Positions 1-64,000 of a DNA stretch of 64,000 nt are shown here, piece by piece. The stretch comes from Buxus sempervirens (Eukaryota; Streptophyta; Magnoliopsida; Buxales; Buxaceae). Made by a program: the position numbers and the translations under genes. Under the pieces are notes generated by a model, which was not told the DNA's origin, did not search any database, and saw only the letters and a list, made by a program, of their open reading frames with translations. Each line of letters begins with the position of its first letter. The first letter of the stretch is position 1. The DNA is taken from positions 40,964,901 through 41,028,900 of the forward strand of contig OX387183.1 of the NCBI GenBank assembly GCA_947561395.2, in the 5' to 3' direction.

Positions 1-151
1 TGAGGTTCACTTCTTTCTTGCTTTCTGCCTCAACTGCAAGAAATGTGGTGGTGAAGCCTTCGTTGTAGTTCCATGGTACAGCTGATTCAGAGTAGGAAAG
101 CTTTGGGACATTTATCACAAAGGGAGGAAGCTTGGTCCTGGATGAGGAAGT

Positions 152-2034
152 CTAAGTAGGAGGAACATCCACAACCAAGGGTTGAACTTGCTTTGGTTGA
201 GGGAATGAAGAATTAACTGACACAGTAAGGTGGTCACAGTTAATGACCAGTGGTGGTTTGGACTGAATGGGTGAAGCAAAGGTGGATGGATTGCAATTGA
301 CTACCAGAGGTGGTTTTGCAATATTTAATTGGGCCATGAGAGAGGAGGCCCGGTCCAAAGCAGAGCTAATGTTCTCAGCAGCACGATCATTCCCTTTTGA
401 AATCACGTTTATTTCTTTGTCCTTATTTCTTCTGTCAAAATAAACTTTGACTGTTGTCCCTATAGGAGCAATTAACTGGGATGGGTCAAAGGTTATTTTA
501 TCAGAACAAATGACCCCTATGACATTAGATGGGCCTCCCCATGATGCTGACGCAAAGGGTTTTGTCCAATGTCCGTTCTAGGAGGATTGGGAGCCCTTGT
601 ATTGAAAGACAGGGTATTTTGGTCAAGCAAGTCCTGAATGGCGTGTTTCAAAGACCAACACTTGTCAATAAGATGCCCAGGTGCACCCATGTGGAAATCG
701 CAAGTGGTGGATGGGTCAAAATTTCTCCCCTTAGATGCATTCGGATTTGGTTCTCTTAAGGTAATGTACCCTGCTTGCAATAAAGTTGGTAGCAACTGAG
801 ACGGAGACATTGGAATAGGGGTGAAAACCCTATTTCTCCTTGCTGCAAAATAGGCATCCCTTTTCTCCTTAGTAAAAGCCCTCTTTTGGTCTAAGGGTGC
901 TGCTGGAACATTAATCCTCATAGGGGCCTGCTGGGTAGGTGGAGTGGATGGAGTAGGAAAAGGAGCGGGTATATTGATTTATATGGGCTTGTTAGGGCCA
1001 GATGGTGGCTGTACTATGTTCACCTCCCCCTCTTTCTTGTTCCCATTCTTTTTTATCCCACTTCCTTTCTTCAGATTGGGGTCCTGCTGACTAATCATAG
1101 CAAAATGGTCAATTATTTTACCCGACCTAATCCCGTCTTCGATTAGGTCGGCCACTTGTACCAAAGCAGCAAAATTAGTGGTGGTCTGACCCACTAGGTG
1201 GCTGTAGAATGGTTGGCCCAGTGTACTGATGAAAGTGGAGATTATTTCTGGCTCCAGCATAGGTGGCCTGACCTGGGAGGCAGTCTCCCTCCATCTTTCG
1301 GCATACTACCTTACAGATTCATCCCTTCCTTTGCTCATCCTCATTACATCGTACCTGTCTGGCACGATCTTTGAATTAAACTTGTATTGAGCCAAGAAGG
1401 CATCCGCTAGGTCTTTCCATCTTTCGATTCTTCCATGGTTTAAGGTGGCAAAGCACCTCAAAGCAGTTCCAGTTAAGCTCCTTTGAAAGAGCTGAATCAA
1501 AATGTCATCATCCCGACCGAATTGGCATAGGGCCCCGCAGTACAACTTCAGATGGCTCATGGGGCAGCCAGTGCCATCATATTTGTCCAAGTCTAGGCAT
1601 TTGAACTTGGCTGGTAGGTTAACATTAGGGTATAGGCACAAGTCTTCAAAGTTGGTGCCCCCAAAGTTGTTCACCCCTTTTAATTCCCTCAGTTCATCTT
1701 GGATCATCTCCAGTCTATGCATGAATTTCCTTTCAACCTCATCCCTTATTCTCTCTTTTTCTTTTTCTTTTTCTGATTCAACTGTCTCTTCCCTGATCAG
1801 TATAGATTCAGGGGTGGGTTCATAAATGAGTTCAAGAATAGGTTGAACCGGAGGTGGAATGTTGGTTTGAGGTTGTGGTGCGTGGTTGGAAGTGGAGGCT
1901 TGGTTCTGGGCTTGGACTTGCTGGGTCTGCACCGCTAGTAAGTTCTCTAGCATTCGGGCAAGTCCTGTCACTTGTTCCTGTAGCAGGGCAACGTTTGGGT
2001 TAGGGACATCAACTTCATTCTCAGTGGGATTCAT
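152..2034 (-). pseudogene. gag: Broken gag polyprotein of element 1
   Basis: Gag packages retrotransposon RNA into cytoplasmic particles. The start chosen is the MNP methionine at 2034, matching the start in elements 4 and 5. From the N terminus there is a coiled-coil-prone Q-rich stretch, the retrotransposon-gag core (KYDGTGCP, LFQRSLTGTALR, DAFLAQYKFNS) and a C-terminal zinc-knuckle-like CX2HX5HX4C (CDFHMGAPGH...C) followed by AIQDLLDQNTLSF. The frame is interrupted near 1306 (TAG where relatives have Q before YAKRW), near 979 (TAA where relatives have Q before INIPA) and again between 921 and 406, so no full-length product is possible. Towards base 1 the reading continues into the gag-protease linker. 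The splice-acceptor-like tract TTTTTTCCAG lies just upstream at about 2088-2100. Confidence 0.85.
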
Positions 2035-2214
2035 GGTGCGAGCTCTTGATCTGGTCACATGAGCTATGGTTGCAAGTGCATTGGTAACTGGAAAAAATAA
2101 AGAAAAATATCAGTACCAATTTAGTCTCATTCATATACCTATGAAGGCCTATATGCAGGTTAGGTGAACACGAGTTTGGATTTTTTTTTCTTTATTTGCT
2201 TTTTTTTTTTTTTG

Positions 2215-3095
2215 AGAATTGTTGGAATATTCTAGGGCTTCCAAGTGTCCCACAAAAATTTCAATTGATTGGTACAAAAAGGACCAACCAAAGGTTTGTT
2301 GGAATATTCTATGGCTTCCAACGGGTCCCACAAAAAAGAGAAAAGGATCATAAATTCAAAGGCTTTCAGAGGCCTACGGGTATTTTTGAAGAAAGATCTG
2401 AAAGTCAAAGGCTTTCAGAGGCCCAGGGGTATTTTTGAAAATGGTATGAAATTCAAAGGCTTTCAAAGGCCTAGGGATATTTTTGGAAAAAGTCTGAAAT
2501 TCAAAGGCTTTCAAAGGCCCAGGGATATTTTTGCAAAAGGTCTGAAATTCAAAGACTTTCAGAGGCCCAGGGATATTTTTGCAAAAGGTCTGAAATTCAA
2601 AGACTTTCAGAGGCCCAGGGATATTTTTGAAAAAGGTTTGAAATTCAAAGGCTTTCAGAGGCCCTACGGTAAAGTCTGAAATTCAAAGGCTTTTAGAGGC
2701 CCAAAGAAAAAGATCTGAAATTCAAAGGCTTTCAGAGGCCCAGGGGTAAAGTCTGAAATTCAAAGGCCTTTAGAGGCCCAAAGATCTGAAATTCAAAGGC
2801 TTTCAGAGGCCCAAAGGTTTTTTGAAAAAAAATCTGAAATTCAAAGGCTTTCAGAGGCCCAAAGGTTTTTTGAAAAAAATCTGAAATTCAAAGGCTTTCA
2901 GAGGCCCAAAGATTTTTTTTAAAAAAAGTCTGAAATTCAAAAGCTTTCAGAGGCCAAGGGATTTTCTGAAATTTAAAGGCTTTCAGATGCCCAGGGATTT
3001 TTTGAAAAGGGTCTGAAATTCAAAGGCTTTCAGAAGCCCAGGGATTTTTTGAAAAAGGTTTGAAATTTAAAGGCCTTCAGAGGCCCAAGGATTTT
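2215..3095 (-). repeat. Leader hairpin minisatellite of element 1
   Basis: About 20 tandem units of roughly 30-60 bp share CTGAAA-TTCAAAGGC-TTTCAG followed by AGGCCC. Each unit is an inverted repeat with six-base arms around the nine-base spacer TTCAAAGGC. A few units have changed arms (for example CTTTTAGAG). Two copies of a second unit type, with GGAATATTCTA and CTTCCAA, lie at 2215-2330. The array is in the leader between palindrome array and gag, the position where Ogre/Tat elements often carry tandem repeats. Plus-strand open frames through it are only translations of the repeat. Confidence 0.9.
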
Positions 3096-3246
3096 GTTTC
3101 ACATTTTTATTTTATTTTTTTTTATTTTTTTTTGAAACATTTTATTCAAACTCATTTCCCTTTATCATCATTTAAAGGTTAAAGGAACAAGATTTGGTGG
3201 GAAAAGAATGCAAAAATTGGATTTTCCGCAAAACCTGTAAATATAT

Positions 3247-3340
3247 TACGGTCTGGCCTTGCCCGCACTTAAATTACGGGCGAGCCTTGCCCGTATAACC
3301 AATACGGGCAAGCCCAGCCCGTATACTAAATGCGGTTTAC
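3247..3340. repeat. 28-bp-period array of interrupted palindromes, element 1 leader
   Basis: Units of TACGGGC-N7-GCCCGTA type start at 3247, 3275, 3303 and 3331, exactly 28 bp apart: a 21-bp interrupted palindrome plus a 7-bp AT-rich spacer. The first unit is degenerate (TACGGTC, GCCCGCA) and the fourth has only a left half (TGCGG). The same array occurs in the LTR of this element and in several places in element 5. Confidence 0.9.
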
Positions 3341-4536
3341 AGAGCTTTTTTCCGTTTTTTTTCAGTTTTTACATTATTTGATCACTTTGATTGCTCATCC
3401 AAACATATGGTTCACCGTTGCAAGGCTTCTAAACTGTCCCAAAGTGGACTTTGACCCTACTTGCAAAAATGCATGCTTAGGAGGGCACATGTTCCCTCCA
3501 AATTAGACACTGTATTCAGGGGTTCTGTACCTTTGGTTGCCTCTTATATGAACTTTTGGTAGGATCAATTCTAATAAGAGTTGAAAACTCTTCCTATGGA
3601 CTACACCAATTTTAAGATACATACCTATTGGGAACAATTTTATCCCAAACAGATGGACACCATGACACTTACTTGACATAAAAATAGTGCGAAATTTAAG
3701 ACTACCTTGTTACCTTGTTTACCTTCAATATGGCATCCACCTTATGCCTTGCCTTGTGAACCATGCAAACGGCCTTCCCTCAATTACAAACCCATATCCC
3801 CACGTAATTGTGTACTTTAGCCAAAAACGTGTATCTCCACCTTCAAGTATAGGGGTTTTGGGTTTTAGCTTAGTGGCAACTTAGAACTCAAGCCTAGTGA
3901 TGACCAGAATCGAATCACAGATCCACATTGTCATCACATCATTAGCCTAAAGTTCTGAGGTGAATGTTTTCACTCTCACTTTCCAAAGTATCGACTTCGT
4001 TGCACCAAGCTACACATATTCGAGTTCAACTTCCTATAGATTATGGGTAGGCTGTGTAAATAAAATGTGCATAGTGCATTTGTAAAAATTGGTACATTCA
4101 CAACGTCCCAACCCCTTGTCACTCTTTTCGCAGCCTTGCATATACAAACCAAGGCATAATAGGAAAGCATATTTAAAGTACACAAGCAAACAAAGCAATC
4201 CTATAGCACCTAAACATGCTCACAAAAATCAACCCAAATCATACAAACATATGCTCATGTTATACAACCCAAAAAGACATGGAGAACATACTGAAAATTA
4301 AAACATGCTATTAATAAAATACAGCAAGAAATAAGCATGGTTTAGCAAAACAAACCCCCCTACGCATGTTTCTAGAAACAATCCTATAAATCAGAATTGA
4401 ACATGTTTCTACCCCCGTGCTTTTTAAATAATAAATCAGATTTAGAGCATGTCAAACATGATTAAGAACAAAAAAAATAGGCAAACGAAGACACCGAAAA
4501 CATGAACAAATACACCAAAAGGCTGAAATCCACAAG
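3341..4536 (-). other. Non-coding 5' leader of element 1
   Basis: About 1.2 kb between palindrome array and primer-binding site. It is closely paralleled by 52336-53528 in element 5 and more loosely by 61231-63111 in element 4. The only frames are short and not conserved between copies. I see no gene in it. It would lie inside the predicted 5' intron. Confidence 0.7.
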
Positions 4537-4554
4537 TCCCCAGCAAAGTCGCCA
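4537..4554 (-). other. Primer-binding site of element 1
   Basis: On the minus strand TGGCGACTTTGCTGGGGA follows the LTR end after two bases. It differs by one base from the PBS of element 4 (63112-63129). Plant Ogre/Tat elements are reported to be primed by tRNA-Arg; that assignment is from knowledge of the lineage, not from a tRNA in this window. Confidence 0.8.
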
Positions 4555-5840
4555 GTTGTGACACATGAAAAATCAATTCAATGACTTCCTAATCATCGCA
4601 CGGGATTGGTTAAAAACAAAGAGTCGCCACCATTCTGTTTAGGTGTAAATGAACACCAAAATCATCAAATAAGCACAAAAAGGCAAATTTAGGGTAAAAA
4701 TAACCCTATTTAAAAAAAAACCAGAGATGGGAAAGGAGATTAGGTTACGAATAGGGGAATGTGTTAGGCACCCCTATTCATCCACACAAGGTAGTTTCCA
4801 GGCATTGTTCATGTTAAAAATAAAGAAGGCTTGCTACTAAAATAATAAAAAATCAAAAAAAGACAAAAGTGTATGGTTTTTTTATACGAACAGCCTGATT
4901 GATTCAGAACTTTCAAATATGATCATACCATTCTAAAGGTTTCATGATTAAAATAAAATTGAGAAAAAAAAATCAGATAAAACCAATCTAAAGAGAAACC
5001 TGAAAAACTAGTTTTAGGCTAAACCATTAAAATGTTGAAAAACTAGACTGAAATCTCTTGATTAAAACATTGAAGAATAAAGTTATCTTGGAGTACAGAT
5101 CTGATCCGGATCTCTCAATAGTGAAGATATAGAACCCCCACTCAACCCACGTTGAAGAAAAAACATCAAATGGGAAAGTTTAGACCATAGGATCCTTTCT
5201 CCAAGATCAAAAACAATTTTAAAATCATATCATGAAACCCTACAGATTACTTTCAGGCTTTTGGTCATAGATCTACCATATTGATCATGATAGATCCAGA
5301 ATCTTAGCCAAATATCACCAAAATTAAGAAAACAGTGCTGTAGGTGCAAAGGTGTGAAAATCCAAATTTTAGAAAAAAGTGGGGATCTCATGCTATAAAC
5401 ATCATGGATTCATAGAATTCCTCCAGATTCAAAATAAAATCATTAAAACAATAGCAAGATATTAAAAGCAACCACATCTCACAGATTATAGCACATGTGG
5501 GTCTACCCTACGGATCCACCTGTTCTCTTTTCCCCTAGCTCTCTCTTCACATTTTACAGCTAGAAAGGATTCTTGGGGTACTTGGAGATAGGTTTGGGGA
5601 TACAAACACAAAAGAGGCCTTATTCTACAGAAAAGGAGAAAAACAGATTATAGGGTTCTATTCTAAGAATCCACCTATTCCCCTTTCCCTATCTCTCTCT
5701 TCACGTTTTACGGCTAAAGAGGAGTCTTGAGGTACTTGGAGGCAGGTTTAGGAATACAAGTATAAGAAGGCCTTAATCTACAGCAATGGAGAAGATCAGA
5801 TTATTTCTAGAATTGAAAATAGAAAATAAAAGGGAAAAGG

Positions 5841-5949
5841 GACTTACCTGGATTGAGCAAGCAGAGCAGCAGGGATTCCTTTCTTCACTTGGAGCTCTTC
5901 AGACTTCAAATTCATGGCCATTTGCTTGAGAATCTGCCCTCTATTTATA
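5841..5949 (-). promoter_or_regulatory. LTR TATA box and leader splice donor, element 1
   Basis: TATAAATA lies on the minus strand at 5949-5942, and about 100 bp downstream the strong donor consensus CAG/GTAAGT is at 5851-5841. The same pair occurs at the same spacing in the LTRs of elements 4 and 5, so it is conserved. Transcription start and splicing are inferred. Confidence 0.65.
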
Positions 5950-6159
5950 TGCAAACCCAGGGGCATGGTTGGTCCAAAGGGATATACCAAAATCCTTAAG
6001 ATTAAATTGAAAATAGGGATAATGCCAATCCATTTCCACATAGGATAAATAAGAGAATTCGGATGGATAAATAAGATAATTCGAAACTCCCAGAAAGATA
6101 TTTGGATGCAGTTAAGGCTCAGAAATTGAGAAAAGATAAATTCACACAAAAACCCCCGT

Positions 6160-6271
6160 GCCCGTATATACATTGCAGGCATGTGCTGCCCGTAGTGTTA
6201 ATATGGGCACGGCATGCCCGTATATTATTTGTGGGCGCAACCAGCCCGCAGATACAATATGGGCAATGCAT
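6160..6271. repeat. 28-bp-period palindrome array in the LTR of element 1
   Basis: After a half-unit at 6160-6166, 21-bp units start at 6174, 6202, 6230 and 6258 with exact 28-bp steps. Examples are TATGGGC-N7-GCCCGTA and TGTGGGC-N7-GCCCGCA. The N7 and the AT-rich 7-bp spacers vary while the arms stay related. It lies about 210-330 bp upstream of the LTR TATA box. Confidence 0.88.
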
Positions 6272-6527
6272 GTTTGATGAAATTTTATGCATTTTTGACC
6301 TGTTTCGAATCCCAATTACATGTTTTCAATTATTTGCTCATTTTGTAGTGCAATTTGGGGTGTCTACAGCTATCCAGCATCTTTCCATGATCGTGGTCAT
6401 GCCAAAAAAGGTGTGGTCTCAGAGCAATGTCATCACCGACCAAACACTTGCAATTTTTTTTATGTACACAAAAGCAGAATTAAAAAGCAGTTACATCAAA
6501 AGGCATTAAAGTAAATAAAACCTCCCT

Positions 6528-9036
6528 TCAGATGTTGGCTTTGTGAGTTGCAAAAGGCACAGAACTCCAGTTCCTAGGCAGTGACTTGCCTTTGACGACT
6601 TCAACCGCGTCCTCTGGTTCAGTTCCACCTACAGTGATCATATTGACGGACTCGTCCAGATCACTTTCATCTGATGCTGCGTTCTTAAGGTCTTTATTCG
6701 GATCACCCTCGTCTGGTGAAGTGTCTTCTGGGTCGTCATCCTGACTCTCATATGGGTCAAGCAGATTCATGAGTTCAGGAGTGGATGGTGGCACCCCTTC
6801 TACTGTGACATGAGGGAGACCGAACCACTCACATATGTCATACGAGATGGAATCGTGGTCAAACTCGAGTGACGCTAGATTAGTACGGGGATATGGATTC
6901 GGCTCTAATGTGGCGGAGATACAGTCAAGAGGCCAATTGACAGACCTCTGAGGAGGGATTTTTGAACTATCCATTGATGAATCTAGGACAGGCGACTTGC
7001 CTTGACACCAGAATCCTCTAGAACTGCCCGCTCCTTCTCTGGCTGGAGGTGATGGAGAATCACTAATCCATCCACAATTGTTCGGGTGTTGGGGTCTTGT
7101 GACCTCTTCGCTATTTGGAGGATCATCCTCGAGCGCACAAACGTAGGTATCTCGGCCCTCTTCAGTTTTGGATTCCTTAGTGAGAGCATGTGGAGTGTCT
7201 ACTTCATCCCCTTTCTGAATGATAGTTATTGCTGGCAATTTGATTTCCACTTGGAAGTATACCCTCACTACTTGACTTGGCTGTCCAATCAGTGCTGACG
7301 GGTCAATCTGCCCCTTGTCGCTATTACTACCGTCCACCTGATTCACTGAGTTGCTGGTAGATGCCTTGGAGTGATCCATGAGAGGGTCGATGGAAGTACT
7401 TGCAGCAGGAGTCGGTGCTAGGGGATCGACGGAGAAACGTTTATTGTCAATCATGTCTTGCACATCATGCCTTAAGTCCCAACAGCGGTTGGTGTGATGT
7501 CCAGGGGCTCCCATGTGGTATTCACAGTGTTCATTAAGGTTGTAGGAGCGACTGTTGGTTAGTTGAGTTGGCCGCTTCTTCTGCAGATATCCTTTTTTCA
7601 ACAAGGTTGGAAGCAACTCTGACAATGGATAAAGGAGGGGTGTGAACACCCTGTTCATCCTTGCTTGAAATTCTTCCCTGGACCATCTTGGCCTTTCTGC
7701 AGACTGCGCTCCCTAGCCAGTGCTTTGATTCTCCCTCCTATCTGGTGCTAAGAAGTGGAAAGGCATGTTTTGTTGGACGTAGTTAACAGTCTTGTCCTCT
7801 TTCTTTTTGTCCACACCTCTTCCACTGGCAGGGCTCCTTATTTGTTCTGTTGCGAAGCCCGCCACTCTGCCGAACTTAACCCCGTCTTCTATTCTGTCTA
7901 CCACTACGATCAGGTTTGCGAAACTTGCAGCAAATTGCCCTAGCAGCAGTGTGTAGTATGGCTATCCTAACATAGAGATGAACAATGTCACCATCTCTTT
8001 TTCCAACATGAGTGGTTGAACCATGGTAGCCATTTCCTGCCACCTCTTGGAATACTCCCGAATGGACTCGGTGCTCTTCTTGGTCATCTTTTGCAATTCC
8101 ATCCGAGTAGGCAAAGACCTCAGTGTTGAACTTGAAGTGATCAAGAAATGTACTTGCCATGTCTTGCCACGTCCTGATTTGGTTCCTGTCCAAACTAGCA
8201 AACCATTTCTGTGCCAATCCCGTCAACGAACGCTGAAAGAATTGAATCATTATTCTATCATCATGTGCATACTGGCAAATGTCCCCATAGTATGCTTGTA
8301 GATGCGATAGCGGACACCCGCTTCCATCGAATTTCACAAAGTCTGGAGATTTGAATTTTGACGGAAGCTGTAGATTCGGGAAGAATCTCAGCCTATCTAG
8401 TGAGGCTTCTTTCATCACAGGACCTCGGTTCATGTTCTACATCTGTTCCTTTAGGGCATGTAAATCGGCCTGCATTTGGGCTGTGACATTAACCAATTCT
8501 TGTTCTCGGTGCCCTTCTTCTTCATGCCCCATTGTAGGTGGTGTCGCTTGGTGTGGGGGTGCAATAGGTGCCAGAACCTGCTGAGGCTGTTCTGGTTGGA
8601 CTGGCACAGATTGGGGAATTGGCTGCTCCGGTGGTTGCAGGTTTAACTGCGGAACTGTAGGTGGTGGCTACTCTGGCAAGATTGGCAATGGCTGAGGATC
8701 CAACTGCTGTGGTGGTGCTACTGGTGGCTCTTGGGGAGGTACCGGCTGCTGTGGAGGTATTGGCAACTGTTGTTGTGGCTGTACAAACTGTGGTGGCGCT
8801 TGCAGCCTTTTCATTTGTTGCATCATGGTTGCCATTATGGCTGTAATGTTGGCCATCTGTTGGTTAATACCAGTTATCACGGGATGATCTTCCAACTTTT
8901 CCTGTTCTTGAGGCGGTGGAGGTAGTGCTTGCTCGTCTCTCAGCAGGATCCATCTGGAGTCTTTTCCTTGAACGCAAGAGGTACGGACTGCGATATGCAA
9001 TCTTGAAACCTTAGTGAAAAATAAAGAAAGAAACAA
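6528..9036 (-). pseudogene. gag: Broken gag of element 2
   Basis: Three reading-frame blocks make up one gag. The N-terminal block (9036-8668) is rich in Q and P. The core (8433-7876, shifting frame near 8115 into 8201-7962) carries KFDGSGCPLSHLQ, FFQRSLTGLAQKWF, then KRWQEMA. The C-terminal block (7658-6528, 376 codons open) holds the knuckle CEYHMGAPGH...C with the same CX2HX5HX4C pattern as the other gags, then a long acidic tail (DDDPEDTSPDEGDP). Stops near 8668, 7962 and 7713 and the frameshift make it a pseudogene. The acidic tail runs further than in the other elements before B/element 1 cuts it off; no protease motif is reached. It begins just downstream of a pyrimidine-rich tract ending in AAG near 9012. 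Confidence 0.8.
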
Positions 9037-9109
9037 GTCAGTACAAAGAGTTCATTTTATATTGAAATATAATGCATGTCAATGCAGATTATTCATGATC
9101 TTTTAATTT

Positions 9110-9850
9110 GATTGAGATGTGGAAATTCAAAAAGTTGATTTCCACTTGATTGGATTCTGGAAACGCAAAGCATTGATTTCCAGAGAATTGGTTTGAGAGC
9201 TTAGAGAGCTGTTTAAAAATTTGGGGCTTGCGGAAACGCAAAGCGTTGATTTCCACAAGAAGACTTAAAAAGATGATTTCCTGATTATTTGATTTGGGTG
9301 TGGAGACTTGAAGAGTTGATCTCCAAAGTAGCGGAAACACGAAATGATTCTTACTAGGATTTTGGGAAACACAAAATGATCTCCCGGAGCAGCAGAAACA
9401 CGAAATGGCTTCTACTAAGATTTTGGGAAACACGAAATGATTTCCAGGAGCAGCAGAAACAAAAAATGGCTTCTACTAAAATTTTGGGAAATACGAAATG
9501 ATTTGTCGGAGCAGTAGAAACACGAAATGGCTTCTACTAAGATTTTGGGAAACGCGAAATGATTTCCAGGAGCAGCAGAAACACAAAATGGCTTCTACTA
9601 AAATTTTGGGAAATACGAAATGATTTCTCGGAGCAGTAGAAACACGAAATGGCTTCTACTAAGATTTTGGGAAATGCAAAATGATTTCCCGGAGCAGCAG
9701 AAACACGAAATGGTTCTACTAAATTTTTGGGAAATACGAAATGATTTCCCGGAGCAGCAAAAACACGGAATGATTTCTACTAAGATTTGGGAAATACGAA
9801 ATGATTTCCAGGAGTAGCAGAAACACGAAATGGTTCTACTAAATTTTTGG
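9110..9850 (-). repeat. Leader hairpin minisatellite of element 2
   Basis: A tandem array with a period near 60 bp in which two inverted repeats alternate: GGGAAA-CACGAAATGA-TTTCCC and AGCAGAA-ACACGAAATGGC-TTCTACT. At the 9110-9330 end the arms change to GTGGAAA/TTTCCAC, CTGGAAA/TTTCCAG and TGGAGA/TCTCCA while inner bases stay similar. It occupies the same leader position as the minisatellites of elements 1, 4 and 5. Confidence 0.85.
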
Positions 9851-11543
9851 GAGATTAAAAATTGACATCTTGACATACTTGATTTCTCTTTTGATTTGAA
9901 ATTTCTTCTTTCTTCTCTTCTTTTTCTTCTTTTCTTTTCCTTTTCAATTTGACTGATGGCCATCAGCAAGGATCAGACTTATCCTTGATTCCTGATTTAT
10001 TATTTTGGGCTGGATCACAGCCTTATTGATCTCATCAAAATTTTTTTAATTAAGTTGAAACAGATTAAAGCACAGAGAATTGCAGCCATTCTTTGCCCCA
10101 AGGCAAGTTTGATGCACATTTGGAGGCAATTTTGATTGATTTTTTTTTTGAAAAAGGATTTAAACAAGCATGCTTATGCAGATGATCTTGAAGTGTGTGC
10201 ACTTGATGTATGAAAATGCATACACAAAATTAAAGCAGAAGTTAAATGATATTACCATTCAAATAAAAATTTGTACAATTAAAAGGCCTGTGCAGAGTCC
10301 TAAAAAGGTTGGTGCCCCTCAAGGCACGACTCCTAGACGTATTTGTGTATGGGAGCACATATGAGTCCCGCTCAGCCTTTGTCTTTCGTTTGTTCTTTCA
10401 TCTGCTTGTGCTTTTAGGTGCTAGAGAAAATTTACAACTTGCCAGTGAGGGCAAAAATTACATGACACTTACAGAAATTTGAAAAGAATTCATCTTAAGG
10501 GCTGTTGGGAGCCCAAAAGAAGGGTACAAGTTTGCTTCAAGGCGGGTAGGTTGAATTCCTAGATCTAGAGTTTTGTGCCCTAGTTCTAATCTAGCCTGCT
10601 TCCGTCTAATTTTCTGATCTGGCCGACTCTCATCTGCTCAAAAGGCCAATTTGGACTCAGAGTGCTCCCAGCGGACTCAATGGGTTAAGGCCCATGGCTC
10701 ACGGGACTCAATGCATGGATCTGGGGTGGCACCCCTGATCAATATTTGGTTAGCTTTCTAAATTAGGGCTAAGACAGCCCATGATCTAGGGTTCACTCAA
10801 TTCAATGCAAAATATGGGGTTGTTGCCCCTAATGGACTCCTAGCTTTTAAGTTGATTTTACGTTTCTTCATTTCCATTATTCACATCATATCCACAACAT
10901 CAAGGTTTATTCAGAAGCAATAGGTAGTGAAAGGGTACCCAGCCTGAAACATTTGCCTACAAGGGTCTGAGCCAATTACTAGACCCTTGCGTACCATAGC
11001 AAGAAACCAATGGCGCTAAGGAATCCAAAAACCTGGGGAGATGGGTCTACCCTGCTTTCCCTGGCAAGCCACGAGAGCGTGGGGCTAATACCATCTCAAA
11101 AATAAGTTCATCGAAACATAAGGGTGGCTGCTAAAGGGGGTCTAGGTTTTGGTGAAGAAGAGCAACATTTCATTCTTTTCACAAAAGCATTCAGATCAGA
11201 TCATTCATGCAGTCTCTCTCGTGCGCGTCACCCATGCAGTTATCATTCAAAACAGTAAAGCTTATCCACGGTGTGGTGAGTGCCCGTGTGTGCAGTTAGG
11301 CAGAGTGCTGTGTCTAATTGGGCGTGTTTTCGATATTTGATTGGTAAAGGATTCACTGGTATCTCTTTATAGTGACGTGTAGAATTGGCACACAATACGA
11401 TATTCCGAGAGAGTCCCCAGGTAAGTGGAGGGGTCACAAGGGTCCCACTTAAAACCCACAAACCTTAGGCAATTATCTCGTCTTTTATGACAGGACTCCC
11501 CAAAATGTGTAATTGTATGTATTCTACATTAAACTAAAATTAG
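9851..11543 (-). other. Non-coding leader of element 2
   Basis: About 1.7 kb without a credible gene; open frames are short and have no recognisable product. No primer-binding site or LTR end could be found, so the 5' end has probably been lost where element 3 begins. A 12-base string AGCCACGAGAGC at 11067-11078 is the complement of the loop core of the hairpins at 27794-28363. Confidence 0.55.
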
Positions 11544-12555
11544 TGTCAGCACCTCATTTTTGCGCACCAAAAATGCCGGAAATGAAAACCCTAATTGGAA
11601 AAGTCAAACCCTAAGGGGTTAAAAAGTTGACTTTTTATCTAGTGCAAATTGACCACTAAACTTCATACTATTGCAAAAAAGACTTCGATACGGTTCTAAC
11701 GCAAGTAAGTTTGCTTAAATCGGAATCTGGATAAAGAAGTTATGGGCCGGTCAAACCTGGAAATAGCATAAACTGGCTTTCTGCTAAATCCCAGATTATT
11801 TGCATAAATTGGTACCAGCAGATAGAGCATCTCGACTTGATTCCAACGCAACTGAGTTTGCTGGAATCGAAGTCCCGGATAGAGAAATATTAGCAAAACC
11901 GGCTCTGGGTTAGCAGTTTTCAACTTCTGCTAAAAATTTGAATTTGCTACTAAACTCTAACTCAATGGATAGAGCATCTTGACCTGATTCCAACGCCACT
12001 AAGTTTGCTGAAATTAAACACCAGATGAAGGAGTTATGGGCAGTCAAAGTTTTGGTAAAACTGCACATGTGGCAAAAGATTAAAGAAAGGGCATTAAATA
12101 AAAATCCAACAATAAAATAATATTATGTTGTAAGAATCTTTTAATTAAACTAAATAAAAAATAAAAAAAAGAAATTAGAAACGCATGTGCACTTAAAAAA
12201 CAAAAATCTAAACATTAAAATAATATTAAAACTATAAAAATCAAATAATTTAAATAAATAAAAATAAATTGATAAAATGGAAAGGGGATAAGCGCACATG
12301 CATGGTGCGCTGTACCCATTGAGTTGGCGGATAAGCATAAATGATAATCATCACCTTTTGTAAAAAAAAGGGCACAACTCAAAAATATTTCCATTTTAAT
12401 TATCTAACATAAAGGGCTCATTAACCCTCATTCTATGCATTCGGCTGACTCTCCGACCACCTCTCCAACTCTCTCCATTCTCTCTAGCCGAGTACGCCCC
12501 TTTAGTCCCTCCAGTCCCTCCTCCATCCGACCATCCCTCCAACACAACTCAACCA

Positions 12556-12712
12556 CTATAAACCCTCTCTATTTCTCATGCTCTTCCATTTCCAACCCAA
12601 AGAAGCTACTTAGTATCCTTTGAAGCTTGGAAGAGAAGACCTTGGAGTGCTTTGAAGGTGCTGTTGGTGTACCCTAAGGAGTTCAACATTTCTAAAGAGG
12701 TTGTAAGTATCC
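12556..12712 (+). promoter_or_regulatory. LTR promoter of element 3: TATA box, leader, splice donor
   Basis: CTATAAA at 12556-12562 is followed by a CT-rich leader and by a donor-like TTGTAAGTATCC near 12700. The order TATA, leader, donor repeats what is seen in the LTRs of elements 1, 4 and 5 and sets the orientation as plus. Confidence 0.5.
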
Positions 12713-13092
12713 TAGGTGAGCTTCTCTTCATTTTTTATTTAACATACTTATGAGAGAAATATAAGAAGCATGTTTTATTATGTCTATTGTCTTCTTCTCA
12801 TTACGGTGTATTTGTTCACTTTTTCTTTCTCCCCCACTCACTTTTGGCATAAACAACCTCATGGTAAGAGAGGTGAAATTCCAGAAGTTTTGAAGGGAGG
12901 AAGACCTCATGGTAAGAGAGGTGAAATTCCATAAGTTTAAAGGGAGGAAGAGGGACTTTATTGGTTGGTTCAAAAAGGGTCATAGGATTGCTGGAGAACT
13001 AATGTTTCCTTCTTTTTTGTTGTCATTAGTTTCTTTCCATTCAATAGGGGAGTGTGTTCCCCTTTGTTCTATCTCATGTAACCCATACATAA

Positions 13093-13113
13093 CCCCCCCC
13101 CCCCCCCCCCCCC
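13093..13113. repeat. Homopolymer C tract (21 C)
   Basis: Twenty-one consecutive C residues in an otherwise AT-rich LTR. Such tracts are error-prone in sequencing, so the exact length is doubtful. Confidence 0.9.
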
Positions 13114-13830
13114 TCTTCCCTTCATTAGTTTTTTTTTAGGATTCAGATTTGGTTCTTAGGATCATGTTATAAGTTATGTGTGGAGCATGCTAGGTAGTAC
13201 CTAGCTTGTTATCTTTATTTGCATATGATTGTTATTCCATGTATGCATGAGATTCTTCCATCTTAAGATTATGTATGTTAGGATCATGTGAATATTTTTT
13301 ACCGTTCTTGTGTGTGTTATCATGATTCTTGTTTCATTTTGGTTATTGTCTTCAACCATAAAAATTCAATCCATTTAGTTTTGAACATGTTCCATATGAA
13401 TACTTATCTTAGAGAAGTATCTAAATATTTTGTACATAATATTATTTAGTTTAGCTATGCATACATGTAAATTTGTTTCCATATCTTGAATATTGCAGGT
13501 ATGAACATATAGGCTTGAGCATGGAACCTCTTTATTGAGGTCTTTTTAGTTGACTTGTACTTATGCCTGTTGCTTGTTGATTTTTGGAGCAAAGGAAACC
13601 AAAACAGGGACACTTGAGTCCCTGTTATCTTCTAGTTTGGTTTAGAAGAGGAGAAAGCAGGTCCCTTCCTCCTTTTCCTCTTAGTCCTCAAAACCCCAAA
13701 AAATAGAGCTAATCAGATCCATCTGAACCACTGTGGGCACACATAGGGGCCCACAAAAATCTCAGACAAACCCAAGAACCCCCTGGAAACTATTTTTTGC
13801 AAGAAAAATAAAAAAGTTGACTTTCACAGG

Positions 13831-13972
13831 TTAACCAAAAACTCAGGTCGGTTAAATAGATTTCCAGATGTAGCCGAAATTAATTTCGACTAAACTTGAA
13901 AATATGGTGTAGCCAAAAATTATTTTCGGCTACACTGTATTTTTTGCTTAGCCAACATCTAATTTCGGCTAC
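13831..13972. repeat. 39-bp-period palindrome array in the LTR of element 3
   Basis: Four units start at 13831, 13870, 13909 and 13948, each 39 bp apart: a 25-bp interrupted palindrome (9-N7-9) plus a 14-bp spacer. Half-sites are TTAACCAAA/GTCGGTTAA in the first and GTAGCCGAA/TTCGGCTAC types in the others (for example GTAGCCAAA-N7-TTCGGCTAC). The second unit has lost one base, compensated in its spacer. The geometry equals that of element 4 although most half-sites differ. Confidence 0.85.
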
Positions 13973-15326
13973 GTTAAAAAGTGTCAAAAATCTGATTTCT
14001 TAATTTTTATTAATTTATTGATTTATTTCAAACCAACTGAGTGAACCAGCAAGGTTTCCGGGTCAACCGGAGACCCAAAATGGGTCCTGGGCTTCTAAGC
14101 CCAATTTGACTCATTAGTAGGCCTTCCAACGGGGCCCACTCAGCCTAAGAACATCTTTGGACTTAAATAAAATAATTAAAACAAGTTAAATAGGCCAAAC
14201 CCTTTGAGGCCCATCAAAAGACCAAAATTGATACATGCAGGCTTAGCTTAGGAATGCTTTGGGCCTTTCAGCCCAAGTCTAGGTCATGGGCCCCAAGCCC
14301 CAAGCTTAGCCCCTTTTGGAAAATAAATAATATAAAACCAAATAAATCATTTGGCTACTAGGTGAGGCCCACCCAATGGGCCCACAAAACTTTCCAGGCC
14401 CATTTCAAATAAAACTTAATTTAATTTCCAACTTAAGACCTAAATAAAATTAATTAAACTGAACCTAAGCCCAAAGGGCCTCCTAGATTTAGACTCCGTG
14501 TGAAACCCCGTCCCAATACTCTTAATACACCCTAACTAGTGAGTGTGATGTGTAAGCAAAGCTGGTGAAGCCCAAGCCCAAAGCCAGTCCGAGAGGCAGG
14601 GCCCCGGCTAGGCAGTGCCTATGGAGGTGAGCAACCTCTAATTGTTGAATAAAGTTTGGTCCTAAGTCGAAAAAAAATAGCTAAGTATCGATGTATGGGC
14701 AAATAAGGAGGAGTAATGGCAGAACTGTAATATGTGGTGTCTGGTGGAGAAGCCACTTAAGTGAAATAAACAAACCCAAAACCCCATTCACGACTAAACC
14801 CTTGCCCAAAACCCTTCTCCCATTCTCTTCTCCCACTCTCTCTCTCTTTCTTCATCTTCTTCTCTTCCTTCTTCCCCATTTTAGTCCCCGATCCATTCTA
14901 AACCTATTGGAGGTGCTAGCTTGCAAGAAAAGGAAAAGAAAGAACCAAGGGAGCCATTCTCATTTGGAGCTTTTGGTGGAGATTTTCGGAGGAAACAACC
15001 AAAAAGCAACCAAGGAGCTGTTCGTGGGTTGATTTAAGAGTTATACAACTTGCTAAAGAGTTTGCAAGAGGTAAGCAACACCACCCCAACCTATCTTTGC
15101 AATTTCGGCCATTTTCGTATGTGGAATGTGAATGTTAGGGTTGAAATATGAAAACGAGTTCTAGGGCCATTAGGAGAGTTTTCTTTGAGTGGTTTTGTAG
15201 GTAACAAGTTTCTACACATGCTAGGAGTGATTTCGAGCCCAAAAACACTTAGAACAAGTGAGATTTGAGAAAAAACCCTAAATCCTTGAAAATCGGATTT
15301 CGCGAGCTGCTGAGAAAACCCAGCCA

Positions 15327-15495
15327 CTCGAGCAGTCACTCGAGCGGTCATCAGGCGATAGTGTTGAGTAGCCTTAGATAGAGTTTTGAGTCATGGCCGC
15401 TGATGCTCGAGCAACTGTTCTAGTGCCCTGTTTTAACAGAACCCGAGAGTTAAATTATGGCCACTCGAAGCTGGTTCGAGCGACCCATCGAGCGC
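15327..15495. repeat. CTCGAG-centred palindrome cluster in solo-1
   Basis: CTCGAG occurs at 15327, 15339 and 15406, and CACTCGA-N7-TCGAGCG spans about 15463-15483. It resembles the palindrome arrays of the Tat-like LTRs but with irregular spacing, so the parallel is weaker. Confidence 0.55.
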
Positions 15496-16721
15496 CCTGC
15501 CTTGTTTTCCCAAATTTTGAGGTTTCAACCCAGATTGAACTACCATTTGAATTTATTCAACTCCAACCCATGTATAAGTGAGAGTTAAGTGTTTAGGAGG
15601 TGTTCCAACTAGAGTTGTCCCCAAATTGCAAATAGTAAAGATTTTAGGTACGTTTTGCTAAAATAGGTCTCATAGAGAGAGTTGTGTTCCAAACTTTTAT
15701 AGAAGTTGGATAGAGTGATTCCACCACATCAAATACCTTTCAAATAACCTATGGAATTTGAATACAAGAACCAAACCCAAGTTGCATAAGTCTCGAGAGG
15801 ATTGAGGCATAGATTGCCAAATAGAGTCATGAAATGTAAGAAAAGTTCCAAAAAGAGGATTTTAGCCCAGATCAAACCACCAATGGGTTCTATTCAAATC
15901 CAACAGATGTATAAGCTAGAACTTCATGGAAAGGAAGTGTTCCAAGTAGTAGTATCTCGAAATTCCAAGTACTAAGGACTTTGGGTACGTGTTACCAAGG
16001 AAGGTCTCACAAAAGGGTTCTGTCCCCAGAAAACTATAGGATTAGGATAACTTGTCCTCACCACTTCAAGCACCTTTCAATTGACCTTTAGAAGTAGAAA
16101 TCAAGATCCAAGACCCAGTTATACAAGTATCAAAGAATTAAGGCATAGGTTGCCTGAGTGAGACCTGAAAGGTGGAATTTCCGGAAAAGCCAACCCTTTT
16201 CCATTAATCCTTATGGTGAGTACACCCCATTGGATATGTCAGGCTTCGACCTGAAGTTTGGCACAAGACATGGAGGGCATTAACCCGTAGTGAATGGTAA
16301 GATACCAAAGGCATTGACCCACTACTTGTGGCATGAAGTGAAAGGGGGCTGTGGCCCCATGGTATTGATAGTGAATAAAAGGGCACCCGTAGTGGCCCAA
16401 GGTTATTGATAAGGAATGGAGGGCGGTGGCCCAGAATCCATGGTAATGAATATGGGCTTGGCCCAAAAATGACTCAGGTAAGGACAAAGGCTACCCTTGA
16501 GATCTGGCATGCCTGAGTGCATGATCCACATGATATTGGAAGTAACCTCATTATTGTCCATGTCATACAAGTAAGATTGTTTATACACATGCTCTATGGC
16601 CAAGTGCCATTGTTATTGTTCATATTGTACTATTCTTCCGGCACCCTGTGTATTTGGTGGCCAATGCCCATTGACTATGTGTAGACAGCAATGGAGGTAT
16701 ATGTTCTTCTGGCACCCTGTG

Positions 16722-19700
16722 TGTAACACCCTAGAACCGGGTTACGTAGTAAAAACCGTAACTCGTTCCCCAAGGATTACTTTAATACACAGGATCGCTA
16801 TATCAGAGTAAGGAAAACATGAAATGACAATCACAAAATCAGAGTCAACTAAAAGTTTTCCCAACTCACCTAAACTAAGCATAAACCCGCCTGTATCGTC
16901 CTCTCTGAGATCTGAAAACAAAACAAAACAAAAGGAATGAGATATGACTATCTTAGCAAGTAGCAATGCATGCTCAAACATATTTAATTTAATTTCTAAA
17001 ACATGCACGATTAAAATATACTCAATGACTAACCACAAATACATCGATTAATCCTACTAATCCGACAAAACAATATCAAATCACATAATAAGGTGGGACT
17101 CATGAAATTTGACCGCTTTGTAAGGTTAAGTTCTGGCTCCAAACAGTTCCAATCCGAGAACCTCTGCCAAATCTGATACCTCTGTAACTGATTCCAATAT
17201 ATCGTCTCTTGGTGGAAATCACAAGACCTCACCCTCTCCAAGGGTGGAAACGGATATCAATCCAGTCTGAGAACCACTGTCGTAACTACTGCCAACAATA
17301 GACCTCACCCCCTCATGGGGTGGAAACGAAGCTGTTGCAGCACATCCCTCATGGAAGGCCTCTTTATATGGAGGAAAAGCGTAAAATAAATCCCTCTTAG
17401 TTCGCAGCACTTCCCTCATGGAAGGCCTCTCCGCATAAAGGAAACGCATGAAGGAAGCTAGACTTTAACCAAACAAATTAGACGGACTTCACTTATTAGC
17501 TAGATTATGGATCCATAACGTGCTATGCCCTAAATAGTTTAAATGATTAAACCAACCATTAAAGCAAGGAATTTGATTCAAACCAAAATATTTCAACATG
17601 CAAACCATTATACAACTAAGTGCAAGCAACATATTCATGGCCACTCAGGGCCAACTTACTCCCTCATGGAGTGTCCCAAAATATTTCTCATGAAAATCTC
17701 AAGAATAAACCAAGTGCCTTAACAATTTAAACACGAAATCCATTTTATCCAAAACTGTCCAGATTTGCTAAAAATTAACTCAAGTGAAATCAAAATAATG
17801 CTCAAGCAAATGGAGTCATTAACACTACCAAATTCAGCTCAATAATCCACTAGAATTCTCAACAATGGCAATCTCCATAATTTGACACAACCAGTAAAAG
17901 TATTTTATAAATTAACCAAAATTAGAAACCAGAAATCTTTCGAAGGAAACATAACCAATTTCTAATCAGGTCACAAATAAAGAACAGCAAATTTAATAAT
18001 ATTATAATCAAGTCAAGAACTCTCCGATTAGCAAAATTTCTTTTATATATTTCCAACATAATCTCTCCTTCAAATTTATGGTCAAATTTACTTTTCGTAT
18101 GGTTCTATTAGTTCTGGAAACCTTGTTTAGAACTTGAACAAATCAATTTAAACAACTAAGAGAATGGACATAATCTGAAATATTAAAAGGTATAAAGGTT
18201 TACTTAAATTCCAAATCTGCCACATATGCATTAGTACCATTCAATCCCCAAAACTGAATCAATTTTAGACCAAATCCTCTAAAATATTGTTAGTTAGCTT
18301 CCTCACTCGCCCTATTACATCACCTAATAACAGTTTCTACAAAACTACTATGGTTAGAAAATTATGTCCAAACAAACTAGACTTTCCAGAAAAATCTATG
18401 CAGACAGGTGCACAAAAAAAATGTATTTTAAATTACCAAACAGTGAACTTATATTAAATATATATTTTTAAATGGATCTAGACCAAAACCCTACAATTCT
18501 CATGAGACCATCTTACCCAAATCCGTCGTTTGATACCTACAAAAATTCACTTTTGTGGAAAATTGGGTGCAGTCCCAAAACAGACATTTCCGCAACCTCT
18601 AAACTTAGAATTCAAAATTCACATGGATTGATCTAAAATTTCTTATTCAAAATTTTTCTAGCTTAATTCTAATCCTCTAAATAGTGTTTTTGCATAGGTT
18701 TGGATTTAATTGAATTGCTCAAACAATTTATACGGAATATACACTCCAGTTCAGCCCAAAATAGACATTTCAGCAATCTCTAAACTTAAACTCTCCAAGA
18801 TGTAAAAATACCTTAAAATCTAGTCTCTTATTAATCTGGGAATTTCGAGAATATAAAACAAACCTAAATCCATCTTAAAATATAATCTATTTATTTTCTA
18901 TTGAATTTTAATCATCACTATATCAATTCTATGTTTTCTGACCTAGTGAGAAACAAATCCCCATAACTCATTCATTTCTTAACAAAATAACATGAAATCT
19001 GGTTTGTTAGACTTCTAACTCAAAACGCTAAAATAACCTATAGCAGTTTTGCAAAATTCCTCTTGGTTAATTAATTATAAGTTTTCAAAATCACCCTTAA
19101 TTCAAAATCTGTACAGACCAACAGCTGTAATAATTCGATTAACATTACTAAATCATAGGTTTTTACCCCAGAATATATTTTTCAGTGAAAATAGAGAAAT
19201 AATGGAACAACTTTCATTCAGAAACCAAAACCTAAATATATCTCCAACTTAGTCTAAAAATTCCATCTTTCTGAAAATTTCTGCAGAATCTGGGTTTTAA
19301 CAGATTCTATCAATTTCGTTCAATTCAAAACTAAATTTTAGGATGTCCACAAAACACACAAAAATCATGACATTTGAAAGGGCTACTTGCCTTATATCTG
19401 CTGGCCTCCCAACTTCAATAACCCAGCAATGAACTCAACTATTCACCATTGTCAAAACCCCTTCAAAATCTGATCTGGACGTCTGGAGCACTCTACCACT
19501 TGAGTTTTGCTGCAAAAAATTCTTCCAAACGAATTCTGGTTCTCCCCCTTATGCTGCTCCTCTTTTCTCCAGCAACAAGGACTCCAAGAGTCCTTTCTCC
19601 AGCAGCAATAATTTCAATAGACCTTTGCCTAGTATCTAGAACTCCAAGAGTCTACTTTTAGTTTAATGCTCTAGCAGTTTTTAGAATCCCAAGGGTCTAA

Positions 19701-20177
19701 ATCTAACTCTCCACCAATCTTTAGAAACCCAAAGGTCTAACTCTCCAGCAACCTAACTCTTCAACTTCTTCATGATCCGGTGCAACTCTACTCTACCAAT
19801 TGCCTACACCAATAGCCTATTGACCCTTGGTTATTTGATTTACAATCCTAACCAACAACACACTTAAATTATTATTTGTTTCCAGCTCTAAATTTTTCTC
19901 ATAATATTTATTTAATATTGAAACTAAAATATAACATCACTTACCCTTAATTCATATAAACCGAATTTTCCAAAGTTCCCAAATTACCCTTGCTTGACAA
20001 TCCAACAATAATTTCCAGCAATTTCTCATATCTATTTATTTATATTTATCCCATCCGGTTCGACCAAGAGTCCCCGATTTAACTCCTTGATCTTCTTCCT
20101 CTATGAAATTTTAATTAGCCTTAAATTAATTACCAAACTAATAATTTTTAAATTCATTAAAAATTTGGGATTTTACA
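16722..20177 (-). mobile_element. Solo-2: solo LTR nested in solo-1
   Basis: Bounded by TGTAACACCC and GGGATTTTACA, 3456 bp, with CTGTG (16717-16721) and CTATG (20178-20182) as flanking duplication (4 of 5). Reading across the duplication restores the host phrase GGCACCCTGTG-TATTCGGTGG, which also occurs intact nearby in solo-1. By analogy with solo-1 it is on the minus strand. No gene is seen: it is AT-rich with only short frames. Confidence 0.8.
17335..17452. repeat. Two direct 60-bp copies in solo-2
   Basis: GCAGCAC-ATCCCTCATGGAAGGCCTC and a near copy 60 bp on. Just before them lie two short inverted repeats of the type CACCCxxxx-GGGTGGAAACG (about 17228-17320). They are LTR-internal repeats without further assignment. 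Confidence 0.6.
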
Positions 20178-21492
20178 CTATGTATTCGGTGGCCGATACC
20201 CATTGGCTATGTGTAGACAGCAAGGGATGTGTAATGTATGCCTAGCCACCATGTGTAGACGGTGAAGCTAGATGAATAATTGTGATTGATGTTTTCAACG
20301 GTATTGTGATACCACCTTAAGTATTATTGAGTAATCATCTATGGATATTCATACGACATATGTAACTATAGTAGTAAATGCTTACGTCATGTAAGATCGG
20401 CATAGATGCCTAGCCACCGCATGTAATTGGTGAAGCTAGACGGGAATATTGATGATGTATAGTATGATACCAAATTGCCTGTATGATCAATTGTGAGATT
20501 GGATTGCCTGTATGATCAATTGTGAGATTGGATGAAAGATTGTATTAAATGCATTAACTGTACACTGATGCACAAGCATGCACCAATTTATATGGCACTA
20601 AACTGTGATTATTGATTATGATTTCAAATAAGCCGCATATCATGATTTAACCGATTGATATATGCATAAACTGTGTTTTCTCGTGCATGCGTGTGTTGCT
20701 TATTGAGACATTCGTCTCACAGTTGCTTTAATTCTTATTTTTCAGATCCATCGGCGTCCGGTGTGAAGGACCGGGCTGGGGGATAGAGGCAAAGAGAAAG
20801 CCTTGGGTATTGAGAGGACTTCTGTAGGCCTTAGGCTTTTATTTTGAAATACATGTATAGTTTTGGATTGTAGCCTTTGTACTTTGAGAGGAGTGATATA
20901 GTAACCTGTCTTTTTGTAACTAACTCTCGTGTATTAATACATTTCTTTTATATATAGAACACACTTTTGATATGCACAGCATGAATTGTATTATCACTTG
21001 CACTTGTTAAGAAAAAGTTTTAAAATCCTTCGTGTTTTGTTGATCATAAAGGCCCACTTGCCACGGTCTGGGACGGGTCGTGCCTTGGAGGCGCAGGCTT
21101 GGTTCCGGGGCGTGACACTCAGACCCATCAGGGGACATGTGGGCTAAGCCTAGTCCACCAAGGTATCCGTGGGCCTTCCAACGAGGCCCACCCAATCCGA
21201 CCCAGATCACCTAATAATTCAAGATAAATTAAAAATAAAAAGGGAACCACACCACTTCGATGGTCCCCGCCTAGACTCAAAGGCATACATGCTGGTTTAA
21301 GAATATGGTGAGTATAGAGTTGACTCGAAATTAGGGAGACCCGAGGGACCCGTTAATCGACGGGGTGGACCGGGGTGTCTTCGGACTTCCTCGGAACATA
21401 ATTGAGAGCTTAGCCGGAATCTCGATAAGCCGCAGACCAGCAAATTAGATAAACCTAGGCACCTAGGTGTTTGCCTGCACCCCATCAAGCGG

Positions 21493-21501
21493 TGGCGACT
21501 C
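21493..21501 (+). other. Primer-binding site core of element 3
   Basis: TGGCGACTC directly follows the LTR end on the plus strand. It is identical to the first nine bases of the PBS in elements 1 and 4, after which the sequence differs. Confidence 0.6.
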
Positions 21502-21654
21502 CCAATTCCCCGATTTACCCTCAGGAGGCATGCACAGAACCACGTGCGCCTCGCCGTGCGATCTCACGTGTGAACAATTAGGTAGCAGGTATTTCCTAAA
21601 CCAATCTATATCCCAAGTTGACTCTTTTGAACCAGGGTCCGACTGGGTTGCGGA

Positions 21655-24627
21655 TGTAACGCCCCGAACCCGGGTCAGTGCAAACCAGCACCCAACCCGA
21701 ACCCGGTTCGCTACTGTAACATCCCAAGTCCGTTCAACAACCAAACTCGAGGTGTTACCACGAAGCTGGGGTCAGATACAAACCAAGATTCACAATAATT
21801 TTAAACTTTACTAATTAATTACATCAGAGTTATGGTGGCCAATAAAACAATTCTTTATTCAATAATATCAATTTAGTTTACAATAAGGTTTATTTAATCA
21901 ACATGTGACATTAATACCAATTACAATTCTACCCATCAAATTAAAACCCCATCTTCGTGATCTCTCCAAGCAACCTAAAAAATAATAAGGGGAAAACGGA
22001 GTGAGATTTACATCTCAGCAAGTAGTAGGTGCATGCAATTGAAACAGTCCAATATAAGCAAATAGTCATGAGGTATTCGATTAATCCACGATAAGACGAG
22101 AAATCCAAGTTATCCATGGTAATTCCAAATAAAGCGATAAAACAGATGATCATGTATAAATACCAGTAACTTGATGTTAACTAGGTAAAACCGAAAAAAG
22201 CGATAAAACACGTGCCATTGCAGGACTCACAAAGATGATAAGTATTTGAGATGACACTTGACTAAATGCTATTCCACCATGCTGCTTAGGGGCAGTGCTA
22301 CTTAATGATACTCAAGCCCCATGCAGCACAGCTTAGGCAAGAGCCGTAGTCACCGACTTATTGCACATGAACCCCGCAGAGTTGGACATACCACCAGCAT
22401 GCAGCACCAGAATCAATACATGGAGTATGGTCGCTTATCCACATATACAGGGAATCACCAGCGGCTCACCGAGGTGTCCCTCCAGACATAGGACCCTCCC
22501 AGAGCAAACTAACTTGCAAAGGGAAGTGCGCTCGCATATAGGAGTAAATCAACCCAAACTAAATACCACTTAGCTAACCAGCCAAAACTATGGATCCATA
22601 TACAGCTAAGCCCACTGACACAAACCACGATAAAACCACATACGGGAGGACATGCTAATGTAGGAGGCATACACACTTTTACCCGTAAAGGATTACACAT
22701 CTCTACACAGGATTATCCATCTCTGCCGTAAAAGATAGTATCAAACTCCACCACAGAAGCCGTATCACCCAACCGTAAAATTAAAGAGAACAACATCATA
22801 CCACATACCAATCCATACACAAGTATTCCATTCCATGTGAAAATCATGATTCAATCATAACAAATCCAATTATAGGCATTTTCAGAATAACATATGCAAT
22901 TTCTTAATTATATTCGAATAAAGCTCATGTATCATAAATTCGATAGAAACCAGAGTTTAAGCAATTCCAGAATCCAATATTCATATTGAAAGCTTAAATA
23001 AAGTAAAACAAATCTTACTTAGAATTTCCTTTGATTAATCCCTTTTATTAGAATCCAATTTCCTATATTAACACCTAAGCTAGTTACTAATAGAATTTTC
23101 TGTATTTTATTTCTCCAGCATGTTCTACAAACCTAAAATAAAGTTTAGAAGATGTCTATAAGCTATAAGCACCCTTAGTTTGTTTCTTGCAATATTCATA
23201 CCCTTTGACCTTATTATAGACAAACCTTTCATTGAAACCTTCCATTTATTGGTTAATCTTTCCAATGTAATTTTATAATTTTTATACCTTAATTAGGTCC
23301 TTATAATGATGCTAACATACTCAACTAATCATAAAAATCATTGTACATTTATTCAAATTACAAAATCCCCAAATCTGCAAATTTTACTTAGAGCGCCTAC
23401 CTCTACAGGGCTGGGCGATCCTAGGCGCTCGTGCAAAATTAAACAGAATTTTCCAGATTTTTAAAGTTCGGATTTTTAGGCCTTTTCTATATATTTTCTC
23501 GGTCTAAATTAATCAACAAACCTTCTGAAACATACCTAGAGCCTTCTAGAGTAATTTTTATAAATTAAATACCCTCCTACCTTTATTTACATAATCCAAC
23601 TAAGCTTTCTTCTTTAATTTGATAAATCCATCAAAAATACAAATCATGAAAATATAAGCAACTTGATTCCATGTAAATACAATTCCGTCTAATCCATTCT
23701 AACCATATGAAATCACAGAAATCAAAATCATGCAGTTCCTCACGTTTTCCAAGGGTTACTACTTGCCTTATACGTTAAATCCTTCTTCCATTTAAACTTC
23801 TAATTCTGGACCTGACTTTTGCTCCTAAACGCACCAAGTTCGACTCTTCCAATTCAAATCTCCACCGTACACAATGTAGTTCCATCAATGATGAACAAAA
23901 CCTCCAAATTTGAAGGCGATCCACCATACGGATTTTCCCCGATCATATTTTGATGGTGGCTGGTCAGACACCTCCATTAGAAACCTCCTTCCTTTCTCTC
24001 CTTCCTTTCTCTCCATAAGAAACCCACGAAAATTCCCTCTTGTCTAACCTTAGTTTCATATTTATACTAAGCTTTAGAAATCCTAAACCAACCCTAATTG
24101 GCTAATTTAATTTGGGCTAACCCAACCATGGTCTAGTTAAAGTCTAATCCTTCTAATTTAATTCCTACTTTTTTTCCACCTTCTATTTTTCTACTTAAAC
24201 AATCCTAATTAAGTTTCTTATTATCTAAACTCCTATTTATAACCTATTTTCGTGAAAAACATTTAGTTAAACATTATTATCACCTAAAACCTTATTTTTC
24301 CCAAATTAAGACGTGAAATCTCCTAATTACCCTTTTTCTCACTTTTAGGCTTTTCTTAATTTCTTTTAATTTCTAGATTGTCAAAATAAATTATTTCCTT
24401 CTATTTTCTAATTCTAGTTATTATTTAAGGATCTAATTATTAATTACCCTTTTCTGAAAATTACCAAAAATACCCTTTTTACTCTTTTAGGTTAATTTCA
24501 TTAAAATTCTTTCTTTATTTACAATTTATGACCTATTTGAATTACTTACCTCTAAATCTTCACTTAATTCATATTTTATTTTATTTATTATTTATTTATT
24601 TATTAGACGAAAATTTGGGGTTTTACA
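21655..24627 (-). mobile_element. Solo-3: solo LTR in the leader of element 3
   Basis: Bounded by TGTAACGCCCCG and GGGGTTTTACA, 2973 bp. Flanks GCGGA (21650-21654) and GAGGA (24628-24632) match at four of five bases. Minus orientation is inferred from the similarity of its reverse complement (TGTAAAACCCC start) to solo-1. AT-rich, no credible gene. A second TGTAAC at 21715 was rejected as the start because its flank does not match. Confidence 0.75.
23391..23430. repeat. Single 40-bp interrupted palindrome in solo-3
   Basis: GAGCGCCTA at 23391-23399 and its exact reverse complement TAGGCGCTC at 23422-23430 enclose a 22-bp spacer. It is GC-rich inside a very AT-rich LTR and corresponds in position to the palindrome clusters of solo-1 and solo-4. 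Confidence 0.65.
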
Positions 24628-24714
24628 GAGGAGTCTGTAGCGGTGTCCTTAGCTATGCGCACTTGATTTCGCACGGGCGAGGAGTATGCAAGGATGCCTG
24701 CGTCAGGACATTTT

Positions 24715-25090
24715 GAGTCGCCACTGCCTCAGAGGTGCAGGCACACACCAAGGTACCTATTCAGGTCTATTGTGTTTGGTCTGCGGCTTTTTAGAGATTT
24801 TGGCTAAGTCCTCGGTTACGTCCGGGGAAGTCCGAAGACACCCCGACCCGCCCCTTCGGTCTAACGGATCCCTCGGGTCTCCCTGGTTCAAGTCAACTCG
24901 GCTTCACCCGATTCCTAATCCAGCATGCACACTTTATTAGGTCTGAACGGGGACCACTGAAGGTGTAGGTCCCCTTTATTTTAATTGATTTTATTTTTAT
25001 TATTCATAAAGTGAAGTGGGTCAGATGTGGGCCCCGTTGGAAGGCCTACTAGATACCAAGTTGGGCCTAGGTTAGGCTCAATTCCCATGT
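24715..25090 (-). repeat. Inverted, diverged copy of the element 3 LTR end with PBS
   Basis: GAGTCGCCA at 24715-24723 is the reverse complement of the PBS core. The 370 bp to its right match, in inverted orientation, the LTR end at 21123-21492, with shared strings such as GGTCTGCGGCTT, AAGTCCGAAGACACCCC and CCCTCGGGTCTCCCT. Similarity is perhaps three-quarters by eye. It is truncated on the right by the LTR of element 4. Confidence 0.65.
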
Positions 25091-27055
25091 TGTGAGACAT
25101 GGGAAAATCACCGGGATGATTTTCCCTCCGTCAACACACTGGCTCAATGTAAAATGTGGGAGAGTCGTCACCATTCAGATTTTTGAGGTGTGAATGGACA
25201 CCAAAAGATTCAAAAATAATCAAAAAGAGCTAAAAGGCCAATTCTAGAGTAAAAATAACTCTTCTTGAAAATCAAATCCAGAGATGGGTAAGGGGATTAG
25301 ATTATGAATGGGGGAAGGTGTTAGGCACCCCCATTCACCCACACAAGGTGGTTGCCAAGTGTTGTTCATGCTAAAAAAAATAAGAAAGCTTGCTAAAAAT
25401 CATTAAAAACCTTGAAAAAGGACAAATGTATGATATCATCACATGAAAATCCAAATAAATTCCAGATCCTCCTTTATGTCAATATTACTTCTGGAATATC
25501 ACCAAAAGATGGAAATCAAAGCAAAAGTTGCTCAAAACCAAGTTGAGTTAAATCCGGAAAATTCGGTAAAAGCAAGAACCATTTGTCTTGAAATCATTCA
25601 AATCCAATTTAAATTGAATCAAACCAAATTCATTTGAAAGATTATGATAGATATAAGACTCATGCAAATTTTCAATCTATTCCGATTAAAATCCTAGGAG
25701 TTATTCTCCTTTGAAATTTGCTGCTGGAGATAATTAAAAGTGATAAGTGGGCAACTTTGGAAAATCATTTAGAAGAATCGGCTCCATATAAATTCATGAA
25801 ATTTGGTGTAAATTAAGTCTGTATGGCCATCTTTCAGATGAAACTAGCCTCATACAAAAATTCATTCGGATGTGCCTTGGGTGGTCTCCCGAACAGGGCC
25901 CGAAGATCATAGATTTACCCAGAAAAGTGCTGTTGAGCAGTTCTGAGTACATTTGTTACCAACAACACAAATGGAGTCAAACAATTATGAAACCAACTGG
26001 ATTTGAAACTAGACTTCCAAAGAAAAACTCAGAAACAAAAATCACTCGAATTGGACTTAAAACAAACACATGGCGCTCCGTCGAAGTGACAAGTTCCGTA
26101 TTCAGACATGAACTGTCCTATCAACTTTGACAGAGAGGTGTCAAAAATCCTCTTGATAGAAATTAATGAAATTTTACAGGCATAAATTAGACAGCCTCAC
26201 CTTTCCCATGGATTTATAATCACTCCAAAATTCATCCAAACGATGAAGTTACAAGTGTCCGAAGTTGGGGTACAGTTGCTGTCAAGTTAAGCATTTTTTG
26301 AAGAAAATCAATTCAAAAGAATGCTTGAGTGTGTGGGATCCTTGCAACATGAATTTAAAATCATTTAAACAAAGTCTAAAAAACCTCTAGAAAGTAATGG
26401 GGCACAAGTTTGGCTCACCATCCTCTTCGATTGGAAAGAATATGCCAAAAACCCCAAAATTGAGCAAAAAGTGCTCAATACCGAGAGGTTAGACCTAGAG
26501 ATCTTCAAAACTCAGATAAATCTGATTGAAATCTATTCAAAAATCATTGAATTATATTCCAGAATTGCTTGGGGCTATTTATTTCAGATCTACCACAATG
26601 ATGGCAATAGATCCAAAATACGAGCCAAATCCGATAAAAATGGGTGTTGTGTGTATGTGTAAAATCATATCTTTAACAACATAACCACATATAGCATGTA
26701 TTCATCAATCAAATGGGGTTCTATAACAACTTAGGGTTCCGTTCCATTATCGTTTCCCTTAGTTCTCTCTCCCCTTTAAACACGGTTCTTTAAGATAATC
26801 TTGGGGTACTTTGAATATGAAACGGTTTTCACAGATTCAAAAGGCTTATTCAAATAGGTTCTAACACTAGGATCAATCCCCAGTCTCGTTTCCCCTAGAT
26901 CCCGCCTTCACGTTTTACGGCTAGGGGGAGTCTCGAGGTACTTTGAGTAGGAGAAGGGTTTTCATACACATAGAAGAGGCCTTATTCAACAGAAAGGTAG
27001 AAGAAGAGATCTAGATCTAGAATGTGAAAACAGAAAAGTAAAGAGAGGTTTGAGG

Positions 27056-27189
27056 CTTACCTGGGCTTCTGGAAGCAAGACTGCAGCGGTTCCCCTCTTC
27101 ACTCGGAGCTTTTTGATCTCCAACATCTTGGTAAAAGTTCTTGACAAGAATTAATGGCCATTTGCTTGAGGAGGAGCCTCCTATTTATA
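27056..27189 (-). promoter_or_regulatory. LTR TATA box and splice donor, element 4
   Basis: TATAAATA is on the minus strand at 27189-27182 and a donor CAG/GTAAGC lies about 120 bp downstream near 27056-27064. The active copy would be in the 5' LTR, outside the window; this is its 3' LTR counterpart. Confidence 0.6.
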
Positions 27190-27355
27190 GGCAAAGGCTA
27201 GGGTTAGGGTTTGTATGATGGTAGACACAAAATGATGTCTAGAGTCTACCAACCTTAACCCTAAGGCTATTTCCGAGATTTCCACTCCTTTAATGAAGGA
27301 TATGATGGTAAAAAGTGAAAACTCTCGGAAAACCCTAATTTTGAGCAAAAATCAT

Positions 27356-27519
27356 GTATCTGACATATTAGGTTAGATACACGAGTGCCTATATGTATCC
27401 GACATATGATGTCGGATACATTAAGAGCATATGTTGGATACATTAAGAGCCGCTTATATCCGACTTAAGTTGTCGGATATGAAGAAGTATGCTTGTATCC
27501 GACCTGAGTTGTCGGATAC
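27356..27519. repeat. 39-bp-period palindrome array in the LTR of element 4
   Basis: Units of 25 bp (9-N7-9) with GTATCCGAC/GTCGGATAC half-sites start at 27356, 27395, 27456 and 27495, with 14-bp spacers. A right half-site GTTGGATAC at 27433-27441 marks a fifth unit shortened by deletion, still 14 bp before the next. The unit at 27456 has both outer bases changed to A/T, keeping the symmetry. The array lies 167-337 bp upstream of the TATA box. Confidence 0.92.
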
Positions 27520-27622
27520 AAGGAAAAAGGCCTATTTTCTCAAATTTTGTGATGGTTTCAAAGGGAATAATGATTTTTGCCAATTATTTATCATCTTTAT
27601 TGTGCAATTTGGGGTGTCTACA

Positions 27623-27640
27623 ACTGCCCCTCTTTGCGGG
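27623..27640 (-). other. Polypurine tract of element 4
   Basis: On the minus strand GCAAAGAGGGGCAGT directly precedes the LTR start TGTAGACACC. This is the usual plus-strand primer position. Confidence 0.75.
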
Positions 27641-27793
27641 AATTGCGAAGCAATGAGCTGCAAAGATTAGACAAGCCCAAATTGCACTCCCTTAACCATG
27701 ATTTGCTTGGTTCAATTCAATTTTGCAAAATAATTTTTGGGTGAAGATTTGCCAAAAAGCCCTAACTTTAAGGGGGCATCTCTCCAAGAGGTC

Positions 27794-27835
27794 TTAAATT
27801 CCACTAAGCTCTCGTGGCTATGAAGTAGATTTTAA
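27794..27835 (-). other. 3' hairpin 1 with conserved 18-nt loop
   Basis: Arms TTAAATTCCACT and AGTAGATTTTAA (10 of 12 pair) enclose AAGCTCTCGTGGCTATGA, written on the plus strand. The loop differs by one base from that of hairpin 3. It lies 172 bp inside the 3' LTR. Confidence 0.7.
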
Positions 27836-27935
27836 ACCCAAAATAAGATTTTTGAAAACTGATTTTTTATCAAACCAAATTAAAAATTGAATGAATATTT
27901 TCCTTTTGACCAGCACATTTCCCCCAAGTTGTCCC

Positions 27936-27973
27936 AAATTCCACTGAGCTCTCGTGGCTGTGAAGTGGATTTT
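27936..27973 (-). other. 3' hairpin 2 with conserved 18-nt loop
   Basis: Arms AAATTCCACT and AGTGGATTTT (9 of 10 pair) enclose GAGCTCTCGTGGCTGTGA. It is similar in stem to hairpin 1, perhaps by duplication. Confidence 0.7.
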
Positions 27974-28107
27974 AAGCCAAAATAGGGTTTTTTGTGAAAA
28001 TAGCAGATTTTGTAGCACACATTTTTTTCCTTCTCAAACCCAATGCAAAGAATTGAAAATTCCAATAATATATTCCTCTCCTTCAAGATTTATAAAAAAT
28101 CATGCAA

Positions 28108-28145
28108 TTTTGGGGTGTCTACAACTACCCCTCTTTGCTGGAGTT
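28108..28145 (-). other. Second LTR-end/polypurine motif in element 4
   Basis: TTTTGGGGTGTCTACA followed by ACTACCCCTCTTTGC repeats the junction at 27607-27640, 501 bp further inside. It may be a partial duplication or a trace of a template switch. Confidence 0.7.
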
Positions 28146-28317
28146 GTAGCACAATGAACAGCAAAGAATAGGCACAACTCAAAATTGCACATTTGAAAGA
28201 CACCTCATTAATTGAACTTGCTTTGGTCAAACAAATGAGTGATAAAAAACATGGATTTGAAGATAGCCAATGAAACCCCTGCTGTCTATAGCCTGACGGG
28301 GTGGCGTCTCTTCCTTA

Positions 28318-28363
28318 TCTCAGATTTCTTTGAGCTCTCGTGGCTATGAAAAGAAATCTGAGA
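28318..28363 (-). other. 3' hairpin 3, perfect 14-bp stem with conserved loop
   Basis: TCTCAGATTTCTTT (28318-28331) pairs fully with AAAGAAATCTGAGA (28350-28363) around GAGCTCTCGTGGCTATGA. The stem sequence is unrelated to those of hairpins 1 and 2 while the loop is the same. Confidence 0.8.
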
Positions 28364-29910
28364 CAAGCAAATTTTGAAAAGAATGTGGATTTAAAATTGA
28401 CCTCTGCAAACTCAATTGTTTTTGATGTTTTTCAACCATAAGGAAGGAAATATTTTATTGAATTTTCCTGATTGATTTTCTTATTTGATTTACCTGGGTA
28501 CCATTTGATGCCCAAACCTGTGCTTGAATATTCTGCAACTTGCTTTTGCTTCTTCATCTTTTTGCTCTCTCAATAAGGATGTATGTGCCATTGCTGCCCA
28601 TAGCCTGCCTTCATTCTTTTCAACTGCTCAAGTGAATGCCTCTTCTTGATTGATGGATTTGAAAATCATGATCTGTTGATCTAACCTCATGCCCTTACAA
28701 TCCATGATCTCTTATTCATGCCTTCTTACTGCTCCAGTAAAATCCTTCTTCAGAATTGGAAACCCTTGTTTAAAGGAGAAAACATGTAACTGCTTCAAAG
28801 CTTCCTTTTTTTTCTCAAATCCGAAGACTAAGGCCTGACTGCTTCTTCCAGATGCTGTAATTTATTTCAATGAAAACCCAAAGGGAAAGACTTTGAGCAT
28901 GCCCCGATTTTTGGTTGCTTGAAGAAGTACTTGCCCCTCAGCAGAGATATCCCTTCTTCTTCTTTTTTTCTTTTCCTCCTCTTTTTTATTTTTTTACCTT
29001 TGCCAAAAAGAAACCCTGATAAAGGAATGCAAATACAAAAATAGGTTTTATACTAGTGGCCTCAGAATTCTCTAATGCTTGCAAAACCAATGTTTTTATG
29101 AAAAGACATAGATGTTCATCATAGGCCAAAAATATATATATATATTTTTTGCTTTTTTGTGTTTTTATATATTTTTTTTTTGAAAAATGATCCAACCACT
29201 TATTAGCATATAGTCCAAAAGAATTAAAATCAAGTTGAATAATGAGAAGATTATTTCAGAAAATGAAGAAAGACCGAAATAAGCCTTCAGAACCTTTAGA
29301 ATCATCCCCATGAGCATCGGCTTGTCAATTGATGCTCTAGATATGACGACTCTTTCAATTTGACTATTTTGCCCCAGTCTAGAAAGACATTTTCCTTCAT
29401 CCAATTGAAGAGCAATTTTTTCTCCATTGTATCCATGATATGAGAATTTATGACTTCAACTTCAGCCATAATTTCCTAATGGCAATTTTGATGGCCATCA
29501 ACTTGTTGATAGATGATTCATATCATAGTTCTGATTATGTTGCTTCAGTCTTGAAAAGAGAATTTTCCTCAATCACTCGAAAAGTGACTGTATCTCAAAA
29601 TAACCACCAACATGAGGACTTCACCTAGATCCATGCCAATTCTGGACTTTCCTCTTTGACGATTTCCTTCTTGTAGATAGCTGATTATTTGCCATGTAGC
29701 GCCCTTTCGGGTTTTCACTACATTTTCTCCATTTTTTCTTTTTTCTTTTTTTTTAATCCTTCATCACTGGCAACTATGTAGTCAAAACTGCCTTAATTCA
29801 AAATTTCTTAATCAAAGAGGACTTATGAATGGGATGAAATGAAGGCTTGGTGTTTGTTTAGAAAGAAAAGGAATAAAAGGCTCAAATACCAGATGATCAA
29901 ATGGGTTAAC
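28364..29910 (-). other. Non-coding 3' part of element 4
   Basis: T-rich on the plus strand with no gene. The stretch from about 28980 to 29850 parallels 38650-39250 of element 5 (shared string GGCCTCAGAATTCTC), so it is the region that follows pol in the full-length relative. Element 5 is inserted at its right end. Confidence 0.6.
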
Positions 29911-31205
29911 TGTGAGACATGGGAAAAAATCAAATCCAATGACTTCCTCAATCATCACACGAGATTACATAAAACAAAGAGTCGTCACCATTCAATTTAG
30001 GTGTGAATGGACACCAAAATATCAAATAAGCACAAAAGACAATTTTAGGGTAAAAATAACCCTACTAAAAAAACAACCAGAGAAGGGTAAGGGGATTAGG
30101 TTATGAACAGGGGAAGGTGTTAGGCACCCCTATTCATCCACACAAGGTAGTTGCCAGGTATTGTTCATGTTAAATTAAAGGAAAAAAGCTTGCTATAAAA
30201 ATCAGGAAAAATCACAAAAAAGACAAAAATATATGGTCTTTTCATATGAATAGTCTGATTGATCCAGAACTTTCAAATATGATCATACCATTCCTAGGGT
30301 TTCATGTTCAAAATAAAATTGAGATAAAATCAAATAAAATCAATTTAAAGTTAAAAATCCAAAAATCTGGTTTCAAGTTAAATTCTAGAAATCTAGAAAA
30401 ATATGATTTTTATAAAATATTTCAAAATTGAACTTGAATAGTCTTGGACATAGATATAGCTCAAATTTTACATTAAATCAAAAAATCAAAACCAAAAATA
30501 CCCACGTTGATGAAGAAAATCAAAAGGGGAGAATTTAGACCGTAGGGTCTTCTCTCAATAATGAAAAACGATTTAAAAACCACATCATGAAACCCTAGAA
30601 TTTATTTTCAGGCTTTTGGATCCAGATCTACCATATTGATCATGATAAATCCAAGATCTTAGCCTAAAATCACAAAAATCACGAAAACAGTGCTGTAGGT
30701 GCAAATATGTGAAAAATCCAAATTTTATAAAAAAGTGGGGATCTCATGCTATAAACATCATAGATTCATGTGATTCATTCAGATATATCATAAAAAGCAA
30801 TAAAACATGATCAAGATATTTAAAACAGCCACATCTCACAGATTAGAGCACATTGGGGTCTACCCTACGGATCCACGTGTTCTCTTTTCTCCTAGCTCTC
30901 CCTTCACGTTTTACGGCTAGAGAGGATTCTTGAGGTACTTGGAGATGGGTTTGGGTATGCAAATACAATCAAAGGCTTTATTCTATAAAAAAGAGGAGAA
31001 AAACAGATATGGGGTTCTATTCTAGGGATCCACCTGTTCTCTTTTCCCCTAGCTCTCTCTTCACGTTTTACGGCTAGAGAGACTCTTGAGGTACTTAGAG
31101 ACAAGTTTAGGAATACTAGATACAAAAGATGGCCTTATTCTATAAAAAAAGGAGAAGATCCTATTATCTCTAGAATTGAAGACAGAAAATAAAAGGGAAA
31201 AGGGA

Positions 31206-31314
31206 CTTACCTGGATTGAGCAAGCAGGGCAGCAGGGATTCCTCTCTTCTTTTGGAGCTTCTTAGACTTCAAATTTTCGTGGCCTTTTGCTTGAGGAAAG
31301 GCCCTCTATTTATA
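31206..31314 (-). promoter_or_regulatory. TATA box and splice donor in the 3' LTR of element 5
   Basis: TATAAATA on the minus strand at 31314-31307 and CAG/GTAAGT at about 31214-31206. It is the same arrangement as in the 5' LTR copy at 54843-54951. Confidence 0.6.
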
Positions 31315-31528
31315 GGCAAACCCAGGGGTATGGTTGGTCCAAGGTTTGGCAAGATAGAGTTTCAGTTTGAGTTAAACACAAGATCATGCCCATCCTTTAT
31401 CCACAAAGATATTTCGCACGAATAAAATATATAATTCGCTCATTTAAAGGGATATTGGACTAAAGATAAGGCTTAGAAATCGAAAGAAGAACAGAACTCG
31501 CACGAGTCTGATGCGCCTGTAAATGATT

Positions 31529-31626
31529 TACGGTCCTACGATGTCCGTATATGTATTACGGGCACAGCGTGCCCATATATAAAATTCGGGCGCGCTTAGC
31601 CCGTAGATACAATACGGTCAAGGCTC
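31529..31626. repeat. 28-bp-period palindrome array in the 3' LTR of element 5
   Basis: 21-bp units start at 31529, 31557, 31585 and 31613, exactly 28 bp apart. Arms are TACGGTC/GTCCGTA, TACGGGC/GCCCATA and TTCGGGC/GCCCGTA, and the fourth unit is a left half only. Confidence 0.92.
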
Positions 31627-31721
31627 AACTTATTGATTTTCATGCATTTTTTGCCTATTTTAAATTCCAATTAATGTTTTTATTATTTTCTCATTTTGTA
31701 GTGCAATTTGGGGTGTCTACA

Positions 31722-31739
31722 ACTGCCCCCTTTTTGTTG
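31722..31739 (-). other. Polypurine tract of element 5
   Basis: On the minus strand ACAAAAAGGGGGCAGT abuts the LTR start TGTAGACACC. Confidence 0.8.
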
Positions 31740-31909
31740 GTAATTGGAACCAATTACAAGCAGAGAGAAAAAAATGACCCACCAATTGCACTTTTTGAGA
31801 TCTTTGTTTTACTATTTGCACTTTGCAAGGATTAAAAGGATGAAAAAGGATTTATTGTGGAAGATTTGCTAGAAGTCCCTCAGCTTAAGGGCCAAATCCT
31901 CCTCTCTCC

Positions 31910-31941
31910 TCTCACTGAGCTCTCGTGGCTATGATGTGAGA
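31910..31941 (-). other. 3' hairpin 4 with conserved 18-nt loop (element 5)
   Basis: TCTCAC and GTGAGA pair, with one T-T mismatch next to the loop GAGCTCTCGTGGCTATGA at 31917-31934. The loop is identical to that of hairpin 3 in element 4, but the stem is different and shorter. Outer pairing may continue (CAAAT/ATTTG) past a pyrimidine insertion in the left arm. Confidence 0.65.
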
Positions 31942-32078
31942 TTTGAGACAAAATTTTTTAAACAAAAGTGGGTAAGGTGGCAATCCTTGCAACTTACAAC
32001 TAATATGGACATTAATCTCCTGAAAAGTGTGGAGAAAATAATAAAATATGCAATTTTCTGCTTCGCCAGTATTTTCAT

Positions 32079-32170
32079 TACGGACAGGTTATGCCCGTAA
32101 TGTTTCTACGGGAGGTTGGGACCTTGTTACCTCCGCGGGCGTCTGCTGCCCGTACTGTCTTTACGGATTT
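32079..32170. repeat. Palindrome array upstream of antisense gene 1
   Basis: TACGGAC-N7-GCCCGTA at 32079, a unit with a decayed right half at 32107, CGCGGGC-N7-GCCCGTA at 32134, and a left half at 32162. Steps are 28, 27 and 28 bp. It is the same motif as in the LTR and leader, now about 1.4 kb before the antisense start codon and directly ahead of its putative leader. Confidence 0.85.
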
Positions 32171-33568
32171 TGGCTTCCTTTCTTAACCGCGGCCGCGACT
32201 TCTTCTTCATTTCTGTCCGCACTTCAGCCCTATCTTCTCTGATTTCTCTGTGACCGCAAACCCTATTACGGTTTTTCCTCTTCCATTGACCGCACTTGTC
32301 TTCTCCGGCGACACTCAACTTCTCCGGCGACCACTGTTATCTCCGGCGACTACTGTTTCCTCCATTGAACCCAGCGACGACTGATTCCTCCGGGGATTCT
32401 TTGCTTCTTCATCCACTGCCGTGGCTGTGATCAGGCTTTTGGGTGTGCTTCGAATCTCTTCAACCAATTGTGGTCACTCTTTGAAGCTCCGGTATAGTAA
32501 GAGTTCCCACTTTGCTTGCCACATTTCATCCATTTCGATTGAACCAAGTGAGTGGCCGAAATCCCTCTGAGCTTTTCTTATGAACAATGTATGCAACAAT
32601 GAAATTTTTGCTCTTGATTGAACCGAATGTTTACTTTGTCTACATTAGCCTGATTTGATTCGAAATTTCTATGCCCTTGAATTCTGGAATGATTAAACTC
32701 CCCAACATTGGTTTGTTCATCATTGCGACCTGCTGATTTTTCTTATATCCGAAATGATGCTTGCATTTTCCTGACTCTTGAATGAGAAATGATTATCTCC
32801 ATCTGTAGATTTTCTGTTTTCATGTTTATTGTTGACAAGCGTGCTTATTTGTTCCCAAATTTCTGATGGATCCATGCTTGACCTTTTAGGCTAATTCTTT
32901 GCATTTTCTACTCTTGCATCAGATTGTAAACTCTTGACTAATTTGAATTCCCCAAATGTGGGTTTATGTCCATTCTGCCTTCTGAATGTTCTTGAGGGCT
33001 ATGGACAATTTTCCTTCTTGAATGCCCTTACCAAATGACCGTGTGCCTTTATAACTTATTTTGCTTGCTATCTCCACACCGGCTTTAGACTTGTGATGCT
33101 GCCATGCCTGTTCGGATTTGGATTTTACTCTCTTGAATCAAACAAGAATCAATTATTGACTCAATCGATATGAAAATATCTTGGTATGAAACAGGTAATC
33201 TTCGTGCCAATTTAAGCATGCTTTGACTATCCTGAAACCAAGTAAAATACATGATTAAACATTTTAGAGACAAAATAAACTCTAATCTCAGAATCTAAAT
33301 TTTAATAAGCACTTTTCTTCTTTCTCTTGTGTTTCTTTGTTGTATAAGAATAACACATAAGAAAACAACAACAAAGAGATAGTAAAGTATCTCCAAAACA
33401 AAATTTTGGTGCACAGAAGGAAATCCTCTTTGGTAGAATCCCGGTTTGTTTGTACTTCTGATGCATTTCCCTTTCCAATCCTGTGAACAATTAAACTTGG
33501 TTAACATGAAAATCAATCAATTAAAATTTTAACAAGAATAATTAACATCTCCCTGATTTGAACTATAG
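32171..33568 (+). other. Putative promoter and 5' leader of antisense gene 1
   Basis: CT-rich sequence with three TCTCCGGCGAC repeats (about 32300-32350) is followed by a donor-like CCAA/GTGAGT near 32549 and by an acceptor-like ACTATAG directly before the ATG at 33569. This would give a leader intron of about 1 kb. No coding frame is supported. The reading is inference from splice-site-like motifs. Confidence 0.4.
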
Positions 33569-36452
33569 ATGGCCCGCCTTAGGTCAGCTTCCAGAGATCC
33601 TGCAGATGAGCCTTCCTCCTCGAGGGTTAGGCGGGATCATGCGGATGTGGTCTCGTCTTCGAGGGCCGAGAGGGATTCTGATTCAGACATTCCTGATCTT
33701 CCTTCTGGGGATTCGCGTGAGGCGACCCCGGAGGTATACTCTAACCTTTCTAAAATTTCACATTCCTTCATAAAATTCACCCTGATCCTATCTTTTTTCC
33801 AATTATTTCCTTAGCCGGCAGTTGAGGCTTCGGGCAGAGACAAGAGCCGTAGCAAGCGCCGAGGTGGAGGCAGAGATGTAGGCCATGATGAGGTCCGTAG
33901 AGGAGGCCGTGGCAGAGATGAGGCCCGGACCAGAGTTGAGGTCCCTGAGGCGATTGCTGCCCAGATTAGGGATACCGATCTTTTGCATGGCTTGAGGACT
34001 CATCCCTCAGCGTGTATTAGGGCAGATATCCCTCTGGAGTATCCCATGTCTCATTATCGTGGGAGCTGGGCTAGCTTTATTAGATTCTTGGGAGCCTGTA
34101 GTTCAGCTTATCGCCGGGAGCTAGGCTTATATGGCTTTGGCCTATTCATTACCATTCCGGATGTGCGCCTGGATCAGGCCCTTATTGCTGCACTGCTCAA
34201 GAGATTCTTCCCAGAGACATTGAGCTTCCACTTCCTGGATATCTAGATTGGGATCAGGCCGTCTGACTTCACGCTCATCACCGGGATTAGGATGATCGGT
34301 GATGTTATTCCTGAGATGGTGATGCCAGATGCTGATGAGATCGCCTCCTACCTTGAATATATTGTGCTGCCTCCTGAGGCATGGGATAGAGGGAGAGCGA
34401 GACTGTCTCTGACTTGGTTGAGAGAGACTTTCCAGGTGAGGCAGTTTGGCCAGCTTGCCGCTGGTGATCCAGTTTTATTGTATGCCTTTCGATTTCTTTT
34501 CTTGTACATGATGGGCTCCTGCTTCTTCCCAGAGGAAACGACTTCAGTTAGTCCTCATTTTCTGAGCTTATTGGGGGATCTTCATCGAGTGAGGAGGTAT
34601 GCATGGGGCCTGCTCATTTTTGGTACTATTCTGGCCGGACTGCGCCGATCAGTGAGTGGCCTCTCTACTTCCAGAGGAGCTGGAGTTGGGTGCAGATTCT
34701 TCTGGCCCTTCTTGCAGGTGAATCATTTTTTTCTCTTCTCTTTCTTTCTCTCTTTCTCTTTTTCTATTCTTCTGACTCTCTTTCTTCTTTCTGCAGTTCT
34801 TTGCTAGGGTTTATATACCCTTTTTCCGCCCTACCTCTACGATATCAGAGGAGACATATCCTATGGCCCGTAGATGGTGTCATGTGGAGCACGACTCTGA
34901 AAAGAGTCGTCCTAGGTCCGCCCGTGCCCACCTGGACAGATTATACCGGTTTGAGGTAATCTACTTTAATTCCTTTTCTTTTTTCTTTCTTTTTCTTCCT
35001 AAATCACATGTCTAATATTCTTCTTCTAGTTTTTCAGCTGTTTGTCCCCAGGATGGAGGACATTCATGAGGTGCTAGCCCTGCATGCGACCAGAGACGAT
35101 GCTTTTGTTCCTGACCAGAGACGACAGAGATATCAGTTCTTTATTGGTCAGATGGGCAGCATCTGGTACTGCGGCGAGCGCTTCTTCTATTAGCATGTGG
35201 GAGAGCCCCAGATTCCTGCCATTCCTCTAGATACTACCCCCTCCTTTCCTCCTATGCCTGTTGATCCTGCCCAGTTCCTAGATGGGACTGAGGCAGATAC
35301 TTTATTAGAGGAAGGAGACTATGATGCCTGGTTCAGGCGAGCTTCAGTCGGGTGCCTTATGCCACCCATGCCTGTCCGTGGTGGAGTCACGGAGATAGGA
35401 AGGGTAGTGATTAGAGCTTATGATACGACGATATGCCTTCTCTTTTTTTGTATCTTCTATTCTTTATTTTATTTGAACTTGGCATTTTCTGATACCTTCT
35501 CTTCTATTTCAGGAGGCTTAGTTGGCAGAGATTCGGTCTCAGTTCGCTGATATAAAGCGCCAGCGAGATGCTGCTATTGCCGAGTGGGACGCCCTCTACA
35601 TTACGATCTTAGACCTCCGGGGCCTGCTAGCCAGAGCACAGGGCCAGGTGGGTCCTTCTGATGCACAGGACCAGGCGGGTCCTTCTCATACTCAGGTTAA
35701 TTCTTTCACTTATTTCCATTCCTGCTCTTGTATTAGTTTGTCCTGCTCTGACTGAAATTTCTTCTCTTATTTTCAGGAGGATACAGCCGGCCCTTCTTCA
35801 CCTACTTCACCTGTGCCCATGCATTTTCGTGGTGAGGTTTTTTCTGTGGCACGGGTTGAGTTCGTGACTTCTCCCAGTCCGGTAGAGGCGCCTGCAGCAG
35901 AGCCTGAGATCGAGGCCGATTGAGCACCCATTACTGAGGTGGATGTGCCAGAGTCTGCTCCAGCACCTGAGACTGCTCCTGATGCATCTGTTGATGTGGA
36001 TATGGAGTCGGCCATGGATGCCGCTGTGGTAGAGCCTACCGTGGAGGCTGGGATGATGGAGGAGGCTACTGTTGCTGAGCCTGAGGTGGAGACTGCTGCT
36101 CCTGATGTTTTGATAGACCCTCCATCTATGATAGATGTTCTAGAGGTGTCGACTCCAGCTTCTGAGCTTGCTATTGGTATCGATCCTGTGGTTGAGCCTG
36201 TTCCTGCAGAACCTGATCTTGAGTCTGCTAGGGACGTAGATCTCCCGGGGTCTGCCCCTGCTTCTTCAGCTGACTCTAGGTATGTTTCTTTTATGCTCTT
36301 GACTTCTATTCTTGTATTTGCATGACATCCAATCAATTTTGGGCTGCAGGAGGGAGCGTATTTCCGCTCGTGATAAAGTGCCGATAGTCTTCGGGCGTCG
36401 ACGATCTCGAGGCAGAGGACGTGGCAGAAGAGATGGGTCTGCGGAGGCATAG
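33569..36452 (+). pseudogene. Antisense gene 1: plant-mobile-domain protein with basic RG-rich tail
   Basis: Seven exons: 33569-33733, 33815-34717, 34797-34955, 35038 to 35403 or 35430, 35513-35695, 35777-36279 and 36350-36452. All junctions keep frame with GT/AG introns, except that the longer exon 4 would need a mutated GT. The product would be about 790-800 residues. The N terminus is rich in R, D and S; exon 2 holds the plant mobile domain (LDQALIAALLKRFFPETLSFHF, ITGIRMIGDV, FLSLLGDLHRVRRYAWG); then come a short coiled coil, an acidic E/P/A-rich stretch, and RRRSRGRGRGRR before the stop. In-frame TAG at 34244, 35191 and 35519 and TGA at 35921 disable it. Plant mobile domains are known from nuclear silencing-related proteins and from transposons. 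The gene lies between integrase and the 3' LTR, opposite to gag-pol, as do extra antisense ORFs of other Tat elements. Confidence 0.8.
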
Positions 36453-36662
36453 TAGATTAGGATTTTTTATATACATGTATTTTGACAAAAGTGATGTACA
36501 TATTCATATATATAAAAGAAGTTTGATTTTTATTCATTTCTGATCTTTTCTTCTTTGTTTTCAGCTTTTATTGCATGATGAATGTTAAAGCAGGGACAGG
36601 TGAAGCTTAGGGAAACAAGGAAATTAAACTTTCCCATTTTTTTTGCATTTTTCCGAAGGAAC

Positions 36663-36792
36663 CGTACTTAGACTACGAGCAAGCCGTGCCCATAATTTTA
36701 ATACGGGCGCACTCTGCCCGTGAATTTTCCACGGTCAAGTGTGTCCGTATTCTTTATACGGGCGCTTTATGCCCGTATTATAATTACGGATT
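36663..36792. repeat. Palindrome array between the two antisense genes
   Basis: Units start at 36674, 36702, 36730, 36757 and 36785 (steps 28, 28, 27, 28): TACGAGC-N7-GCCCATA, TACGGGC-N7-GCCCGTG, CACGGTC-N6-GTCCGTA, TACGGGC-N7-GCCCGTA and a left half. A right half precedes them at about 36661. The array is 120-250 bp upstream of the ATG of antisense gene 2. Confidence 0.9.
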
Positions 36793-36913
36793 TTATTGCC
36801 TTAACGATATTTTTTATATAAACTCATGGAGAATGTCATTGTGACACTTTTAATAGTTTGAAAACTCCCTGAGCACGTCCTTTCTCACTTTCCTTGGCTT
36901 CTTTGGCGCTTCC

Positions 36914-37645
36914 ATGGCTTCCCCTGCACCGTTCTCTTATGCCGTTGAATCTCCTCCTGCAAGACAACCTGTTAGATCAAAACCTCCTAATCTCACCAAG
37001 TATAACGTTGTGGACTCCTTCTATAACATGTGGGTCAACTCCATGACCCTTGATGAAGAAATTCGCTGGGATTCTATCCACTTAGGGCATATCCTACACA
37101 TCCCTAAAATTCCCTTTAAGTGGGAAATCATTGAAGCTTTGATTGGACACTGGGTTCCTGAACTAAATCTCTTCCGTTTTGATGACAAAGAGATGACTCC
37201 TACCATAGAAGAAATTGAAACCATCCTTGGCTTAAAATTTTCTGAAAAAGTTGTGAACCTGCCCCTAAAGCCTAGTTACAAAAAGGAGGCCTCTACATTC
37301 TTGGGTATAGGGAAGAAAGACTTAGGGAATTCTGATACCCTATTGACCTTGTCCAAAACCTTTTTGACTGAAAAACTTTTAAGGAGTGGGGACAAGGATT
37401 CTAGGTTTAATGCTTTGACTCTGATAGTGGTCAACTAGTTACTCTTTCCACGGGGTGATGACCAGGTTGACTTGGCTCTCATCTCAGTTATCTGTCAGGT
37501 TAGGGAACGTGAGAGATTGGTTCCTATGATCTTAGCAGATATATACCAGGCTTTAACTGACTGCTATTTCAGAAAGAAGAAACGCTTCTTTGCCTGCGCC
37601 CCTATCCTACAGGTAAGAAATAATAAAATTTTTTTTCTTTCTTTT

Positions 37646-37681
<36 letters not shown>

Positions 37682-38637
37682 CTTTCTTTTTTCTCTTTTT
37701 TTTCCTTCGAAATAAATTGAAATTCTCCATCTTTTTTTTTCAGCTTTGGTTGCTTGACCACCTGAGCCAAGTTGAAGAGATAACTCGCCGCTTCTTTCCA
37801 AGGTTGAAAGTTCCTGTTCTGATGAGCCACAGGGGTTGTCCTAATATCCAAGGCGGCAAGCAGGGATGGTTCACTTTTTTGGGTACTCTCCAGGATGATC
37901 AAGTGAGATGGCCTGGCACTTATCAGCCCAATCCAGAGACAGTGATTAGCTTCAGAGATAGGAACTTTCTGGTCCTGGAAGGCTTGAAATCTGCTGTTCT
38001 CTATCTTCCCTTGAGGGTTCTTCGGCAGTTTGAAGCGACCCAGGGAATTATGACCCCAACTGGCTATGAGAGCCTTGTAGGGCCACTTACATCAGCCACC
38101 ATGGGGCTAAATGCTCAATTAATGAATGAGTGGTCCTATGTTCACTTTCTGCGGGGTCCTGTCTTTTCTGAGTCCCATGTGAAGGACTATTACTTCTGGA
38201 TCAAAGAGCAAGTGCAGAGTCATGCCCCAGTACTAGAGGATCCTCTTGCAGTTCTTCCCCCTACCTATGAGGACATTCTGGAGTCTGAAAGGGCAACCCA
38301 TAAGCGGCTTCAACAAATATGGGTACGGGAGGCTCAAGAACTTAGGATAAAAGTCATTGATCTGGAGAGGAAACTTGAAAAACAGAAGTCTGGCCGCATT
38401 GCCAGGGAGAAGAAACTTGAAGAACAAAGGCAGGCTCGTCGCTTTGAAGTCCGAGCGATGCGGAAGAAATATCAAGATTCCCTGGCTGACCTTAGGGCGT
38501 TGAAGATCAAGCATTCTTTTTCAGATGAGATCATCTCCTTTTTGAGTGATCCTGATGCAGAGGGAGCTTCTGGAATCATTTCAACTCAGGAAGCTAGGAT
38601 TAGGGAGCTTGAGGAGCAGTTGGGGAGTAGGGATTAG
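36914..38637 (+). pseudogene. Antisense gene 2: DUF7745-like protein with C-terminal coiled coil
   Basis: Two exons, 36914-37612 and 37744-38637, joined in frame across a GTAAG...TTTTCAG intron of very T-rich sequence; about 530 codons. Residues 1-230 resemble the DUF7745-type region seen in many plant retroelement-linked proteins (FRFDDKEMTPTIEEIETILGL, then LLFPRGDDQVDLALISVICQ and ADIYQALTDCYF). Residues from about 440 are a charged coiled coil (ERKLEKQKSGRIAREKKLEEQ). The first exon is broken by TAG at 37436-37438; the rest is open. The start is the first ATG after the palindrome array and is followed by plausible sequence. No biochemical function is known to me. The family name is from memory and should be checked by profile search. 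Confidence 0.72.
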
Positions 38638-39778
38638 ATTCTTTTATCTTTTTTTTTTCTTCTTTTTTTTTCTTTCTCTTTTTTTTATATACGTTTATAC
38701 AAAAGCAGACTCCATTAGTGGAAAGACAATAGATTTAATTCAAAAATAGGTTTTATATTATTGGCCTCAGAATTCTCAGATGCTTGTAAAAACAGAAGTT
38801 TTATGAAAAGGTATTTGATTTCTCATCACTGGCCAAAGTATAGTTTTTTTTTTTTGAAAGCTGATCCACAACACTTAATCACATATAATCAAAGGAATTA
38901 ATATCAGGTTGAATAATGAAAAGGGTAATCCAAGCAATAGGGAGAGACCAAATCTGTCTACCCCGTGGCCTTTAGAATCATCCCCTAATGGCTTTTTCTT
39001 CATGACTGACCCTGCTAATCTGTTTAGTTTCCAGTGCTCATGCTGATTAATTTTGGACCATACGATCAACTCAACCCTTTGATTTTTTTCTTTTTCTCTT
39101 TTTTTTCTTTTGCCCCTATTGCCCCTAGTGCCAATTACGGTTTTCACTAGGGCCAGCTTCTGCATTCCGTCATCACCAATCTTACTTTGAAAGTTGAATG
39201 AATATACTAAAATCACCGAGGGCTTAATAATAGGACGAAACAAAGGCTAAGCTCGGTTTATGAAAGAAAAGGCATTAAAGGCTCAAAATTTTCTAAGTGT
39301 GAAAATGGGTCAACCGGAAGTACAATCATGATGAATTCAATCCCCTTCCCCTTCTTTTGTATTTGGCTTTCATTTGCCCCTATTTTTTTTTCTCTTTTTT
39401 TTCTTTCTGCCCCTATTGGCTTTGCCCTTATTGGCTTTGCCCCTATTGGCCTTGCCCCAGTATAAGACTGTAAGTCCAGTTTAGGTTTAACAAAGAAGAC
39501 GAACAGGCTCAAATTGGCTTGACTAGGGATGAAAATTTTGGGATATAAGAAAAACTGGCCTCAGATCATTTCCTAGTAATATTCATTCAAGGAAAATATT
39601 TCTTTACTGCATCAGAGTTAATTGGCTCAGGAAAATCCTTCCCATCCATCTCTGTTAGGATGAGAGCACCCCCTAACAGGACCTTCTTGACCACATAAGG
39701 TCCTTCCCAATTTGGTTTAAACTTTCCACGAGGGTCTTCCAAAAAGGGTAAGATTTTCTTCAATATTAAATTTCCTTC
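38638..39778 (-). other. Non-coding stretch between antisense gene 2 and integrase
   Basis: T-rich on the plus strand. It includes three tandem copies of a GCCCCTATTGGCTTT-like 18-mer at about 39378-39457. The part 38650-39640 is shared with element 4 (28980-29910 and 55365-55830). No gene is seen; 39640-39778 may still encode a decayed integrase C terminus. Confidence 0.6.
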
Positions 39779-41041
39779 TTAGAAAGTTCTGGGCTTTACC
39801 TTCTTGTTGTAAGCCCTGGCCATTCTCTTCTGATACAATTGGCCATGACAAAGCGCTTTCAGACGCTTTTCCTCTATTAAATTGAGTTGATCATGTCTTG
39901 ACTGTATCCATTCAGCTTCTTCTAATTTAGCTTCCTTTAGCACTCTTAATGAAGGTATTTCCACTTGCACTGGTAAAACTGCTTCCATTCTATATACTAA
40001 AGAATATGGGGTTGCCCCTGTAGAAGTCCGAATCGAGGTTCTGTAAGCATGTAGAGCAAGTGGCAGCATTTCATGCCAATCTTTGAAACTCACTACCATC
40101 TTCTGAATGATTTTCTTTATATTCTTATTCGCTGCTTCCACTGCCCCATTCATCTTTGGTCTATACGGAGCTGACTTGTGGTGGGTGATCTGAAATTGTT
40201 CACACATCTTTCTCATGTCCTTGTTCTTAAGGTTTGAAGCATTGTCTAATACTATGGCACTTGGCAAACCGTAGCGACAAATGATATTGTGCTTCAAGAA
40301 TTTCAAAACGTGGCTACTTGTAATGTTTGCATATGAAGCTGCTTCTACCCACTTGGTGACGTAATCAATTGCTACAAGTATAAACCTGTGTCCATTTGAT
40401 GCCTTTGGAGAGATCATTCCAATGACGTCTATACCCCACATGGAGAAGGGCCATGGAGATGTCATGTTGTGCAATTCACTTGGGGGTGCATTCTTGTTAT
40501 CAGCATACACTTGACATAAATGACACCTTTTGACATGTATATAGCAATCGTGCTCCATTGTTGACCAGTAATATCCCAATTGCAGAATCTTCTTTGCAAG
40601 CATGTGCCCGTTCATATGGGGTCCACACACTCCTCCATGTATAGTTTCAACTAACCTTTCTTACTCGGTCTTGGCAACACATCTAAGTAGTATATCATTG
40701 TGTGATCTTTTGTACAGCTGCCCACCACTTAGTAAGAACTGTCCTGCCAACCTTTGAATTGTTCTTTTTTCTGTAGAAGTGATATTTTCTGGCAGACTCC
40801 GATCATTTAGGAAGTTCTTAATATCTTGAAACCATCGTATTTCTTCTTCTGGGGTTTCTTCTAGAACAAGGCAATAAGATGGTTCATCTCTGACTTCAAT
40901 TTCCAGTGGTCTAATATCAACACCTTCTGGCATACTGACCATTGAAGCCAATGTTGCTAAAGCATCCGCAAACTAATTTTTGGCCCTTGGCATATAATTG
41001 AAGGAAATTCGAGTGAATTTGGTGCTTATTTCTTCCAAATA
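39779..41041 (-). pseudogene. int: Integrase of element 5 with preceding linker, interrupted
   Basis: Integrase inserts the retrotransposon DNA into the genome. The zinc-binding H-H-C-C is visible (HMNGH, CHLCQ), then the catalytic core with D in WGIDVIG, D in IVLDNAS and E in NGAVEAANKN, followed by the C-terminal part ending KKVKPRTF at the stop near 39779. The 283-codon block 40630-39779 is open. Upstream in the same frame it is broken by TAA at 40661 and TAG near 40956, each where a glutamine codon would fit. It is in frame with the RNase H and RT blocks to its right, so one pol frame is implied. Confidence 0.85.
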
Positions 41042-41446
41042 CTAGTGATAGGGGATCAGTTTGTGATCCTTGGTTTTCCATTCACCAGTTGTTTGGAAGA
41101 TGATAAGACTCGAATCCCCATATACGTCAAGTTCCTCTACTTCATGGTCTAAGGTAGCTTGCAACCCAATTATGCATGCTTCATACTCTGCTATATTGTT
41201 TGTGCATTGGAACCTTAACTTCGCTGCGATTGGGATGTGTGCCCCATCTGGCTTGATCAAAACAGCCCCTATTCCATTTCCATTCATATTGGCGGCCCCA
41301 TCAAAGAACATTTGCCATGAGCTTTCCCCTTCTTCTTCTTCAGTAAACAGGATTGCCTCATCAGGAAAATTAGTCTTCAAAGGTTGGTATTCTGGTAAAG
41401 GGTGTGCGGCTAAGTGATCAGCAATGGCTTGACCCTTAATGGCTTT
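41042..41446 (-). pseudogene. Second, archaeal-type RNase H of element 5
   Basis: Acts on RNA-DNA hybrids during reverse transcription. It shows the family pattern FFDGAANMNGNGIGAVL, NNIAEYEACIIGL and VYGDSSLI, with the acidic residues D, E and D expected for catalysis. The additional RNase H between the first RNase H and integrase is a hallmark of the Tat lineage. It is separated from the RT block by TAA at 41447-41449 and from integrase by TAG at 41042-41044. Confidence 0.82.
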
Positions 41447-42784
41447 TTATGTGATATAGGTGAGGTCAAATTCAGAGAGTAACAACTGCCACTTTGCTGT
41501 TCTGCCAGTTAAAGCTGGTTTCTCAAATAGATACTTCAATGGGTCCATTCGGGATATCAATAAGGTGGAATAACTAAGGAAATAATGCCTCAGTCTTTGA
41601 GTTGTCCACACTAAAGTACAACAAGTCTTTTCCAAAGGAGAGTACTTTGCTTCATATTCTGTAAATTTCTTGCTTAGGTAGTAAATCGCCCTTTCCTTTC
41701 TGCCTGTATCGTCATGCTGTCCCAAGACACACCCCATTGACGTCTCCAAAACTGACAAGTATAAGATCAATGGTCTTCCTGGAGTTGGTGGTACTAGCAC
41801 AGGTGGGTTCAATAAATATTCCTTTATTGTGTCAAAGGCTTCTTGGCAATCGTCATTCCAGACCGTCGGGTTATTCTTTCTTAGAAGCTTGAAAATTGGT
41901 TCACAGATAGCGGTGAGTTGTGCTATGAATTGGCTTATGTACTGAATCCTTCCAAGAAAAACACGAACTTCCTTCTCCGTTCTAGGTGATGGCATTTCAA
42001 TGATTGCTTTAGCTTTAGCTGGGTCAATCTCAATTCCCCTTCTACTTACTATAACGCCCAATAATTTTCCTGATGTAGCCCCAAAGACGCATTTCGCAGG
42101 GTTAAGCCTTAGACTGTATTTCCTGAGCTGGTCAAACACTTTCTTCAAGTTGATCAAATGGTCTTCTTCTTCACATGATTTGGCTATCATATCATCCACA
42201 TAGACCTCCATCTCCTTATGGATCATATCATGGAATAAGGCTGTCATGGCCCGTTGGTAGGTTGCCCCGGCGTTCTTAAGCCCAAATGGCATGACAGTGT
42301 AATGGAAGGTACCCCAAGGTGTAATGAAGGCTGTTTTTTCTTGGTCCTCCTTAGCCATCTTAATTTGATTGTACCCAGAAAACCCGTCCATGAATGAGAA
42401 CAGGCTATATATAGCAGTGTTGTCAACCAAGATGTCGATGTGTGGAAGTGGAAAATCGTCCTTTGGGCTTGCCTTATTCAAGTCTCTGTAGTCTACACAC
42501 ATTCTGACATTTCCATCCTTCTTTGGCACTGGTACTATATTTGCAAGCCATTCAGGGTATGTGGAGACTGCCAAAAATCCAGCTTGGAATTGCTTAACCA
42601 CTTCGTCTTTGACCTTTAATGTCCATTCAGGTTTCAACCTTCTTAGTTTCTGCTTAACTGGCTTAACATCTGGTATAATGGGTAGCCTGTGCACAACCAT
42701 GTCCGTGTCTAACCCTGGCATATCCCGATACGACCATGCAAATACATCTTCATAATCAGCCAAAAATCGTATCATTTCATCCCG
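41447..42784 (-). pseudogene. Reverse transcriptase and first RNase H of element 5
   Basis: A 442-codon block is open from 42775 to 41447. RT motifs in order: KPVKQKLRRLKPEW, FPLPHIDILVD, FMDGFSGYNQI, TPWGTFHYTVMPFGLKNAG and the catalytic YVDD (codons at 42202-42191). Then follows the first RNase H (LYLSVLETSMGCVLGQ, AIYYLSKKFTEYEAKYSPLEK), whose usual acidic residues are replaced, as is normal in elements that have a second RNase H. FAWSYRDMPGLDTD at the start is typical of the Tat lineage. The frame begins just after TAG at 42785-42787 and ends in TAA, so pol cannot be made whole. Confidence 0.9.
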
Positions 42785-44627
42785 CTATACCTCAGATAGA
42801 CATATCCCAATCTTCACTATTTTTGGGTCATCTTCGGTCCCTAGGTTTATTGATATAGTCTCTTCAATATTGGGTTGGACCCCCTTTTCATGACGCTCCA
42901 ATTGATATGTGATTTCTTTTGGAGGGTCATCTTCTTCGTCCTCGGTCTCTTCCTCAACCCCCATTAGGTCAAAGTCGAGCTCGAAGTCGAAGTCATACTC
43001 AACCTGATCCAATTCAGTTTGCTTATATGGTTCATAAGTGGTTTGGACCTTTTTGAAAAATTTATCTTTTCTATAAAAAATTGAAATACCTTTTTGTGTT
43101 TTTTGAGAGCCTTCTAAAAAACCTTTCCCTGAAGACAAAGGCTCATTAAAACCTTCAGGAAAAGGGCATTCCACTAATGGAGTTTTTTTTTGGAAGCCAT
43201 GTCTATTTGCCAAACAAACGCGGCTTCAAAAGTAAGGGAAGTTTCCTCCCAATTGTTCAAAATAAAAGAATCTGGGGTAGGGATACAAGCCTGCTCTTCA
43301 AGCTCAGGGTCCGCATCCAAAATCACCAATACTGGGTGAGTTGCATCGCCTGCTTCTTTTGTAGGGCTAGTTCCAGATGGAACTTCTACTGCAGCCCAAT
43401 CAATAAAAGGTAGCTCCTCTTCTACTTCTTCTTGGTTGCCTTCTGTCATGGCAAAAAAGGCTCCCACGTCCTCAGAGAAATCATGCTCCTGTTATGCCTG
43501 TGGCCCAGGCCCACCCAGTGCTTGTAGAGGTGGAGGTGGAACATATGGTTGCACGGTTGAGGACTTGGGTTTCTGGAATGGGTTTATGTTATAGTATGAG
43601 GGTTTGGACTGATCCTCAGGAGGAGACAGCTGAATCATGTGAGAAAGCTTTGGAAAATTTTCCCTGATGTAAGGGAATTTCATGTCTTCCATTTCCTTCT
43701 GTCTTCTCCAATTCCTTGGCTTGGACCCCAATCCTGCTCTGTGGACCATCTTCTTAACCTTTATCGGTTCTATCCTTCCTTGCAGGTTAACCCCCAGACC
43801 TTTTCCAGGGTGAAAGTTGTACTTTTCAAGCACATTCTTGACCATCTTCTCAGCACAGGTCAATTTTCCTTCTTTTTCCTGATACCCCCCAGGTATGAAA
43901 TTAACAGTTTCAAACTAGAAAGAGTGAAAGGCCATCTTATTAGCAGTCATTTCCATGTTTATATAGGGTACATCAGGGGACCACATGGGAGGAACCAAAT
44001 TTTCGGCTAGGACAGCAATCACCTTTTGCCCTCTGATATATTTGACTCTTTGGTGGAGGGTAGATGGTATAACCCTAGCCGTATGAATCCACGGCCTTCC
44101 TAGGAGTAGGTTGAAGGCTGCAGGTATATCCATCACTTCAAATGTGATGTTGAAAATATACGGTCCAATTGTGACCAGTAGTTCAACCTCCCCTAGGGAG
44201 TGTGTTTTAGAGCTGTCAAATGCTCTTATGATTCTTCCATTCTATTTGATTTTGTTTTGTTCCAGACCGAGCTTAACAAAGGTTATTAATGGGCAGACAT
44301 TCAGAGCCGACCCATTATCAATTAAGACCCGGGCTATCATACAACCCTTACTGAGTACAGCTATGTGCAATGGGTCAACATGATGGTACCCTGCTGGGCT
44401 GATCTCAGTCTCTGAAAAAGTATGACATTGTGGGATAATATTTGCCCAACCATCCGGCCTAGTTGGTCTGGTTCAATGTTTTTAGGCACATGTGCCCCCT
44501 GAAGTATCCTTAACAAGGAGTCCCTATGTTTTTCAGAATTTAACAATAGGCCCAGTATTGAGATCTGGGCAGGGACTTTGTTCAACTGCTCAACAACATT
44601 GAACTCACTCTTTTTTATTACTTTCAT
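42785..44627 (-). pseudogene. Protease, G-patch and linker region of element 5
   Basis: In order: a linker block (44627-44361); the aspartic protease with LIDNGSALNVCP as active-site motif and LLLGRPWIH as its C-terminal partner (about 44340-43915); a G-patch-like stretch KYNFHPGKGLGVNLQG with GLGSKP (43863-43492); and an acidic linker (43467-42785). DNG instead of DTG/DSG at the active site is usual in this lineage. Defects: a frame change near 44350, TAG near 44242, TAA at 43492, and a frame change at a run of nine A (minus strand) near 43185. Confidence 0.8.
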
Positions 44628-44639
44628 GAGGTCAGCAGC

Positions 44640-46777
44640 CTCACTGTTAGTTACCTAAGGGGCATCTTCCCCTTCCTTGGCCTTTCCTTTATTTTTCTCC
44701 TCTTCTTTCTTTTCTTTCTCTGTCTCCTTTTGTTTTTCTTCCATCGCTACACATTTTCTTGACCTCATCATGAGGTTCACTTTTTCCTTGCTTTCAGCTG
44801 CAAGGCATGTAGTGGTAAAATCTTCACTGTAGTTCCATGGTACAGCTGATTCAGAGTAGGAAGGCTTGGGGACATTTATCACCAAGGGAGGAAGTTTAAA
44901 CTTGGATGATGAAATTTGAGTAGGAGGCACATTTACAACCAATGGTGGAAGTTGTTTTGGTTGAGGGATTACAGAAGTGACTGATGCATTAAGATGGTCA
45001 CAGTTTATGACCAATGATGGTTTTGATTGAATGGGTGAAGTAAAGGTGGATGGACTGTAATTGACGACCAAAGGTGGTTTGGCTATGTTCATTTGGGCCA
45101 TGAGAGATGAGACCCGGTCCAGAGAAGAACTAATGTTCTTAGCAGCACTATCATTCCCCTTTGAAACCATATTTATTTCTTTGTCCTTATTTATTCTGTC
45201 AAAATAAACTTTGACCGTTGTCCCTATTGAAGCAATTAATTGGGATGGGTCAAAGGTTATTTTATCAGAAGAAATTACCCCTATGACATTAGAGGGGTCT
45301 GCCCCATGATGTTGAGGCAATGGGTTTTGGCCAATATCTGTTCTGGGAGGATTAGGAGCTCCCGTATTGAAAGACAGGGTATTCTGGTCCAGTAAATCCT
45401 GAATGGCATGTTTCAAAGGCCAGCACTTGTCAGTAGGGTGCCCAAGTGCACCCATGTGGTAATCACAAGTGGTGGAGGGGTCAAAATTTCTCCCCTTGGA
45501 TGCATTCGGATTGGGCTCTCTTAAAGTGATATACCCCGCTTGCAATAAAGTGGGAAGCAACTGAAAAGGAGTCATTGGAATAGGAGTGAAAACCCTATTT
45601 CTCCTTGCTGCAAAATAAGCGTCCTTTTCCTCCTTAGTAAAAACCCTTTTTTGGTCTGAAGGTGCTGCTGGAACATTAACCCTCATAGGGGCCTGGGTAG
45701 ATGGAGATGGAGTAGGAAAATGAGCAGGTATGTTGATTTGTATGGGCTTATTAGGGCATGATGGTAGCTGCACCAGGTTTACTTCCCCTTCTTTTTCAAC
45801 CCACTTCCTTTCTTTAGATTGGGGTATTGCTGACTAACCATAGCAGAGTGGTCAATTATTTTACCTGACCTTATCCCGTCCTCAATTCGGTCAGCCACTT
45901 GAACTAAGGCAGTAAAAATAGTGGTGGTCTGACCCACCAGGTGGCTGTAGAATGGTTGACCCAATGTGCTGACGAAGGTGGAAATCATCTCCTGTTCTTG
46001 TATAGGTGGCCTGACCTGAGAGGCAGTCTCCCTCCATCTCTTGGCATATTGTCTCACGGATTCGTCCCTTCCCTTGCTCATTCTCATTACATCGTACCTG
46101 TCTGGCACGATTTCTGAATTAAACTTGTACTGAGCTAGGAAGGCATCTGCTAGGTCCTTCCATCTTCTGATCTTTCCATGGTCTAAAGTGGCAAACCATC
46201 TCAAGGCGGTTCCAGTTAAGCTCCTTTGGAAGAGCTGGATCAGAACACCCTCATCTCGACCGAACTGGCATAAGGCACCACAGTATAACTTCAGATGACT
46301 CATGGGGCAGCCAGTGCCATCATATTTATCTAGGTCTGGGCACTTGAACTTAGCTGGCAGGTTAACATTAGGGTACAAGCACAAGTCTTCAAAGTTGGTG
46401 CCCCCGAAGTTGTTCACCCCTTTTACTTCCCTCAGTTCGTCTTTGATCATTTCCAGTCTGTGCATGAACTTACTTTCAACTTCTTCCCTCATCCTTTCCT
46501 TTTCCTTAGCTTTGTCTGACTCCACTGTCTCATCCCTGATCAGTATAGGTTCAGGGGTAGGTTCATAGATGGGTTCAGGAATAGGTTGAACCGGAGGTGG
46601 AATGTTGATTTGTGGTGGAGGTGCGGGGTTGGAAGTGGATGCTTGATTTTGGGCTTGCACTTGTTGGGCCTGTACTGACAGTATGTTCTCTAGCATTCGG
46701 GCCAATCCTGCCACTTGCTCTTGAAGCAAGAGAATATCTGGGTGAGGAGCATCAGCTTCAGCCTCAATGGGATTCAT
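44640..46777 (-). pseudogene. gag: Gag of element 5, one frameshift
   Basis: The start chosen is the MNP methionine at 46777, by analogy with element 4; the frame is open further upstream to 46897 but crosses the predicted splice acceptor at 46831. The first block carries a Q-rich coiled coil and the gag core (KYDGTGCPMSHLK, LFQRSLTGTALRWF, KRWRETASQ). A frameshift near 45780 leads to the second block with the knuckle CDYHMGALGH...C (CX2HX5HX4C) and AIQDLLDQNTLSF. The end at 44655 is a TAG after which the homologous frame continues into the protease linker, so the normal product was a gag-pol polyprotein. Confidence 0.88.
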
Positions 46778-46830
46778 GGCACGAGCTCTTGATCTGGTTA
46801 CAGGAGCTATGATTGCAAGTGTATTAGTAC

Positions 46831-46850
46831 CTGGAAAAAATAAAAAAATC
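46831..46850 (-). promoter_or_regulatory. Splice acceptor upstream of gag, element 5
   Basis: On the minus strand TTTTTTTATTTTTTCCAG ends at 46831 and is followed by GTACTAATAC. Elements 1 (2088) and 4 (58615) have an acceptor-like tract at the same place, 51-54 bases before the gag ATG. Confidence 0.6.
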
Positions 46851-46969
46851 AGTGCCCAATTAATCTCATTCACATGCCTAGGAATGCCTATGTGCAAGCT
46901 GGGTGAACACGAGTTTGGATTTTGTTTCTTTATTTGCTTCTTTTTTTTTTTTTAGAATTGTTGGAATAT

Positions 46970-47414
46970 TCTAGGGCTTCCAACAGGTCCCACAAAAAGA
47001 GAAAATGATCTGAAATTCAAAGGCTTTTAGGGGCCCGGGGGTATTTTTAAAAAAGGTCTGAAATTCAAAGGCTTTCAGAGGCCCAAGGATATTTTTGGAA
47101 AAGGTCTGAAATTCAAAGGCTTTCAGAGGCCTAGGGATATTTTTGGAAAATGTCTGAAATTCAAAGGCTTTCAGAGGCCCAAGGATTTTTGATAACAGTC
47201 TGAAATTCAAAGGCTTTCAGAGGCCCAAGGAGTTTTGAGAAAAAGTCTGAAACTCAAAGGCTTTCAGAGGCCCAAAGATCTGAAATTCAAAGGCTTTCAG
47301 AGGCCCAAAAGATCTGAAATTCAAAGGCTTTCAGAAGCCCAAAAGATCTGAAATTCAAAGGCTTTCAGAGGCCCAAAAATAATCTGAAATTCAAAGGCTT
47401 TCAGAGGCCCAAAA
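46970..47414 (-). repeat. Leader hairpin minisatellite of element 5, left block
   Basis: About 11 units with CTGAAA-TTCAAAGGC-TTTCAG and AGGCCC, preceded by one GGAATATTCTA unit. It is interrupted at 47414 by solo-4 and resumes at 51449. Confidence 0.9.
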
Positions 47415-48126
47415 TGTAGCGCCCCAGATCCGGGTCTGCACTATCACAGCACCAACCCGTACCCGAGACCTACCTATGGGCCCAATAGAACCTGATAAAC
47501 ACAATTTCCTGGGCAATTACATGTAATTATCAGAGTGCATGACTAAAGAAGCATGGAATAAAAATTTTCCATATAATCAAAAGATCATCTGTACTATAAT
47601 CTCCAAAACATGATATACATGTGGACAAAATACAACTAAGGCAACTAACCATTCACAATGATCTTTCCAAAATATATAGACATGTACAAAAGATATCTCC
47701 CAAGAGTATAGGTCCAAAAATATTATTTACATCCCATATACAATCCCCAAGACAAAATACATCATCATAATAAGAACCCTCCTACGGGTAGAAATGGTAG
47801 CCCTCTAGTCTTTACTCAAGCTCACCCTCAATGCCTGCCCCAATACGCGGCTCACCAAGCGGATCTGAAAACAAATCCGGTAACACAAAACACGCGTGAG
47901 ACTTAAAGTCCCAGTAAGCAGCAAACATGCATGCAGAGAAATAGTTTATGCAATTTCATAACATCGTGGTAATATTCACAAGTATAAGATACCAAATGTA
48001 AACCAAAACATCTCAAACAGATATAAAGTGAAATTCCAAGTCAAATATCTCAATCGGGTAATTCATGAAATCAAATCAACCATTCCAAGTCAAATGTCCA
48101 AATCAGATTAATGATCGTTGTCCAAG

Positions 48127-48350
48127 ATTAAGGCCAAGCGGAGTATTTCAACACTGCCGACGAATTAAGGCCCAATGGAGTACTTCTATACTGCCGACAG
48201 AATCAAGGCCAAGTGGAGTACTTCTACACCGCCGACGCATCAAAGCCAAGTGGAATACTTCTGCGCTGCCCGATGAATCAAGGCCTAGTGGAGTACTTCT
48301 ACGCTGCCCGATGAATCAAGGCTAAGCGGAGTACTTCTACACTGCCCCGG
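48127..48350. repeat. About five 43-bp tandem copies in solo-4
   Basis: Repeats of AAGGCCAAGTGGAGTACTTC followed by TACxCTGCCGA in direct order, 70-90 percent alike by eye. Confidence 0.8.
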
Positions 48351-49034
48351 TTCATGAAATCCAAAGTCAATCAAAACAGGTACCATAAAATCCTCAAAAC
48401 ACATTTCGGCCAAGTGGAGTAGTCTTATAATTCTCAAATAAGTCATCCTACCAAAAATCAATGGATTCCGAGACAAAAAGTTTTGGACCTCGAAAATATT
48501 CCAAGTCTGGATGAAAACGTTGACTTTTCGGTGTAGAATTTTTCTAGACAGATCTACAAGGAGTTTGGGGCTCAAATTTTGGTTGTAGTCTATTGGAGGG
48601 TATATAAATCATCTAGAATTTTCTGGGCTTCTGAATCACTCGTTTGGATATCAAACTCAAAAAAGTGGCCTTTTATGAAAATCGGGAAAACTGGAAAATT
48701 AGACACAAACTGGAAAGTTGACTTTTTATTGGTTGGGAATTGGGCCTTGAGAGTATTTTTATTGGTTCCAAATGGGGGGTAAAACCTTATTTACATGTAA
48801 AGACTTAAGTAAATGGAGCAATAAATACACAGGACTTTTACTTAAATGTCTTTCATGTAATAAGGGTGCTCTGCCGAAGGCTTGGGTTGTTTGGAAAAGG
48901 GTTGAGGAGAAAAAGGCTGAACAAATCAAGAAACAAGGTCCACGATTAGGTTGTGGATTAATCGTCCAGGGGCGATTAGCTTTAGTGTTCGGGCGTTGAG
49001 CTTTAAAGTTCGGGCGTTGAGGTTTAAAACAAAG

Positions 49035-49126
49035 GTAGCGCGCGCACGTTGAAGGTTTACGTTCGCGCGCTACGGCAATACATAGGTTGACGCGCGCGCG
49101 TTGAGCTTTGACGCTCGCGCGCTGAG
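49035..49126. repeat. GC-rich interrupted palindromes in solo-4
   Basis: GTAGCGCGCGCACG at 49035 pairs with CGTTCGCGCGCTAC (13 of 14) around an 11-bp spacer. A second, weaker 39-bp unit starts at 49088 after a 14-bp spacer (10 of 14 pairs). It stands out as GC-rich in AT-rich surroundings. Confidence 0.75.
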
Positions 49127-49869
49127 GTTATGGATTAATTGCCCAGATTAATCCTGATTCGCGATTTAGGATAACAGAGACTTGTTTTTAGAGTTTTGAC
49201 TCAGGATTAATCGTCAAATTTAGGATTAATCGCCGGCTCGGGACTTTGAAATATTTTGACTATTTCCAACACCAAACTCATGGGAATCATTTCCGACATT
49301 TCCAACATCAAATAGGATTATCATAAAACATCCCAACATACTTTAAAACTCTTTCCAAACAAAGATTCATCCCAAATCCACATGAACACAAATCTAACAC
49401 ATGCAACCTCATTCAAGACACAAATCTCAAACCCTAATCTAAAATATGATCAATGGCGTTGGAAATCCATGGCAAATCAATAGAAAGTTAACCAAGATCA
49501 TCATACAATCAAAACCTACGAATTTTAGAAGCGAATAGCAACATGCAAGATCATTTCTTCAAGTAAATCAAACCCTAGAGAGAGAATACGAATTTTTGTA
49601 ATTCATTTTGTTTTGAAGGGTTTGCTACTTACTTGTTAATGGAGAAGCACAACTTCTCTTCAAGTTCTCCTCTCCTTCTTCTTCTTTTTCTTCTTGCTCA
49701 AGCTTTCAAGTGAGCTCACAATCTTCCTCTCTTGATCTATACGTCCAAGACAAGAGAAATGAGTTTTCAAACCCTTAATTAGAAATTAGGGCATCCTTTT
49801 ATATGCCCAAGTTTTGGGTCTTTCAAATCTGCCCCTAAACAAGGCTTTTATTCAACTAAAACCCTAGGG

Positions 49870-51190
49870 TGTACCTAAGGCATACCAGGGGTACCTTAGT
49901 GCTATTCGAGTGGGGTACCTTGGTATTAAGTGGGATACCTTAGTGTTAAATGGGGTGTTTGCCTTAGCCACTTCAGAAGGCATGCTTTAGGAATGCTTGG
50001 GAGGTGTACCTCAGTTAACACAGAAGGGTACCTCAGTTATATGAGGGGTACTTTAGTTATTTGAGGAGGTACCTTGATGTTTCAAGGGATTTACCTTAGT
50101 TATTCTAAGGGGTAAACTTTGAATAAGATTAGGGGGTGTACCTTAGTTATATTGAGGAGGGTACCTTAGCTATATAATGGGTTATACCTTAGGCAAAACA
50201 ATGGGGGTTACCTTACTTATATAGGGGTTACTTTAGTTATACAAAGGGGGTACTTTGGCTATATAGGGGGTGTACCCTAGGTAAAACAGTGGGGGTACTT
50301 TACTTATATGAGAGGAGTACCTCTAGGAAATACAAGGGGTGTACCCTAGGTAATATAGGGGATGTACCTTAGGTATGTTGGAGGTACTTTAGTTATATAA
50401 AGGGGGTACCTCTAGCTGTATAAGGGAATGTACCTTAGCTAAACAAGGGGTACTTCAAGTAAAACAGTAGGGTACCTTAGTTAAAATGAAGGGATACCTT
50501 AGATAATACAAGTGAGGTACCTTAGGTACAATTAGGGGGTACTTTAGGTATTCGAATGTGGTACCTTGGGTAAAACAGTGGGATACCTTAGCCGATATGA
50601 GTGAGGTGCCTTAGGTAATATAAGGGGGTACTTTAGCTATACATGTGGGGTACCTTAGGCAAACACAAGAGGATACCTTAGGCAAACACAGGGGTACCTT
50701 AGGCAAACACAAGGGGATACCTTAGGTAAACACAGGGGTACCTTAGGCAATTAAAGTAGGGTACCTTAGGGATACAAGTGGGGTACCTTAGTATAATTGA
50801 GGGCTACTTTAATTAACACTTGGGTGGTACCTTGAGTAATACTTGAGCATAACTTGGGCACACAATGAGGGTACCTTAGGAAATACTTGGGTGTACCTTG
50901 GGTATACAAGTGGGGTACCTGGGGTATACTTGAGAGGTTATTTGGGTATTCTTGGGAGATACTTAAGGTACACTTGAGAGGTACCTTGGGCATTCTTAAG
51001 AGTTACTTTGAGTATTCTTAGGGGATAATTTGGGTACACTTGGGAGGTACCTTGGGTACTCTTAGGAGTTACTTTAAGTATTCTTGGGAGTATTTTGGGG
51101 TATACATGGGTATACACTAGTGTTATCTGGGAGGGTACCTGGGGTAAACTTTAGGGTACCATGGGTATACTTGGGAATTAATCTAGGTAC
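49870..51190. repeat. GGGGTACCTTAG minisatellite in solo-4
   Basis: About 1.3 kb of irregular units of 20-35 bp built on GGGGTACCTTAG followed by a variable AT-rich tail (TTATATGAG, GCAAACACA, GTATACTTG). Dozens of copies; the best conserved stretch is about 50640-50780. It lies in the part of the LTR upstream of the putative leader. Confidence 0.9.
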
Positions 51191-51448
51191 ACATAAGTCC
51201 AATTTTTCAGAATTTTATTTCCAATTCATTTAAGCTAATTGGAGAGTATCTTAGACAATTGGAATTGAGAAATAACATTGATTAAATTTTCCTTAATAAC
51301 CTTCATACAGTTCAATTGATTTATCTAAATCCTCAAGAATAATCCACATTTACCTCATCTTCGTAACACAATTACTTAATTAGTCTAATAATCACACTTT
51401 AGATAATTAATCTTAATAATTAAGATATAATCCGGGTCGGGGTTTTAC

Positions 51449-52065
51449 ACAAAAGATCTGAAATTCAAAGTCTTTCAGAGGCCCAAAAGAAAAAGGTCTG
51501 AAATTCGAAGGCTTTCAGTGGCCTAAAAGATCTTAAAGTCAAAGGCTTTCAGAGGCCCAAAGGAAAAAGGTCTGAAATTCAAAGGCTTTCAGAGGCCCAA
51601 AAGATCTGAAATTCAAAGGCTTTCAGAGGCCCAAAGGAAAAAGATATGAAATTCAAAGGCTTTCAGGGGCCTAAAAGATCTGAAATTCAAAGGCTTTCAG
51701 AGGCCCAAAGGAAACAGGTCTGAAATTCAAAGGCTTTCAGGAAAAAGGTCTGAAATTCAAAGGCTTTCAGAGGCCCAAAAGAAAAAGATCTGAAATTCAA
51801 GGGCTTTCAGAGGCCCAAAGGAAAAAGGTCTGAAATTCAAAGGCTTTCAGAGGCCCGGAGATTTTTGAGAAAAAGTCTGAAATTCAAAGGCTTTCAGAGG
51901 CCCAAGGAGTTTTTGAGAAAAAGTCTGAAATTCAAAGGCTTTCAGAGGCCCGAGGAGTTTTTGAGAAAAAATCTGAAATTCAAAGGCTTTCAGAGGCCCA
52001 AAGAGTTTTTGAGAAAAAGTCTGAAATTCAAAGGCTTTTAGAGGCCCAAAGGATTTTCTCTCACA
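51449..52065 (-). repeat. Leader hairpin minisatellite of element 5, right block
   Basis: About 17 units of CTGAAA-TTCAAAGGC-TTTCAG plus AGGCCC, in part with GAAAAAG linkers, continuing the block that ends at 47414. Confidence 0.9.
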
Positions 52066-52194
52066 TTTCTTTTTTTTCTCTTTTTTTTTTTGAAGCACTT
52101 TATTCAAGCTCATTTCCCTTTATCATTATTTAAAGGTTAAAGGAATAAGATTTAGTGGGAAAAACTGATTAAAATTGAATTTTTCGAGAAAACC

Positions 52195-52335
52195 GTATAC
52201 ACAGTACGGTCCAGCCTTGCCCGTATTCAAATTACGAGCGAGCCGTGACCGTATGGAAAACACGGGCGAACCCAGCCCGTATAACTAATACGGACGAGCC
52301 CAGCCCGTGTATCAAATGCGGTTTTACGGAGCTCT
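52195..52335. repeat. 28-bp-period palindrome array in the leader of element 5
   Basis: Units start at 52205, 52233, 52261, 52289 and 52317, exactly 28 bp apart, with a right half before them. Arms include TACGGTC/GCCCGTA, TACGAGC/GACCGTA, CACGGGC/GCCCGTA and TACGGAC/GCCCGTG. Confidence 0.93.
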
Positions 52336-53528
52336 TTTATGTTTTCCCAGTTTTTACATGGTTTGATCACTTTAATTGCTCATCCAAACATACGGTTCAC
52401 CCAGTGCAGGGCTTTTAAACTGTCCCAAAGTGGACTTTGACCTATTTGCAAAAACACATGTTTAGGAGGGCACATGTACCCTCCGAATTGACACCTCATT
52501 CTAGAATTTGGTACCCTTTTGTTGCCTCTTGTATGAAAATTGGGTAGGATTGATTCTAAACAGAGTTAAAAACTCTTCCTATGGGCTGCACCAATTTTAG
52601 AAAACATGCCTATTTTGGGACCAAATTTATCCTGAACCAATGGGCACCATGACACCCCTATGACATGAAAATAATGTAAAACAATAGGATTACCTTGTTA
52701 CCTTGTTTTCCTTCAATAAGGCATCCGCATTATGCCCTGGTTTGTAAGCCATGCAAACGGCCTTCCCACAATTTACAAACCCATATCCCTACGTAATTGT
52801 GTACTTTAGCGAAAAATGTGTAACTCCACCTTCAAGCGTAGGGGTTTTGGGTTTTGGCTTAATGGCAACTTATCACTCAAGCCTAGTGATGACCAGAATC
52901 CCAGATCCACGTTATCATCACATCATTAGCTCAAAGTTCTAAGGTGAATGTTTTCACTTTCGCTTTCCGAAGTATCGACCTCGTTGCGCCAAGCTACACA
53001 CATTCGGGTTCAACTTCCTATAGGTTAAGGGTAGGCTGTGTAAAAAAAACTAAAATGTGCACAGTGCATTATAAAAATAGGGTGCATTCACAACGTCCCA
53101 AACCCTTGCCACTCTTTTCGCAGCCATGCATACACAAACCAAGGCATAATATGAAAGCATATTTAAAGTAAACAAATACACAAAACAATCCTATAGCACC
53201 TAAAACATGCTCATAAAAATCATCCAATCATGCAAGCATCTGATCATGTTATTCAACCCATAAACACATCATGGAGATCATGCTAAAAATTAAAACATGC
53301 TATTATAAAAATTCAGCAAGAAATAAGCATAGTTCATCAAAACGAACCTCCCCTACGCCTGTTTCTAGAAACGATCCTATATATCAGAATTAAGCATGTT
53401 TCTACCCCCATGAATTCTTAAGCAATAATTCAGATTTAACATATACTCAACATGCTTAAGAACACAAAATAGTAAGCAAATAAAAAAACAAAAACATGAA
53501 CAAACACCAAAAGGCTTAAATCCTCAAG
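52336..53528 (-). other. Non-coding 5' leader of element 5
   Basis: 1.2 kb between palindrome array and PBS, alignable over its length with 3341-4536 of element 1. No gene is seen. Confidence 0.7.
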
Positions 53529-53546
53529 TCCCCAGCAGAGTCACCA
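53529..53546 (-). other. Primer-binding site of element 5
   Basis: TGGTGACTCTGCTGGGGA on the minus strand, two bases after the LTR end. It differs from the element 4 PBS by one C-to-T change. Confidence 0.85.
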
Positions 53547-54842
53547 GTTGTGAGACATGGGAAAAAATCAAATCCAATGACTTCCTCAATCATCACACGG
53601 GATTACATAAAACAAAGAGTCGCCACCATTCAATTTAGGTGTGAATGGACACTAAAATATCAAATAAGCACAAATTACAATTTTAGGGTAAAAATAACCC
53701 TCCTAAAAAAACAACCAGAGAAGGGTAAGGGGATTAGGTTATGAATAGGGGAAGGTGTTAGGCACCCCTATTCATCCACACAAGGTGGTTGCCAGGTATT
53801 GTTCATGTTAAATTAAAGGAAAAAAGCTTGCTATAAAAATCAGGAAAAATCACAAAAAGACAAAAATATATGGTTTTTTCATATAAATAGTCTGATTGAT
53901 CTAGAACTTTCAAATATGATCATACCATTCCTAGGGTTTCATGATCAAAATAAAATTGAGATAAAATCAAATAAAATCAATTTAAAGTGAAAAATCAAAA
54001 AATCTGGTTTCAAGTTAAATTCTAAAAATCTAGCAAAATATGATTTTTATAAAATATTTCAAAATTGAACTTGAATAGTCCAGGACATAGATATAGCCCA
54101 AATTTCACATTAAATCAAAAAATCAAAACCAAAAATACCCACGTTGATGAAGAACATCAAAATGGGAGAATTTAGACCGTAGGGTCTTCTCTCAATAATG
54201 AAAAATGATTTAAAAAGCCACATCATGAAACCCTAGAATTTACTTTCAGGCTTTTGGATCCAGATCTACCATATTGATCATGATAAATCCAAGATCTTAG
54301 CCTAAAATCACAAAAATCACGAAAACAGTGCTGTAAGTGCAAATATGTGAAAAATCCAAATTTTATAAAAAAGTGGGGATCTCATGCTATAAACATCATG
54401 GATTCATGTGATTCATTCAGATATATCATAAAAAGCATTAAAACATGATCAAGATATTTAAAGCAGCCATATCTCACAGATTAGAGCACATGGGGGTCTA
54501 CCCTACGGATCCACCTGTTCTCTTTTCCCCTAGCTCTCTCTTCACGTTTTACGGCTAGAGAGGATTCTTGAGGTACTTGGAGATAGGTTTGGGTATGCAA
54601 ACACAATCAAAGGCTTTATTCTATAAAAAAGAGGAGAAAAACAGATATGGGGTTCTATTCTAGGGATCCACCTATTCTCTTTTCCCCTAGCTCTCTCTTC
54701 ACGTTTTACGGCTAGAGAGACTCTTGAGGTACTTAGAGACAAGTTTAGGAATACTAGATACAAAAGATGGCCTTATTCTATAAAAAAGGAGAAGATCCTA
54801 TTATCTCTAGAATTGAAGACAGAAAATAAAAGGGAAAAGGGA

Positions 54843-54951
54843 CTTACCTGGATGGAGCAAGCAGGGCAGCAGGGATTCCTCTCTTCTCTTGGAGCTTCTT
54901 AGACTTCAAATTTTCGTGGCCTTTTGCTTGAGGAAAGGCCCTCTATTTATA
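54843..54951 (-). promoter_or_regulatory. Sense promoter of element 5: TATA box and splice donor
   Basis: TATAAATA on the minus strand at 54951-54944, then CAG/GTAAGT about 100 bp downstream at 54851-54843. This is the copy that should drive gag-pol. With the acceptor at 46831 it defines a predicted 8-kb 5' intron, about 4 kb before solo-4 inserted. Confidence 0.65.
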
Positions 54952-55165
54952 GGCAAACCCAGGGGTATGGTTGGTCCAAGGTTTGGCAAGATAGAGTTTC
55001 AGTTTGAGTTAAACACAAGATCATGCCCATCCTTTATCCACAAAGATATTTCGCATGAATAAAATATATAATTCGCTCATTTAAAGGGATATTGGACTAA
55101 AGATAAGGCTTAGAAATCGAAAGAAGAACAGAACTCGCACGAGTCTGATGCGCTCGTAAATGATT

Positions 55166-55263
55166 TACGGTCCTACGATGTCCGTATATGTATTACGGGC
55201 GCAGCGTGCCCGTATATAAAATTCGGGCGCGCTTAGCCCGTAGATACAATACGGTCAAGGCTC
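55166..55263. repeat. 28-bp-period palindrome array in the 5' LTR of element 5
   Basis: Units at 55166, 55194, 55222 and 55250. The second unit is TACGGGC-N7-GCCCGTA, more symmetric than its counterpart in the 3' LTR. It lies 215-320 bp upstream of the TATA box. Confidence 0.92.
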
Positions 55264-55364
55264 AACTTATTGATTTTCATGCATTTTTTGCCTGTTTTAA
55301 ATTCCAATTAATGTTTTCATTATTTTCTCATTTTGTAGTGCAATTTGGGGTGTCTACAGTTAAC

Positions 55365-57111
55365 TGAAATTGTAATTCTTAAGGCATTTTTTTTTCTTTG
55401 CTTTGGAATGAATACAAAATTGCCTCCAGTAATGAAGTTCTTTACCTACTTTGATTTCTTCATATGAAACTTATTCCCTTGTATTGAACTTCTTTTTCCA
55501 TTCTCTTCACAATTTTGAAGATATAGCATCTGATGATTTCTTTTTCTTCTTTATTTTTTTTTAATTTCTTTGCCCCATCTTCAAAATCCCTTTTGAGCTT
55601 CAATAATGCCCCTTCATTCCTTTTTTTTTTTTTTGCCTTAATAAATTTGCCCCAGTGTGGGGTTACAATTCTCAGTTTAGGTTACTTGGGAAAATTTATC
55701 AAGCTCAAAGGGTTTAATTAGGGATTTAAAAAATTTTGGGGATATAAGAAAGAAAGGCCTCTTATCATTTTAAGAAAAGTTTGAATTTTCAGACTTGGTA
55801 GAGTTGCACTGCATGACTGGCTCAGGATTTTTCCTTCTTTCCTTTTTTTTCTATTCTTTTTTTTTTAATCAACCTCTATCAAGATAAAAGCCTCTTCAAA
55901 TAGAACCTCTGTTATGAACAAGTTCTTCACCTTTTGATCAATCTTATGAATTTGGATTCTTTCCATCAGATGATATCAAATTCTATTTTCAACGAAAAAG
56001 TCGAATCTTCTTCCATATTTTCAAGTGCAAAGCCCCAAAATTTCTTCAAACAATATTATCAACTTCCCTTTGAACGAATCAGCAAGTGATGCGATCCTTT
56101 TTGTATTCTAATGAAGAAACTTCAAATCTTCTTCTATCTTTTTGTTGAAGACTGTGGGTCATCTTTGGTTCCAAAGGCCATAAAATTGGTCACTTCATAA
56201 TTTTGCAGAATATTCTTCTCATGACACTTAAAAAGATTTGAATTTTCATATAAAATGTCTTTTTCTTCGATTTTGGTCTCAAGATTGAGCCCAATGTCGA
56301 AGTCATATTCAACTTGATGAAATTCAATGGGAGATATAACTCATAAGTAAAACAGGACCTTGTTGAAAACTTCTTTTTTTTTTTTTAAGAAAAATGTAAA
56401 AGGGGAAAATCTTTTTTTTTTCTACGAAAATCTTAAAGGAAAACCTTTTTTTTTGTTGCTTTTGAAAGAGCCTTTATTGAAATCACTTCCTGAGAACAAG
56501 GCTCCTTAGAGTCCTTAGGAAATGTGCATTCTTTTTATGGGGGTTTCTTTTCAGAGAACATGGGAATTCGAGAATTGCCCCTGTTCTCAAAGACAAAAGT
56601 TGATTTTTTTCCATTTTTGCAAAAATGTTCAACTTCTACTGGTTGAGGCAAGAATTCCTTTCTTTGATCAGCCATTGCCTTCATATTTAGGACATCATGC
56701 TCAGCCCTTGGAAGAAGTGACGTTACTTGATCTGGAACTTGGATGACTGCCTAATCAATGTGTGGCAAAATGAATTCAACCTTTGCCTCATTCTTTTCTT
56801 TGAAAACACCCCCATTCTTTCATTGCCATCTTTCTTTCTCAATCGACTCTGCCCCATTTTCTGTACTGGCTTCTTGTAGAATATTCTGCCCTAGAACAAT
56901 CTTTACATCACCTTGCCTTGATCGCTCTTGCAGTGTAGTCATGGTCATCTGCACCATTTCTTCTTCTTTTGGCTCTTTTTTTTCTTCTTCTTCTTCATTC
57001 TTTTTTCCTTCCCCAACCATCATATTTTCTTGTTCTTCTTCCCTTTCAAAATAAACCCAGACAGTTGACCCTATAGGAGCAATAAGTTGAGAAGGGTCAA
57101 ATCTTCTTTCT
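55365..57111 (-). other. Remnant linker and 3' region of element 4, pol deleted
   Basis: 55365-55830 parallels 39455-39640 of element 5 (shared GGGATATAAGAAA), while about 56250-56550 parallels 42960-43200 (shared AATGTCGAAGTCATA-like and CTTCAGGAAA-like strings). The sequence encoding RT, RNase H and integrase is therefore missing between them, and the protease part is missing again before gag. An acidic open frame at 57023-56820 continues gag after a run of A. No intact gene. Confidence 0.65.
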
Positions 57112-58563
57112 CTAGAAAAAAATTGCCCCTATTGCATTTGAGCTGACTACCCCATTGTTGCTGGTGGGAGGAGGAGTGGGTGTGACTGAATTGAATGATA
57201 AAGAGTTATTATCTAGCAAATCCTGAATTACATGCTTTAGGGCCAAGCAACGATTTGTGGTATGCCCTGGAGTGCTCATATGATACTCACAGATTGCAGA
57301 TGGATCATAACCCTTCCCCTTGCTTGCATAAGGATTTGGCAACCTCAAAGTCACATAACCCTTTTGAAGTAAGGTAGGCAAAAGTTCAGATGGTCTCATA
57401 GGCAGTTTTGGAAACTCCCTTCTCTTCCTTACTTCTGTTTCCTCCTTCACAGGCTGTGCAGAAAGGATATTAATTTGGATAGGCAGCAAAGGAACTGGAT
57501 GGGCATTGATTTGAACGGGTCCCTTGGGAAGCTGCACCATATTCACTTCTGGTTCTCTCCTTTCTTCAGATTTTTTCTTTCCATTACCATTTCCCTTGTT
57601 ATGAATGGAGTCTTGTTGACTGACCATGGCGGAATGATCAATTATCTTGCCAGATCTAATCCCATCCTCAATCCGGTTGGCCACTTGTATCAGGGCAGCA
57701 AAATTGGTGGTGATTTGACCCACCAGGTGATTGTAGAAGGGCTGGCCCAGTGTGCTTACAAAAGTTGAGATCATTTCGGGTTCTAACATAGGCGGCCGGA
57801 CCTGGGAGGCGGCCTCTCTCCACCTCTTAGTATATTGCCACACAGTTTCCTCCTTTCCTTTACTCATCCTCATCATGTCGTACCGGTCTGGCACGATCTC
57901 TGAGTTAAATTTGTATTGGTCCAAGAAGGCGTCTGCCAGGTCCTTCCATCCTCTAATCTTACCATGATCGACTGTGGCAATCCACCTCAGAGCCGATCCT
58001 GTCAAACTCCTCTGGAAGAGTTCGATCAGTATGCCATCATCCCGGCCAAACTGGCACAAAGCCCCGCAGTATAGTTTCAAGTGGCTTATTGGGCAGCCCG
58101 TGCCATCATATTTGTCAAAATCCGGGCATTTGAATTTTGCCGGTAGGCATACATCCGGGTATATGCATAAGTCATCAAAGATAGTGCCTCCATAACTGTT
58201 TCCCCCCTTCACCTCCTTGAGTTCTTCTTGGATCCTCTCTATCTTGTGTAGCAGTTTCCTTTCCATTTCCTCCCTGGCTCTTTCCTTTTCCGTCTTATTC
58301 TCAAATTCCACGGTATTTTCCCTAATCATAATAGGTTCAGGGCCTGGTTCAGAAATAGGTTCAGGTATGGGTTGAGCTGGAGGTGGAACGTAGATTTGAG
58401 GTGGCGGTGCTTGATGGGAAGTAGAGGCTTGGTTTTGGGCTTGGGCTTGTTGGGCCTGAGCCGCCAGTAAGTCTCCTAGCATTTTGGCCAGCTCGGCCAC
58501 TTGCTCTTGCAGTTGAGCAAAATCCTGAACGGGGACGGTGGCTTGATTCTCTTCAGGATTCAT
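57112..58563 (-). CDS. gag: Gag protein of element 4, 483 codons open
   Basis: Starts at the MNP methionine 51 bp after an acceptor-like CTCCAG. Residues 1-60 are Q/A-rich with heptad character; 80-130 form a charged coiled coil (ENKTEKERAREEMERKLLHK); about 140-330 are the retrotransposon-gag domain (KYDGTGCPISHLK, LFQRSLTGSALRW, DAFLDQYKFNSE, KRWREAASQVRPP); the tail has CEYHMSTPGH...C, a CX2HX5HX4C knuckle, then VIQDLLDNNSLSF. It is the only uninterrupted gag in the window, although its element hosts element 5 and lacks pol. It ends at a TAG behind a run of A; relatives continue, so it is slightly shortened by a frameshift. It could supply particles for non-autonomous copies; expression is unknown. 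Confidence 0.8.
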   Translation of the reverse strand: MNPEENQATVPVQDFAQLQEQVAELAKMLGDLLAAQAQQAQAQNQASTSHQAPPPQIYVPPPAQPIPEPISEPGPEPIMIRENTVEFENKTEKERAREEMERKLLHKIERIQEELKEVKGGNSYGGTIFDDLCIYPDVCLPAKFKCPDFDKYDGTGCPISHLKLYCGALCQFGRDDGILIELFQRSLTGSALRWIATVDHGKIRGWKDLADAFLDQYKFNSEIVPDRYDMMRMSKGKEETVWQYTKRWREAASQVRPPMLEPEMISTFVSTLGQPFYNHLVGQITTNFAALIQVANRIEDGIRSGKIIDHSAMVSQQDSIHNKGNGNGKKKSEERREPEVNMVQLPKGPVQINAHPVPLLPIQINILSAQPVKEETEVRKRREFPKLPMRPSELLPTLLQKGYVTLRLPNPYASKGKGYDPSAICEYHMSTPGHTTNRCLALKHVIQDLLDNNSLSFNSVTPTPPPTSNNGVVSSNAIGAIFF

Positions 58564-58614
58564 GGTGCGGGCTTATGATTTGGTTATGGGAGCAATGGTT
58601 GCAAGTATGTGTAC

Positions 58615-58640
58615 CTGGAGAAGGAATTAAAGAAACATGT
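58615..58640 (-). promoter_or_regulatory. Splice acceptor upstream of gag, element 4
   Basis: TTCCTTCTCCAG on the minus strand, 51 bases before the gag ATG, in the same position as in elements 1 and 5. Confidence 0.5.
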
Positions 58641-58880
58641 CAGCTCCAAATTAATCCTAGTCACACACCTATAAATGTAGATAAGTGAGTTAGGTGAACA
58701 CGAGTTTTGATTTTTTTTTGTTTTTTTTTGTTTTTTTTTTTCTTGAGCTAAAAGAATTGTTGGAATATTTTAGGGCTTCCAATATGTCCCACAAGGTATG
58801 AAAATGATTGATATGAAAAAGATCAACCAAAGAGTTGTTGGAATATTTTAGGGCTTCCAAAGGTTCCAAAGAATGAGAAA

Positions 58881-59800
58881 TGTCTAAAATTCAAAGGCTT
58901 TTAGACGGCCCAAAGGATACGTGTCTATAATTCAGAGGCCTATAGACGTCCCAAAAAAGTTGTGTCTAAAATTCAGAGGCTTTTAGATAGCCCAAAGAAA
59001 TGATTTGTCTAAAATTTAGAGGCTTTTAGATGGCCCAAAGGATATATGTCTATAATTCAGAGGCTTATAGACGGCTCAAAGAAATGATTTGTCTAAAATT
59101 CAGAGGCTTTTAGATAGCCCAAAAAGGTTGTGTCTAAAATTCAGAGGCTTTTAGACGACCCAAGAGAATTGATGTTTGAAATTCAGAGGCTTTAAAATGG
59201 CCCAAAAAGATTGTGTCTAAAATTCAGAGGCTTTTAGACGGCCCAAAGGATACGTGTCTATAATTCAGAGGCTTATAGACGGCCCAAAGAGATTGATGTT
59301 TGAAATTCAGAGGCTTTTAGACGCCCTAAGGGAATTGATGTTTGAAATTCAGAGGCTTTCGAATGGCCCAAAAAGATTGTGTCTAAAATTCAGAGGCTTT
59401 TAGAGTGCCCAAAGAGATGGATGTGTTTAAAATTCAGAGGCTTTTAGATGGTCCAAGGGAATTGATGTTTGAAATTCAGAGGCTTTCAAATGGCCCAAAA
59501 AGATCATGTCCAAAATTCAGAGGCTTTTAGAAGGCCCAAGGGATATGTGTCTATAATTCAGAGGCTTATAAATGACCCAAAATAGGTTGATGTTTGAAGT
59601 TCAGAGGCTTTCAAATGGCCCAAAAAGGTTGTGTCTAAAATTCAGAGGCTTTTAGACGGCCCAAAGGATATGTGTCTATAATTCAGAGGCTTATAGACGG
59701 CCCAAAATAGGTTGATGTTTGAAATTCAGAGGCTTTCAAATGGCTCAAAAAGGTTGTGTCTAGAATTCAAAGGCTTTTAGACAGCCCAAAGGATATGAGT
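58881..59800 (-). repeat. Hairpin minisatellite I of element 4 with alternating stems
   Basis: About 25 units of roughly 35 bp share the centre TTCAGAGGC. Arms change in matched pairs: TCTAAAA/TTTTAGA, TCTATAA/TTATAGA and TTTGAAA/TTTCAAA, in repeated order with GGCCCAAA between. The unit is the counterpart of the element 5 unit, where the centre is TTCAAAGGC. Confidence 0.92.
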
Positions 59801-60825
59801 TGATTGGTACGAAAAGGACCAACCAAAGGTTTTTTGGAATATTCCAGGGCTTCCAAGTGTCCCACAAATGTTTTGATTTGATTGGAAAAAATAACCAACC
59901 AAAGGTTTTTTGGAATATTCTAGGGCTTCCAAGTGTCCCACAAATTTTTTTATTTGATTGGTTCTCGTGACAAAGCAAAGGTTTTTTGGAATATTCTAGG
60001 GCTTCCAAATGTCCCACAAATTTTTTTATTTGATTGGTTCTCGTGACCAAGCAAAGGTTTTTGGAATATTCTGGGGCTTCCAAATGTCCCATAAATTTTT
60101 GATTTTGATTGGTTCTCGTGACCAAACAAAGGTTTTTTGGAATATTCTAGGGCTTCCAAGTGTCCCCTAAATTTTTGATTTTGATTGGAAAAAATAACCA
60201 ACCAAAGGTTTCTTGGAATATTCTGGGGCTTCCAAGTGTCCCACAAATGTTTTGATTTGATTGGAAAAAATATCCAACCAAAGGTTTCTTGGAATATTCT
60301 AGGGCTTCCAAGTGTCCCACAAATGTTTTGATTTGATTGGAAAAAATAACCAAACAAAGGTTTCTTGGAATATTCTAGGGCTTCTAAGTGTCCCACAAAT
60401 TTTTTTATTTGATTAGTTCTCGTGACCAACCAAAGGTTTTTTGGAATATTCTAGGGCTTCCAAATGTCCCACAAATTTTTTATTTGATTGGTTCTCGTGA
60501 CCAAGCAAAGGTTTTTGGAATATTCTGGGGCTTCCAAATGTCCCATAAAATTTTGATTTTGATTGGTTCTCGTGACCAAACAAAGGTTTCTTGGAATATT
60601 CTAGGGCTTCCAAGTGTCCCATGAATTTTTTTATTTTATTGGTTCTCGTGACCAAGCAAAGGTTTTTTGGAATATTCTAGGGCTTCCAAGTGTCCCACAA
60701 ATGTTTTGATTTGATTGGAAAAAATAACCAACCAAAGGTTTCTTGGAATATTCTGGGGCTTCCAATTGTCCCACAAATGTTTTGATTTGATTGGAAAAAA
60801 TATCCAACCAAAGTTTTTTTTTCTT
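59801..60825 (-). repeat. Minisatellite II of element 4
   Basis: About 12-13 units of 75-85 bp built on TTGGAA-TATTCTAGGGC-TTCCAA followed by GTGTCCCACAAAT and either GATTGGAAAAAATAACC or GATTGGTTCTCGTGACC. TTGGAA and TTCCAA form an inverted repeat around an 11-base centre. Single units of this type remain in elements 1 and 5. Confidence 0.92.
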
Positions 60826-61088
60826 TCTGAATTTTCTCAGTTTTCAAGTTCAAGAGCTTGATTGAAATATGTTTGAATTGAATTGGTATCAAAAAATATG
60901 ACACCTTGGTTTCCTCTTTGAGTTTCAAAAATAGGTTAATCTTGAAAGAATATATATTGTTTTTTTGTTTTTGTTTTTTTTTGAAACATTTTATATTCTC
61001 TTTGGGGTGCCTAAGGATTATCCACAGTGTTTTAGGCATTTTATTCTAAAAATTTGGGCTGAAAAACCAATTTGCACATTTTCAACAT

Positions 61089-61230
61089 GTATCCGACATG
61101 AAATGTCGGCTAAGGCTATGTCTTATTGTATCCGATATAAATGACCAGATACATGCATAGGCCTTTGTAACCGATAAATTGTGTCAGATACGAATAAAAC
61201 TCTGTTTAACCAACCTGAGTTGTCGGTTAA
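61089..61230. repeat. 39-bp-period palindrome array in the leader of element 4
   Basis: Units start at 61089, 61128, 61167 and 61206, exactly 39 bp apart, each 9-N7-9 with 14-bp spacers. Arms: GTATCCGAC/GTCGGCTAA, GTATCCGAT/ACCAGATAC, GTAACCGAT/GTCAGATAC and TTAACCAAC/GTCGGTTAA. Confidence 0.93.
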
Positions 61231-63111
61231 TGCCGAAATGACCTTTTTTGACTCATTTTTTCACCAGATTATGTTATTTTCATTCCCACTTGATGTTCAC
61301 CTTGACTTGGCCTTTAAATCTTGTCCCAAATTGGGCTTTGACATCATTCTTTGCTAAAATTCACAAATTCATGAGGATACTTGTACCCTCCAAAGTTACA
61401 CACCAATTGTTGGACTTTGTACACTTGGTTGCCTCTTGCTTGGACTTTGGGTAGGATGACCTTTATTGAGTTGGAAACTCATCCTATGGGTTACACCAAC
61501 TTTAGGCTACAAACATTTTTGGGAAAAATTTCATCCCAAGCATATGGACACCAGGGTTTTTAATTTACATGAAAATAAAAGAATACATGGCTTTACCTTG
61601 CCACCTTGTGTTACCTTCAATATGGTATTCATATCATACCTTGGCCTGTGAACATGCAAACGGCCTTCCCACATTTACACCCAATTCCCCAAATGCAATT
61701 GTGTACTTTGAGCTGGAAACATGTTTCTCCACCTTCAAGCGTATGGTTTTTGGGTTTTGGCTTAATTGGTAACTTAGAACTCAAGTCTAGTGATGCCCAG
61801 AATCGAATCACAGATCCCATTGTCATCACATCATTGACTCAAATTCTAAGGTGAATGTTTTCACTTTCGCTTTCCGAAGTAATCGACCTGGGTGCGCCAA
61901 GCTACCCACATTCATGGTTCAACTTCCTATAGGTAATGGGTAGGCTGTGCAAATAGTTTAAAGTGCTCAAGTGCATTTAAAATTCACGGTGCATTCATAA
62001 CGTCCCAACCCCTTGCCACTCTTTTTTGTAGCCATGCATACAATTTCAAGCCAAGGCATATACAATCATAATATTGGAAGCAAAATACAAGCCAACAAGA
62101 TAGTAAACACCCAAACATGTTCATAACCATCATATACCCAAAAGTGACACCCAAAACATGTTATTGTACAAACAACCATTAAAACATGGAAAGCATGCTT
62201 GAAACCCCCAAAGACATTACCTAAATTTCCAGATTTTCATGCTTTTTCTCATGCTCAAAGTGCATTATTTCTGCCCAAATTGAAGCCTAAAAAAAAATAC
62301 AGCAACTAGGTATTTTGTACAAGAAGTATTTATCCGGGGAAACATGCTTGAAACCCCTCCAAAACTCTACCAAATTCTGGGTTTTATAGTCTCATCTTCA
62401 TGCTCAAAGTGCATTGTTTATACTCCAAATTGATGCCTAAAAATTCAGCAACTAACAATATGGTCCAAGAAGTGTTTTGATTAGGTAAAACATGCTTGAC
62501 AATTCCCCAAAACTACACTAAATTTCCAGGTTTTGTATTATTTATTTTTATGCTCAAGTGACATTGTTTTATGCCCAAATCCAAGCCTAAAAATACAGCA
62601 CCTAAATGTATTGCACAAGAGGTGTTTTGTTTGAGGAAAACATGCTTGAAAACCCCAAAAAATGGCTACTGAATTTACAGATTTTTTGCTCATTGTTTTC
62701 ATGCTCAAATCATGTCATCTTATACCCTAAATCAAAGGCATGCCATAAAAAAAAACATTTAAGCTCACGCAAGCATTGTTCATGGGAATCATGCTTGAAT
62801 ACCCCAAAATTTACACCAAATTTCCAGATTTCAGAAAAAAAAAGTTTTTGTTCAACTCATGTCATAACAACTTAAATTAGAGTATGTTATTACAAAACAC
62901 ATCAAAATCATGTTTCTAGATAGGCTTCATCTAGACACATTTCTAGTCAACATCAAGCAACACATACATGTTTTTATCTATGTAAATTTCAAAGCATCCC
63001 AATCAGATTTAAAATACAACAATATGCACAAATAAAATAGTCAAAATAGCAAGCATTCAAAAATAAATAAAAAGCATGAACAAAATACACCAAATGGCTT
63101 AAATCCACAAA
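61231..63111 (-). other. Non-coding 5' leader of element 4
   Basis: 1.9 kb. The part 61380-62060 parallels the leaders of elements 1 and 5. Between 62200 and 62830 about five loose copies of a 120-bp phrase (AAACATGCTTGAAA-CCCC...TTTCCAG) occur. No gene is seen. Confidence 0.6.
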
Positions 63112-63129
63112 TCCCCAGCAGAGTCGCCA
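63112..63129 (-). other. Primer-binding site of element 4
   Basis: TGGCGACTCTGCTGGGGA on the minus strand, two bases after the LTR end. It is taken as the reference form for the other elements. Confidence 0.88.
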
Positions 63130-63131
63130 GT

Positions 63132-64000
63132 TGTGAGACATGGGAAAATCACCGGGATGATTTCCCCTCTGTCAACACATGGGCTCAACGTAAAATGTGG
63201 GAGAGTCGCCACCATTTAGATTTTTGAGGTGTGAATGGACACCAAAAGATTCAAAAATAATCAAAAAGAGCTAAAAGGCCAATTCTAGAGTAAAAATAAT
63301 TCTTTTTGAAAATCAAATCCAGAGATGGGTAAGGAGATTAGATTATGAACGGGGGAAGTTGTTAGGCACCCCCATTCACCCACACAAGGTGGTTGCCAAG
63401 TGTTGTTCATGCTAAAAAAATAAGAAAGCTTGCTTAAAATCATTAAAAACCTTGAAAAAGGACAAATGTATGATATCATCATATGAAAATCCAAATGAAT
63501 TCCAGATCCTCTTTTATGTCAATATCACTTCTGGAATATCACCAAAAGATGGAAATCAAAGCAAAAGTTGCTCAAAACCAAGTTGAGTTAAATCCGGAAA
63601 ATTCGGTAAAAGCAAGAACCATTTGTCTTAAAATAATTCAAATCCAATTTAAATTGAATCAAACCAAATTCATTTGAAAGATTATGATAGATAGAAGACT
63701 CATGAAAATTTTCAATCTATTCCGATTAAAATCCTATGAGTTATTCTCATTTGAAATCTGTTGTTGGAGATAATTAAAAGTGATAAGTGGGCAACTTTGG
63801 AAAATCATTTAGAAGAATCGGCTCCATATGAATTCATGAAATTTGGTGTGAATGAAGTCTGTATGACCATATTTCAGATGAAACTAGCCTCATACAAAAA
63901 TTTATTCGGATGTGCCTTGGGTGGTCTCCCGAACAGGCCCCGAAGATCACAGATTTACCCAGAAAAGTGCTGTTGAGCAGTTCTGAGTAAATCTGTTACC
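63132..64000 (-). repeat. 5' LTR of element 4 (partial)
   Basis: Starts TGTGAGACATGG and matches 25091-25960 with a few percent differences by eye until the window ends. Its promoter and palindrome array would lie beyond the window. Confidence 0.9.

What the first reader, a model, noticed from the sequence alone, without database searches (positions are those of the whole stretch)
29911..55358. Six phased palindrome arrays at regulatory positions of one retrotransposon
In element 5 the 21-bp interrupted palindrome TACGGGC-N7-GCCCGTA recurs on an exact 28-bp step in both LTRs (31529, 55166), in the 5' leader (52205), ahead of antisense gene 1 (32079) and ahead of antisense gene 2 (36674). The N7 and the 7-bp spacers vary; arms and step are kept. 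Element 1 has the same arrays in LTR and leader. Placement at each inferred promoter, and period conservation after sequence decay, suggest phased binding sites for a dimeric protein, or hairpins. Sites are seen; function is inference.
Basis: partly seen in the sequence, partly recalled or inferred. Interest (0 to 1): 0.9.

Follow-up and report, generated by a model that had tools for sequence, protein, structure and literature searches.

The report
Family-specific operator arrays in Ogre retrotransposons
Giant plant retrotransposons carry ordered rows of short mirror-image DNA sites at their promoters, and related elements use different versions of the site, which suggests that each family has its own DNA-reading control protein.

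Summary
The arrays are real and genome-wide. Of 94 arrays, 88 hold whole units; the inner step is 14 bp in 343 of 343 cases, and only the linker slips to 13. All 30 sampled gene 2 loci, related copies, have an array ahead of the gene. Both antisense genes are plant-mobile-domain type and look selected.
New: element 4, which hosts element 5, carries in its LTR and leader a different palindrome, TATCCGAC-N7-GTCGGATA, mostly on 39-bp steps (5,483 exact genome copies). One relative has it in its LTR and ahead of both antisense genes. Gene 1 protein is 46% identical between the two types; gene 2 and gag stay at 74-79%. Both sites share CCG-N11-CGG.
Best reading: family-specific operators for an element-encoded regulator, probably gene 1. 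Binding is inferred, and the full type II set rests on one element.

The parts
55152..55256 (.). Type I array in 5' LTR (U3), 4 units at 55152, 55180, 55208, 55236; 200 bp upstream of the LTR TATA-like TATAAATA (54944-54951, minus strand)
31515..31619 (.). Type I array in 3' LTR, 4 units at 31515, 31543, 31571, 31599
32065..32168 (.). Type I array ahead of antisense gene 1, 4 units on steps 28, 27, 28 (third unit degenerate in this copy)
36660..36791 (.). Type I array ahead of antisense gene 2, 5 units on steps 28, 28, 27, 28; ends 23 bp above TATATAAA (36815-36822)
52191..52323 (.). Type I array in the leader, 5 units
3233..3337 (.). Element 1 leader, type I array, 4 units
6160..6264 (.). Element 1 LTR, type I array, decayed, in register with element 5
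33815..34804 (+). Antisense gene 1, main PMD-type stretch (two open pieces, stop at 34244-34246 in this copy)
36914..38637 (+). Antisense gene 2, DUF7745/PMD-type (open pieces 36914-37438 and 37717-38637)
27357..27518 (.). Element 4 LTR, type II array TATCCGAC-N7-GTCGGATA, units at 27357 (3 mismatches), 27396, 27457, 27496; steps 39, 61, 39
61090..61229 (.). Element 4 leader, decayed type II array on 39-bp steps
13832..13971 (.). Decayed array of a further variant (about TAGCCGAA-N7-TTCGGCTA) on 39-bp spacing in another element

Best explanation
The arrays are operators, phased sites for a dimeric DNA-binding protein, of a regulatory circuit carried by Ogre-type retrotransposons. The site is CCG-N11-CGG with family-specific flanking letters: type I GNCCGTA-N7-TACGGNC on 28/27-bp steps, type II TATCCGAC-N7-GTCGGATA mostly on 39-bp steps, and further variants. 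The operator occupies the LTR U3, the leader and the promoters of both antisense genes, and the type differs as a set between families. Shown: sites, register, placement, numbers, conservation, the second type, unequal protein divergence. Not shown: binding, the identity of the binder, the sign of regulation.
For: Genome counts with zero controls. Unit register and fixed inner step. Arms v spacers. Promoter placement: array end to TATA 21-23 bp in 28 of 29 gene 2 copies, 14-15 bp in 7 of 9 loci of the second LTR type (positions, classed). Purifying selection on both genes, pN/pS 0.161 and 0.135 (21 and 27 of 30 copies). Type II in LTR, gene 1 and gene 2 promoters of one relative. Gene 1 46.5% identical v gene 2 74-79% and gag 73.9% between types. 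Arms vary nearly independently. Gag-only elements keep operators: element 4 and the C1:8.11 Mb element gave gag but no RT, integrase or PMD match in the stretches searched.
Against: No binding or expression data. The full type II set rests on one element (L095/L100). Gag was compared in element 4, not in that relative. Sampled copies are close relatives chosen by protein score, which inflates conservation and lowers pN/pS. Promoter sequences outside the operators show no significant similarity between types, so the gene slots correspond by position only. Some 39-bp arrays mix variants (L036, L098) or break step (61, 72, 103 bp). A small excess of arm symmetry exists at arm position 1 (10 of 500 shuffles reach it). 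Spacing control and third-variant count could not be run.
Confidence: 0.5

Rival explanations
1. The arrays are sites for host transcription factors (for example a NAC- or VOZ-like dimer, whose sites have a CGT core, as I recall) that the elements have recruited to drive their promoters.
For: The half-site holds CGTA facing inward; arrays lie upstream of TATA.
Against: Families differ in site letters in LTR, leader and both gene promoters as a set, and gene 1 is the outlier in divergence. The CGT-N9-ACG spacing differs from the NAC and VOZ spacings that I recall (N7); the NAC paper passages seen did not print a consensus.
Confidence: 0.22
2. The binder is element-encoded but is a repressor (copy-number control or autoregulation) rather than an activator.
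For: Sites on its own promoters fit autorepression as well as autoactivation; arrays end 13-23 bp above TATA in the gene 2 promoters.
Against: Gag-only elements keep the operators in thousands of genomic sites, which would be odd if it silenced them; sites are upstream of TATA, not over it. Both points are inference.
Confidence: 0.15
3. The arrays act as nucleic-acid structures (hairpins, cruciforms, small-RNA or methylation foci).
For: Inverted repeats; the leader array folds better than 200 shuffles (z -4.46).
Against: Arms hardly compensate one another: symmetric at position 2 in 84 of 166 units, 76.9 expected; sequence letters, not pairing, are kept; the U3 arrays lie upstream of the LTR TATA.
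Confidence: 0.06
4. The arrays are passive minisatellites that expand by slippage.
For: These elements are rich in tandem repeats; unit number varies between arrays.
Against: Spacers diverge while arms and phase stay; different promoters share the unit; distance to TATA is nearly fixed.
Confidence: 0.05

Closest known systems
VANC / VANDAL anti-silencing systems of Arabidopsis (PMC5735166, PMC10398659; passages read)
   Same: Transposon-encoded protein with family-specific short motifs piled up in non-coding parts of its own elements; related families differ in motif.
   Different: VANDALs are MULE-type DNA transposons; VANC motifs are short, non-palindromic and in one orientation; here LTR retrotransposons, PMD-type proteins, phased palindromes at promoters.
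Antisense ORFs of Retand, Grande and RIRE2 (PMC11963269 abstract and part of results; PMC7264820 passages)
   Same: Genes antisense to gag-pol between pol and the 3' LTR, with their own promoter in Grande; regulatory or DNA-binding role proposed.
   Different: Retand ORFs carry Transposase_28, not PMD; no target sites are named in the parts read.
PMD genes of Ogre elements (PMC6317226 passage)
   Same: PMD (pfam10536) reported in 57% of Ogre elements.
   Different: Operator arrays and their link to the genes are not mentioned in the passage seen.
Host PMD proteins MAIN/MAIL1 and the DOWN motif (PMC7156037, PMC9899485; passages)
   Same: PMD proteins needed for expression of genes that share a promoter motif.
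   Different: Host genes; direct DNA contact is stated as not known; the motif letters were not seen, so no comparison was made.
Foamy virus Tas and HTLV Tax (recalled)
   Same: Retroelement-encoded activator acting on the LTR (Tas also on an internal promoter).
   Different: Sense genes, unrelated proteins, other site layout.

Membership tests
Ogre/Tat lineage of Ty3/gypsy | gag, RT/RNase H and integrase of Ty3/gypsy type | tested here: met
   (Retrotrans_gag, RVT_1, RT_RNaseH, rve)
Ogre/Tat lineage of Ty3/gypsy | Very large element, PMD-type extra ORF | tested here: met
   25.4 kb; PMD/DUF7745 hits; PMD in 57% of Ogre
Ogre/Tat lineage of Ty3/gypsy | tRNA-Arg primer site | tested here: inconclusive
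   An 18-base primer-site-like sequence lies next to the 5' LTRs of elements 1, 4 and 5; that it fits tRNA-Arg is recalled
Ogre/Tat lineage of Ty3/gypsy | Second RNase H domain and RT phylogeny | not tested
   No tree was built
Plant mobile domain (PF10536) family | Score above Pfam cut-off | tested here: inconclusive
   Gene 1 piece 29.7 bits v 34.9 cut-off, E 4.9e-7; gene 2 is above the cut-off of DUF7745 (36 v 26) and below that of PMD
VANC/VANDAL system | Carried by MULE-type VANDAL transposons | tested here: not met
   Carrier is an LTR retrotransposon
VANC/VANDAL system | Family-specific motif arrays in non-coding regions | tested here: met
   Types I and II
VANC/VANDAL system | Protein binds the motif and removes DNA methylation in trans | not testable with these tools
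   needs binding and methylation data

The most novel reading that the evidence does not exclude
Ogre-type retrotransposons encode, in antisense, plant-mobile-domain regulators that bind CCG-N11-CGG operators in phased arrays at their LTR, leader and antisense-gene promoters, and families split by switching operator letters in these slots while gene 1 diverges. The TE-type PMD would then be a sequence-specific DNA-binding domain with a readable code, and this would be an LTR-retrotransposon counterpart of VANC.
Probability: 0.42. Interest if true: 0.9.

Novelty: new variant of a known kind. Interest (0 to 1): 0.82.

Why it matters
The function of antisense genes in Tat/Ogre/Retand elements is called unknown in the texts seen, and whether host PMD proteins contact chromatin is stated as not known. 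This finding gives candidate DNA targets of two specificities, thousands of copies in one genome, with paired candidate proteins, so both questions become testable in one binding experiment. The variants on one skeleton would also show how a regulator and its sites change together.

Tried and rejected
Hairpin reading: rejected as main explanation, though the leader array does fold well. Passive minisatellite: rejected. Apparent counterexample L036 (type II-like unit upstream of a type I gene 1): an element-4-type LTR inserted in the opposite orientation. L037 was cut beyond the array. L009, L014 and L027 were first noted as gene 2 arrays; they are LTR or gene 1 arrays read in reverse. A three-half-site pattern has no match in viral contigs. 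The gene 1 stretch has no sequence relative among solved structures at E up to 1. No structure was predicted: gene 1 of element 5 has a stop that I did not read through, and loci from the genome search are not on the folding tool's list.

Full report
OBSERVATION. The five arrays listed for element 5 and the two of element 1 are in the sequence at the stated places: 20 sites with up to two mismatches against 0.01 expected. Half-sites TACGGGC and GCCCGTA alternate every 14 bp. A chain finder returns 7 arrays in the window and none in 20 local shuffles. Element 5 has five arrays, not six, and one step of 27 instead of 28 in each of the two antisense-gene arrays.

SETTING. Element 5 (29911-55358, minus strand) is a 25.4-kb LTR retrotransposon with 97.35% identical LTRs and Ty3/gypsy gag, RT/RNase H and integrase. 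A primer-site-like sequence lies next to the 5' LTRs of elements 1, 4 and 5. Element 5 lies inside element 4, whose LTR copies start at about 25089 and 63130 (95.8% identical over 872 bp); GTTAAC stands on both sides of the insertion (by eye). On the opposite strand are two genes. Gene 1 is PMD-type (PF10536, E 4.9e-7, 29.7 bits, below the 34.9 cut-off; stop at 34244-34246). Gene 2 is DUF7745 (above cut-off) with a weaker PMD match. PMD has been reported in 57% of Ogre elements (PMC6317226, passage), so the genes are a known feature.

GENOME. The window's own genome (676,531,615 bases, 247 contigs, unnamed) holds 7,417 exact TACGGGC-N7-GCCCGTA sites and 11,266 exact GCCCGTA-N7-TACGGGC sites; the reversed-pattern control is 0 for both. 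First-look candidates number 3,045 for the gene 1 piece and 5,084 for the gene 2 piece, of which 150 were scored in each search. In 21 of 30 gene 1 and 27 of 30 gene 2 copies (those without gaps or stops) pooled pN/pS is 0.161 and 0.135. Copies were chosen by protein score, which lowers these values; silent differences are six to seven times more frequent than replacement ones.

REGISTER. Among 94 distinct arrays of four or more half-sites (window and loci, many related), 88 begin with a GCCCGTA-type and end with a TACGGGC-type half-site, 4 begin and end with GCCCGTA-type, 2 with TACGGGC-type. The step from GCCCGTA to TACGGGC is 14 in 343 of 343 cases; the next step is 14 in 206 and 13 in 49. 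The interior of this unit has GC 0.215 with A or T at interior positions 2 and 6 in 97-98%; the linker has GC 0.54. Arrays hold two to five units, four or five in 57 of 94.

PLACEMENT. All 30 gene 2 loci (one is element 5) have an array between -254 and -118 of the ATG; in two (L054, L055) the strict finder sees only three half-sites. The gap from array end to TATA is 21-23 bp in 28 of the 29 copies where both were found and 4 in one; TATA lies 98-101 bp before the ATG. Of eight gene 1 upstream pieces, six carry a gene 1 array; five of the six also have the array near the LTR end, the sixth (L041) has one farther inside. The other two are a nested insertion and a piece cut too far out. Twenty loci chosen from the listed exact sites in the first 10 Mb of contig C1 match LTR (17: 8 like element 5, 9 of a second type inferred to be an LTR), leader (2) or gene 1 upstream (1) sequence; 19 of 20 show at least two units. 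In the second LTR type the array ends 14-15 bp above TATA in 7 of 9 loci. If three internal arrays fell at random in element 5, both antisense promoters would be hit with probability 0.001 (gene 1's start is inferred).

CONSERVATION. Pairwise mismatch in core arms v spacers: gene 2 promoters 0.051 v 0.169 (27 of 30 copies, three truncated or indel-bearing ones dropped), gene 1 promoters 0.099 v 0.36-0.37 (7 copies), LTRs 0.077 v 0.33-0.37 (6 copies). In the gene 2 promoter the downstream flank is as conserved as the arms (0.047) and the upstream flank is not (0.125). Elements 1 and 5 differ at 11 of 56 arm and 23 of 49 spacer positions (p 0.0035). The two arms of a unit vary almost independently: at position 2, 84 of 166 units are symmetric v 76.9 expected; at position 1 there is a slight excess (127 v 122.4, reached by 10 of 500 shuffles); the core positions are fixed by selection of units and say nothing.

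SECOND OPERATOR. Element 4 has, in U3 and leader, arrays of another palindrome, TATCCGAC-N7-GTCGGATA. In its LTR the steps are 39, 61, 39; the leader array is decayed. The genome holds 5,483 exact copies, control 0; most listed neighbours are 39 bp or multiples apart, some are 72 or 103. A relative at C1:9.63 Mb (L095 and L100) carries it in its LTR (four units, up to 3 mismatches), ahead of gene 1 (two exact units, 39 apart) and ahead of gene 2 (three units, one mismatch each, 39 apart, ending 13 bp above TATAAAAG). Outside the operators the type I and type II gene promoters show no significant similarity, so these slots correspond by position only. Other arrays read TATCCGGC or T (L036, L045, L066), TAGCCGAC and GATCCGAC (L096, L097) and, decayed at 13832-13971, about TAGCCGAA; L036 and L098 mix variants. 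Types I and II were found independently and both have CCG-N11-CGG; for the variants this skeleton was part of the search. Between types, gag is 73.9% identical over 330 aa (element 4 v 5), gene 2 78.6% over 140 and 74.2% over 298 aa, gene 1 46.5% over 284 aa. Element 4 itself and the element at C1:8.11 Mb gave gag but no RT, integrase or PMD match in the stretches searched (7.5 kb of the latter's about 12 kb).

INTERPRETATION. Operators that differ as a set between families, a common skeleton and the outlying divergence of gene 1 point to an element-encoded dimeric DNA-binding regulator with gene 1 as first candidate. Positive action or anti-silencing is favoured because the operators lie upstream of TATA and gag-only elements keep them; this is inference. 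The closest working parallel is VANC of VANDAL transposons (passages); it is not a member of that system. For print: searches for PMD with retrotransposon and antisense (2 papers), PMD with Ogre (3 papers), and Ogre with palindromic binding sites (231 papers hold four of five terms, 8 listed) showed no such arrays in titles, abstracts or the passages opened; the rest was not read, and subscription journals are not in the library.

LIMITS. One genome; one fully typed type II element; no binding, expression or methylation data; spacing control and third-variant count unanswered.

Noticed in passing
29905-29910 and 55359-55364: Element 5 is nested in element 4; GTTAAC stands on both sides of the insertion.
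   Followed up: partly
30854-31156 and 54490-54788: The element 5 LTR holds an internal direct duplication of about 157 bp; element 1 has a similar one at 5514-5804.
   Followed up: no
2339-3099, 47001-47414, 51450-52057, 58881-59797: Tandem arrays with a unit around TCTGAAATTCAAAGGCTTTCAGAGGCCC, period 34-48 bp, lie between gag and leader in elements 1, 4 and 5.
   Followed up: no
L073 (C1:8109900-8110700) and L074 (C1:8113000-8120500): An element with type I arrays in its LTR and only gag-like frames in the 7.5 kb searched.
   Followed up: partly
L050:357-1031 and window 36303-36452: The frame just upstream of gene 2, probably the last exon of gene 1, ends in an RGRGRGR-rich tail (AT-hook- or RGG-like, by eye) that could touch the AT-rich interior of the operator.
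   Followed up: no
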